This document shows, one piece after another, positions 1 to 64,000 of a stretch of 64,000 nucleotides of DNA. The position numbers were made by a program, and so were the translations under genes. The notes beneath the pieces were generated by a model. That model saw only the letters and a program-made list of their open reading frames with translations, was not told the origin of the DNA and did no database searches. The stretch is from Branchiostoma floridae (Eukaryota; Chordata; Leptocardii; Amphioxiformes; Branchiostomatidae). The stretch spans positions 20,293,116-20,357,115 of the forward strand of contig NC_049991.1 in NCBI RefSeq assembly GCF_000003815.2. The letters run 5' to 3'. The stretch's first letter is position 1. Every line of letters starts with the position of its first letter.

Positions 1-1886
1 CCACCCCCCGTGGCTCCCACAGTGGTACGTTCCTGGCGATAGCCTCGATGGCCTGACCAGCAGCGATCCTGGTGTCCCAGTTATCACTGCGCAGGAATGT
101 CAGCACCTGACACAAACAGGGTGGAAACATGATTAAATAATGTTCCATTGTGTCTAGTGCTTGATGCTTGGATGTCTAGTGACTATTTGATATGAAACTT
201 AAGTTAAAGTTAAACTAGTATTCATGATTAAAAAAGCTCGATAAGTCTTGTGGTTTCTTAAATGTGCTAAAAGTGTTTGTCTCCTAAAAAACGTCACATG
301 CAAAGGTTGCTAAATAAAGTAGTTATGACAGGAGAGGAGGTGGAACTGGCAAGGTCCTGGGCTATATAATATCTGAACTTAGAATGGACTTAGAACTTCA
401 TTTTGTTGATATGTTTTTGATTTGACATTTTTGATTTGTTTTGTGAATTGCTTCTGTTCAATCATTTATACAATGTGTAATCATCCCTTCATTAGATTTA
501 TTGTATAATTTCTCAATTTATGTCATGTCATTAGTTTAATCATGAATGATTTTGCCATATGATTTTGCACTTTCTTTTACTGCTTTGTTACCTGGGCCCA
601 CTTGAAAATCAGCAAAAAATGCTGAAGGTGCTATCCAGGAGCTCACAAGATGAAGTAAATAAATGATAAATAAACAACTACAGTTTCAACATCAGGGAAT
701 GGACAGGCAGATCACTAGCACACAGAAGGCAAAGAACAGGGAAGGACGGAGGAGGCACTTGGAGACTAGTGCTAGAGGCAACCATGGTCCCTGACCCTCA
801 GTAGATGAGGATGGGACTAGGTGACAGTTTCTCATCGTACCTTAGCCAGCAGGTTGTGCAGCTCGTGTGGATGCAGCTTCTGCACCTGTCCGATCTGCAG
901 CGCTGCGGACTTCCTGATGACGGGAGTCGAACCCGTGTCCAGCAGGGTGAACAGGCGGTCCAGTCTGGAGGAGACAGGGAACAGAGAATGTTGTTCACAA
1001 AGCATCACAGGGTTGGACAAGTTTTCTGAAATTCACTTGTCCTATCGGGCAAGCACATAAAAGAATTACTTGCCCGAACCAACTTTTCACTTGCCCAAAA
1101 TCTAAATTACATTTTTCTATTTATTTTCACTTCCATCAATGAAATCCTTGTTATTGGCTCTGTTTTTCTGTGTTGACCAATGTTTGATGCCATCGCTGTA
1201 AAAGTATCAAAATCTCACTCAATGGAAAAATCTCGGTAGGACATGCACTTGCCCAATCAGCACTTTCACTTGCCCGGGACAATGGGGCTTAAGTGGACCT
1301 GTCCAACCCTGGTATCAGATGATAGTATCATAATCACCATCATCACATACTTTAATATATAGTAAAATCTATGTTATATCTATCTACATGGAACTGTCAA
1401 AATTTAGTCAAGGTCTTCTTAGTTCACTATAAAGTAAATAAGTAAAGTGAAAGTGTAAGTGAAATGATCATACATCTGTGTATGCAATTGCCATACTGAA
1501 CAACACACGAGGCCAGGATACCAGTAACTAGTACTGCAATTGTAAAAGGCTTCCAGGTACAGCTATATTTTTATATTTTTATGTTTCTATTTTATAATAT
1601 TTCTACCGATATATTAATAAAATAATAAAAATATAACTAAATATGATAAATCATATCATGAAATATAACAAATAAATGGTACCTAAATAAAACTAAAATG
1701 CAGGCTGTTTTGGTTCTCCCAAATAAACACCTAATCCCAGTTAAACGTGACTAAAATTATAACATGTCATGATCTGGATATGTTTACAAAATTTTGTTTA
1801 TTTATTTGTCTATTCAAATTATTTATTTACTTTTTACTTCTTTACTAAACTAACAGGACGCAAAGTGTACATCACCTGGTAGCCAT
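1..1886 (-). CDS. BTAF1: BTAF1 (TBP-associated factor 172 / Mot1 ATPase), 5' part only
   Basis: Coding exons on the minus strand: 1886-1876 (11 nt, ATG GCT ACC AG, then donor GTGATG), 964-841 (acceptor CTCCAG, donor GTACG) and 106-1 (acceptor TGTGTCAG), continuing off the window. The joined product starts M-A-T-R and has the family's N-terminal signature RLDRLFTLLDTGSTP, then KLHPHEL and DNWDTRIAAGQAIEAIA, which match the first HEAT repeats of vertebrate BTAF1. Only about 80 of roughly 1,850 residues are present. The family is a Swi2/Snf2 ATPase that strips TBP from DNA; the HEAT-repeat N-terminus grips TBP, while the ATPase lies outside this window. Exon phases join cleanly. The ATG is chosen because it is followed immediately by a GT donor whose phase fits exon 2 and because vertebrate BTAF1 also has a tiny first coding segment. 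It is divergent from NOL12. Confidence 0.93.
107..840 (-). other. BTAF1 intron 2
   Basis: AT-rich intron between the GTACG donor (840) and the TGTGTCAG acceptor (107). I see no further exon, RNA gene or clear transposon end in it. Confidence 0.8.
1008..1311. mobile_element. MITE, CAGGGTT family, copy 1
   Basis: A 304-bp element inside BTAF1 intron 1. Its ends are inverted: CAGGGTTGGACA at the left and TGTCCAACCCTG at the right. The flanks GCATCA (1002-1007) and GTATCA (1312-1317) look like a 6-bp target duplication with one mismatch. Internally it repeats the words ACTTGCCC and GGGCAAG. No coding capacity. A second copy lies at 18604-18990. Confidence 0.75.
1312..1875 (-). other. Rest of BTAF1 intron 1
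   Basis: AT-rich, with ATAAAATAATAAAAATA-like low complexity near 1570-1680. No exon recognised. Confidence 0.6.
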
Positions 1887-2488
1887 GGCGACCTGGCTGT
1901 TCCCAGGAGACGGGATTTAGCCCTTATATCCGTTTCCTTGTTGTCGCGGATTTAGATGAGATCAGGGATCAAGGACCCACGATAACACCACCACCAAATC
2001 TCCGCAGCAGACGAATTTCTCCACAAAATCGCCCCTCCTTCGCTTCTACTCCTCTCTCCGTCCACAAACATCGGTTTTTACGAATCTGAACCGGCCCGAA
2101 AGCTCACCGACCGACCCATGCCCCGATTCACACCCTGCCCGCGAAGGCATGGAGGCGGAAAAAGAAAGTTTGGTGGCACTTTGTATTTATACCAGACGCC
2201 ATTTTGAGCACCCACCCTGAGACTTAGTAACGGTAGCGCTGATTGGCTACCATCGCAATTATTCACCTTATTCAACCAATCCAATAAAGTTTTATGTATT
2301 TGATTGTCTGGCGGGAATATACACAAAACACAGGGGCTGATTCGCGACAAAATTGTTGATGTTGAAAATTTTTCCCATGAAATAAGAAGTTTGTTTACAG
2401 AGAAAACAAAATAGTAAACATCTGCGGAACGGACGGGATCATATAAAAAGGCTTGATGTCCCGACGTGCACTGCGAGGACAATACAAA
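1887..2488. promoter_or_regulatory. Shared BTAF1/NOL12 divergent promoter region
   Basis: About 600 bp separate the two start codons, which point away from each other. The segment contains CCAAT boxes in both orientations (GATTGGCT near 2240, CCAATCCAAT near 2276-2285) and an E2F-like GGCGGGAA at 2310-2317. There is no convincing TATA box. This is typical of a CpG-type housekeeping promoter driving both genes. Transcription starts cannot be placed from sequence alone. Confidence 0.65.
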
Positions 2489-4966
2489 ATGGCGCTGAGA
2501 CATTCCGGCGGAGGAGGTCGGCGTGGGAAGAACAAGAAAACTAAGGTCGCTCTCGTGTTTGACGAGGACGCAAGGAGGTCGGTTTCTAGCTCGGAAGTTA
2601 GCTAAACTATCGAAGACTATTATAGCGAAGTTTTGTGAGGTTTGGCTGTTCTTGTGTTGTACTGTTGAGTAAACATTTCGAGAGGCGTAAACACGGAGAG
2701 CACACATGCATGTGCTTGTACTGTCGTATTCTCCAAGCAGAGGTTGGGTTGCGGAGATCGTAGTGGTCGGGATTTTTACCGGCTCGCTCTTCTCAGAGAG
2801 TACTAGTAAGTTGTACATGTGAGATGATATGACATTGTGTGTACTTTGCCTATGCATGACGCACCTCATTAACTCTGTGAAAAATTGAGTTATTGTTGGA
2901 TTTGAGAAATCATGTTTAACTTTTCATAAAATATTTTATGTATGTTCTGGATTGTGGGTGTTACTTAACTAAATTATGTTGGGAATGGGTATGTACAATT
3001 TTAATAAAAGATCTATACATCTTTTTTAGTTTTAGAATGGCTGGCAACATTTTGTTTCTCAAATAAACAATATTAGCACAAATTAAAAGTGACCCACCTC
3101 TTTGAAGGAACATTGCTGTTCAATGTTCATGCAAAGTGGCCTCTCGCAACAGCTCTCCTTTAGAATTAGATGCAGGTGCAATTAGGTTACTATCACCTTT
3201 GCAGGATGTCAACCCAGAGACTGGACTGTAAGGTTTGATCCTCTCACACCAGGAAGGTCCGCTACTCTTTTCGATAAGTGTGGCGGGTTCTTTAATGTGC
3301 TTTAGGTGTGCCTCTCCCCGAACATAGGACCGCCATTTCAGTTTTGATGTCCTATCTAAAGGATGGACCTAGTGGAAGCTAAGTACTCATTTTAACCCGA
3401 GTGAAGTGAGGAAAGTCGTGTTGTTGTACCTGTAGTTCTGATTAATTATGTACAGAATGTTTGTGTGACTTTCTTCTCAATCTGTGCTGATTTCAGAGAG
3501 TACCTGACTGGGTTCAAAAAGAGGAAGGATGCTCGGAGAAAGAGGGCCAAGGAGGAGTTTGACAACAGAGTGAAAAATGAAATGAAAAGGATAAAGGCAA
3601 AGGTGACGTGACATTTTTTTTTTAGATGTGAGTAGAGAATTAGGTTAGAAGTAATAGTAAGCTAGCCCATGATTTGGAGTGCACTCATGCAATGTGATGC
3701 AATTGTTAAAAGCTTACTGTCAGGGGTCATCAACTTTATTCTATTTCCCCACAATTCATCACACTGTTCATCAGCAATTTAAATTTGAGTTGACTTAAAT
3801 TTGAATTTAAGTTCCTTATTATCATAAACTTAACAGTTTGTAACGGGAATGATCTCACAATCTTAAGTGCAGATCGTGGTTAAAAAGAACATCATTAACC
3901 ATGTGAACAAAGTTGATTAATTAGCTTTACTTATTGTATCTTACAGAAGAAGCAATGGCTAGAGGAAAGGATGGTCCATATCCCCAAAGTACCAGGTGAA
4001 GTATCTCAGTTATCCCTTATTACTGATACAGTGATAGTGTAGTTAACAATTATTGGAGAAAATTAGATCTCCGTTGTCTACTATGATACAGATGACACCA
4101 GACTCACTCATTCATTGATTCATTCATTAACTTAGTCAGTCACTCACTCACTCATTAACTTACTCAGACACATGCTCACTCACTCACTCACCCTTTTGTA
4201 TTTGTTTTCGCACATACTGTATGTTTGATGGTGGATTTGTGAAATTTCAGATTTGGATGACTTGGAGACAGAACAGAAGGTGATAGAACACCCAGGCCAC
4301 ACCGTTACCGTGACAACAATAGCAGACTTGGACCTGACTGACCGAGGAGGTCGCGGTCTGGGTACCAACAAGGTCTGTCATTGTTCTTCCTTATATTTAT
4401 CCTCCATTATGTGAAGTTGTCTACTTTGCTCTCACTGTAAAAATTCTTTTGATGCTATCATCAAGAGAGATTCAAAACACACACAACTGAACTTTTTGGC
4501 ATCCGTTAAACGTGACAGTTGGTTTGTAGGAATCCACGTGCATATGCAAATGTGTCTACAGCACATTTTTTCAAGAATATCTCTATTTTATTCAATTTTC
4601 TAAATAGATTAACAAATGTTTGTCTAGTATTCATCTATTCCACACTTCTTATAATGTAATTTTAACAAGAATGAACCGTTACAGATTGATTATGCAGAAG
4701 AAGACACAACAGTCAAGCCTCCCACAAACAATAGCGACTCTGAGGAAGAAAAGGACCCGGAAGAGTCCCCCTCAGAACAAAGAACTGGGAAGAACCCCAA
4801 GAAATGGAAATTCAAAGCACCAGTCATGTCTGGCAGTAAGAAACACCTAAAGAAAAGACCACATCACAAGATTGATGCCAGGAGCAAAGTCAAGTTCAAG
4901 CACAAGAAGGGTGGGAAACTTACCAAAAAGCAGAGAAGATGTGCCAAAGGACAGACTAAGGATTAA
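2489..4966 (+). CDS. NOL12: NOL12, nucleolar protein 12 (Nop25/Rrp17 family)
   Basis: Five coding exons: 2489-2577, 3497-3602, 3947-3995, 4251-4372 and 4685-4966, all with GT-AG borders and matching phases, giving 215 aa plus stop TAA. Vertebrate NOL12 is about the same length (human 213 aa). Recognised blocks are a basic start with VALVFDED, then RREYLTGFKKRKDARRKRAK (the Nop25 core), a charged helix, HPGHTVTVTTIADLDL near residue 105, and a Lys/Arg-rich tail suited to a nucleolar protein. The family binds RNA and works in pre-rRNA processing and nucleolar integrity; the yeast relative Rrp17 is a 5'-3' exonuclease. An acidic stretch (DSEEEKDPEES) precedes the basic tail. The start codon is AAAATGG, a good context, and directly precedes the conserved N-terminus. 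Confidence 0.95.
2727..2802. repeat. Short dispersed repeat (CTCCAAGCAGAGGTTG family)
   Basis: Begins with CTCCAAGCAGAGGTTG and ends with AGAGAGTAC, close to an inverted end. The same words occur at 58117-58330 inside the large copy-7 transposon (CTCCAAGCAGAGGTTGAATCG; ATCGGGATTTCTACCGGCTC). It sits in NOL12 intron 1, 150 bp after the exon. Confidence 0.55.
3180..3430. repeat. Possible SINE-like dispersed repeat in NOL12 intron 1
   Basis: The words GTGTGGCGGGTTCTTTAATGTGC and GTGTGCCTCTCCCCGAACA, followed by a GGACC...GTCCTATCTAAAGGA segment, look like a repeat met in many marine invertebrate genomes. I recognise this only from memory. No second copy lies in this window and I see no clear ends. 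Confidence 0.35.
4088..4195. repeat. CACT/ATTC microsatellite
   Basis: Degenerate tetranucleotide repeat (CACTCATTCATTGATT..., CACTCACTCACTCA) in NOL12 intron 3, just upstream of exon 4. Confidence 0.8.
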
Positions 4967-5051
4967 CTGATGCTACAGACTTTACTTCACAATGTGGACC
5001 AAACTTCTTGGTTGTTTCTGAGGATAAACTGAATTGAATTGAACTTCTGAG

Positions 5052-5057
5052 AATAAA
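5052..5057 (+). terminator. NOL12 polyadenylation signal
   Basis: AATAAA 86 bases after the NOL12 stop codon, followed by T/GT-rich sequence (GTTGTATGTTACTGGTTGTC). Confidence 0.75.
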
Positions 5058-5059
5058 GT

Positions 5060-6281
5060 TAAAAAGATCTTTACATGTTGTATGTTACTGGTTGTCTGTG
5101 TCTATGAATTGTAATGTCAATGAGGAAAGGGTAGCATGTGGTAGCTTTTGTCCAGACTAGCCTCAGTTGCAGACTTCTTGGAGTGCAGGCGTTTATTTTC
5201 TTGTGGAGAGCACTGATGCATGGCAAATAGACCCTCTGGCATAAACCTAGCCCATAATGAAATATGCAAATCGTGCTCCTCAAAAACATAAATGCAGGTG
5301 TTTGAGCAAGTCTGCAAAGGGGACTTAGTCCAGTGCTTTATTTTGCTGCCCAATGATGACTCTAGCAGTGGTAGGAGAGTTGATACCAGGCTATAGGATA
5401 CTGGGAATGGTCGGTGATTGTCTTGGAAGGAACAAACTGAGTAAGCACCTCAAAAGGTATAGAAACTTGAGGAAAAAGAAAGAATGTGGGGGATGAAGTA
5501 TTTTCTTAGACTAAAAACAGAAGACATGATAGTCATGCTTCTGGTTCTGGCTCAGGGACTAATGAAAGCTATTGAGCACTTTGCTATTGTTCATTTTTTT
5601 GCAACATCTTTATCTAAACTTTCTCTACAGTATAAGAAATTGGTGGTTGCCATATTTGTAGCTTTGGTTCCAATGAAGTGATATCTATCATTTTTCTATC
5701 CAAGGGTGTTGAAAAGATCTATTTCCTAAACCTTGCTCTATCAACATGGCCTGGTATCCAGCCGTATTATAGCTCCCGAGTCTCTTCTGTCCTCTTCGCT
5801 AGTAGTACGCTACTATCATTATCAATAGCCATATCACTGCTAAAGCGAAGAGGAGCAATAGCCTCCATAGCAGCCTCTCTGGGGTCTTTTTTTGACTCAT
5901 AGTACACTTTTGCTGGCTAGTCCTTTTTGTACAACGGGGCCTATGGTCAAGCAACCTAGTACTAAATGAAATGGGTAGCTAAAGTGTATTATAAGCCAAA
6001 AAAAAGCCGGGCCCCAGAAAACCTGCTATGGAAGCTACAGTAGCAGAGTTATTTTGCCTGGTATAATAGAAAGAATGCTAGTGTCCATGTTTTTGGCAGC
6101 TTTACAAGTTATTAGTTATTAAAGTGCCCTGTCATTTCTGGCCTGTGTTGTTTATACACATCACTGGATTCCCTGTGAGTTTGTCCAATCTTGAATGTGT
6201 CCACAGCTAAAATGTTCACGTAATTTTGGTGCCATCACTGAATTTTCAGGAAGATTTTTCCAACATAGAAACTTAAAAAAC
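5060..6281. other. Intergenic DNA
   Basis: No gene recognised. Near 5790-5860 CTCTTCGCT and AGCGAAGAG form a short inverted repeat, and GCCTGGTAT occurs at 5750 and again at 6057, so an old inverted-repeat insertion of about 300 bp is possible but not provable here. Confidence 0.5.
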
Positions 6282-6774
6282 TTAAGAGCGAATGTCTGTA
6301 AGGGTCAAACAATGGTGGCACCGGTCAAAAAATAGATTTGGCTCCTTTTTTGCACAGTGATAGTACTTGGTACACAACCCCTCAAAATAGCTTTCTTGCT
6401 TCTCAGAAGTTGCCATGGCAACAGGCCAAAGAAGTTTTGGGGCCATTTTGCCGGATTTGGGCATGTCAAAAACATGAAAATTTGCCAACTTTAGGGCACT
6501 ATCACTGAACAATGCTTTAACTAAACAACAAAGGCAGAATATGCTGATCAGAGCAATGCCTAAACTTGTATGAAACAGCAGTAAAGTTAATCTCCTGTAA
6601 ATTCTAAGGCCCTGGGCAGCCTGAATACAATACACTGTTTTCAGGTTTTAAAGAATCTGAAATTTTGCCCAACTTCAAAGCGCTGAAAGTCCATAAGTAT
6701 AAAATATTTTCGCTTGCAATTTACTACAAATAATAACCTACTATAGGGCTATTAGATGAATGCTAGCAAAGTTT

Positions 6775-7327
6775 GGGTTCTTGTTTTGTTGCTACGCAAT
6801 CGTCCATCGAAGTGGGTCAAATTTCATGATTTTGATAATATGTCATTTTGTGCTCTCTTTAAACAATCATAAGTCCCATACCAAAGTTGCTCTGCAATTA
6901 AAATTTACATGGATTATAAACCAATGTATTGTCTAACAAGTGCATGTTTGTAAAGTTCGGGTTCTTGTTTCGTTGCTACGTAATTGTCCTTTAAAGTGGG
7001 TCAATTTTCATGATTTTGATAAAATACCTTATTTTGCATCATCTTCGAACAATCATAACTCACAAGCCAAAATTGTTCTGTAACTAGAATTTACCTGAAA
7101 TGTAAACCAAGATATTGTTTCTCAAGGTCATGCTTGTAGAGTTTGGGTTCTTGTTTTGTTGCTAAGCAATTGTCCGTTAAAGTGGGTCAATTTTCATGAT
7201 TTTGATGATATATCATTTTGTGCTCTCTTTGAACTGTCATAAGTTGCAAAGTAAATTTGTTCTGAAATTGAAATTGACAAGGAATACAAACGAATATATT
7301 GTCTATCAAATGCATGTTTGGACAGTT
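6775..7327. repeat. Three ~184-bp tandem units in the left palindrome arm
   Basis: Units begin at the GGGTTCTTG word at 6775, 6959 and 7145. Each contains TTGCTAnGnAATtGTCC, a GTGGGTCAA word and a TTTTGCNTC/TTTTGTGCTC word. Copies are clearly diverged from each other, so the tandem repeat is older than the arm duplication. Confidence 0.85.
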
Positions 7328-7752
7328 CGAGTTCGGGTATTTTAACAGTGAAGGTACATGTCCCTGAAAGTAGGTTGTATTCCACTGACTTTTCCACAAA
7401 TCATGTTCTTGACAACAGTGATACACAGTCTTTGTTTTTATAGAACCGATGTAGCAATGTGCTATCACCATGAAAAAAAACATTCGTAGGGATTATATAC
7501 TACACAAAGTCATATTTATGTTTAATGTCAGATTAATCCACTCTGAACTTTCAAACATTCTGCTAGTTTTAAAGCTAAGCATTACGAATGACTACAGTCT
7601 TAAACATGTTTGCATCCCCACAATATGACGACTTATTTCTACATTGGAACAAATATCATAAATCTCTGTGCATCTTTCTTTCACAGTAAGGCCATGTTGA
7701 TTTGATTATATGGATGACATCCTCTGCGAACGTTTTTCAGTTTCTGCTATTC

Positions 7753-8610
7753 NNNNNNNNNNNNNNNNNNNNNNNNNNNNNNNNNNNNNNNNNNNNNNNN
7801 NNNNNNNNNNNNNNNNNNNNNNNNNNNNNNNNNNNNNNNNNNNNNNNNNNNNNNNNNNNNNNNNNNNNNNNNNNNNNNNNNNNNNNNNNNNNNNNNNNNN
7901 NNNNNNNNNNNNNNNNNNNNNNNNNNNNNNNNNNNNNNNNNNNNNNNNNNNNNNNNNNNNNNNNNNNNNNNNNNNNNNNNNNNNNNNNNNNNNNNNNNNN
8001 NNNNNNNNNNNNNNNNNNNNNNNNNNNNNNNNNNNNNNNNNNNNNNNNNNNNNNNNNNNNNNNNNNNNNNNNNNNNNNNNNNNNNNNNNNNNNNNNNNNN
8101 NNNNNNNNNNNNNNNNNNNNNNNNNNNNNNNNNNNNNNNNNNNNNNNNNNNNNNNNNNNNNNNNNNNNNNNNNNNNNNNNNNNNNNNNNNNNNNNNNNNN
8201 NNNNNNNNNNNNNNNNNNNNNNNNNNNNNNNNNNNNNNNNNNNNNNNNNNNNNNNNNNNNNNNNNNNNNNNNNNNNNNNNNNNNNNNNNNNNNNNNNNNN
8301 NNNNNNNNNNNNNNNNNNNNNNNNNNNNNNNNNNNNNNNNNNNNNNNNNNNNNNNNNNNNNNNNNNNNNNNNNNNNNNNNNNNNNNNNNNNNNNNNNNNN
8401 NNNNNNNNNNNNNNNNNNNNNNNNNNNNNNNNNNNNNNNNNNNNNNNNNNNNNNNNNNNNNNNNNNNNNNNNNNNNNNNNNNNNNNNNNNNNNNNNNNNN
8501 NNNNNNNNNNNNNNNNNNNNNNNNNNNNNNNNNNNNNNNNNNNNNNNNNNNNNNNNNNNNNNNNNNNNNNNNNNNNNNNNNNNNNNNNNNNNNNNNNNNN
8601 NNNNNNNNNN
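7753..8610. other. Assembly gap (858 N)
   Basis: Run of N inside the spacer of the palindrome. Palindromes are hard to assemble, so the gap size and spacer content are uncertain. Confidence 0.99.
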
Positions 8611-9414
8611 CATTTACAAATCCCATCTCCAAGTAATACGGGCTAACTGTCTTTGTACCTTTGACTGTAGAAACTTGGTTCAATTGACTATAAACTCTAC
8701 TTGACTTCCTCTTGCTGTCTTCTTGGCCCCCGGTATGACCCCAAATGCCTGCCGACATAGTGTGTCCATTTTGTAATTGGCGAAACCTGTTCCTCTGATT
8801 TTTTTTCAGGTCTGTTTTTTTCGGATAGGTCCAAGAAGAAAAAAATGTCTTGCTCCTGTATAATGTACTGGTCCCTAAGTGTTGGTATACCATGCTATGT
8901 GTGTTTAGTCCTATGTTCAACCTTCCTGGCCACTTTGATTTCACACTGGAGGCAACTTTTTTTTTTTTGCCAAACTTTTTTTTTATTCGCTCGCTCGCAT
9001 CAATTTTGGAGTTCCCAGAGGATGTCATCCATATAATCAAATCAACATGGCCTTACTGTGAAAGAAAGATGCACAGAGATTTATGATATTTGTTCCAATG
9101 TAGAAATAAGTCGTCATATTGTGGGGATGCAAACATGTTTAAGACTGTAGTCATTCGTAATGCTTAGCTTTAAAACTAGCAGAATGTTTGAAAGTTCAGA
9201 GTGGATTAATCTGACATTAAACATAAATATGACTTTGTGTAGAATATAATCCCTACAAATGTTTTTTTTCATGGTGATAGCACATTGCTACATCGGTTCT
9301 ATAAAAACAAAGACTGTGTATCACTGTTGTCAAGAACATGATTTGTGGAAAAGTCAGTGGAATACAACCTACTTTCAGGGACATGTACCTTCGCTGTTAA
9401 AATACCCGAACTCG

Positions 9415-9973
9415 AACTGTCCAAACATGCATTTGATAGACAATATATTCGTTTGTATGCCTTGTCAATTTCAATTTCAGAACAAATTTACTTTGCAACT
9501 TATGACAGTTCAAAGAGAGCACAAAATGATATATCATCAAAATCATGAAAATTGACCCACTTTAACGGACAATTGCTTAGCAACAAAACAAGAACCCAAA
9601 CTCTACAAGCATGACCTTGAGAAACAATATCTTGGTTTACATTTCAGGTAAATTCTAGTTACAGAACAATTTTGGCTTGTGAGTTATGATTGTTCGAAGA
9701 TGATGCAAAATAAGGTATTTTATCAAAATCATGAAAATTGACCCACTTTAAAGGACAATTACGTAGCAACGAAACAAGAACCCGAACTTTACAAACATGC
9801 ACTTGTTAGACAATACATTGGTTTATAATCCATGTAAATTTTAATTGCAGAGCAACTTTGGTATGGGACTTATGATTGTTTAAAGAGAGCACAAAATGAC
9901 ATATTGTCAAAATCATGAAATTTGACCCACTTCGATGGACGATTGCGTAGCAACAAAACAAGAACCCAAACTT
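9415..9973. repeat. Three ~184-bp tandem units in the right palindrome arm
   Basis: Mirror image of the left-arm array; the same three diverged units occur in reverse order, each ending in CAAGAACCC. Confidence 0.85.
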
Positions 9974-10466
9974 TGCTAGCATTCATCTAATAGCCCTATA
10001 GTAGGTTATTATTTGTAGTAAATTGCAAGCGAAAATATTTTATACTTATGGACTTTCAGTGCTTTGAAGTTGGGCAAAATTTCAGATTCTTTACAACCTG
10101 AAAACAGTGTATTGTATTCAGGCTGCCCAGGGCCTTAGAATTTACAGGAGATTAACTTTACTGCTGTTTCATACAAGTTTAGGCATTGCTCTGATCAGCA
10201 TATTCTGCCTTTGTTGTTTAGTTAAAGCATTGTTCAGTGATAGTGCCCTGAAGTTGGCAAATTTTCATGTTTTTGACATGCCCAAATCCGGCAAAATGGC
10301 CCCAAAACTTCTTTGGCCTGTTGCCATGGCAACGAGGGGTTCTGAGAAGAAAGAAAGCTATTTTGAGGGGTTGTGTACCAAGTACTATCACTGTGCAAAA
10401 AAGGAGCCAAATCTATTTTTTGACCGGTGCCACCATTGTTTGACCCTTACAGACATTCGCTCTTAA

Positions 10467-11887
10467 AACATGAGCACTCGGGGTTGTTTTTTTTCAACTT
10501 AATGATTTTTAAGCTCTGAGCTGAGAACAACTAGACAGTTGAGATCCTTTCCGTGTCCTCCATACAATGGAATACGCAATGGACGTTACATACTACTCAA
10601 AGATGTTTACGTCATCGTTCGGCAAACTTCGTGCCCTTCCGGAGGCTGTTCCATGATCCTCCCTCCGGAAGGGTGTCATTTGAGAAGCCGCCATCTTGGT
10701 AGGCGAGTTGTACACGTTTTCGGCGGAAAAATCACTTCGATCTCGCTTTGTGAATACAATATTTGCTCAATATCGACAGGTAAGGAGCATAAGGATATAA
10801 GGATCATATTTTCCATAAGTCGATGTTTTGTTTTGAGGGGGAAGGGGTAATTTTGAGAGTTGTTTTAGGGCGATTCGAAGGTTCCATTCGCGCTCTATTG
10901 GCATGGCTGTCAAATCAGTTGGGCGATGGTGACCCGCCCTTACGCAGTATTTATCCCATGCGTGGCGTATTTACTAATGCCTCTAAATCCTTGTCGTCAC
11001 TGCTTTACCTTATTTATCGCACACAGTAACAGGGGGTGTCGCTTTTCGTGGTACAGCGCGTTTTGAAACGAAACGACGTGAGAAATTTACGGCGAAATTT
11101 TCCTGGCCGAGGCTTCCGCCTAAAAATCGTTGACCTCGGAATTATTATGATAGAAGGGTCTTGAACCAGCACACACACGTCGTGCCGGGACGTCCTTGGT
11201 ACGGGGACCTACTCGGCATTCTAGCTCTTTCCACCAGCTTTGGCACCCTTCCATGCCCCGTAGGCTGTTCATTGCGTCTGTGTTATGCCTCTGTCTTTTT
11301 TCGGAGGTATCAAGCTGAGTTAGTGAGTAAGCAAGTCGCCCCCCTCCCCATAGCGTTGTTGTTAGAACCGGTGTCCTTCTGCGTTCGGCCGGCCTTGGAT
11401 CGCTCAGCTTTCATCCTTGTGACTTTTAGTGGGGCTTGAAAGAAACGCCAGCTTACGTAGACAGACATACAAATATACAGCTCTCTTTGTGGCACGGGAA
11501 TTTTCACAAGATCGTAAGAAAAATAGCCCTTGTTTAAGTTGGAAGCCATAGCGAAACTCGAGTTTTGGTTGCGTAATTTGTTGTTACTCGGCTTGGTTTA
11601 CGTCGTAGTCGCGCTTGCAGCGAATTTCTCTTTCCATAAAAGGTTTCATCTTTTGAAAGTGTTAATATTTCTTCATACTAGCAAAGGATACAGGCATGAA
11701 CTTCCAGGAAGTCTTAGAGATATTTTTCAAACTTCCTCTGGAGAAACAGGAAATGGTATAATCGCTTCCTCCATGCAGCGTCAGTCATATGAGTCTTAAA
11801 TCCATTTTACATGTAGGTGTTTCCCATGCATAAGTTCCTAATGTATAACAGTAACAACCCATTTGGTGTCTGTGTTCCATGTTGCAG
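10467..11887 (+). promoter_or_regulatory. Probable epsin promoter and noncoding first exon
   Basis: CpG dinucleotides become frequent from about 10610 to 11420, unlike the AT-rich flanks. A consensus-like donor, CGACAG|GTAAGG, ends at 10779, and an acceptor, CATGTTGCAG, ends at 11887, just before the exon that holds the epsin ATG. I infer a noncoding exon ending at 10779 and an intron 10780-11887. CTTCCGGAGG and CCTCCCTCCGGAAG at 10637-10671 form a small inverted repeat containing ETS-like CCGGAAG. Exact transcription start unknown. Confidence 0.5.
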
Positions 11888-12034
11888 GTTATGGTGCTGT
11901 GAGAGTGGAGAAGGGAGAGAGAGAGGTTTCAGCTAGACTGGTACTAGTTTGATCACTATTGTTCTTCAGACAAAGACACCGGGCCTCCTCGGTTATTGTG
12001 TTGAAGGCAGGTGGCTCGGAATTAATCAGCCAAG
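11888..12034 (+). promoter_or_regulatory. Epsin 5' UTR part of the start-codon exon
   Basis: From the inferred acceptor to the ATG. It contains an upstream ATG GTG CTG TGA (a three-codon uORF) four bases after the splice site, which might weakly damp translation. Confidence 0.5.
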
Positions 12035-15000
12035 ATGCCGGTGCGTCGATCGCTCAAGAACGTGGTCCACAACTACACGGAGCCGCAGGTCAAGGTGCGC
12101 GAGGCGACCTCGAACGACCCCTGGGGGCCCTCGAGCTCGCTCATGACCGAGATCGCGGACTTGACCTACCACGTGGTGGCGTTCTCGGAGATCATGAGCA
12201 TGATCTGGAAGCGGTTGAACGACCACGGGAAGAACTGGCGCCACGTGTACAAGTCTCTGGTCCTGCTGGACTACATCATCAAGACGGGTTCGGAGCGGGT
12301 CGCCCAGCAGTGCAAAGAGAACATCTTCGCCATACAGACCCTTAAAGACTTCCAGTTCATCGACAGGGACGGGAAGGATCAGGGAGTGAACGTGCGCGAG
12401 AAGTCGAAGCAGCTGGTCGCGCTGCTGAAAGACGATGACAGGCTGAAGCAGGAGCGCCAGCGGGCGCTGAAGGCGAAGGAGAGATTCGCGCAGGCGAACA
12501 CGGGTATCGGCAGCAGCTCGCCGCAGCTCTTCAGCGAATCACAGGAGGGGAAAGGGGCGTCAAGTTCTCCGTACAGAGGTAAGACTTGTTTTTAAGTTAT
12601 CAAGTTATTATGTAGAATTAGAGAATCATTTCTTTTGTTGTGTAATCTTTCTCTGTTAGGCATGAAGTGTTTGTTTGCTTGTCTTCTTGTGTGTCTGGGG
12701 GTATGTGACTATTGAGAGGGGAAAGGGGCGTCAAGTTCTCCGTACAGAGGTAATACTTGTTTTGAAACCATAATAAGTATTAAGTTCTGTATGTAGAATT
12801 ATAGTATCCAGTAACCAGTTTGTGTGTTACACTTGAAGTGTTTGTTTGCTTGTCTTCATGTGTGTCTGGAGGTATGTGACTATTGAGAGGGGATAGGGGC
12901 ATCAAGTTCTCCGTACAGAGGAAAGACTTATTTTTAAATTATGAACTTATTATGTAGAAAATATAGAATTATTACTTTTGTAAAATTGAAGGTACATGTA
13001 TTGTAATCAGTTTGCATGTTAGACATGAAGTGTTTGTTTGCTTGTGTTCATGTGTGTCTGGAGGTATGTGACTATTGCAAAGGGATCGGATGAAAGGCGG
13101 AAGCGGTATAGGAATGTAGAATATTTGTTAAAATTGTGCAATGTATGTACACATGTGAAAATCCACTGTATGTACATTTTTGTGTTCATAAAAAAAAAAA
13201 CATGATATGTTGTACGAAAATGACTTGTTCACTCTAAAAGCAGCTATCATCTCAAACAATTGACTTAAGGATGTTTGTTGTCTGTTGATGTTGAAATGAA
13301 TACTAAAGGACTTTCTTGTGAGACAGTCGAAACAGTTGCTTTTTATTACATGATTAATAATGTTTCAATCATATTAATGTTGTCAATGTGCAACCTATTA
13401 ATTTGAAAATTGCACATGACTTGCGTCATAAAATCAGAGCAGCCAAAAGATGTTTGCACTTGGAAATGAGTGTAATGTACCTATAGTCTAATGGTGAATT
13501 AGTAAGCTATTAGTTTTACACTAATAGTTACTTTATAGATACACTAATAGTATATCAGAAATCTTGTTTTGTCAGTCATTAAACATTGTGTTTGAGTGGC
13601 AGGCAGCATTAATTATGAATGAGTCCACCAAGACTTGCAAAAGAACAAGGACTGGTTGGTCTTTCACTGGTAAACGTGAAAGTCTACTAGATTGTAGCTG
13701 AACTGGGCTGGCAAATAGAGAAGTCGCGGTCTACGTGTGTTTTGCCTCCCTACTACTGACAGTCACCAAAGAGGTGAATTTTTACGCAGGACTAGAAATA
13801 CTGGGTGCAAATACACTTTTGTGCACCTAAAATTGAACTTGTTCACCTAAGTTTTGTCTGAAGGTGCATAACTACTGTAGATATTCATGTAGATAATTAT
13901 ATAGGGCAACATAGAACTTGGGTTTTCCTAACACCATTTACATTTTATGAAATTGCAAGTTGGCATATTTTTGCCTGCAATCGTAGATGTTTTTATTGCT
14001 ACAAATTGCACGTGGATATTTTGATCCCTGAACTGGTTACCTGGCACTAAAAATAACTTGGGTCTACCCTGGGTGGAAAGAGCCAACTGAAAATACGAAC
14101 TAAATAAAAAGAACACAGGTGAAAATGGAAACACTGATTTATTTTAAGGCTTGCTCACCTACAGGCCCTTGCCCTTTCCCAAAATACACCCTTGGGCGTT
14201 AATGTGTTGGTTCCTGATATGCTGCATGGTGACGTCATGGGAAAAATGAGTCTGCCTTTTGTGAGTCATAATCATATGGCCGAGACCTGCTAAATATACA
14301 CATTGGTACTGTCAGTACGTAATGTGTGGGAGGTTGATATTTAACTAGATTTTTATATGCTCTTTTATACACACTGACAACATGTGTAAACACATGTGAA
14401 AAGTATATAGTATATGCAGTATCTCCTGCATTGCACCTGAAATTTGCATAAAGATTGAATGAGATGAAAGAACTCCAAAATTTCAGGTTGCGTTGCGTAC
14501 TGCCCTCCCTGGGTTGAAAATCAAGTTGCGCCAAGCAAAATGTGGTTGCTTTTGCAAGTTTAAAGTGGGTATTTTGAGCACTGAAGCTTGTCCAGGGTCA
14601 GGGTGGGGTTAATGCGATTAAAGCCTAACTACAGGTTGCCCTGCTATGGGTCATGTGATACATGTGATAACTGACAGAAACCTTATTAAATACCATATCT
14701 GATTGCTGTTGAACCCTTGGTAATGTAATCCTGCAGTTGTCAAAGTTCGCCTATCAATGTTTTGTGATTCAGAGTCTGACAGATTCAGATTGTGAGTCAT
14801 GGGTAGAGAAAAAACAGACATGGGATTTGGAAGGACTCGACTTGAGATTAAAAATTATGAATCACACCCCCCACCCCTGGACAGGCACTCTGACAACAGT
14901 TGCTTGGAGTTAGATATTTGCTGTTTTCATGTTTGCAAAAGTGCAAAAAAGTGCTATTGGTGTTGATTAGTCGAAGAAACCATCCAAAAATGACAAACTT

Positions 15001-18000
15001 AAAATGATGAACGAAAACGACATGAAATTCGTCTACGCCTGTAGCCCTTACAGACATGCACTGAACAGCCTATACCGGTAGTCCCTCAATACTTATTACA
15101 TGGAGATTTATTATATGAATGATACGGACTCAAGGAAATCATTTCATGCAAGCACATTGATTTTTCGTACATACACATACTTGTGTACACATTTACTGAT
15201 TTAGGGTTTGGTTATATTTAGCCAGTGGTTTTACATTGTGTGAATAATCCTGTTGTTTAATATGAAAACATGTCGTTGTTCCGTGTAGAATTACCAACAA
15301 GATGTAATTGTAATTGTGGTTGTTGAACACTATTGCATGACCTATTTATTGGGTTAGACTGTATTAATTTGGTTAAGTAGCTTGTTTAAATCCACTCAAG
15401 CTTCAATGACATCAGCTATGAAACTCCTGACTGGGCTGTTATAAATTCATTTATTACTTAGTTGTGGCTGGCTGTAATGCCAGTGTTCTCAAGGCCTTTA
15501 CACAGCATAGGGGGCCCCTATGCTGTGATTTTGATCCTATATGCTGTGATTTTGGCCCCTACGCTGTGATACGGACCCCCACATTTTGATTTGGGCCCTA
15601 CATTATGTTTGAACCCCTACATTGTGTTTCAACCAGCTTTATTTCAGTAAGTTTGGCTCTCAAAGTACAGGAAATAGTGTTTCCGAGGGTTATACTTATA
15701 CTTTCATAGATAGAAAATTTTGAAGGGGGAGGATTCCACCAGACCCCCTTTAATGTTCACACCTTTACCGCTTGCCATGTGGCTTTTGCACTAACACTCG
15801 CTTTACACTAGGTTTTTCTGAGACGTCTTGGCCAAGACCGTCTCAAGACCGTCTCAGCCAAGACGTCTCAGCCACAGTGTAAAGAGCGATTTAGGGGTCT
15901 CAAGACCAGATTCCTGCTGTGCGTCTTGAGACCACATCAGATGTGGTCTCAAGACGCTCAGCGGGAGTGCCAAGACGCCCAGCAGGAGTGCCAAGACCCT
16001 TTTTTTACTGTGTAAAGAGAACGGTCTCAGAAAATTCGTCTCAGAGCCTGTTCAGAGCCAACTTCAGAGCGGTATTAGTAGGTCAACGGGTATATATCAT
16101 TGAGCCTACCAAGTGCGATCTCTACAGCATTTTGGATCTGTGTTTACTAGGTGGTTGTTTTTCATTATAAATTTTTCTTTTTTATTTTCGACACCTTTTT
16201 TACCTCTTTGAACAGGGACAGTTTTTGTTTGATAGTAGTTGGAGTCCACTACAATCCAACTTTTCATATTTCCCCTGAATTTGTGAAAAAACTGCCTACT
16301 TATTACGGAGGAAAGTGTGTGGTTAAATGCAGAAACACAGAATAATGCCTACATGCCTGCTCTGCAGGGAGTCCAAGACAGCTTGTCACAGCGTGTATAA
16401 AGAGAACTGTTAAAGGTCTTGGCTGAGACGGTCTTGGCCAAGACGTCTCAGAAAAACCTAGTGTAAAGCGAGTGTAAGATGCCTACTACGCTGTGAAAAA
16501 TTCCTGGTGAGAACATTGAATGGTACCTGCTGTGCCTGTGCATGTAATGTGGGGCTTAGGTGAGCAGATATGTCATCACCCAGTCAGCGTCAGGAATTAG
16601 GACTGTCAGCGTCGGGCCAGCGCTCGGAATACCAATCTACAAATTGCTGCTTATCAAGTGATGAGACCCGATCTCCGGTCCCCCGGGCGTTTTGCCCTGG
16701 TATTAGCGGACGTGCAAATTGCAGTGAAAATTGTGATGTGCACATGAAGATTGGCATGTAATATATATTGATGATCAGGTGCTAAATGTGAAAATTGAAA
16801 AGTGCTGTCAACATTAATCATGCTTGCAGTAGTATGACCTTATTAGTTAAGATTAAGAATAAAACAAGCTTAATGTGAATGGGAAAAGTTTGAAAACATG
16901 TGTGATACTATGTTTGTGTCATGTGTGGGTGTGTATAATTTATATGTATTTATCATTCATGATATATGTATTGCCATGTGATAAGTATGTGTACAGGACT
17001 TGAAATGTCCACTTATAATTGTGTATTTTAAGGTTATTGATATTGCAGAAAAGTTTTAATTTCACAAGATAGAGGATTTTAGGTAGATATGCAAATAATT
17101 CAATTTGTGTGAGCTAACAGTTTTTTCCAGACTTACATAAATGCATTTTTACCAGCAGTGCTTGCAAGGAACCAAACTCACCCCCCCCCCCCCCCATTCT
17201 CTGCACAACTCATGATATATACCATATTTATTAACCCTCTTGCTTCATCCTCATGCTCTTCCAATGACCGGTTGTACCCCCCACTATGCAGCTGACGACA
17301 CTAACTTTGGGGATGTTGGTCCAGCCTCTGAAGCCACTGGTAAATGCCTGCTCACTCACTCACTCTCTCATTCACGTTTTCCGCCGATCCGGACTCAAGT
17401 TGAATGTACTGTTCTCTGAAATGCACAGCACTTTTACCAAACCAAGCACAGTACATGTAGTTCTTTTGGTAGGCAGTAGTAGTACTAGTAGTAGAGTAGT
17501 CAACAATGATGCAACAACATCAGTAATGCACCCACATCATCAACTTTCTAATAGTTTCTTTTCTTTCTCTTTTTCTTTCTTTCGCTACTTTTTCCTTGAT
17601 CCGTTTTTGGCAAACAGTTTCCCCAATCCAGCTGATTCGTTGTCATCGCCACACAATATTCCAGTGTGTCAGGATGTGCACATTCATCGCACTTCTTTCC
17701 GTGATTTGAATTTGAAATCAACAAATGGTTTTGCACTTGTACTTGTACAAATAATTATCTTAGACTAGTTAGAGGAATGCCCCTGGACGCCCTTACGCTA
17801 CAGAGAAAATCGTCTGACAAGCATGAAATTCTGATTGACCAGGGATGCTACCAGGTCATCTGTGGTCACAGTCTTCTACTGTGACCTCTGGAATAATATT
17901 TTTGCCTCTTGGGATATCTAAGAATGCACTTTTTTAACTTAAAATCATCAAAAACTCTGCACCAGGGAAGGTGAATGCCCCCAGACCCCCCCGACAATAG

Positions 18001-21000
18001 TCACTTACCGCGACTCACCAATAAGTTTGGACTCCCTATTATAAAATCCTAGCTAAAAGCCTGGTGAGAGCTAGTGGGATGCTATAATCTGGAATGTCTT
18101 TTTAGTGACTTAATTCATTTGCTTGATATATTTTGTGTGAAGTAAGAGGAATGGATTGGGAAGGTCACACAAACAACAGGAAATACCCTGATGACGAGAA
18201 ATATTGATTTGAAGAAAGAAAACATGCTAAATGTACACCTGATTGTTTCACAGGCTGAAAGTGATTCTTCCTCGTCCATCCTCAAAGAACTTGTTTTGTT
18301 TGCAGTAAATTGTACTCCTACAAAACAGAGGACAAGATTTACACAAATGCTTCAGAAAGAACTTAGATCTATCTAAGTAATTTAGAAGTACAAACATATA
18401 CAATGATCTGCTGTACACTGGCAGCCTGATTAGCCTTACCACAAAGCACTTCAAACACAGACTACTTGCACTTGTATTTTGTATATATTTCATTGTCAAC
18501 TATTATTTCAACTCTTCCATGAATTTGGTAAGAATTTGTATTGTCTCTGTCAGCAAGGATCTTCTGTACTAGCCACAGCCAAGTCTAGTTGGGCAGCCCT
18601 TGTCAGGGTTAAACAAGTTTTCTAAAATTCACTTGTCCTATCGGGCAAGTACATAAAAAATTTACTTGCCCGAACCAAATTTTCACTTGCCCGAAATTTA
18701 AATTACATTTTTCTATGTATTTTCACTTTGTTTTCCTCACTGACGAGAAAGTTTTTGAGTTTTGATCTGGCCCTATCATCCAAAATCTATGTTTCTACTG
18801 GCTTAAAAATGACATGGTCAATATAGGCAGGCATTCAGCCCCATGTGCTGTCACACTCAGTGGTAATTTGAGCGGGTCACATCTGGAAATTCTTACTTGC
18901 CCGTAGGGCAAGTGGGGAAGCACTTCTGCTTGCCTGAACAGCACTTTTACTTGGTCGGGACAATCGGGCTAATGGACTTGTTTATCCCTGCCTTGTTACA
19001 AGTCCTGAACAGACAGTCCAATAAATGAAAAAAAATCTGATGAGACTATGTTGTTATTTGAACATGTAGTCTTCTTCGGTGCAAAACCCCATTGTTTTCT
19101 CCTGCAGACGTTTTAATGACCTGTCACCTTCTTCACTGCATATTGAACAGTTTGTATCGGTGCTAAGTCAAGTTATTACAACAGGTCAAGTTCAATTTAC
19201 GCTTACATAACTGTTCATTATGCACTGATATCTAATCTACCTCACCAGTGAATACCAGATTCACGATGATGATAATGCACATGGTTATCTACATCATTCA
19301 CCCGGACGGGTGTGTCACCCCGTAAGGGGCGGTATAACCCGTCGCTGTGCGAACATGTACGAACATGTATATAGGGCTCCCTTGGAAATCAGTTACTACG
19401 TTAACTAAAGGGACTACCCTAAAGATCAATAAATAGATAAATAAATAAATGCACTAATGAAAACAACACAAGTCATTGAAACGTCTGCTGCAAAAGAATA
19501 AAAGACGGTTGTGCACAGAAGAAGACGATGTTCCAACCCTATGAAACTGTTTTTATTTACGGAGGTTGTTGTTTTTTCTGCATTCCCAGCAGGCACGCCG
19601 CCCGGAATCTCGTCTGACATCGAGCAGGCGCGGCCGCAGACTCACGGCGAGGAGGAGCTGCAGCTTCAGCTGGCCTTGGCCATGAGTAAAGAAGAGGCCG
19701 ACCAGGTCAGTAAAGAGGCAAGTGCACAGAGAACGGTTCCGACGGGGTGCACGGAGCACGTGTCAATGTCAAGCCTCGCCAGGTGTGCAGATGTGGGGGA
19801 GGGGGGTAGTTTACAGACCCCTTCTTCCAAACGTGGAAATGCAAAAAAGTCAATGTAGAAATGCAAAGCAAAAGCACAGTAATGATTAAATTGAAAGACC
19901 AAAACTTGATTTGACAAACACAAAGGAATTTGACTGAGAGACAACTACTTTAAAGTTTTAACTGAAATCCAGACTGAAGGGGTCCAAGCATTCTTCCTTG
20001 CGAAACACCAAAGCAAAAATTCGAAAATAACAAATAACTGTCTGACACAAATACAGACGTAAGAAGTACTAATTGGTGATCATTACTATACAAATCATTA
20101 TACATACTATACGTACATCTTTTATCTGATCTCAATTTGAAATTTCATCTGTGTTGGTAGAAGTAATTATGAATCAAACTTAAACAAATTTCCAACACAA
20201 AAATGATGGACCTACCCAAATTTTGGACTGTGAATCTCCAGGAATCACATTATGCAGATAGAACACGTGACTCGTATTCATAAGCAGTGGATTATAAGTT
20301 GTAGAAAGTCTATGGCGTCCCCCGTCTCTGTTTAGGGATGGTTGTAATGTTGGCTGGAAACAAGGATCGGTTTCAAAGAAGGATTTATGATTTGGGAATG
20401 TAAGATTAAGAAAGCTGTTTCCTTGGGTGGTTGTAAAGGTCTCTGCACACCTGAGCTGTAAGGGTTACATGGACACGTGCCCGTCACACCTGTAACGCAC
20501 TCACACAGGTGTACACTCAAGGTCAAGCTGACCGTCTTCACCTCCAAGAGGACGCCGCTGTCCCAGGTTTGCGTGTGCCGCTCCCTCTCCTCCCTTGGAG
20601 ACTCTGTGTGTGTGTGTGTTGATCTGATGCTATAATGTCATTCTGTCTCAGATGGCCCAGGTCAAGTCTCAGCCCGGCGCAGCGCAGGGCCCCCCTGGCC
20701 CGCCGGCGCCGGCCCCCGCCGCCGCCCCGCAACCGCCTGCAGAGGACGACGACATTCAGCTGCGCTATGTTCTTGCCATGAGCAAAGGGGAGGCAGAGAA
20801 GGTTGGTGGGCCCACGTCTCCTTCTCATCAGCTTCTCTCTGTTTCCTTAAGTTGGTGTTGTCACTTTTTTTTTCTTTAAGATGTTACGGTCGCGCCCCGG
20901 CCATGTCTTTATTCTTGTGTTAGAAAGTTCCAGGCAAAACAAGCAAATACATTGTACAATGATTTTCACAATCTCAGTGGCACTTTTTTTGGCAGGGTTT

Positions 21001-24000
21001 GGTAAAAGTGGTAAAAGGTACACAAGTTACCCACTGCCAGAAATAGGCCTTAACATTTGGAGTTCTTAAACTGTAACTGCATAGGTATGGCCAGCCCTAT
21101 GTTAGGTGTCTGTTGACTACCTGGTTAGGGAGGTAGCAAGAAGGATGGGGGAGAGTAAATGGGTTTATGTGAAAAACAAATGCACTTGAAGAATAGCAGA
21201 ATAATAAGCAAAAGTCTACGTTTGCAAACTTCTGTCAATTGAGACCAGAAAAAATTTTGCTATAAAAAAAACAAAATGCAGAAAGAGTTGATCTGGAATA
21301 AAATCTCCCCCTCCCAAATCCTTCTTGGTTAGTCCTACGGTAACAGTACTGTATGGAACAGTAAGTATGCCTTTACTTGTGTTTCTTTTGAGTTCTGTTT
21401 GAGTATTTCATGTTATGATCACTTTGATATGTTCATACTTTGTTCCTTTTGTACATTCAGTTTTTTATTATACATACCAGTTTCATTTAATGTCTTATTT
21501 GTATTGAATGTTAGCATGTCTTATACATATTATAGACTTAAATGTGATAGAAATTTCTTTCAATATTGAAAGACACTAGAGTACCACTGTATCCCATTGA
21601 AGTTCAAGTCTTGCAATGTTGGAATAGCAAAATATTCAGTATTGTGTTTTCTGAATTTAGATTTAGTTTTGAAACAGATAGATAGTTGTATTTGTATTAT
21701 ATTTTATATTGTGTGCATGTACATTTGTGCAGGCTACAGTATATATAGAATTATATATATATATATATATATATGAATTTAAAGATTTTCATTTTTTCAC
21801 ATTTAATAATTTTTTTAAGTTGCCTTCATAATCACATTGATTGTTCACAACTTTCTACAATGTCAACAGATTTCTTATCTTTTCCACTTTCTTTGAAAAC
21901 CACACAAAATCATTTCAACATAGATTTCCTAGGCACACAACCTTTATTCTTTTGTCCACTTCCAACAGTTTCTGCAGCCATCATTTAGACATGACGTGAC
22001 TTTGCCATTAGGCCATGTAAATTTGATTATGTGGATGATATCTTCTGGGAACCCCAAAACTGATGCGAGTGTGCAAAAAAATGTTTGGCAGAAAAAATAG
22101 CCTTCATCATAAAATCTGAGTGGTGAGGAACATTGAACAACCGACTTAACACTGAGTTTGATATACCGCATTGACTTTGGCATTCTACAACATTGTATCT
22201 GTTTTCTGATATATTTTTCCCAGTGTCCGTCAGATATTTGCTACTTTGTTTAACTTACAATATGATCAAAGATATTCATTCGGACGAAAATTGATGCGCA
22301 TGTGAATGTCATCCATACAATCAAACCAGCATAGCCTTAGTAAGAAAACAGTGTTGAACTGATTTACCTACCCAAACCATGTACAGACCTAAGATTTTGA
22401 AATTGTCTTGAATCAAAAACAAGGGAATGTACATGTCTTGAAGCTTGAGAAGTTGTATCTGACCCCTGGAATGTTTCCAGGAGGAATGGATGTCATCTGT
22501 ACGATCAAATCAGCACAGCCATATAGTAATAAAACAATGTTGAACTGATTTACCTTCCTGACGAAACTATTTACAGACATTTTGAAACTGTGTTGAGAAC
22601 TTGTATCTGACCCCTGGAACGTTTCCAGGAGGAATGGATGTCATCCATACAATCAAATCAGCACAGCCTTAGTAGGAAAACAATGTTGGACTGATTTACC
22701 TTCCTGACGAAACTATTTACAGACATTTTGAAACTGTGTTGAGACAAAGACAAAGAAATGTACATGTCTTGAAGCTTGAGAAGTTGTATCTGACCCCTGG
22801 AATGTTTCCAGGAGGAATGGATGTCATCCATACAATCAAATCAGCACAGCCATATAGTAATAAAACAATGTTGACCTGATTTACCTTCCTGGCGAAACTA
22901 TTTACAGACATTTTGAAACTGTCTTGAGACAAAGACTAAGAAATGTACATGTCTTGAAGCTTGAGAAGTTGTATCTGACCCCTGGAATGTTTCCCTGCTG
23001 TTCCCAGGAGGAGCGGATGAGGCGCGGAGATGACGTCAGGCTGCAGATGGCGCTGGAGGAGAGCCAGAAAGAAAACTCCAAGGAAGAGGTGAGAGTTTAG
23101 AGAGTTAAGTTTACACAGTCCCTGGGTCTGTATGAAGACCTCTGAACTACAGGATAGAAAACTGAAGTGGTACGACCAGGTATGGTGGTCATCTGAACTA
23201 GCCAAAACTATCATGCAGGGAATGGTCTGGGGAGGAAGAAAGAGAGATAGAAAATGGGAAAGATTTGAGGATGATGTCAGAATGACAGGCACTGAGAAGC
23301 ATTAAAAAAACAGAAAATCGAGAAGGGTGGAGAAAACTGTCAATTACCTGATACTATTGGATAAATGGGATGTTGAGTCGATGGCCATGAAACCTGAGCA
23401 CTATAGTCATCCCAATGTGATGATCTACCTCAGTACCTGCTACATTTATTCAGGGATTTAAACCCAGAAACTTCAGTATCCAGAACATTGTATTGAGTAC
23501 TGTTTGCCTGTCTCCCTTCAGTTGAACCAGTCTTCCCTGTTGGACCTTGCGGACACGACGCCACCCGGACACGCAGCCGACCCTTGGGGCGGCCCCGCCC
23601 CAGCCAACAACTCCGCCCCCCAGCCCATCCGACAAACCGACCCGTGGGGCGGCGGCGCCACCATTTCCGCTCCCGCCTCCGCTACCAACATGGCGGCCGT
23701 CGCGCAAGCCGATCCGTGGGGGTCAAGCTCACCCCCCGCCCAGCCGAAGTCAGCCCCACCCCCCATCCAACAGGCCGACCCCTGGGGTGGGGGTTCGACG
23801 AGCCAGCCGTCGTCGCAGTCCCAGTCCCCCTGGGGGTCCCCGGCCATCAGCAGCAGTGCTCCTGTGAGCAGCACCTCCTTCGACGCATTCGGAAACAGCA
23901 GTCAGACGGCGAGCAACGATCTAGACGGCTTCGATCTCCTCGGTTCACGGTCCACGGGAGGCAGTGGAGACCTACTCGGGGGCGGCGTTTCCTTGCAGAA

Positions 24001-24433
24001 CAACGTTGGCCCGTTTAACATGATGGGGCTCGACCAGGGTTTACCCATGCAGCCGGGCGGCAAGCAGAAGACGCCGGAGACCTTCCTTGGCGAGAACTCG
24101 TCCCTGGTGAACCTGGACAACCTGATCAGCCAGCCCGCCGCCCCGCCACCCGTGCTACCGCCGCCGGCGCAACCAGCCGTCACAAACCCCTTCCTCGGGA
24201 TCGCGCCGCCCTCACAACCGCTCTCGCAACCGCCCCCGGCAGCCAAGCCGGTCAGCAACCCATTCCAGGCTCAGATGGTCAGACCGCCCACTATAAACCA
24301 GATGCGCTCGCCGCCCGGACCGCCCGTGCAACCGGGACTGGTTGGACTGGGCGGCGCGGACGGCCTCCCACAACCGCTCCTCCCCATGGGAACCACAGCA
24401 CAACCGGCGCAGCCCACCAACCCCTTCTTATGA
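12035..24433 (+). CDS. EPN: Epsin, endocytic ENTH-domain clathrin adaptor (full length)
   Basis: Six coding exons: 12035-12578, 17292-17339, 19590-19705, 20652-20801, 23008-23088 and 23522-24433. All borders are GT-AG, phases agree, and they give 616 aa; vertebrate epsins are about 575-640. Residues 1-~145 are the ENTH domain (SLKNVVHNYTE, then REATSNDPWGPSSSLM), with the basic residues that bind PtdIns(4,5)P2 in rat epsin conserved (Arg5, Lys8, Arg22, Asn27 here). Three ubiquitin-interacting motifs follow, near 218-236 (EEELQLQLALAMS), 268-286 (DDDIQLRYVLAMS) and 293-311 (DDVRLQMALEES), roughly one per exon. The last exon has DPW motifs at 333, 353, 377 and 399 (AP-2 binding), a clathrin box LVNLD at 508, and NPF motifs at 535, 559 and 613 (EH-domain binding). 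The protein bends membrane and links ubiquitinated cargo to coated pits. Which vertebrate paralogue it matches is not decidable. Confidence 0.96.
12545..13080. repeat. Three 171-bp tandem copies starting inside epsin ENTH exon
   Basis: GAGGGGAAAGGGG starts copies at 12545, 12716 and 12887 (the third with one change). The first ~34 bp of copy 1 is the coding end of the exon plus its donor AGAG|GTAAGA. Copy 2 keeps a donor-like AGAGGTAATA; copy 3 reads AGAGGAAAGA and has lost the GT. All three share the GTGTTTGTTTGCTTGT...GGTATGTGACTATTG tail. Confidence 0.9.
13081..15794 (+). other. Epsin intron 1 (first part)
   Basis: Long AT-rich intron. Near 15495-15615 a short word, TGCTGTGATTTTG, with GGCCCCTA recurs three to four times as a decayed local repeat. 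No exon or RNA gene recognised. Confidence 0.6.
15795..16474. mobile_element. 680-bp inverted-repeat transposon, TAA target duplication
   Basis: Ends CACTCGCTTTACACTAGG and CCTAGTGTAAAGCGAGTG are perfect inverted repeats that continue for about 50 bp through GTTTTTCTGAGACGTCTTGG. TAA flanks both sides (15792-15794 and 16475-16477). A 3-bp TAA duplication is usual for PIF/Harbinger elements and 3 bp also for CACTA elements. The interior repeats GTCTCAAGACC/GTCTTGGC words and has no transposase, so it is non-autonomous. Confidence 0.85.
16475..17291 (+). other. Epsin intron 1 (last part)
   Basis: AT-rich. A run of 15 C at 17181-17195 lies about 100 bp before exon 2. Nothing else recognised. 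Confidence 0.6.
17340..18603 (+). other. Epsin intron 2 (first part)
   Basis: No exon recognised. Contains short CACT and AGTAGT repeats (17350-17370 and 17470-17500) and a pyrimidine run at 17555-17585. Confidence 0.6.
18604..18990. mobile_element. MITE, CAGGGTT family, copy 2
   Basis: Ends CAGGGTTAAACAAGT and ACTTGTTTATCCCTG are inverted repeats. CCTTGT occurs on both sides (18598-18603 and 18991-18996) as a perfect 6-bp target duplication. The first ~120 bp align with the element at 1008-1311; this copy is longer in the middle. Confidence 0.85.
19285..19452 (+). mobile_element. 3' end of a non-LTR retrotransposon (5'-truncated)
   Basis: The segment ending AAGGGACTACCCTAAAGATC then AATAAATAGATAAATAAATAAATG is the characteristic tail of CR1/L2-type LINEs: a last coding/3' UTR stretch and short AATA-type repeats. 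Its 5' boundary is not clear. It lies in epsin intron 2, about 140 bp before exon 3. Confidence 0.6.
19706..20651 (+). other. Epsin intron 3
   Basis: No further gene seen. A short TG run (20607-20619) lies just before the exon 4 acceptor. Sequence near 20455-20580 is GC-richer but carries no supported exon. Confidence 0.6.
20802..23007 (+). other. Epsin intron 4
   Basis: Contains a TA dinucleotide run (21752-21774), a diverged copy of the palindrome's inner-end sequence at 22019-22100 (ATTTGATTATGTGGATGATAT...), another similar word block at 22280-22360 and the tandem units described separately. Confidence 0.7.
22461..23007. repeat. ~184-bp tandem units abutting epsin exon 5
   Basis: GACCCCTGGAA starts units at 22461, 22609, 22792 and 22977 (spacings 148, 183, 185; the short one lacks ~36 bp, the last is cut by the exon). 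Each unit contains TTTCCAGGAGGAATGGATG then a TCATCCATACAATCAAATCAGC word shared with the palindrome's inner end. The last unit runs straight into the acceptor of exon 5. Confidence 0.8.
23089..23521 (+). other. Epsin intron 5
   Basis: 433-bp intron before the last exon. Purine-rich around 23220-23340. No element recognised. Confidence 0.7.
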
Positions 24434-25824
24434 AACTGTGACTACACTAGCGCTAGCTGTATAAGTGTGCATGGAAGAGGTACAAGGTGGTAATTCCGCT
24501 CAGCCAAAAACGCTCGCAGAAAAATGCGAGGGTGTTGAAACATTTTAAGAGGGGGGGAGGGGGATGCTAGCAAAATGTGACCGCAAAAAATACGTCCCTA
24601 TCATTTCACGTGATCAACTTTCAACTTGTAGGGTAAGACGTCGGCAATTGTACACTAAAGATTTGTAGAAGTGTGAATTGTAGAAAAAGTATGACATAGC
24701 CCAGCGTTTCTAGGGGAAAGGTCTGTCAGCTAGTAGAAGTGAATGAAGCATAAGATGTAGACAAGCCCTTGGTATTCTGTGCCCCCTGCACATGCGCTGT
24801 GTGTTTGTAAATATCTATCGTACAGTTTGGGTCTCGGATGCTGACATGAGAGCTATGGTTCTTGTACTGAGATAGTGTGCTTTGCTTTCGAGTCTCAAGC
24901 CACGATGTTACCGTACCAGTCGACTCCATTTTTGTAAGAAAAGGCGTGAGAAAATGCGACTACAAATGATATCGCAGTCAGTGTGTTTCAACTACAAAGT
25001 GTTTCAACAGTTTTGAATGACATACTTTTAGTCTGGACTTGGACAACTCGATTCCGAGACTTAGGGAAGATGAAGGGAAGTGAAACACACCATTATGCAG
25101 ATGGTAGGAATAAGGCTACTAAATTCACAGAGTCCGATGCTAACTGGATATTTTGAAATATGGTTTCGTAGTACATGTAAATTGACAATCAGGCTGTGCT
25201 AAGTTTGCACAATGCCAGGTGCTTTTAATTCTCATCTTCTCAGTCACTCCTTGCAGAAATGGACGCACTTTTCCAACTGATATGGGTTTTTTTTCAAAAT
25301 CTTGTGCAGCGATCATTTTCAATGATTTCTTCTTGCTTGATCTTTTCCATGTTGAGGATACCAACTTTCTGTGTCAATGAGAGGGGACAGAATATTTTTG
25401 ATCACAAGCAATGTTTTACAGGATAATACATAGTTGTAAACTTCTTTTCACAACACTGTTTTACAAACACTCAAAGTACAAAGCTTCAGCACTTGAATCA
25501 AGCAGTATGGAAAAACAATGTTTGTTCAACAGCATTTTTACTGGTTTTAACTGTCAGAACAGGCATCAGACAGACTGAATTATATGTTTTACCATGTATG
25601 ATGTAATATGAAAACTTAAATTTTTAACAAAATGTACAAGTCTGCTCATATGTCATAACACCCTCATGGCATACCATTTCTTCATAACCCGAATGGTGCT
25701 GGCTGAAGACTGCTGCAAAAACTGTTTGGACACATTCTAAAGTAGACCCACAAGAAAGTGTTGTAAGCTGACTTGTCTTACTGGAGACTCTGCTGTAACT
25801 TCCCAGCGAGGCTTGATCATCTGA

Positions 25825-26105
25825 CGTGTCTTCTTACCAGTTGTCTTTACTGAACTCGAGTCTTACACGAGACTTGTTTGACTCTGTCGTTTCTATCTTT
25901 ACATTTGTCTTAACTCAAGTCTGTCTCGTCCAACTGGAAACTTGGTAGACTTGTACATTTCTTCTTTCCAGTTGTTTTTACTGAACTCAAGTCTGAGTTG
26001 TCTGACTGGAGACTTTGTCAACTGTGACATTTCTTCTTAACAGTTGTCTCGACTGAACTCAAGTCCAACTTATCTGACTGGAAAATTTGGTCGAGTTTGC
26101 TTTAA
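25825..26105. repeat. Degenerate ~59-72-bp minisatellite in the epsin 3' UTR
   Basis: The word (T)CTTACCAGTTGTCTTTACTG, AACTCRAGTCT and a GACTTG/ACTTTG word recur with spacings 59, 72 and 72 (AACTC at 25853, 25912, 25984, 26056). It is pyrimidine-rich and present in all units that reach this point. Confidence 0.75.
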
Positions 26106-27358
26106 CGACTCGCAGTATTGTGCTGTCAGCTTGATGACTTCTGTTGTGTCTGACGTATTTGGGCGCAGTTAAACCAAATAATGTATAGTCAAAATTGCAC
26201 AGGAAGACCACTTTGGCGACCAATTAAGATAGTTGTGGCAAACGTTATCTAAGGGACTACCAAAACGTGGTCATATTGGGCAAGCCGTTCTTCTGCAGAG
26301 GTGGTCTCTTGTACAGATTTGACTATATGCAAAACAATAATTAGTACCCAGAAACTTTGCTCAACATTAAGTTTCAGACGAAATCCTAGACCATGTCAAA
26401 TTGCTACATCAGTCCATGTCAGGGAGTGACTTGGAAGTTCTTTTGCTATCCAAGACGATATTTTATTACCGGTACCAATACTTGCTACATTATGTCTTTC
26501 AGGAAGCTCAGAGAGTTTTACTTCAATTTACTCCACATTATTATTACTCTGTGGAAACTAATGTTGAGACTTGGTAGTTTTCGTTGTGGTTTTGTGAACA
26601 TGAAAATTCCAGTGTTTGCAAATTGTCACCTCTAACATATATTGATATTGGTTTGTACCATATGATGACTAGCTAATGTTGAATTTAACGTTATATCAAT
26701 TCTTCCTATAGTCTTAACGACTAAGATGCAGCTATGGGGTTTTTAAAGTCATATTTAAGATGGAAAGCTGAAATTGTATCTAAAGTAGCTCACTAGCATA
26801 TTGTATGATGATTTTCAAAACTACTATTTGACTTGTTTCATTTTCACTTTGTATGATTGAACAAGACTGACGATCTACTATTGTATATTATCATAATTAT
26901 TATCGTACTGAAAACTATATTTTGGTAGAAGTAAAAAGAATACTGCCTCCTTCACGCACTAAAATCTGATGTTGACTATGTCCAAAGTGTAAATGTAAAA
27001 TTTGTCGATTGTACATGGGAGCGTTAGACTTGCTGTGCTTTGGGCTCCTTTTTGTAACTACGGACTGAGGTTCGCTTAAAACCCACACAGATTTAATTTA
27101 TAATGATGACATCCTCTGATGCAAATAACTTGTTCTGCAATGATCAATGATCTGTTATTAGACAGCTCAGTTTTAAAATCCTGTGACATGTACATGGCCT
27201 GATATTATGACTTGTGTGGTAGCATTGGCAATGGGCTTTTCTATTTTGGTAGCCGAGTGCAAGCTTTGTTGTGTATTTTTACCCAGTTGTCAGGAGCAGC
27301 AAGATTTGTTGTTATAAAGGTCAAAATTAAAAAAAAAAATAAGCACCATGGTGTTATC

Positions 27359-27364
27359 AATAAA
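27359..27364 (+). terminator. Probable epsin polyadenylation signal
   Basis: AATAAA followed within 30-50 bases by a GT/T-rich element (ACTTGTGTTTTTTTTGTCC). The same arrangement is kept in the later tandem units. Confidence 0.65.
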
Positions 27365-27433
27365 CTAACTTTGTGTGGACTATCATTACAACTTGTGTTT
27401 TTTTTGTCCTCTAGCACTTCACAAAGGTTGATA

Positions 27434-27607
27434 CAGTAGAGGCCGCTTAATTGCACGGCCTATTTGCCAGTGAATTTCATGCAATTATCCGACTGGTGCA
27501 ATAATGCAAAGTTATCAAGCTGGACCACACCGGTTTGGGATTTTAGGATTCTGTGCAGTTAACAGAAGTTTGCGTTAATCCGTTGTGCAATTAAGTGGCT
27601 TCTACTG
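27434..27607. mobile_element. pogo/Tigger-like MITE, copy A (TA target)
   Basis: Ends CAGTAGAGGCCGCTTAATTG and CAATTAAGTGGCTTCTACTG are inverted repeats, with TA on both sides (27432-27433 and 27608-27609). Length 174 bp. End sequence and TA duplication fit the pogo branch of Tc1/mariner. No coding capacity. Repeated in later units; in unit 3 the left end is deleted (junction near 37396). Confidence 0.8.
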
Positions 27608-27729
27608 TACCTATGTTGAGTTCAGTTGTCACAGGTTGCAGCATCTGTTCTATATATTAAAGTGGTCACATTTAAATGGATTCATCTACGTATTTGGATA
27701 GGCGTTTGGTGGAATAGAAGAATTGCCTA

Positions 27730-27896
27730 CAGTAGATGCCAGTTAATTGCACAACAGATTAACACACACTTCTGTTAACTGCACGGAATCCCAAACCCGT
27801 GCGGTCCAGCTAGATAATTTCGCATTATTGCACGGGCCGGATAATTGCATGGAATTCGCTGGCAAATGGAAAGTGCAATTAGCGGCTCCTAGAGTA
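27730..27896. mobile_element. pogo/Tigger-like MITE, copy B, inverted relative to A
   Basis: Starts CAGTAGATGCCAGTTAATTG and reads as the reverse complement of copy A through GTTAACTGCACGGAATCCC to AGTGCAATTAGCGGCTCC. The right end is degraded (AGAGTAGTAC). A and B lie 122 bp apart and could fold into one large hairpin. The pair is carried in each unit. Confidence 0.75.
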
Positions 27897-28799
27897 GTAC
27901 TCTTTTTACATCATGCTTTTTGGAGACCTCAGGTGTTTTGCTTCCTTCTTCCTAGTCAGTCACCGTGTTGCTTGCGTGTGCGGCTAACACAAGTGTTGAT
28001 AGCACTACTTCTGGTGTCATTGATGTATTACTCCGCGAGTGGGCATCCTGAAATAGATCCGAGCGAAAAACTGAACGGCTGCATGGACGCATGTTTTTAG
28101 CGGTGAGAAATTCGGTTTTGGCCAGCCGAACTGATATCAAAAGTTCGATTGGTGAAAGCTTGCTTGTAACTGAAGAAATCAGCAGGTAAAGTTTGACAGC
28201 CGCGCGCTAGGTCGGAGGTACACAGCGCTGGGTTCTGAGTGGTGCGGTTGTACGCTAGCAAGGAAAAAGTGCCTTTTGCTGGGATTGACTAATTGTAGCT
28301 TGTAATTGCTATTAACAACAAACCTATGGATTCTAGTCATTGGCAATTTTTTTTCTATTATATAGAGTAAATCTGCTCAACAGAGAATGAAAAATCTGCT
28401 GACATTTCATGTAGCTTCATTATAAAGGCGACCATGTAAAACACGAATTATAACCTAGAAGTCTATGGGAAGAAGAAACTCATCAATGAGACCTGAAATG
28501 AATATGAAAAATATTCATAAAAAATCAACGATTTGCGCTGGAGCAAAAAATTGAAAAGGTTTTATAACCGGGCGCCAGCCCGCATTTTTTGGCTGCAGAT
28601 TACTCCGTCTACCTATTTCCGTTAACATGGTAACGGACGAGTCTACATTTCCAAGGGGCGTAATTATTGTTATTTTTGTTGTATCGTACTCTACTAGATA
28701 TATAAGCCATTTGAAAGAGGACTAAGGTTCTAAAGCTGTTTTTCTTGGTGTAAACTACTTCCAAGTTATTTTTTGCCTTCTCCGCATTGTCCCGAGCGC
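27897..28799. other. Distal part of the 5-kb unit, noncoding
   Basis: No gene recognised. Includes CGGGCGCCAGCCCG (short perfect hairpin near 28568-28581) and CCGTTAACATGGTAACGG (near 28619-28636), both kept in most units. The unit ends at the junction GCGCG|GTCCCC. Confidence 0.6.
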
Positions 28800-29397
28800 G
28801 GTCCCCGGCCATCAGCAGCAGTGCTCCTGTGAGCAGCACCTCCTTCGACGCATTCGGAAACAGCAGTCAGACGGCGAGCAACGACCTAGACGGCTTCGAT
28901 CTCCTGGGATCGCGGTCCACGGGTGGCAGCGGCGACCTACTCGGGGCGGCGTTTCCTCGCAGAACAACGTTGGCGCGTTTAACATGATGGGGCTGGACCA
29001 GGGTTTACCCATGCAGCCGGGCGGCAAGCAGAAGACGCCGGAGACCTTCCTTGGCGAGAACTCGTCCCTGGTGAACCTGGACAACCTGATCAGCCAGCCC
29101 GCCGCCCCGCCACCCGTGCTACCGCCGCCGGCGCAACCAGCCGTCACGAACCCCTTCCTTGGGATCGTGCCACCCTCTCAACCGCTCTCGCAACCGCCTC
29201 CGGCAGCCAAGCCGGTCAGCAACCCATTCCAGGCTCAGATGGTCAGACCGCCCACTATAAACCAGATGCGCTCGCCGCCCGGACCGCCCGTGCAGCCGGG
29301 ACTGGTAGGACTGGGCGGTGCGGACGGCCTCCCACAACCGCTCCTCCCCATGGGAACCACAGCACAGCCGGCGCAGCCAACCAACCCCTTCTTATGA
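28800..29397 (+). pseudogene. Epsin C-terminal tail copy in unit 2 (frameshifted)
   Basis: Copy of codons ~418 to stop. Where the founder has CTCGGGGGCGGCG this copy has CTCGGGGCGGCG, a one-base loss that shifts the frame near 28945 and leads to an early stop just before 28990. The downstream part (ATGATGGGGCTGG to TGA at 29397) is open and keeps LVNLD and three NPF. No ENTH, UIM or DPW. There is no ATG at the copy's start. Confidence 0.85.
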
Positions 29398-32300
29398 AAC
29401 TGTGACGACACTAGCGCTAGCTGTATAAGTGTGCATGGAAGAGGTACAAGGTGGTAATTCCGCTCAGCCAAAAACGCTCGCAGAAAAATGCGAGGGTGTT
29501 GAAACATTTTAAGGGGGGGAGGGGGGATGCTAGCAAAATGTGACCCCAAAAAAAATCGTCCCCATCATTTCACGTGATCAACTTTCAACTTGTAGGGTAA
29601 GACGTCGGCAATTGTACACTAAAGATTTGTAGAAGTGTGAATTGTAGAAAAAGTATGACATAGCCCAGCGTTTCTAGGAGAAAGGTCTGTCAGCTAGTAG
29701 AAGTGAATGAAGCATAAGATGTAGACAAGCCCTTGGTATTCTGTGCCCCCTGCACATGCGCTGTGTGTTTGTAAATATCTATCGTACAGTTTGGGTCTCG
29801 GATGCTGACACGAGAGCTATGGTTCTTGTACTAGTGTGCTTTGCTTTCGAGTCTCAAGCCACGATGTTACCGTACCAGTCGACTCCATTTTTGTAAGAAA
29901 AGGCGTGAGAAAATGCGACTACAAATGATATCACAGTCAGTGTGTTTCAACTACAAAGTGTGTTTCAACAGTTTTGGATGACATACTTTTAGTCTGGACT
30001 TGGACAACTCGATTCCGAGACTTAGGGAAGATGAAGGGAAGTGAAACACACCATTATGCAGATGGTAGGAATAATGCTTCTAAATTCAAAGATTCTGATG
30101 CTAACTGGATATTTTGAAATATGGTTTTGTAGTACATGTAAATTGACAATCAGGCTGTGCTAAGTTTGCACGATGCCAGGTGCTTTTAATTCTCATCTTC
30201 TCAGTCACTCCTTGCAGAAATGGACGCACTTTTCCAGCTGATATGTTTTTTCCCCAAATCTTGTGCAGCGAACATGTTTCAATGGTTTCTTCTTGCTTGA
30301 TCTTTTCCATGTTGAGGATACCAACTTTCTGTGTCAATGAGAGGGGACAGAATATTTTTGATCACAAGCAATGTTTTACAGGATAACACATAGTTGTAAA
30401 CTTCTTTTCACAACACTGTTTTACAAACACTCAAAGTACAAAGCTTCATCAATTGAATCAAGCAGTATGGAAAAACAATGTTTGTTCAACAGCATTTTTA
30501 CTTGTTTCAACTGTCAATACAGGCATCAGACAGACTGAATTACATGTTTTAGCATGTAAGATGTAATATGAAAACTTAAATATTTAACAAAATGTACCAG
30601 TCTGCTCATATATCACAACACCCTCATGGCATACATACCATTTCTTCATAACTTAAATGGTGCAAGCTGAAGACTGCTGCAAAAACTGTTTGGACACATT
30701 CTAAAGTAGACCCACAAGAAAGTGTTGTAAGCTGACTTGTCTTACTGGAGACTCTGCTGTAACTTCCCAACGAGACTTGATCATCTGACGTGTCTTCTTA
30801 CCAGTTGTCTTTACTGAACTCGAGTCTGACAGGAGACTTGTTTGACTCTGTCGTTTCTATCTTTACATTTGTCTTAACTCAAGTCTGTCTCGTCCAACTG
30901 GAAACTTGGTAGACTTGTACATTTCTTCTTTCCAGTTGTTTTTACTGAACTCACGTCTGGGTCGTCTGACTGGACACTTTGTCAACTGTGACATTTCTTC
31001 TTTACAGTTGTCTCGACTGAATTCGAGTCCAACTCTGACTGAAAAATTTGGTTGACTTTGCTGTAACGACTCGCAGTATTCTGCTGTCAGCTTGATGTCT
31101 TCTGTTGTGTCTGACATATTTTTGCGCAGTTAAACCAAGTAATGTATAGTCAAAATTGCACAAGAAGACCACTTTGGCGACCAATTAAGATAGTTGGTCA
31201 CCATAGACAGGTTTCTTGATGCTTGTGGCAAACGTTATCTAAGGGACTACCAAAACGTGGTCATATTGGGCAAGCCATTCTTATGCAGAGGTGGTCTCTT
31301 GTACAGGTTTGACTATACGCAAAACAATAATTAGTACCCAGAAACTTTGCTCAACGTTAAGTTTCAGACGAAATCCTGGTCCAAGTTAAATCGCTACATC
31401 AGTCCCTGTCAGGGAGTGACTAGGAAGTTTGTTTGCTATCCAAGACGATATTTTATTACCGGTACCAATACTTGCTACATTATGTCTTTCAGGAAGCTCA
31501 GAGAGTTTTACTTCAATTTACTCCACATTATTATTACCCTGTGGAAACTAATGTTGAGACTTGGTAGTTCTCGTTGTGGTTTTGTGAACATGAAAATTCC
31601 AGTGTTTACAAATTGTCATCTCTAACATATATTGATATTGGTTTGTACCATATGATGACTAGCTAATGTTGAATTTAACGTTATATCAATTCTTCCTATA
31701 GTCTTAACGACTAAGATGCAGCTATGGGGTTTTTAAAGTCATATTTAAGATGGAAAGCTGAAATTGTATCTAAAGTAGCTCACTAGCATATTGTATGATG
31801 ATTTTCAAAACTACTTTTTGACTTGTTTCATTTTCGCTTTGTATGATTGAACAAGACTGACGATCTACTATTGTATATTATTATAATTATTATCGTACTG
31901 AAAACTATATTTTGGTAGAAGTGAAAAGAATACTGCCTCCTTCACGCACTAAAATCTGATGTTGACTATGTCCAAAGTGTAAATGTAAAATTTGTCGATT
32001 GTACATGGGAGCGTTAGACTTGCTGTGCTTTGGGCTCCTTTTTGTAACTACGGACTGAGGTTCGCTTAAAACCCACACAGATTTAATTTATAATGATGAC
32101 ATCCTCTGATGCAGCGAATTTAGCTTACTCTGCAACGATCTGTTATTAGACAGCTCAGTTTTAAAATCCTGTGACATGTACATGGCCTGATATTATGACT
32201 TGTGTGGTAGTTTTGGCGAGGTGCTTTTCTATTTTGGTAGCCGAGTGCAAGCTTTGTTGTGTATTTTTACCCAGTTGTCAGGAGCAGCAAGATTTGTTGT

Positions 32301-33797
32301 TATAAAGGTCGAAATTAAAAAAAAAAGCACCATGATGTTATCAATAAACTAACTTTGTGTGGACTATCATTACAACTTGTGTTTTTTTTTTGTCCTCTAG
32401 CACTTCACAAAGGTTGATACAGTAGAGGCCGCTTAATTGCACGGCCTATTTGCCAGTGAATTTCATGCAATTATCCGACTGGTGCAATAATGCAAAGTTA
32501 TCCAGCTTGGACCACACCGGTTTGGGATTTTAGGATTCCGTGCAGTTAACAGAATTGTGCGTTAATCCGTTGTGCAATTAAGTGACTTCTACTGTACCTA
32601 TGTTGAGTTCAGTTGTCACAGGTTGCAGCATCTGTTCTATATATTAAAGTGGTCACATTTAAATGGATCCATCTACGTATTTGTATAGGCGTTTGGTGGA
32701 ATAGAAGAATTGACTACAGTAGAAGCCGGTTAATTGCACAACGGATTAACACACACTTCTGTTAACAGCAAGGAATCCCAAACCGGTGCGGTCCAGCTAG
32801 ATAATTTCGCATTATTGCACGAGCCGGATTATTGCATTGAATTTGCTGGCAAATAGGAAGTGCAATTAAGCGGCTCCTAGAGTAGTACTCTTTTTACATC
32901 ATGCTTTTTGGAGACCTCGGGTGTTTTGCTTCCTTCTTCCTAGTCAGTCACCGTGTTGCTTGCGTGTGCGGCTAACACAAGTGTTGATATCACTACTGTG
33001 TAACCTTCTTGTCTGATTGATGTATTACTCCGCGAGTGGGCATCCTCAAATAGATCCGAGCCCAAAACTGAACGGCTGCATGGACGCATGTTTTTAGCGG
33101 TGAGAAATTCGGTTTTGGCCAGCCGAACTGATATCAAAAGTTCGATTGGTGAAAGCTTGCTTGTAACTGAAGAAATCAGCAGGTACAGTTTGACAGCCGC
33201 GCGCTAGGTCGGAGGTACACAGTCCTGGGTTCTGAGTGGTGCGGTTGTACGCTAGCAAGGAAAAAGTGCCTTTTGCTGGGATTGACTAATTGTAGCTTGT
33301 AATTGCTATGAACAACAAACCTTTGGATTCTAGTCATTGGCAATTTTTTTTCTATTATATAGAGTAAATCTGCTCAACAGAGAATGAAAAATCTGCTGAC
33401 ATTTCATGTAGCTTCATTATAAAGGCGACCATGTAAAACAAGAATTATAACCTAGAAGTCTATGGGAAGAAGAAACTCATCAATGAGACCTGAAATGAAT
33501 ATGAAAAATATTCATAAAAAAATCAACGATTTGCGCTGGAGCAAAAAATTGAAAAGGTTTTATAACCGGGCGCCAGCCCGCATTTTTTGGCTGCAGATTA
33601 CTCCGTCTACCTATTTCCGTTAACATGGTAACGGACGAGTCTACATTTCCAAGGGGCGTTATTATTGTTCTTTTTGTTGTATCGTACTCTACTAGATATA
33701 TAAGCCATTTGAAAGAGGACTAAGGTTCTATAGCTGTTTTTCTTGGTGTAAACTACTTCCAAGTTATTTTTTTGCTTCTCCGCCTTGTCCCGAACGC
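28800..33797 (+). repeat. Tandem unit 2 (4998 bp)
   Basis: Head-to-tail copy of unit 1, with a few percent differences and small indels throughout. Keeps the AATAAA (near 32342) and both MITEs. Its coding tail carries a frameshift (see the pseudogene entry). Confidence 0.95.
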
Positions 33798-34396
33798 GGT
33801 CCCCGGCCATCAGCTGCAGTGCTCCTGTTAGCAGCACCTCCTTCGACGCATTCGGAAACAGCAGCCAGACAGCGAGCAATGACCTAGACGGCTTCGATCT
33901 CCTGGGTTCCCGGTCAACGGGTGGCAGTGGCGACCTACTCGGGGGCGGCGTTTCCTCGCAGAACAACGTTGACGCGTTTAACATGATGGGGCTCGACCAG
34001 GGTTTACCCATGCAGCCGGGCGGCAAGCAGAAGACTCCGGAGACGTTCCTTGGCGAGAACTCGTCCCTGGTGAACCTGGATAACCTGATCAGCCAGCCCG
34101 CCGCCCCGCCACCCGTGCTACCGCCGCCGGCGCAACCGGCCGTGACAAACCCCTTCCTCGGGATCGCGCCGCCCTCACAACCGCTCTCGCAACCGCCCCC
34201 GGCATCCAAGCCGGTCAGCAACCCATTCCAGGCTCAGATGGTCAGACCGCCCACTATAAACCAGATGCGCTCGCCGCCCGGACCGCCCGTGCAACCGGGA
34301 CTGGTAGGACTGGGCGGTGCGGACGGCCTCCCACAACCGCTCCTCCCCATGGGAACCACAGCACAACCGGCGCAGCCCACCAACCCCTTCTTATGA
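33798..34396 (+). pseudogene. Epsin C-terminal tail copy in unit 3 (open frame)
   Basis: Open from the junction to TGA at 34394-34396, with the clathrin box LVNLD and all three NPF motifs. Compared with the founder it has VSSQNNVDAFN in place of VSLQNNVGPFN and SK for AK before the second NPF. The frame is also open upstream to 33752, but no ATG precedes the epsin part. Called a pseudogene because no start or proven splice acceptor is present; it could be a noncanonical terminal exon. Confidence 0.7.
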
Positions 34397-37300
34397 AACT
34401 GTGACTACACTAGCGCTAGCTGTATAAGTGTGCATGGAAGAGGTACAAGGTGGTAATTCCGCTCAGCCAAAAAAGGCTCGCAGAAAAATGCGAGGGTGTC
34501 GAAACATTTTAAGAGGGGGGGATGCTAGCAAAATGTGACCGCAAAAAAAACGTCCCTATCATTTCACGTGATCAACTTTCAACTTGTAGGGTCAGACGTT
34601 GGCAATTGTACACTAAAGATTTGTAGAAGTGTGAATTGTAGAAAAGTATGACATAGCCCAGCGTTTCTAGGGGAAAGGTCTGTCAGCTAGTAGAAGTGAA
34701 TGAAGCATAAGATGTAGACAAGCCCTTGGTATTCTGTGCCCCCTGCACATGCGCTGTGTGTTTGTAAATATCTATCGTACAGTTTGGGTCTCGGATGCCG
34801 ACACGAGAGCTATGGTTCTTGTACTGAGATAGTGTGCTTTGCTTTCGAGTCTCAAGCCACGATGTTACCGTACCAGTCGACTCCATTTTTGTAAGAAAAG
34901 GCGTGAGAAAATGCGACTACAAATGATATCGCAGTCAGTGTGTTTCAACTACAAAGTGTGTTTCAACAGTTTTGGATGACATACTTTTAGTCTGGACTCG
35001 GACAACTCGATTCCGAGACTTAGGGAAGATGAAGGGAAGTGAAACACACCATTATGCAGATGGTAGGAATAATGCTTCTAAATTCACAGAGTCTGATGCT
35101 ATCTGGATATTTTGAAATATGGTTTCGTAGTACATGTAAATTGACAATCAGGCTGTGCTAAGTTTGCACAATGCCAGGTGCTTTTAATTCTCATCTTCTC
35201 AGTCGCTCCTTGCAGAAATGGACGCACTTTTCCAGCTGATATGTTTTTTCCAAAATCTTATGCAGCAAACATGTTTCGATGGTTTCTTCTTGCTTGATCT
35301 TTTCCATGTTGAGGATACCAACTTTCTGTGTCAATGAGAGGGGGCAGAATATTTTTGATCACAAGCAATGTTTTACAGGATAATACATAGTTGTAAACTT
35401 CTTTTCACAACACTGTTTTACAAACACTCAAAGTACAAATCTTCAGCAATTGAATCAAGCAGTATGGAAAAACAATGTTTTTTCAATAGCATTTTTACTT
35501 GTTTTAACTGTTTTCAGAACAGGCATCAGACAGACTGAATTATATGTTTTAGCATGTAAGATGTAATATGAAAACTTAAATATTTAACAAAATGTACAAG
35601 TCTGCTCATATATCATAACACCCTCACGGCATACCATTTCTTCATAACTTGAATGGTGCAAGCTGAAGACTGCTGCAAAAACTGTTTGGACACATTCTAA
35701 AGTAGACCCACAAGAAAGGGTGGTAAGCTGACTTGTCTTACTGGAGACTCTGCTGTAACTTCCCAGCGAGACTTGATCATCTGACGTGTCTTCTTACCAG
35801 TTGTCTTTACTGAACTCGAGTCTGACAGGAGACTTGTTTGACTCTGTCGTCTCTATCTTTACATTTGTCTTAACTCAAGTCTGTCTCGTCCAACTGGAAA
35901 CTTGGTAGACTTGTACATTTCATCTTTCCAGTTGTTTTTACTGAACTCAAGTCTGAGTCGTCTGACTGGAGACTTTGTCAACTGTGACATTTCTTCTTTA
36001 CAGTTGTCTCGACTGAATTCGAGTCCAACTCTGACTGAAAAATTTGGTTGACTCTGCTGTAACGACTAGCAGTATTCTGCTGTCAGCTTGATGTCTTCTG
36101 TTGTGTCTGACGTATTTTTGCGCAGTTAAACCAAATAATGCAGAGTCAAAATTGCACAAGAAGACCACTTTGGCGACCAATTAAGATAGTTGGTCACCAT
36201 AGACAGGTTTCTTAATGCTTGTGGCAAACGTTATCTAAGGGACTACCAAAACGTGTTCATATTGGGCAAGCCGTTCTTATGCAGAGGTGGTCTCTTGTAC
36301 AGGTTTGACTATACGCAAAACAATAGTTGCCCAGAAACTTTGCTCAACGTTACGTTTCAGACGAAATCCTGGTCCATGTCAAATTGCTACATAAGTCCAT
36401 GTTAGGGAGTGACTCGGAAGTTCTTTTGCTATCCAAGACGATATTTTATTACCGGTACCAATACTTGCTACATTATGTCTTTCAGGAAGCTCAGAGAGTT
36501 TTACTTCAATTTAATCCACATTATTATTACCCTGCGGAAACTAATGTTGAGACTTGGTAGTTTTCGTTGTGGTTTTGTGAACATGAAAATTCCAGTGTTT
36601 GCAAATTGTCATCTCTAACATATATTGATATTGGTTTGTACCATATGATGACTAGCTAATGTTGAATTTAACGTTATATCAATTCTTCCTATAGTCTTAG
36701 CGACTAAGATGCAGCTATGGGGTTTTTAAAGTCATATTTAAGATGGAAAGCTGAAATTGTATCTAAAGTAGCTCACTAGCATATTGTATGATGATTTTCA
36801 AAACTACTTTTTGACTTGTTTCATTTTCACTTTGTATGATTGAACAAGACTGACGATCTACTATTGTATATTATTATAATTATTATCGTACTGAAAACTA
36901 TATTTTGGTAGAAGTAAAAAGAATACTGCCTCCTTCACGCACTAAAATCTGATGTTGACTATCTCAAAAGTGTAAATGTAAAATTTGTCGATTGTACATG
37001 GGAGCGTTAGACTTGCTGTGCTTTGGGCTCCTTTTTGTAACTACGGACTGAGGTTCACTTAAAACCCACACAGATTTAATTTATAATGATGACATCCTCT
37101 GATGCAAATAACTTGTTCTGCAATGATCAATGATCTGTTGTTAGACAGGTCAGTTTTAAAATCCCGTGACATGTACATGGCCTGATATTATGACTTGTGT
37201 GGTAGTTTTGGCAATGGGCTTTTCTATTTTGGTAGCCGAGTGCAAGCTTTGTTGTGTATTTTTACCCAGTTGTCAGGAGCAGCAAGATTTGTTGTTATAA

Positions 37301-38766
37301 AGGTCGAAATTAAAAAAAATAAGCACCATGATGTTATCAATAAACTAACTTTGTGTGGACTATCATTATAAGTTGTGTTTTTTTTTGTCCTCTAGCGCTA
37401 TATTGCACAGCCTATTTGCCAGTGAATTTCATGCAATTATCCGACTGGTGCAATAATGCAAAGTTATCAAGCTGGACCGCACCGGTTTGGGATTTTAGGA
37501 TTCTGTGCAGTTAACAGAAGTGTGCGTTAATCCGTTGTGCAATTAAGTGACTTCTACTGTACCTATGTTGAGTTCAGTTGTCACAGGTTGCAGCATCTGT
37601 TCTATATATTAAAGTGGTCACATTTAAATGGATCCATCTACGTATTTGGATAGGCGTTTGGTGGAATAGAAGAATCGCCTACAGTAGAAGCCGGTTAATT
37701 GCACAACGGATTAACACACACTTCTGTTAACTGCACGGAATCCCAAACCGATGCGGTCCAGCTAGATAATTTCGCATTATTGCACGAGCCGGATAATTGC
37801 ATGGAATTTGCATGCAAATAGGAAGTGCAATTAAGCGGCTCCTAGAGTAGTACTCTTTTTACATCATGCTTTTTGGAGACCTCGGGTGTTTTGCTTCCTT
37901 CTTCCTAGTCAGTCACCGTGTTGCTTGCGTGTGCGGCTAACACAAGTGTTGATATCACTACTGTGTAACCTTCTTGTCTGATTGATGTATTAGTCCGCGA
38001 GTGGGCATCCTCAAATAGATCCTAGCCAAAAACTGAACGGCTGCACGGACGCATGTTTTTAGCGGTGAGAAATTCGGTTTTGGCCAGCCGAACTGATATC
38101 AAAAGTTAGATTGGTGAAAGCTTGCTTGTAACTGAAGAAATCAGCAGGTAAAGTTTGACAGCCGCGCGCTAGGTCGGAGGTACACAGTCCTGGGTTCTGA
38201 GTGGTGCGGTTGTACGCTAGCAAGGAAAAAGTGCCTTTTGCTGGGATTGACTAATTGTAGCTTGTAATTGCTATTAACAACAAACCTATGGATTCTAGTC
38301 ATTGGTAATTTTTTTCTATTATATAGAGTAAATCTGCTCAACAGAGAATGAAAAATCTGCTGACATTTCATGTAGCTTCATTATAAAGGCGACCATGTAA
38401 AACACGAATTATAACCTAGAAGTCTATGGGAAGAAGAAACTCATCAATGAGACCTTAAATGAATATGAAAAATATTCATAAAAAAATCAACGATTTGCGC
38501 TGGAGCAAAAAATTGAAAAGGTTTTATAACCGGGAGCCAGCCCGCATTTTTTGGCTGCAGATTACTCCGTCTACCTATTTCCGTTAACATGGTAACGGAC
38601 GAGTCTACATTTCCAAGGGGCGTAATTATTGTTATTTTTCTTGTATCGTACTCTACTAGATATATAAGCCATTTGAAAGAGGACTAAGGTTCTAAAGCTG
38701 TTTTTCTTGGTGTAAAGTACTTCCAAGTTATTTTTTTCCTTCTCCGCCTTGTCCCGAACGCGGCGC
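33798..38766 (+). repeat. Tandem unit 3 (4969 bp)
   Basis: Head-to-tail copy. Its coding tail is open to the normal stop. MITE A has lost its left end (the flanking ACTTCACAAAGG word is missing). From about 35620 to 36940 it is nearly identical to unit 6 at a constant offset of 15341 bp. Confidence 0.95.
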
Positions 38767-39722
38767 GGTCCCCGGCCATCAGCAGCAGTGCTCCTGTGAG
38801 CAGCACCTCCTTCGACGCATTCGGAAACAGCAGCCAGACGGCGAGCAACGACCTAGACGGCTTCGATCTCCTGGGATCGCGGTCCACGGGTGGTAGTGGT
38901 GACCTACTCGGGGGTGGCGTTTCCTCGCAGAACAACGTTGGCGCGTTTAACAGTCAGTCAGTCAGTCAGTCAAGTTTATTGCACAACGATTGTATCAGGT
39001 ACAATGTATGGCAAGTAACATGTATAACTAGCAACTACGAACTATCTACATGAGTATACTAATCTAACATAATAGAAAATAAGGCGGCATAGTGTATTTT
39101 ACATTGTTAAAGCACGACTTCTCTTTTGCATAGCATTATATATATATTGGCCTAGGTGGACAGATATGGAGTCGGGACATGATAGTATTACATTGAATAT
39201 TTCTCTACTTGTATTAGGTAGTGTTGTTCTGTTGTTACACATGGTCAATAACTTTTTCCTTTCTTCATCATAACAAGGGCATATCATCAGGAAATGGTAT
39301 TCATCTTCAATACTGTCTTTGCAGATGGGACACATTCTCTTTTCGGATGGTATATTTTTGTGACGACCCTTTTCAATTTCTAAACAATGTCCCTGGTGAA
39401 CCTGGACAACCTGATCAGCCAGCCCGCCGCCCCGCCACCCGTGCTACCGCCGCCGGCGCAACCAGCCGTCACGAACCCCTTCCTCGGGATCGCGCCGCCC
39501 TCACAACCGCTCTCGCAACCGCCCCCGGCAGCCAAGCCGGTCAGCAACCCATTCCAGGCTCAGATGGTCAGACCGCCCACTATAAACCAGATGCGCTCGC
39601 CGCCCGGACCGCCCGTGCAGCCGGGACTGGTAGGACTGGGCGGTGCGGACGGCCTCCCACAACCGCTCCTCCCCATGGGAACCACAGCACAGCCGGCGCA
39701 GCCCACCAACCCCTTCTTATGA
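38767..39722 (+). pseudogene. Epsin tail copy in unit 4, broken by LINE fragment
   Basis: 38767-38952 and 39389-39722 are epsin tail; the LINE fragment lies between. Reading into the insertion ends at a stop near 39053. An extra five bases at the junction (CGGCGCGGTCC instead of CGGTCC) also shift the frame relative to the upstream flank. LVNLD and three NPF survive in the downstream piece. Confidence 0.88.
38953..39388 (-). mobile_element. 3' fragment of a non-LTR retrotransposon (unit 4)
   Basis: Read on the minus strand, it encodes CPICKDSIEDEYHFLMICPC, the zinc-binding motif usually found after the reverse transcriptase in LINE ORF2 proteins. It then ends with CAATAAACTTGACTGACTGACTGAC, a tailed 3' end with short tandem repeats as in CR1/L2-like elements. 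It replaces 79 bp of epsin tail (founder 24021-24099) and has no target duplication, so insertion came with a deletion. 5'-truncated. Confidence 0.85.
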
Positions 39723-42700
39723 AACTGTGACTACGCTAGCGCTAGCTGTATAAGTGTGCATGGAAGAGGTACAAGGTGGTAATTCCGCTCAGCCAAAAAC
39801 GCTCGCAGAAAAATGCGAGGGTGTTGAAACATTTTAAGAGGGGGGGAGGGGGATGCTAGCAAAATGTGACCGCAACAAAAACGTCCCAATCATTTCGCGT
39901 GATCAACTTTCAACTAGTAGGGTAAGACGTCGGCAATTGTACACTAAAGATTTGTAGAAGTGTGAATCGTAGAAAAAGTATGACATAGCCCAGCGTTTCT
40001 AGAGGAAAGGTCTGTCAGCTAGTAGAAGTGAATGAAGCATAAGATGTAGACAAGCCCTTGGTATTCTGTGCCCCCAGCACATGCGCTGTGTGTTTGTAAA
40101 TATCTATCGTACAGTTTGGGTCTCGGATGCTGAAATGAGAGCTATGGTTCTTGTACTGAGATAGTGTGCTTTGCTTTCGAGTCTCAACCCACGATGTTAC
40201 CGTACCAGTCGACTCCATTTTTGTAAGAAAAGGCGTGAGAAAATGCGACTACAAATGATATCACAGTCAGTGTGTTTCAACTACAAAGTGTGTTTCAACA
40301 GTTTTGAATGACATACTTTTAGTCTGGACTTGGACAACTCCATTCCGAGACTTAGGGAAGATGAAGGGAAGTGAAACACACCATTATGCAGATGGTAGGA
40401 ATAATGCTTCTAAATTCACAGAGTCTGATGCTAACTGGATATTTTGAAATATGGTTTCGTAGTACATGTAAATTGACAATCAGGCTGTCCTAAGTTTGCA
40501 CAATGCCAGGTGCTTTTAATTCTCATCTTCTCAGTCACTCCTTGCAGAAATGGACGCACTTTTCCAGCTGATATGTTTTTTTCTCCAAAATCTTGTGCAG
40601 CGAACATGTTTCAATGGTTTCTTCTTGCTTGATCTTTTCCATGTTGAGGATACCAACTTTCTGTGTCAGTGAGAGGGGACAGAATATTTTTGATCACAAG
40701 CAATGTTTTACAGGATAATACATAGTTGTAAACTTCTTTTCACAACACTGTTTTACAAACACTCAAAGTACAAATCTTCAGCACTTGAATCAAGCAGTAT
40801 GGAAAAACAATGTTTGTTCAACAGCATTTTTACTTGTTTTAACTGTCAGAACAGGCATCAGACAGACTGAATTATATGTTTTACCATGTATGATGTAATA
40901 TGAAAACTTAAATATTTAACAAAATGTACAAGTCTGCTCATATGTTATAACACCCTCACGGCATACCATTTCTTCATAACTTAAATGGTGCAAGCTGAAG
41001 ACTGCTGCAAAATCTGTTTGGACACATTCTAAAGTAGAGCCACAAGAAAGTGTTGTAAGCTGACTTGTCTTACTGGAGACTCTGCTGTAACTTCCCAGCG
41101 AGACTTGATCATCTGACGTGTCTTCTTACCAGTATTTCTTTACTGAACTCGAGTCTGACAGGAGACTTGTTTGACTCTGTCGTTTCTATCTTTACATTTG
41201 TCTTAACTCAAGTCTGTCTCGTCCAACTGGAAACTTGGTAGACTTGTACCTTTCTTCTTTCCAGTTGTTTTTACTGAACTCAAGTCTGAGTCGTCTGACT
41301 GGAGACTTTGTCAACTGTGACATTTCTTCTTTACAGTTGTCTCGACTGAACTCAAGTCCAACTCTGACTGAAAAATTTGGTTGACTCTGCTATAACGACT
41401 CGCAGTATTCTGCTGTCAGCTTGATGTCTTCTGTTGTGTCTGACGTATTTTTGCGCAGTTAAACCAAATAATGCAGAGTCAAAATTGCACAAGAAGACCA
41501 CTTTGGCGACCAATTAAGATAGTTGGTCACCATAGACAGGTTTCTTAATGCTTGTGGCAAACGTTATCTAAGGGACTACCAAAACGTGTTCATATTAGGC
41601 AAGCCGTTCTTATGCAGAGGTGGTCTCTTGTACAGGTTTGACTATATGCAAAACAATAATTAGTACCCAGAAAGTTTGCTCAATGTTAAGTTTCAGACGA
41701 AATCCTGGTCCAAGTTAAATCGCTACATCAGTCCCTGTCAGGGAGTGACTCGGAAGTTGTTTTGCTATCCAAGACGATATTTTATTACCGGTACCAATAC
41801 TTGCTACATTATGTCTTTCAGGAAGCTCAGAGAGTTTTACTTCAATTTACTCCACATTATTATTACCCTGTGGAAACTAATGTTGAGACTTGGTAGTTTT
41901 CGTTGTGGTTTTGTGAACATGAAGATTCCAGTGTTTGCAAATTGTCATCTCTAACATATATTGATATTGGTTTGTACCATATGATGACTAGCTAATGTTG
42001 AATTTAACGTTATATCAATTCTTCCTATAGTCTTAACGACTAAGATGCAGCTATGGGGTTTTTAAAGTCATATTTAAGATGGAAAGCTGAAATTGTATCT
42101 AAAGTAGCTCAATAGCATATTGTATGATGATTTTCAAAACTACTTTTTGACTTGTTTCATTTTCACTTTGTATGATTGAACAAGACTGACGATCTACTTT
42201 ATTGTATATCATTATAATTATTATCGTACTGAAAACCATATTTTGGTAGAAGTAAAAAGAATACTGCCTCCTTCACGCACTAAAATCTGATGTTGACTAT
42301 GTCAAAAGTGTAAATGTAAAATTTGTCGATTGTACATGGGAGCGTTAGACTTGCTGTGCTTTGGGCTCCTTTTTGTAACTACGGACTGAGGTTCGCTTAA
42401 AACCCACACAGATTTAATTTATGATGATGACATCCTCTGATGCAAATAACATGTTCTGCAATGATCAATGATCTGTTATTAGACAGCTCAGTTTTAAAAT
42501 CCTGTGACATGTACATGGCCTAATATTATGACTTGTGTGGTAGTTTTGGCAAGGGGCTTTTCTATTTTGGTAGCCGAGTGCAAGCTTTGTTGTGTATTTT
42601 TACCCAGTTGTCAGGAGCAGCAAGATTTGTTGTTATAAAGGTCGAAATTAAAAAAATAAGCACCATGATGTTATCAATAAACTAACTTTGTGTGGACTAT

Positions 42701-44124
42701 CATTACAACTTGTGTTTTTTTTTTTGTCCGCTACCACTTCACAAAGGTTGATACAGTAGAGGTCGCTTTATTGCACAGCCTATTTGCCAGTGAATTTCAT
42801 GCAATTATCCGACTGGTGCAATAATGCAAAGTTATCAAGCTGGACCGCATCGGTTTGGGATTTTAGGATTCTGTGCAGTTAACAGAAGTGTGCGTTAATC
42901 CGTTGTGCAATTAAGTGACTTCTACTGTACCTATGTTGAGTTGTCGTCACAGGTTGCAGCATCTGTTCTATATATTAAAGTGGTCACATTTCAATGGACC
43001 CTTAAAGGTATTTGGATTGGCGTTTGGTGGAATAGAAGAATTGACTACAGTAGAAGCCGGTTAATTGCACAACGGATTAACACACACTTCTGTTAACTGC
43101 ACGGAATCCCAAACCCGTGCGGTCCAGCTAGATAATTTCGCATAATTGCACGAGCCGGATAATTGCATGGAATTTGCTGGCAAATAGGAAGTGCAATTAA
43201 GCGGCTCCTAGAGTAGTACTCTTTTTACATCATGCTTTTTGGAGACCTCAGGTGTTTTGCTTCCTTCTTCCTAGTCAGTCACCGTGTTGCTTGCGTGTGC
43301 GGCTAACACAAGTGTTGATGGCACTACTGTGTAACCTTCTTGTCTCATTGATGTATTACTCCGCGAGTGGGCACCCTGAAGTAGATCCGAGCCAAAAACT
43401 GAACGGCTGCATGGACGCATGTTTTTAGCGGTGAGAAATTCGGTTTTGGCCAGCCGAACTGATATCAAAAGTTCGATTGGTGAAAGCTTGCTTGTACCTG
43501 AAGAAATCAGCAGGTAAAGTTTGACAGCCGCGCGCTAGGTCGGAGGTACACAGCGCTGGGTTCTGAGTGGTGCGGTTGTACGCTAGCAAGGAAAAAGTGC
43601 CTTTTGCTGGGATTGACTAATTGTAGTTGTAATTGCTATTAACAACAAACCTATAGATTCTAGTCATTGGCAATTTTTTTCTATTATATAGAGTAAATCT
43701 GCTCAACAGAGAATGAAAAATCTGCTGACATTTCATGTAGCTTCATTATAAAGGCGACCATGTAAAACAATAATTATAATCTAGAAGACTATGGGAAGAA
43801 GAAAATTATCAATGAGACCTTAAATGAATATGAAAAATATTCATAAAAATCAACGATTTGCGCTGGAGCAAAAAATTGAAAAGGTTTTATAACCGGGCGC
43901 CAGCCCGCATTTTTTGGCTGCAGATTACTCCGTCTACCTATTTCCGTTAACATGGTAACGGACGAGTCTACATTTCCAAGGGGCGTAATTATTGTTATTT
44001 TTCTTGTATCGTACTCTACTAGATATATAAGCCATTTGAAAGATGACTAAGGTTCTAAAGCTGTTTTTCTTGGTGTAAACTACTTCCAAGTTATTTTTTG
44101 CCTTCTCCGCCTTGTCCCGAACGC

Positions 44125-44723
44125 GGTCCCCGGCCATCAGCAGCAGTGCTCCTGTGAGCAGCACCTCCTTCGACGCATTCGGAAACAGCAGCCAGACGGC
44201 GAGCAACGATCTAGACGGCTTCGATCTCCTGGGATCGCGGTCCACGGGAGGTATGGGCGACCTACTCGGGGGCGGCGTTTCCTCGCAGAACAACGTTGGC
44301 GCGTTTAACATGATGGGGCTCGACCAGGGTTTACCGATGCAGCCGGGCGGCAAGCAGAAGACGCCGGAGACGTTCCTTGGCGAGAACTCGTCACTGGTGA
44401 ACCTGGACAACCTGATCAGCCAGCCGGCCGCCCCGNNNNNNNNNNNNNNNNNNNNNNNNNNNNNNNNNNNNNNNNNNNNNNNNNNNNNNNNNNNNNNNNN
44501 NNNNNNNNNNNNNNNNNNNNNNNNNNNNNNNNNNNAGCCGGTCAGCAACCCATTCCAGGCTCAGATGGTCAGACCGCCCACTATAAACCAGATGCGCTCG
44601 CCGCCCGGACCGCCCGTGCAGCCGGGACTGGTAGGACTGGGCGGTGCGGACGGCCTCCCACAACCGCTCCTCCCCATGGGAACCACAGCACAGCCGGCGC
44701 AGCCCACCAACCCCTTCTTATGA
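44125..44723 (+). pseudogene. Epsin tail copy in unit 5 (open frame, contains N gap)
   Basis: The readable sequence is open on both sides of the 100-N gap, and the gap length preserves phase if it is correct. LVNLD and the second and third NPF are readable; the first NPF falls in the gap. One codon differs from neighbours (GGMGD for GGSGD). Confidence 0.7.
44436..44535. other. Assembly gap (100 N)
   Basis: Falls in the GC-rich, proline-coding part of the unit-5 epsin tail. Confidence 0.99.
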
Positions 44724-47700
44724 AACTGTGACTACGCTAGCGCTAGCTGTATAAGTGTGCATGGAAGAGGTACAAGGTGGTAATTCCGCTCAGCCAAAAA
44801 CGCTCGCAGAAAAATGCGAGGGTGTTGAAACATTTTAAGAGGGGGGGAGGGGGATGCTAGCAAAATGTGACCGCAACAAAAACGTCCCAATCATTTCGCG
44901 TGATCAACTTTCAACTTGTAGGGTAAGACGTCGGCAATTGTACACTAAAGATTTGTAGAAGTGTGAATTGTAGAAAAAGTATGACATAGCCCAGCGTTTC
45001 TAGGGGAAAGGTCTGTCAGCTAGTAGAAGTGAATGAAGCATAAGATGTAGACAAGCCCTTGGTATTCTGTGCCCCCTGCACATGCGCTGTGTGTTTGTAA
45101 ATATCTATCGTACAGTTTGGGTCTCGGATGCTGACACGAGAGCTATGGTTCTTGTACTGAGATAGTATGCTTTGCTTTCGAGTCTCAACCCACGATGTTA
45201 CCGTACCAGTCGACTCCATTTTTTTAAGAAAAGGCGTGAGAAAATGCGACTACAAATGATATCACAGTCAGTGTGTTTCAACTACAAAGTGTTTCAAAAG
45301 TTTTGGATGACATACTTTTAGTCTGGACTTGGACAACTCGATTCCGAGACTTAGGGAAGATGAAGGGAAGTGAAACACACCATTATGCAGATGGTAGGAA
45401 TAATGCTTCTAAATTCACAGAGTCTGATGCTAACTGGATATTTTGAAACATGGTTTCGTAGTACATGTAAATTGACAATCAGGCTGTGCTTAGTTTGCAC
45501 AATGCCAGGTGCTTTTAATTCTCATCTTCTCAGTCACTCCTTGCAGAAATACACTTTTCCAACTGATATGTTTTTTCCCAAATCTTGTGCAGCGAACATG
45601 TTTCCGTGGTTTCTTCTTGCTTGATCTTTTCCATGTTGAGGATACCAACTTTCTGTGTCAATGAGAGGGGACAGAATATTTTTGATCACAAGCAATGTTT
45701 TACAGGATAATACATAGTTGTAAACTTCTTTTCACAACACTGTTTTACAAACACTCAAAGTACAAAGCTCCAGCCATTGAATCAAGCAGTATGGAAAAAC
45801 AATGTTTGTTCAACAGCATTTTTATTTGTTTTAACTGTCAGAACAGGCATCAGACAGACTGAATTATATGTTTTACCATGTATGATGTAATATGAAAACT
45901 TAAATATTTAACAAAATGTACAAGTCTGCTCATATGTCATAACACCCTCATGGCATACCATTTCTGTATAACTTGAATGGTGCAAGCTGAAGACTGCTGC
46001 AAAAACTGTTTGGACACATTCTAAAGTAGACCCACAAGAAAGTGTTGTAAGCTGACTTGTCTTACTGGAGACTCTGCTGTAACTTCCCAGCGAGACTTGA
46101 TCATCTGACGTGTCTTCTTACCAGTTGTCTTTACTGAACTCGAGTCTGACAGGAGACTTGTTTGACTCTGTCGTTTCTATCTTTACATTTGTCTTAACTC
46201 AAGTCTGTCTCGTCCAACTGGAAACTTGGTAGACTTGTACATTTCTTCTTTCCAGTTGTTTTTACTGAACTCAAGTCTGAGTTGTCTGACTGGAGACTTT
46301 GTCAACTGTGACATTTCTTCTTTACAGTTGTCTCGACTGAACTCAAGTCCAACTCTGACTGAAAAATTTGGTTGACTCTGCTATAACGACTCGCAGTATT
46401 CTGCTGTCAGCTTGATGTCTTCTGTTGTGTCTGACGTATTTTTGCGCAGTTAAACCAAATAATGCAGAGTCAAAATTGCACAAGAAGACCACTTTGGCGA
46501 CCAATTAAGATAGTTGGTCACCATAGACAGGTTTCTTAATGCTTGTGGCAAACGTTATCTAAGGGACTACCAAAACGTGTTCATATTAGGCAAGCCGTTC
46601 TTATGCAGAGGTGGTCTCTTGTACAGGTTTGACTATATGCAAAACAATAATTAGTACCCAGAAAGTTTGCTCAATGTTAAGTTTCAGACGAAATCCTGGT
46701 CCAAGTTAAATCGCTACATCAGTCCCTGTCAGGGAGTGACTCGGAAGTTGTTTTGCTATCCAAGACGATATTTTATTACCGGTACCAATACTTGCTACAT
46801 TATGTCTTTCAGGAAGCTCAGAGAGTTTTACTTCAATTTACTCCACATTATTATTACCCTGTGGAAACTAATGTTGAGACTTGGTAGTTTTCGTTGTGGT
46901 TTTGTGAACATGAAAATTCCAGTGTTTGCAAATTGTCATCTCTAACATATATTGATATTGGTTTGTACCATATGATGACTAGCTAATGTTGAATTTAACG
47001 TTATATCAATTCTTCCTATAGTCTTAGCGACTAAGATGCAGCTATGGGGTTTTTAAAGTCATATTTAAGATGGAAAGCTGAAATTGTATCTAAAGTAGCT
47101 CACTAGCATATTGTATGATGATTTTCAAAACTACTTTTTGACTTGTTTCATTTTCACTTTGTATGATTGAACAAGACTGACGATCTACTATTGTATATTA
47201 TTATAATTATTATCGTACTGAAAACTATATTTTGGTAGAAGTAAAAAAGAATACTGCCTCCTTCACGCACTAAAATCTGATGTTGACTATGTCAACAGTG
47301 TAAATGTAAAATTTGTCGATTGTACATGGGAGCGTTAGACTTGCTGTGCTTTGGGCTCCTTTTTGTAACTACGGACTGAGGTTCGCTTCAAACCCACACA
47401 GATTTATTTTATAATGATGACATCCTCTGATGCAAATAACTTGTTCTGCAATGATCAATGATCTGTTATTAGACAGCTCAGTTTTAAAATCCTGTGACAT
47501 GTACATGGCCTAATATTATGACTTGTGTGGTAGTTTTGGCAAGGGGCTTTTCTATTTTGGTAGCCGAGTGCAAGCTTTGTTGTGTATTTTTACCCAGTTG
47601 TCAGGAGCAGCAAGATTTGTTGTTATAAAGGTCGAAATTAAAAAAATAAGCACCATGATGTTATCAATAAACTAACTTTGTGTGGACTATCATTACAACT

Positions 47701-49121
47701 TGTGTTTTTTTTTTTGTCCGCTACCACTTCACAAAGGTTGATACAGTAGAGGTCGCTTTATTGCACAGCCTATTTGCCAGTGAATTTCATGCAATTATCC
47801 GACTGGTGCAATAATGCAAAGTTATCAAGCTGGACCGCATCGGTTTGGGATTTTAGGATTCTGTGCAGTTAACAGAAGTGTGCGTTAATCCGTTGTGCAA
47901 TTAAGTGACTTCTACTGTACCTATGTTGAGTTGTCGTCACAGGTTGCAGCATCTGTTCTATATATTAAAGTGGTCACATTTCAATGGACCCTTAAAGGTA
48001 TTTGGATTGGCGTTTGGTGGAATAGAAGAATTGACTACAGTAGAAGCCGGTTAATTGCACAACGGATTAACACACACTTCTGTTAACTGCACGGAATCCC
48101 AAACCCGTGCGGTCCAGCTAGATAATTTCGCATAATTGCACGAGCCGGATAATTGCATGGAATTTGCTGGCAAATAGGAAGTGCAATTAAGCGGCTCCTA
48201 GAGTAGTACTCTTTTTACATCATGCTTTTTGGAGACCTCAGGTGTTTTGCTTCCTTCTTCCTAGTCAGTCACCGTGTTGCTTGCGTGTGCGGCTAACACA
48301 AGTGTTGATGGCACTACTGTGTAACCTTCTTGTCTCATTGATGTATTACTCCGCGAGTGGGCACCCTGAAGTAGATCCGAGCCAAAAACTGAACGGCTGC
48401 ATGGACGCATGTTTTTAGCGGTGAGAAATTCGCTTTTGGCCAGCCGAACTGATATCAAAAAGTTCGATTGGTGAAAGCTTGCTTGTAACTGAAGAAATCA
48501 GCAGGTAAAGTTTGACAGCCGCGCGCTAGGGCGGAGGTACACAGTCCTGGGTTCTGAGTGGTGCGGCTGTACGCTAGCAAGCAATGAAAAGGTGCCTTTT
48601 GCTGGGATTGACTAATTGTAGCTTGTAATTGCTATTAACAACAAACCTATGGATTCTAGTCATTGGCAATTTTTTTCTATTATATAGAGTAAATCTGCTC
48701 AACAGAGAATGAAAAATCTGCTGACATTTCATGTAGCTTCATTATAAAGGCGACCATGTAAAACACGAATTATAACCTAGAAGTCTATAGGAAGAAGAAA
48801 CTCATCAATGAGACCTTAAATGAATATGAAAAATATTCATAAAAAATCAACGATTTGCGCTGGAGCAAATAATTGAAAAGGTTTTATAACCGGGCGCCAG
48901 CCCGCATATTTTGGCTGCAGATTACTCCGTCTACCTATTTCCGTTAACATGGTAACGGACGAGTCTACATTTCCAAGGGGCGTTATTATTGTTATTTTTG
49001 TTGTATCGTACTCTACTAGATATATAAGCCATTTGAAAGAGGACTAAGGTTCTATAGCTGTTTTTCTTGGTGTAAACTACTTCCAAGTTATTTTTTGCCT
49101 TCTCCGCCTTGTCCCGAACGC

Positions 49122-49723
49122 GGTCCCCGGCCATCAGCAGCAGTGCTCCTGTGAGCAGCACCTCCTTCGACGCATTCGGAAACAGCAGCCAGACAGCGAG
49201 CAACGACCTAGACGGCTTCGATCTCCTGGGATCGCGGTCCACGGGTGGCAGTGGCGACCTACTCGGGGGCGGCGTTTCCTCGCAGAACAACGTTGGCGCG
49301 TTTAACATGATGGGGCTCGACCAGGGTTTACCCATGCAGCCGGGCGGCAAGCAGAAGACGCCGGAGACCTTCCTTGGCGAGAATTCGTCCCTGGTGAACC
49401 TGGACAACCTGATCAGCCAGCCCGCCGCCCCGCCGCCCGTGCTACCGCCGCCGGCGCAACCAGCTGTGACAAACCCCTTCCTCGGGATCGCGCCGCCCTC
49501 ACAACCGCTCTCGCAACCGCCCCCGGCGGCATCCAAGCCGGTCAGCAACCCATTCCAGGCCCAGATGGTCAGACCGCCCACTATAAACCAGATGCGCTCG
49601 CCGCCCGGACCGCCCTTGCAACCGGGACTGGTAGGACTGGGCGGTGCGGACGGCCTCCCACAACCGCTCCTCCCCATGGGAACCACAGCACAGCCGGCGC
49701 AACCAACCAACCCCTTCTTATGA
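49122..49723 (+). pseudogene. Epsin tail copy in unit 6 (open frame)
   Basis: Open to TGA at 49721-49723. It contains a 3-bp insertion (PPAASK for PPAAK/PPASK), so the frame is kept. LVNLD and three NPF present; no start codon at the epsin part. Confidence 0.7.
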
Positions 49724-52700
49724 AACTGTGACTGCACTAGCGCTAGCTGTATAAGTGTGCATGGAAGAGGTACAAGGTGGTAATTCCGCTCAGCCAAAAA
49801 CACTCGCAGAAAAATGCGAGGATGTTGAAACATTTTAATAGGGTGGGAGGGGGGATGCTAGCAAAATGTGACCGCAAAAAAAAAAAAAAAAACGTCCCAA
49901 TCATTTCACGTGATCAACTTTCAACTTGTAGGGTCAGACGTCGGCAATTGTACACTAAAGATTTGTAGAAGTGTGAATTGTAGAAAAAGTATGACATAGC
50001 CCAGCGTTTCTAGGGGAAAGGTCTGTCAGCTAGTAGAAGTGAATGAAGCATAAGATGTAGACAAGCCCTTGGTATTCTGTGCCCCCTGCACATGCGCTGT
50101 GTGTTTGTAAATATCTATCGTACAGTTTGGGTCTCGGATGCTGACACGAGAGCTATGGTTCTTGTACTGAGATAGTGTGCTTTGCTTTCGAGTCTCAACC
50201 CACGATGTTACCGTACCAGTCGACTCCATTTTTGTAAGAAAAGGCGTGAGAAAATGCGACTACAAATGATATCACAGTCAGTGTGTTTCAACTACAAAGT
50301 GTGTTTCAACAGTTTTGGATGACATACTTTTAGTATGGACTTGGATAACTCAATTCCAAGACTTAGGGGAGTTGTATGGAAGAGAAACACACCATTATGC
50401 AGATGGTAGGAATAATGCCTCTAAATTCACAGAGTCTGATGCTAACTGGATATTTTGAAATATGGTTTCGTAGTACATGTAAATTGACAATCAGGCTGTG
50501 CTAAGTTTGCACAATGCCAGGTGCTTTTAATTCTCATCTTCTCAGTCACTCCTTGCAGAAATGGACACACTATTCTAACTGATATATTTTTTTCCAAAAT
50601 CTTGTGCAGCGAACATGTTTCAATGGTTTCTTCTTGCTTGATCTTTTCCATGTTGAGGATACCAACTTTCTGTGTCAATGAGAGGGGACAGAATATTTTT
50701 CATCACAAGCAATGTTTTACAGGATAATACATAGTTGTAAACTTCTTTTCACAACACTGTTTTACAAAAACTCAAAGTACAAAGCTTCAGCACTTGAATC
50801 AAGCAGTATGGAAAAACAATGTTTGTTCAACAGCATTTTTACTTGTTTTAACTGTCAGAACAGGCATCAGACGGACTGAATTATATGTTTTACCATGTAT
50901 GATGTAATATAAAAACTTAGATATTTAACAAAATGTACAAGTCTGCTCATATATCATAACACCCTCACGGCATACCATTTCTTCATAACTTGAATGGTGC
51001 AAGCTGAAGACTGCTGCAAAAACTGTTTGGACACATTCTAAAGTAGACCCACAAGAAAGGGTGGTAAGCTGACTTGTCTTACTGGAGACTCTGCTGTAAC
51101 TTCCCAGCGAGACTTGATCATCTGACGTGTCTTCTTACCAGTTGTCTTTACTGAACTCGAGTCTGACAGGAGACTTGTTTGACTCTGTCGTCTCTATCTT
51201 TACATTTGTCTTAACTCAAGTCTGTCTCGTCCAACTGGAAACTTGGTAGACTTGTACATTTCATCTTTCCAGTTGTTTTTACTGAACTCAAGTCTGAGTC
51301 GTCTGACTGGAGACTTTGTCAACTGTGACATTTCTTCTTTACAGTTGTCTCGACTGAATTCGAGTCCAACTCTGACTGAAAAATTTGGTTGACTCTGCTG
51401 TAACGACTAGCAGTATTCTGCTGTCAGCTTGATGTCTTCTGTTGTGTCTGACGTATTTTTGCGCAGTTAAACCAAATAATGCAGAGTCAAAATTGCACAA
51501 GAAGACCACTTTGGCGACCAATTAAGATAGTTGGTCACCATAGACAGGTTTCTTAATGCTTGTGGCAAACGTTATCTAAGGGACTACCAAAACGTGTTCA
51601 TATTGGGCAAGCCGTTCTTATGCAGAGGTGGTCTCTTGTACAGGTTTGACTATACGCAAAACAATAGTTGCCCAGAAACTTTGCTCAACGTTACGTTTCA
51701 GACGAAATCCTGGTCCATGTCAAATTGCTACATAAGTCCATGTTAGGGAGTGACTCGGAAGTTCTTTTGCTATCCAAGACGATATTTTATTACCGGTACC
51801 AATACTTGCTACATTATGTCTTTCAGGAAGCTCAGAGAGTTTTACTTCAATTTAATCCACATTATTATTACCCTGCGGAAACTAATGTTGAGACTTGGTA
51901 GTTTTCGTTGTGGTTTTGTGAACATGAAAATTCCAGTGTTTGCAAATTGTCATCTCTAACATATATTGATATTGGTTTGTACCATATGATGACTAGCTAA
52001 TGTTGAATTTAACGTTATATCAATTCTTCCTATAGTCTTAGCGACTAAGATGCAGCTATGGGGTTTTTAAAGTCATATTTAAGATGGAAAGCTGAAATTG
52101 TATCTAAAGTAGCTCACTAGCATATTGTATGATGATTTTCAAAACTACTTTTTGACTTGTTTCATTTTCACTTTGTATGATTGAACAAGACTGACGATCT
52201 ACTATTGTATATTATTATAATTATTATCGTACTGAAAACTATATTTTGGTAGAAGTAAAAAAGAATACTGCCTCCTTCACGCACTAAAATCTGATGTTGA
52301 CTATGTCAACAGTGTAAATGTAAAATTTGTCGATTGTACATGGGAGCGTTAGACTTGCTGTGCTTTGGGCTCCTTTTTGTAACTACGGACTGAGGTTCGC
52401 TTCAAACCCACACAGATTTATTTTATAATGATGACATCCTCTGATGCAAATAACTTGTTCTGCAATGATCAATGATCTGTTATTAGACAGCTCAGTTTTA
52501 AAATCCCGTGACATGTACATGGCCTGATATTATGACTTGTGTGGTAGTTTTGGCAAGGGGCTTTTCTATTTTGGTAGCCGAGTGCAAGCTTTGTTGTGTA
52601 TTTTTACCCAGTTGTCAGGAGCAGCAAGATTTGTTGTTATAAAGGTCGAAATTAAAAAAAATAAGCACCATGATGTTATCAATAAACTAACTTTGTGTGG

Positions 52701-54134
52701 ACTATCATTATAAGTTGTGTTTTTTTTTGTCTGCTAGCACTTCACAAAGGTTGATACAGTAGAGGCCGCTTAATTGCACGGCCTATTTGCCAGTAAATTT
52801 CGTGCAATTATCCGAATGGTGCAATAATGCAAAGTTATCTAGCTTGACCACACCGGTTTGGGATTTTAGGATTCTGTGCAGTTAACAGAAGTGTGCGTTA
52901 ATCCGTTGTGCAATTAAGTGACTTCTACTGTACCTATGTTGAGTTAAGTTGTCACAGGTTGCAGAATCTGTTCTATATATTAAAGTGGTCACATTTAAAT
53001 GGATCCATCTACGTATTTGTATAGGCGTTTGGTGGAATAGAAGAATTGACTACAGTAGAAGCCAGTTAATTGCACAACGGATTAACACGCTTCTGTTAAC
53101 TGCACGGAATCCCGAACCCGTGCGGTCCAGCTAGATAATTTCGCATTATTGCACGAGCCGGATAATTGCATGGAATTTGCATGCAAATAGGAAGTGCAAT
53201 TAAGCGGCTCCTAGAGTAGTACTCTTTTTACATCATGCTTTTTGGAGACCTCAGGTAATTTGCTTCCTTCTTCCTAGTCAGTCACCGTGTTGCTTGCGTG
53301 TGCGGCTAACACAAGTGTTGATGGCACTACTGTGTAACCTTCTTGTCTCATTGATGTATTACTCCGCGAGTGGGCACCCTAAGATAGATCCAAGCCAAAT
53401 ACTGAACGGCTGCATGGACGCATGTTTTTAGCGGTGAGAAATTCGGTTTTGGCCAGCCGAACTGATATCAAAAGTTCGATTGGTGAAAGCTTGCTTGTAC
53501 CTGAAGAAATCAGCAGGTAAAGTTTGACAGCCGCGCGCTAGGTCGGAGGTACACAGCGCTGGGTTCTGAGTGGTGCGGTTGTACGCTAGCAAGGAAAAAG
53601 TGCCTTTTGCTGGGATTGACTAATTGTAGTTGTAATTGCTATTAACAACAAACCTATAGATTCTAGTCATTGGCAATTTTTTTCTATTATATAGAGTAAA
53701 TCTGCTCAACAGAGAATGAAAAATCTGCTGACATTTCATGTAGCTTCATTATAAAGGCGACCATGTAAAACACGAATTATAACCTAGAAGTCTATGGGAA
53801 GAAGAAACTCATCAATGAGACCTTAAATGAATATGAAAAATATTCATAAAAAAATCAACGATTTGCGCTGGAGCAAAAAATTGAAAAGGTTTTATAACCG
53901 GGAGCCAGCCCGCATTTTTTGGCTGCAGATTACTCCGTCTACCTATTTCCGTTAACATGGTAACGGACGAGTCTACATTTCCAAGGGGCGTAATTATTGT
54001 TATTTTTCTTGTATCGTACTCTACTAGATATATAAGCCATTTGAAAGAGGACTAAGGTTCTAAAGCTGTTTTTCTTGGTGTAAAGTACTTCCAAGTTATT
54101 TTTTTCCTTCTCCGCCTTGTCCCGAACGCGGCGC
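49122..54134 (+). repeat. Tandem unit 6 (5013 bp)
   Basis: Head-to-tail copy. It is a mosaic: unit-3-like near 50960-52250, unit-5-like near 52260-52460 and 53320-53640, and unit-3/4-like towards its end. Confidence 0.93.
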
Positions 54135-55090
54135 GGTCCCCGGCCATCAGCAGCAGTGCTCCTGTGAGCAGCACCTCCTTCGACGCATTCGGAAACAGCA
54201 GCCAGACGGCGAGCAACGACCTAGACGGCTTCGATCTCCTGGGATCGCGGTCCACGGGTGGTAGTGGTGACCTACTCGGGGGTGGCGTTTCCTCGCAGAA
54301 CAACGTTGGCGCGTTTAACAGTCAGTCAGTCAGTCAGTCAAGTTTATTGCACAACGATTGTATCAGGTACAATGTATGGCAAGTAACATGTATAACTAGC
54401 AACTACGAACTATCTACATGAGTATACTAATCTAACATAATAGAAAATAAGGCGGCATAGTGTATTTTACATTGTTAAAGCACGACTTCTCTTTTGCATA
54501 GCATTATATATATATTGGCCTAGGTGGACAGATATGGAGTCGGGACATGATAGTATTACATTGAATATTTCTCTACTTGTATTAGGTAGTGTTGTTCTGT
54601 TGTTACACATGGTCAATAACTTTTTCCTTTCTTCATCATAACAAGGGCATATCATCAGGAAATGGTATTCATCTTCAATACTGTCTTTGCAGATGGGACA
54701 CATTCTCTTTTCGGATGGTATATTTTTGTGACGACCCTTTTCAATTTCTAAACAATGTCCCTGGTGAACCTGGACAACCTGATCAGCCAGCCCGCCGCCC
54801 CGCCACCCGTGCTACCGCCGCCGGCGCAACCAGCCGTCACGAACCCCTTCCTCGGGATCGCGCCGCCCTCACAACCGCTCTCGCAACCGCCCCCGGCAGC
54901 CAAGCCGGTCAGCAACCCATTCCAGGCTCAGATGGTCAGACCGCCCACTATAAACCAGATGCGCTCGCCGCCCGGACCGCCCGTGCAGCCGGGACTGGTA
55001 GGACTGGGCGGTGCGGACGGCCTCCCACAACCGCTCCTCCCCATGGGAACCACAGCACAGCCGGCGCAGCCCACCAACCCCTTCTTATGA
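54135..55090 (+). pseudogene. Epsin tail copy in unit 7, broken by LINE fragment
   Basis: Same structure as the unit-4 copy: epsin parts 54135-54320 and 54757-55090 around the same LINE fragment, with the same 5-bp extra at the junction. The two copies look identical across this region. Confidence 0.88.
54321..54756 (-). mobile_element. 3' fragment of a non-LTR retrotransposon (unit 7)
   Basis: Same fragment with the same borders as in unit 4, so one insertion was later copied with the unit. Confidence 0.85.
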
Positions 55091-56460
55091 AACTGTGACT
55101 ACGCTAGCGCTAGCTGTATAAGTGTGCATGGAAGAGGTACAAGGTGGTAATTCCGCTCAGCCAAAAACGCTCGCAGAAAAATGCGAGGGTGTTGAAACAT
55201 TTTAAGAGGGGGGGAGGGGGATGCTAGCAAAATGTGACCGCAACAAAAACGTCCCAATCATTTCGCGTGATCAACTTTCAACTTGTAGGGTAAGACGTCG
55301 GCAATTGTACACTAAAGATTTGTAGAAGTGTGAATTGTAGAAAAAGTATGACATAGCCCAGCGTTTCTAGGGGAAAGGTCTGTCAGCTAGTAGAAGTGAA
55401 TGAAGCATAAGATGTAGACAAGCCCTTGGTATTCTGTGCCCCCTGCACATGCGCTGTGTGTTTGTAAATATCTATCGTACAGTTTGGGTCTCGGATGCTG
55501 ACACGAGAGCTATGGTTCTTGTACTGAGATAGTATGCTTTGCTTTCGAGTCTCAACCCACGATGTTACCGTACCAGTCGACTCCATTTTTTTAAGAAAAG
55601 GCGTGAGAAAATGCGACTACAAATGATATCACAGTCAGTGTGTTTCAACTACAAAGTGTTTCAAAAGTTTTGGATGACATACTTTTAGTCTGGACTTGGA
55701 CAACTCGATTCCGAGACTTAGGGAAGATGAAGGGAAGTGAAACACACCATTATGCAGATGGTAGGAATAATGCTTCTAAATTCACAGAGTCTGATGCTAA
55801 CTGGATATTTTGAAACATGGTTTCGTAGTACATGTAAATTGACAATCAGGCTGTGCTTAGTTTGCACAATGCCAGGTGCTTTTAATTCTCATCTTCTCAG
55901 TCACTCCTTGCAGAAATGGACACACTTTTCCAACTGATATGTTTTTTCCAAAATCTTGTGCAGCGAACATGTTTCAATGATTTCTTCTTGCTTGATCTTT
56001 TCCATGTTGAGGATACCAACTTTCTGTGTCAATGAGAGGGGACTGAGTATTTTTGATCACAAGCAATGTTTTACAGGATAATACATAGTTGTAAACTTCT
56101 TTTCACAACACTGTTTTACAAACACTCAAAGTACAAATCTTCAGCAATTGAATCAAGTAGTATGGAAAAACAATGTTTGTTCAACAGCATTTTTACTTGT
56201 TTTAACTGTCAGAACAGGCATCAGACGGACTGAATTATATGTTTTACCATGTATGATGTAATATGAAAACTTAAATATTTAACAAAATGTACCACGGCAC
56301 GAAAAACGGTATTTAAGCGTGCTGAAACCATGCGTAATGTTGACGTATTTTCCTTCTTTACGGATCTATACACCACTTATACGAGTACGTAAATATTGCA
56401 TTTAAGTGGTCTTTCCATAGGTCCGTGTTAGTCCTTATTTTCCGGTTTTCCCGTTGTCTT

Positions 56461-57140
56461 TCAGCAGCTTAAAGATGTCGTAAATTATTTTTAAAACCCC
56501 CTTAAAACTTGTTTAAAGTTCACGTTTATTTAATCTAAAGCCTCTTTACGTCTCATATACGTTTGCATTAAGAGGATTATAACGTGTGTTTAGGTGCCTT
56601 TTCAGCAGCTTAAAGTTGCCATAAATACTTATTAAAACGCCCTTAAGACATGTTTAAACTTCACGTTTATTTGATCTAAAGCCTCTTTACGTCTCATATA
56701 CGTGTGCATTAAGAGGATTATAACGTGTGTTTAGATGCCTTTTCAGCAGCTTAAAGTTGCCATAAATACCTATTAAAACGCTCTTAAGACATGTTTAAAC
56801 TTCACGTTTATTTGATCTAAAGCCTCTTTACGTCTCATATACGTGGGCATTAAGAGGATTATAACGTGTGTTTAGGTGCATTTTAAGCAGCTTAAAGTTG
56901 CCATTAATACCTATTAAAACGCTCTTAAGACATGTTTAAACTTCACGTTTATTTGATCTAAAGGCTCTTTACGTCTCATATACGTGTGCATTAACATGAT
57001 TTAATGTGTCTATATTGTTCTTTTTAGCAGCTAAAAGATGTCATAAATACGTACTAAAACACCCTTAAAACAAGTTTAAAGTTCCCTCTCTACTTTTAAT
57101 ATACATGTGCATTAAGGTGATTATAAGGTGTGGATAAGCG
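56461..57140. repeat. 141-bp tandem array near the left end of the transposon
   Basis: CAGCAGCTTAAAG starts units at about 56461, 56602, 56743, 56884 and 57024, so the period is 140-141 bp. Each has CACGTTTATTTGATCTAAAG and ACGTCTCATATACGTG words; the first and last are diverged. Confidence 0.88.
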
Positions 57141-57179
57141 CATTTTAGCAGAATAATCATAAGCACATTTTAAAGCAAG

Positions 57180-58100
57180 AAAATACAATGGATGAAACTT
57201 TGAAATTTTATTGAATTACGAGAAAATATTACATGGAAAAGTGGAAAAAACTACAGCCTACTAGGTATTCGTGGCCTTTTATTCTGATGTAGTCGGCAGT
57301 TGAAGCAATCACAACGGCTGTGTAATTCCGTGCAGTAGTCAACAGTTCCATTTCCAGTGTCGGCCGAAGCGTCTCGGCGTAAGTTAAAAGGAGCACACAT
57401 GTACAGTTCCATCTGGTCACCACATGAATAAGAATCCGGTAAGATCTAGAGTAGTGGCCGATATGACTCGTGTTGTTGGATGGTCTTGGATTCTGTGGAC
57501 GCGAAACATGTTCAGCTTGCAGTCTCGGCTTCTATTAATCCGGATGGTACAAGTGCCGTGATTTCCCATTCTGTGTCGATTTCCAACAGCATCAACTTGT
57601 ACAGAATGATAGCCACCTCCTCTCTTTGCGTCAAATTCCGTCACCGGGGGTCCTAGGCTGTAAAAGCAGTGTCGCGGCCACAACTTGCGGGTTAGAACAG
57701 GTCCAAACTTTCTTCAATACTTCTTTTCAAATGAACGCTTGGAAAATAACCGCCCCTTCTCGTATGGCCGGTAAATTTGAATACCCCACTCTTTTCTGCC
57801 ATTGGATACATCCTATCACATGGCACAGCTATGCCACATACGGATCCGGAGGCACCCGCCCCATGCCGAATCAACGCTGAATAAATTTACATCTAGCCTG
57901 CCAACGCATATCAGATTATCACCAAACCAAAACAAACACGAGCAACACGAGAAGTCACTGCCTGTGTGCCCGGACTGTTGACTGTTCTTTCTCGACGCTT
58001 GCTTGTAGATAAAGAAATTTTTAGAAATCGTACATTTACTTGCATTAAGAACTGCTCGCCGATAATAGTAAGAAATACATAGAGAAAACACCACTCACTA
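57180..58100 (-). other. Middle section of the transposon with short open frames
   Basis: Two adjoining minus-strand open frames, 57683-57417 (88 codons) and 57423-57229 (64 codons), have less biased composition than the arrays around them. The first contains YHSVQVDAVGNRHRMGNHG. I recognise no domain. They may be a decayed captured host gene piece or chance frames. Confidence 0.35.
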
Positions 58101-58116
58101 CACAAAACGCTATATC

Positions 58117-58240
58117 TACTCTCCAAGCAGAGGTTGAATCGCGCAGATATAGTAGTAGTCGGGAAAATTACACGGGCGCTGGTGTAATTTTTGACTACTA
58201 CAGTACCTATCTGCGCGATTCAACCCCTGCTTGGAGAGTA
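58117..58240. repeat. 124-bp hairpin repeat (CTCCAAGCAGAGGTTG family)
   Basis: TACTCTCCAAGCAGAGGTTG...GCGCAGATA pairs with TATCTGCGC...CCTGCTTGGAGAGTA, with further pairing inside (TAGTAGTC / GACTACTA). A related, degraded half follows at 58251-58325. Confidence 0.85.
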
Positions 58241-58419
58241 CGCTATTACTACCACATCCTTATCCTTCAAGCAGAAGTTGAGTCGCTGAGAATTTAATAG
58301 TAGAAATCGGGATTTCTACCGGCTCTTAGCTCAAGGGTCAACTTGCCGCCTGAGTTAGACCCTGGAAATTTAGAACATATATGCGGTATATTAGAAGGAA
58401 AGGGTCTCCTCCTGTTTGC

Positions 58420-59920
58420 ATAAACTGCGATTCAAACATGCCGTTCAGCAAAAACTTTTGAGACGGTATAAGCCAATAAATAAAACGGGGGTAGTGCCCC
58501 CTGTTCACTTTAACTGCCGGATTCAAAGATTAAACATGTCGTATGTTCATCAGAAATACACAACATTTCATATACGTCTTGGCAACATATAAGCTAAACG
58601 GGGAAGGTCTCCCCTAGTTCGCTTAAACTACACATATTCAAGGGTTAAACCTGCATTATGTTATCCAGAAATACGCAATATTTCATATACGTTTGGGCAA
58701 CATATAAGCTAAACGGGGGAGGTCTCCCCTAGTTCGCTTAAACTGCGCGGATTCAAAGATGAAACATGTCGTATGTTCAACAGAAATACGCAATATTTCA
58801 TATACGTTTTGGCAACATATAAGCTTAACGGGGGAGGTCTCCCCTAGTTCGCTTAAACTGCACGGATTCAAAGATTAAACATGCATTATGTTATCCAGAA
58901 ATACGCAATATTTCATATACATCTTGGCAATATATAAGCTAAACGGGGGAGGTCTCCCCTAGTTCGCTTAAACTGCGCGGATTCAAAGATTAAACATGCC
59001 GTATGTTCAAAAGAAATACGCAATATTTCATATATGTTTTGGCAACATATAAGCTAAACGGGGGAGGTCACCCCTAGTTCGCTTAAACTTTGCGGATTCA
59101 AAGATTAAACATGTCGTATGTTTAACAGAAATACGCAACATTTCATATACGTTTTGACAACATATAAGCTAAACGGGGGAGGTCTCCCCTAGTTCGCTTA
59201 AACTGCGCGGATTCAAAGATTAAACATGTCGTATGTTCAACAGAAATACGCAACATTTCATATACGTTTTGGCTACATATAAGCTAAACACGGGAAGGTC
59301 TCCCCTAGTTCGCTTAAACTGCGCGGATTCAAAGATTAAACATGTCGTATGTTCAACAGAAATACGCAACATTTCATATACGTTTTGGCTACATATAAGC
59401 TAAACACGGGAAGGTCTCCCCTAGTTCGCTTAAACTGCGCGGATTCAAAGATTAAACATGTCGTATGTTTTCCAGAAATACGCAATATTTCATGTACGTC
59501 TTGGCAACATATAAGGTAAACGGGGGAGGTCGCCCCTAGTTCGCTTAAACTGCGCGGATTCAAAGATTAAACATGTCGTATGTTCAACAGAAATACGCAA
59601 CATTTCATATACGTTTTGGCTACATATAAGCTAAACACGGGAAGGTCTCCCCTAGTTCGCTTAAACTGCGCGGATTCAAAGATTAAACATGTCGTATGTT
59701 CAACAGAAATACGCAACATTTCATATACGTTTTGGCTACATATAAGCTAAACACGGGAAGGTCTCCCCTAGTTCGCTTAAACTGCGCGGATTCAAAGATT
59801 AAACATGTCGTATGTTTTCCAGAAATACGCAATATTTCATGTACGTCTTGGCAACATGTAAGCTAAAGAAGCTAGCTAGGTCACCCCTTCTTTGCGAAAT
59901 ACATTATATATGCCGTATAT
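58420..59920. repeat. 115/116-bp tandem array, 12 or more units
   Basis: TAAACATGTCGTATG-type words start at 58531, 58646, 58761, 58876, 58991, 59106, 59221, 59337, 59453, 59568, 59684 and 59800. Period 115-116 bp, with two sub-types (CACGGGAAGG and CGGGGGAGG). The period is not a multiple of three, so the open frames across it are not protein repeats. Confidence 0.92.
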
Positions 59921-62900
59921 TCAACAGCAAAACGCAACATTCTATATAACGTAAGGGAGCGCATATATATAAGCTAAACGTGAGAGGTCTACTCTGTTCG
60001 AATTTAACCTTGCGCACAGAAAGAAGTAATACGTCATATGCTTTCGGAAAAGCTAAAAAACACAGATGATTTATTGTATTTAACTTTGCTGAGGTATTAA
60101 CATAACATTTTGTACCAGAAAACGCAATTGTAAGTTCTGACTGTAAATCTTGCAACTGTTATAAAACAGATGACGCAATGCTTAATCTAACACCTAAATA
60201 GCCAAGGTAAGTCTGGTAAACATATATTTTGTAACAGAGAAACGGCATTTGTCAGTTTTAACAGAAAATATTACCACAGTGGTAAAACAGTAAAACGGAT
60301 TATTTTCTAAAACTTTTTGAGACATTTAAGTTGTCTTTTCGTCATACTAAAATGCATTCAAAATTCACGTAAGGAAACACGAAACATTAAGCTACATTTA
60401 CACACTCTGAAATCTTACGTAAAGGCCAGATGTATGTTTCCGGTGCCTTTAATAGATCTTAAAATCTGCTGAAATATTTATCCGCCTTTAAGGGCTTTAT
60501 ACGTATCTCTGAAACTTTGCTTAAATAACTGTTTTCGTGCTGTGTACCAGTCTGCTCATATGTCACAACACCCTCATGGCATACCATTTCTTCTTAACTT
60601 GAATGGTGCAAGCTGAAGACTGCTGCAAAAACTGTTTGGACACATTCTAAAGTAGACCCACAAGAAAGTGTTGTAAGCTGACTTGTCTTACTGGAGACTC
60701 TGCTGTAACTTCCCAGCTAGACTTGATCATCTGACGTGTCTTCTTACCAGTTGTCTTTGCTGAACTCGAGTCTGACAGGAGACTTGTTTGACTCTGTCGT
60801 TTCTATCTTTACATTTGTCTTAACTCAAGTCTGTCTTGTCCAACTGGAAACTTGGTAGACTTGTACATTTCTTCTTTCTAGTTGTCTTTACTGAACTCAA
60901 GTTTGAGTCGTCTGACTGGAGACTTTGTCAACTGTGACATTTCTTCTTTACAGTTGTCTTGACTGAAATCAAGTCCAACTTATCTGACAGGAAAGACAGT
61001 ATTCTGCTGTCAGCTTGATGTCTTCTGTTGTGTCTGACGTATTTTTGCGCAGTTAAACCAAATAATGTATAGTCAAAATTGCACAAGAAGACCACTTTGG
61101 CGACCAATTAAGATAGTTGGTCACCATAGACAGGTTTCTTGATGCTTGTGGCAAACGTTATCTAAGGGACTACCAAAACGTGGTCATATTGGGCAAGCCG
61201 GTCTTATGCAGAGGTGGTCTCTTGTACAGGTTTGACTATATGCAAAACAATAATTAGTACCCAGAAACTTTGCTAAACATTAAGTTTCAGATGAAATCCT
61301 TGACCATGTCAAATCGCTACATCAGTCCATGTCAGGGAGTGACTCGGAAGTTCTTTTGCTATCCAAGACGACATTTTATTACCGGTACCAATATACTTGC
61401 TACATTATGTCTTTCAGGAAGCTCAGAGAGTTTTACTTCAATTTACTCCACATTATTATTACCCTGTGGAAACTAATGTCGAGACTCGGTAGTTTTCGTT
61501 GTGGTTTTGTGAACATGAAAATTCCAGTGTTTGCAAATTGTCACCTCTAACATATATTGATATTGGTTTGTACCATATGATGACTAGCTAATGTTGAATT
61601 TAACGTTATATCAATTCTTCCTATAGTCTTAACGACTAAGATGCAGCTATGGGGTTTTCAAAGTCATATTTAAGATGGAAAGCTGAAATTGTATCTAAAG
61701 TAGCTCACTAGCATATTGTATGATGATTTTCAAAACTACTTTTTGACTTGTTTCATTTTCACTTTGTATGATTGAACAAGACTGACGATCTACTATTGTA
61801 TATTATTATAATTATTATCGTACTGAAAACTATATTTTGGTAGAAGTAAAAAGAATACTGCCTCCTTCACGCACTAAAATCTGATGTTGACTATGTCCAA
61901 AGTGTAAATGTAAAATTTGTCGATTGTACATGGGAGCGTTAGACTTGCTGTGCTTTGGGCTCCTTTTTGTAACTACGGACTGAGGTTCGCTTAAAACCCA
62001 CACAGATTTAATTTATAATGATGACATCCTCTGATGCAAATAACTTGTTCTGCAATGATCAATGATCTGTTATTAGACAGCTCAGTTTTAAAATCCTGTG
62101 ACATGTACATGGCCTGATATTATGACTTGTGTGGTAGTTTTGGCAATGGGCTTTTCTATTTTGGTAGCCGAGTGCAAGCTTTGTTGTGTATTTTTACCCA
62201 GTTGTCAGGAGCAGCAAGATTTGTTGTTATAAAGGTCGAAATTAAAAAAAATAAGCACCATGATGTTATCAATAAACTAACTTTGTGTGGACTATCATTA
62301 TAAGTTGTGTTTTTTTTGTCTCCTAGCACTTCACAAAGGTTGATACAGTAGAGGCCGCTTAATTGCACGGCCTATTTGCCAGTAAATTTCGTGCAATAAT
62401 CCGACTGGTGCCATAATGCAAAATTATCAAGCTGGACCACACCGGTTTGGGATTTTAGGATTCTGTGCAGCTAACAGAAGTGTGCGTTAATCCGTTGTGC
62501 AATTAAGTGGCTTCTACTGTACCTATGTAGAGTTCAGATGTCACAGGTTGCAGCATCTGTTCTATATATTAAAGTGGTCACATTTTTAAATGGATCCATC
62601 TACGTATTTGGATAGGCGTTTGGTGGATAGAAGAATTGACTACAGTAGAAGCCGGTTAATTGCACAACGGATTAAAACACACTTCTGTTAACAGCAAGGA
62701 ATCCCAAACCGGTGCGGTCCAGCTAGATAATTTCGCATTATTGCACGAGCCGGATTATTGCATTGAATTTGCTGGCAAACAGGAAGTGCAATTAAGCGGC
62801 TCCTAGAGTAGTACTCTTTTTACATCATGCTTTTTGGAGACCTCGGGTGTTTTGCTTCCTTCTTCCTAGTCAGTCACCGTGTTGCTTGCGTGTGCGGCTA

Positions 62901-63731
62901 ACACAAGTGTTGATGGCACTACTGTGTACTAACCTTCTTGTCTGATTGATGTATTACTCCGCGAGTGGACACCCTAAAATAGATCCGAGCCAAAAACTGA
63001 ACGGCTGCATGGACGCATGTTTTTAGCGGTGAGAAATTCGCTTTTGGCCAGCCGAACTGATATCAAAAGTTCGATTGGTGAAAGCTTGCTTGTAACTGAA
63101 GAAATCAGCCGGTAAAGTTTGACAGCCGCGCGCTAGGTCGGAGGTACACAGTCCTGGGTTCTGAGTGGTGCGGTTGTACGCTAGCAAGGAAAAAGTGCCT
63201 TTGGCTTTTGCTGGGATTGACTAATTGTAGCTTGTAATTGCTATTAACAACAAACCTATGGATTCTAGTCATTGGCAATTTTTTTCTATTATATAGAGTA
63301 AATCTGCTCAACAGAGAATGAAAAATCTGCTGACATTTCATGTAGCTTCATTATAAAGGCGACTATGTAAAACACGAATTATAACCTAGAAGTCTATGGG
63401 AAGAAGAAACTCATCAATGAGACCTTAAATGAATATGAAAAATATTCATAGAAAATCAACGATTTGCGCTGGAGCAAAAAATTGAAAAGGTTTTATAACC
63501 GGGCGCCAGCCCGCATTTTTTGGCTGCAGATTACTCCGTCTACCTATTTCCGTTAACATGGTAACGGACGAGTCTACATTTCCAAGGGGCGTAATTATTG
63601 TTATTTTTCTTGTATCGTACTCTACTAGATGTATAAGACATTGGAAAGAGGACTAAGGTTCTAAAGCTGTTTTTCTTGGTGTAAACTACTTCCAAGTTAT
63701 TTTTTTGCCTTCTCCGCCTTGTCCCGAACGC

Positions 63732-64000
63732 GGTCCCCGGCCATCAGCAGCAGTGCCCCTGTAAAGCCCCCTTTATAAATCAAGAATTTAGCTCGGCCGA
63801 GATGTCAGCGAGCTTTAAATTACGAGGAGGCATGACCCTGATGCCTACGAACAAATGGCAGAGTTTCTTCGTCGGCATCAGGGTCATACCTCCTTGTAAT
63901 TTAGAGCTCGCTGACAACTCGGCCGAGCTAAACTCTTGATTTGTAAAAGGGGCTTTAGCAGCACCTCCTTCGATGCATTCGGAAACAGCAGCCAGACGGC
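63732..64000 (+). repeat. Tandem unit 8 (cut by window end)
   Basis: Starts at the same GGTCCCCGG junction and is interrupted after 30 bp by a palindromic MITE, then resumes the epsin exon sequence to the window end. Confidence 0.93.
63732..64000 (+). pseudogene. Epsin tail copy in unit 8, broken by MITE, incomplete
   Basis: Epsin parts 63732-63761 and 63958-64000 with a palindromic MITE between. The rest lies beyond the window. Confidence 0.85.
63762..63957. mobile_element. 196-bp palindromic MITE in the unit-8 epsin tail
   Basis: TAAAGCCCCCTTTATAAATC...GAGGCATGACCCTGATGCC is matched in inverted form by GGCATCAGGGTCATACC...AAAAGGGGCTTTA. Arms are about 80 bp with a short loop containing AACAAATGGCAGAG. 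TA at each outer end may be the target (Tc1/mariner type), but the founder sequence there is GTGAGC, so the target is not certain. Confidence 0.85.

Follow-up and report, generated by a model that had tools for sequence, protein, structure and literature searches.

In the 64,000-nt stretch of Branchiostoma floridae DNA analysed here (the window), the 3' half of the last exon of an epsin gene has been amplified in tandem together with its downstream flank, so that the parental unit (U1) is followed by seven extra head-to-tail units (U2-U8). The unit ends within a truncated transposable element (TE). By a narrow preference over all other accounts together, we read the array as a tandem duplication bounded by the TE, in which the copies are passengers and exchange with functional epsin alleles renews their exon sequence. 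No report of an epsin tandem duplication in amphioxus was found in the literature.

The gene model upstream is a five-exon epsin of 599 residues with an open frame and GT-AG introns. Its N-terminus matches the Pfam ENTH domain (E=2.6e-54) and its C-terminal part has both DPW and NPF motifs, in agreement with the identity proposed by an earlier, sequence-only reading of this DNA. The parental gene has the following parts, where UIM-like is a motif name that we presume to fit exons 2, 3 and 4:

12035..12578, + strand: epsin exon 1, with the ATG start and the ENTH domain (Pfam ENTH and gene model)
19593..19705, + strand: epsin exon 2, UIM-like, EEELQLQLALAMS (gene model)
20652..20801, + strand: epsin exon 3, UIM-like (gene model)
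23008..23088, + strand: epsin exon 4, UIM-like, ending in phase 0 (gene model)
23522..24433, + strand: epsin last exon, with DPW at residues 316, 336, 360 and 382 and NPF at residues 518, 542 and 596
27359..27364, + strand: AATAAA poly(A) signal of U1, read from the sequence

Searching the genome with the protein of the last exon returned 12 matches, every one at the epsin locus and only one of them full length, which supports a single full-length last exon. The repeated part corresponds to residues 402-599, which include all three NPF motifs and no DPW motif; the coding content of the extra units is limited to these residues and lacks the ENTH domain.

The word GGTCCCCGGCC occurs exactly eight times on the + strand (at 23835, 28800, 33798, 38767, 44125, 49122, 54135 and 63732), all eight places having been listed by the sequence-only reading; chance predicts a mean of 0.01, and a count of eight was reached in none of 100 shuffles. 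BLAST and alignment show that direct-repeat units of ~5 kb, with one common junction, start at these positions. Of the seven array junctions, four also carry a longer word, GAACGCGGTCCCCGGCC, namely the junctions of U3, U5, U6 and U8. As had also been proposed, the first start lies midway through the last epsin exon (23835 falls inside 23522-24433), and the unit ends ~1.4 kb beyond the poly(A) signal at about 27359. The units are:

23835..28799, + strand: U1, parental unit, with the 3' half of the last exon, 3' UTR, a MITE and a truncated TE
28800..33797, + strand: U2, extra copy, with a 1-nt deletion in the reading frame
33798..38766, + strand: U3, extra copy, with an open exon frame
38767..44124, + strand: U4, extra copy, with a 436-bp TE in the exon (38953-39388) and a 5-nt insert at the junction
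44125..49121, + strand: U5, extra copy, with the exon frame open on either side of a 100-N gap (44436-44535)
49122..54134, + strand: U6, extra copy, with an open exon frame and one additional codon
54135..63731, + strand: U7, extra copy, with the 436-bp TE of U4 and a 4.25-kb insertion (56295-60542) that contains two minisatellites
63732..64000 in the window, continuing to 68072, + strand: U8, last copy, with a 194-bp palindromic MITE in the exon (63763-63956)

The exon of U8 also has a 4-nt insertion, and U4 and U7 have both the 436-bp exon insertion and the 5-nt insert in common. Thus four of the seven extra copies (U2, U4, U7 and U8) are broken, and three (U3, U5 and U6) retain an open exon. 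Pairwise identity is 95.9-97.7% within U1-U7 and 92.9-94.5% in pairs with U8, in which the tail is absent.

The earlier count of at least eight units therefore needs revision: tandem amplification in ~5-kb steps stands, but the extra copies number seven, because the word at 23835 belongs to the parental exon. The array does run past the window, as predicted, and stops at 68072, about 4 kb beyond its edge; parent and extra units together occupy C13:20316950-20361187. Amplification of half an exon had been called unusual; we do not find it strange in itself, since the breakpoints of tandem duplications need not respect gene borders. On the whole that reading was partly supported, having overlooked the TE at the right edge, the exchange between units and the synonymous bias described below.

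Two elements lie within the parental unit:

27434..27899 (approximate limits), + strand: inverted-repeat, MITE-like element within the unit, whose arms pair at 82-85%
28013..28799, + strand: tail of the unit, made of a truncated, dispersed TE whose break is the array junction

The TE lies ~3.6 kb 3' of the epsin stop codon. At the junction a point within the element, just before its poly-C tract, is fused to a palindromic, GC-rich site midway along the last exon. With a 900-bp query from the tail, 40 of 746 first-look candidates were scored, and 33 of these lay outside the array (7 within it), showing that the element is dispersed. Of 20 examined at the sequence level, 13 were long relatives, and 12 of the 13 extend as far as the junction point, then continue into CCCTCC and the poly-C tract. 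The possibility that the TE ends exactly at the junction was rejected, because the long relatives run on beyond that point; the junction is thus internal to the element. A retrocopy or processed pseudogene was likewise rejected, because the units include 1.4 kb of flank past the poly(A) signal. No microhomology was obvious by eye at the array junction, and the window held no structured RNA at the Rfam gathering score and no tRNA by ARAGORN.

The exon copies differ from each other mainly at synonymous sites. Masked variant counts were used here; the whole-unit diversity table and its sliding values were set aside for the exon and TE rows, where the U4 insertion and the absent U8 tail misalign, and only their mean at fourfold sites was kept. 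Among the extra copies, ~152 synonymous sites hold 42 variants and ~442 nonsynonymous sites hold 8, and in the TE tail 54 of 785 sites are variable. This synonymous excess over the TE tail suggests that the exon variation predates the junction and was drawn from an allele pool. Pairwise synonymous divergence is mostly ~0.12 (mean of 0.10 at fourfold sites). Pairwise dN/dS between copies is 0.03-0.11, with all nonsynonymous changes private, and resembles the allelic values of 0.067-0.089 given for a lancelet in PMC4284660.

Exchange between units was assessed by a shared-tract test on U1-U7, using ungapped columns, excluding unit positions 185-270 and running 500 permutations. Six of the 21 pairs have a tract that none of the 500 permutations reaches. 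U3 and U6 are identical across 1341 bp (98 polymorphic sites); further identical tracts join U5 and U7 (1018 bp), U4 and U5 (959 bp), U4 and U7 (755 bp) and U5 and U6 (599 bp), each again with 0/500 permutations. The tracts that U1 shares with the extra copies are all short, and all lie outside the exon.

We propose that a single tandem duplication would have created the junction, and that homologous exchange would afterwards have raised the number of units and mixed them. Lacking the remainder of the gene, and with four of the seven broken, the extra copies would serve no function themselves. That they differ mainly at synonymous sites would reflect recurrent crossover or conversion involving functional last exons on other epsin alleles, in which amino-acid changes are presumably purged before the sequence enters the array. 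Several observations sit uneasily with such exchange. The synonymous divergence is well above the species synonymous diversity of 0.0397 given in PMC12862219, and therefore the allele pool at epsin would need unusual depth. Import from full-length alleles might leave less variation near the junction, unlike the synonymous variants in 99-nt bins outward from it (7, 10, 7, 9, 4 and 5), in which no import cline was seen. That the exon of U1 has no identical tract in common with the extra copies is also at odds with it. If the copies are passengers, a non-functional tandem array in a very diverse population can mimic purifying selection by trading with a functional exon, which would be a caution for dN/dS tests on duplicates.

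Tandem segmental duplication of partial genes is known to undergo concerted evolution through unequal crossover and gene conversion. The array resembles such duplications in its head-to-tail units, single junction, arbitrary breakpoints and mosaic identity tracts, but differs in the gene-like dN/dS of a coding part that is cut off from the remainder of the gene. Drosophila Sdic is reportedly also a tandem multicopy family built from gene parts; its units, however, are said to be chimeric genes that are expressed from a promoter of their own, whereas the epsin units are known here from sequence alone. Alternative terminal exons are similar in placing several near-identical last exons 3' of common exons, but the candidate in-frame acceptor of the array looks weak by eye, and four of seven copies are broken.

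A minority possibility that deserves weight is that a genuine array was made to look longer by the assembly, U2-U4 and U5-U7 being the two haplotypes of one individual set in series. The segment 29210-40929 matches 44536-56292 collinearly at 96.9% over 11.8 kb, close to the species heterozygosity of ~3% given in PMC12862219; U4 and U7 have the TE and the 5-nt insert in common, and the 100-N gap lies at 44436-44535. According to PMC7269912, the presumed source assembly was built from Sanger reads of one diploid, with haplotypes assembled apart and later merged, and with the use of HaploMerger2 and HiRise. However, the gap-free segment 8611-44435 already contains four junctions, with the parental unit, three complete extra units and the beginning of another; the 100 Ns stand for exactly 100 bp of unit, in phase, like a local gap; the identity of U4 and U5 over 959 bp is not predicted by simple pairing; and the last-exon protein search found no second exon copy elsewhere in the assembly. 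Because of the gap in U5 and the presumed merging of two haplotypes, the exact copy number is uncertain, and there could be fewer units per haplotype.

It is somewhat less probable, and on balance unlikely, that the units serve as alternative last exons, exon 4 being spliced to an acceptor in the TE tail and purifying selection on the isoforms holding the frame. The predicted isoforms would have the ENTH, UIM-like and NPF parts and lack the DPW-rich stretch. A candidate acceptor, TTCCAAG|TTA, lies in the TE-derived tail 34-39 nt 5' of each junction; it is in frame for four of the seven extra units (U2, U3, U5 and U6, with candidate acceptors at 28766, 33764, 44091 and 49088), including all three open exons, but not for U4, U7 and U8, the units with TEs in the exon. 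The low dN/dS and private nonsynonymous changes noted above would also fit, as would the count of 8 nonsynonymous variants where the TE-tail rate predicts ~30. Yet four of seven copies are broken, the acceptor is AAG with a pyrimidine tract that looks weak by eye (the gene's own four introns use CAG), and constraint alone leaves the fourfold synonymous excess over the TE tail unexplained. Better-looking ATCAG sites are in phase 2, which does not fit the frame of exon 4, and a splice into the ATCAG|CAGCAG site at the head of the exon was rejected for the same mismatch of phase. Doubtful by a shade more is the fuller version, in which the array would be a TE-assisted bank of last exons, with a TE-supplied acceptor, several near-identical NPF tails that omit the DPW stretch and any of which could end the protein, and selection on the codons of U3, U5 and U6 at least. 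The DPW stretch binds AP2. If the copies are used, a TE would have built a set of interchangeable tails for the protein.

Very improbable is a small independent gene in each unit, in which a TATA-like site within the tail of the TE would drive a transcript with its first in-frame ATG at FNMMG, yielding a free NPF tail that would compete for EH-domain partners: TATATAAG does lie near 28700, about 100 bp before the junction, U2 has by eye no ATG from there to the FNMMG codon, and its 1-nt deletion is 5' of that ATG, but the extra-copy codons before the ATG (4 nonsynonymous and 16 synonymous variants) look as constrained as those after it (4 and 26), and the ATG itself is lost in U4 and U7.

We find here a real tandem array of part of a gene, bounded by a transposable element (TE) and of a known kind. 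The epsin gene in which it begins fits a five-exon model that is stop-free over 599 residues, with GT-AG boundaries in all four introns.

Epsin exons and the element at the unit's right end
12035-12578, exon 1, ENTH domain (E=2.6e-54)
19593-19705, exon 2
20652-20801, exon 3
23008-23088, exon 4, ending in phase 0
23522-24433, exon 5, the last exon
28013-28799, dispersed element forming the right end of the unit, from a genome search with the unit tail

The protein has DPW motifs at residues 316, 336, 360 and 382, plus one at 28; its NPF motifs are at residues 518, 542 and 596. Since the repeated part starts at residue 402, the NPF tail alone was amplified. All 12 matches to the last exon in the genome (513.4 Mb, 431 contigs; window at C13:20293116-20357115) are at the epsin locus, one of them full length. 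Among the best 40 of 88 candidates for the 3'UTR, 9 are in the array and 31 elsewhere, the latter each ~60-110 bp. The intron immediately 5' of exon 4 carries tandem repeats of 146-331 bp (22306-22994). At 6282-10466 there is an inverted repeat with arms at 6282-7731 and 9011-10466 (~1.45 kb, 98.9% identical), ~184-bp tandem repeats in each arm and an 858-N gap between them.

The sequence-only reading had proposed at least eight ~5-kb units running past the window. Its junction word indeed occurs exactly eight times, at every position it had listed (0.01 expected), and self-comparison of the window displays the ~5-kb direct repeats. One of the eight unit starts (23835) is that of the parental unit U1 within the gene, leaving seven extra copies (U2-U8). 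In the downstream DNA the array does continue, stopping at 68072, 4 kb past the window, where the last unit abuts sequence that by eye is zinc-finger-like. Pairwise identity is 95.9-97.7% among U1-U7 and 92.9-94.5% in pairs including U8. The order U2-U3-U4 matches U5-U6-U7 at 96.9% identity across 11.8 kb, which may reflect a higher-order repeat or two haplotypes placed serially; the assembly that we take as the source was, according to PMC7269912, merged from separately assembled haplotypes. Copy number is thus uncertain. The array is real whatever that number, because four junctions lie inside the gap-free stretch before 44436. The 100-N gap at 44436-44535, where the exon is rich in GC, stands for exactly 100 bp of unit, in phase.

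Among the best 40 of 746 candidates for the unit tail, 7 belong to the array; of the 33 at other sites we compared 20. The element starts with GGTCT in all 20 and with GGTCTCATTGATG in 18, preceded by TTAA (11), TTAT (5) or another NTAA (4); in the array copies these four bases are TTCT. Seven copies are short (~480 bp, 94-96% identical, ending in the start motif, inverted) and 13 are long relatives (84-88% identical). As 12 of these 13 extend to the array's junction point and continue into CCCTCC and a poly-C tract, the junction is a break within the longer element, fused to the epsin exon between CCCCCTGGG and GGTCCCCGG with no obvious microhomology. Such a structure would be expected from a tandem duplication that had one of its breakpoints in a repeat. 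The last unit stops 28 bp short of the element's expected start, so the original right flank has been lost. All seven long relatives examined (L014, L015, L016, L017, L018, L031 and L033) have a second GGTCTCATTGATG-like start (at most 2 errors) ~1.35 kb downstream in direct orientation, so direct tandems of the element itself may exist.

Exchange between units is visible in five pairs, which share tracts of 0.6-1.3 kb identical at every ungapped polymorphic site, mean divergence between units being ~3%; none of 500 site permutations matched these in the set of units U1 to U7 (unit positions 185-270 omitted). A 283-bp tract shared by U1 and U7 also exceeded all 500. The 62-bp tract of U1 and U6 did so in the U1-to-U6 set only (with U7 included, 11 of 500 permutations reached it), and the tract lengths of the remaining pairs were equalled in at least 2 of 500.

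The exon frame is open in U3, U6 and, 100 Ns aside, U5. The other four of the seven extra copies are broken: U2 by a 1-nt deletion, U4 and U7 by a 436-bp TE of the same sequence in both, and U8 by a 194-bp palindromic MITE (best 40 of 1309 candidates scored) and a 4-nt insertion. Elsewhere, copies of the 436-bp TE match it at up to 99% identity (best 40 of 577 candidates scored); the TE is therefore recent. A 4.25-kb insertion in U7 (56295-60542) holds two minisatellites (141-bp unit x4.4; 115-bp unit x12).

Compared over 597 nt, all unit pairs but the identical U4 and U7 (27 of 28) differ, with dS 0.06-0.16, dN 0.003-0.011 and ratios of 0.03-0.11; every nonsynonymous difference from the consensus is private. 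The extra copies hold 42 synonymous and 8 nonsynonymous variants, on ~152 and ~442 sites (totals from the U1-U3 pair). Relative to the TE tail (54 of 785 sites variable), nonsynonymous variants show a fourfold deficit (Fisher p=6e-5) and synonymous variants a fourfold excess (p=8e-12), in tests assuming a site independence that inter-unit exchange violates and with U7 duplicating U4 in the exon. This gene-like constraint in half-exon copies is the one feature worth testing.

We give roughly even credence to the reading that the extra copies have no job and that their exon sequence is refreshed by exchange with functional epsin alleles. A deep allele pool would account for both the scarce amino-acid changes and the synonymous surplus, and the lancelet allelic dN/dS of 0.067-0.089 given in PMC4284660 fits. 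Two results oppose exchange: B. floridae synonymous diversity, 0.0397 in PMC12862219, is far below the mean fourfold-site divergence of 0.10 (seven units, U7 omitted), and synonymous variants do not drop towards the junction, numbering 7, 10, 7, 9, 4 and 5 per 99-nt bin counted from it (nonsynonymous: 1, 3, 0, 1, 3 and 0; six extra units, U7 omitted). It is also possible that a locally high mutation rate is combined with selection on the units, and these points together hold our credence at that level. Selection on each unit accounts for the missing amino-acid changes, but not for the synonymous surplus.

An AAG in the TE tail is an in-phase candidate acceptor for exon 4, weak by eye next to the CAG acceptors of the four epsin introns. 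It keeps the frame in U2, U3, U5 and U6 and loses it in U4, U7 and U8; if used, it would yield epsins without the DPW stretch.
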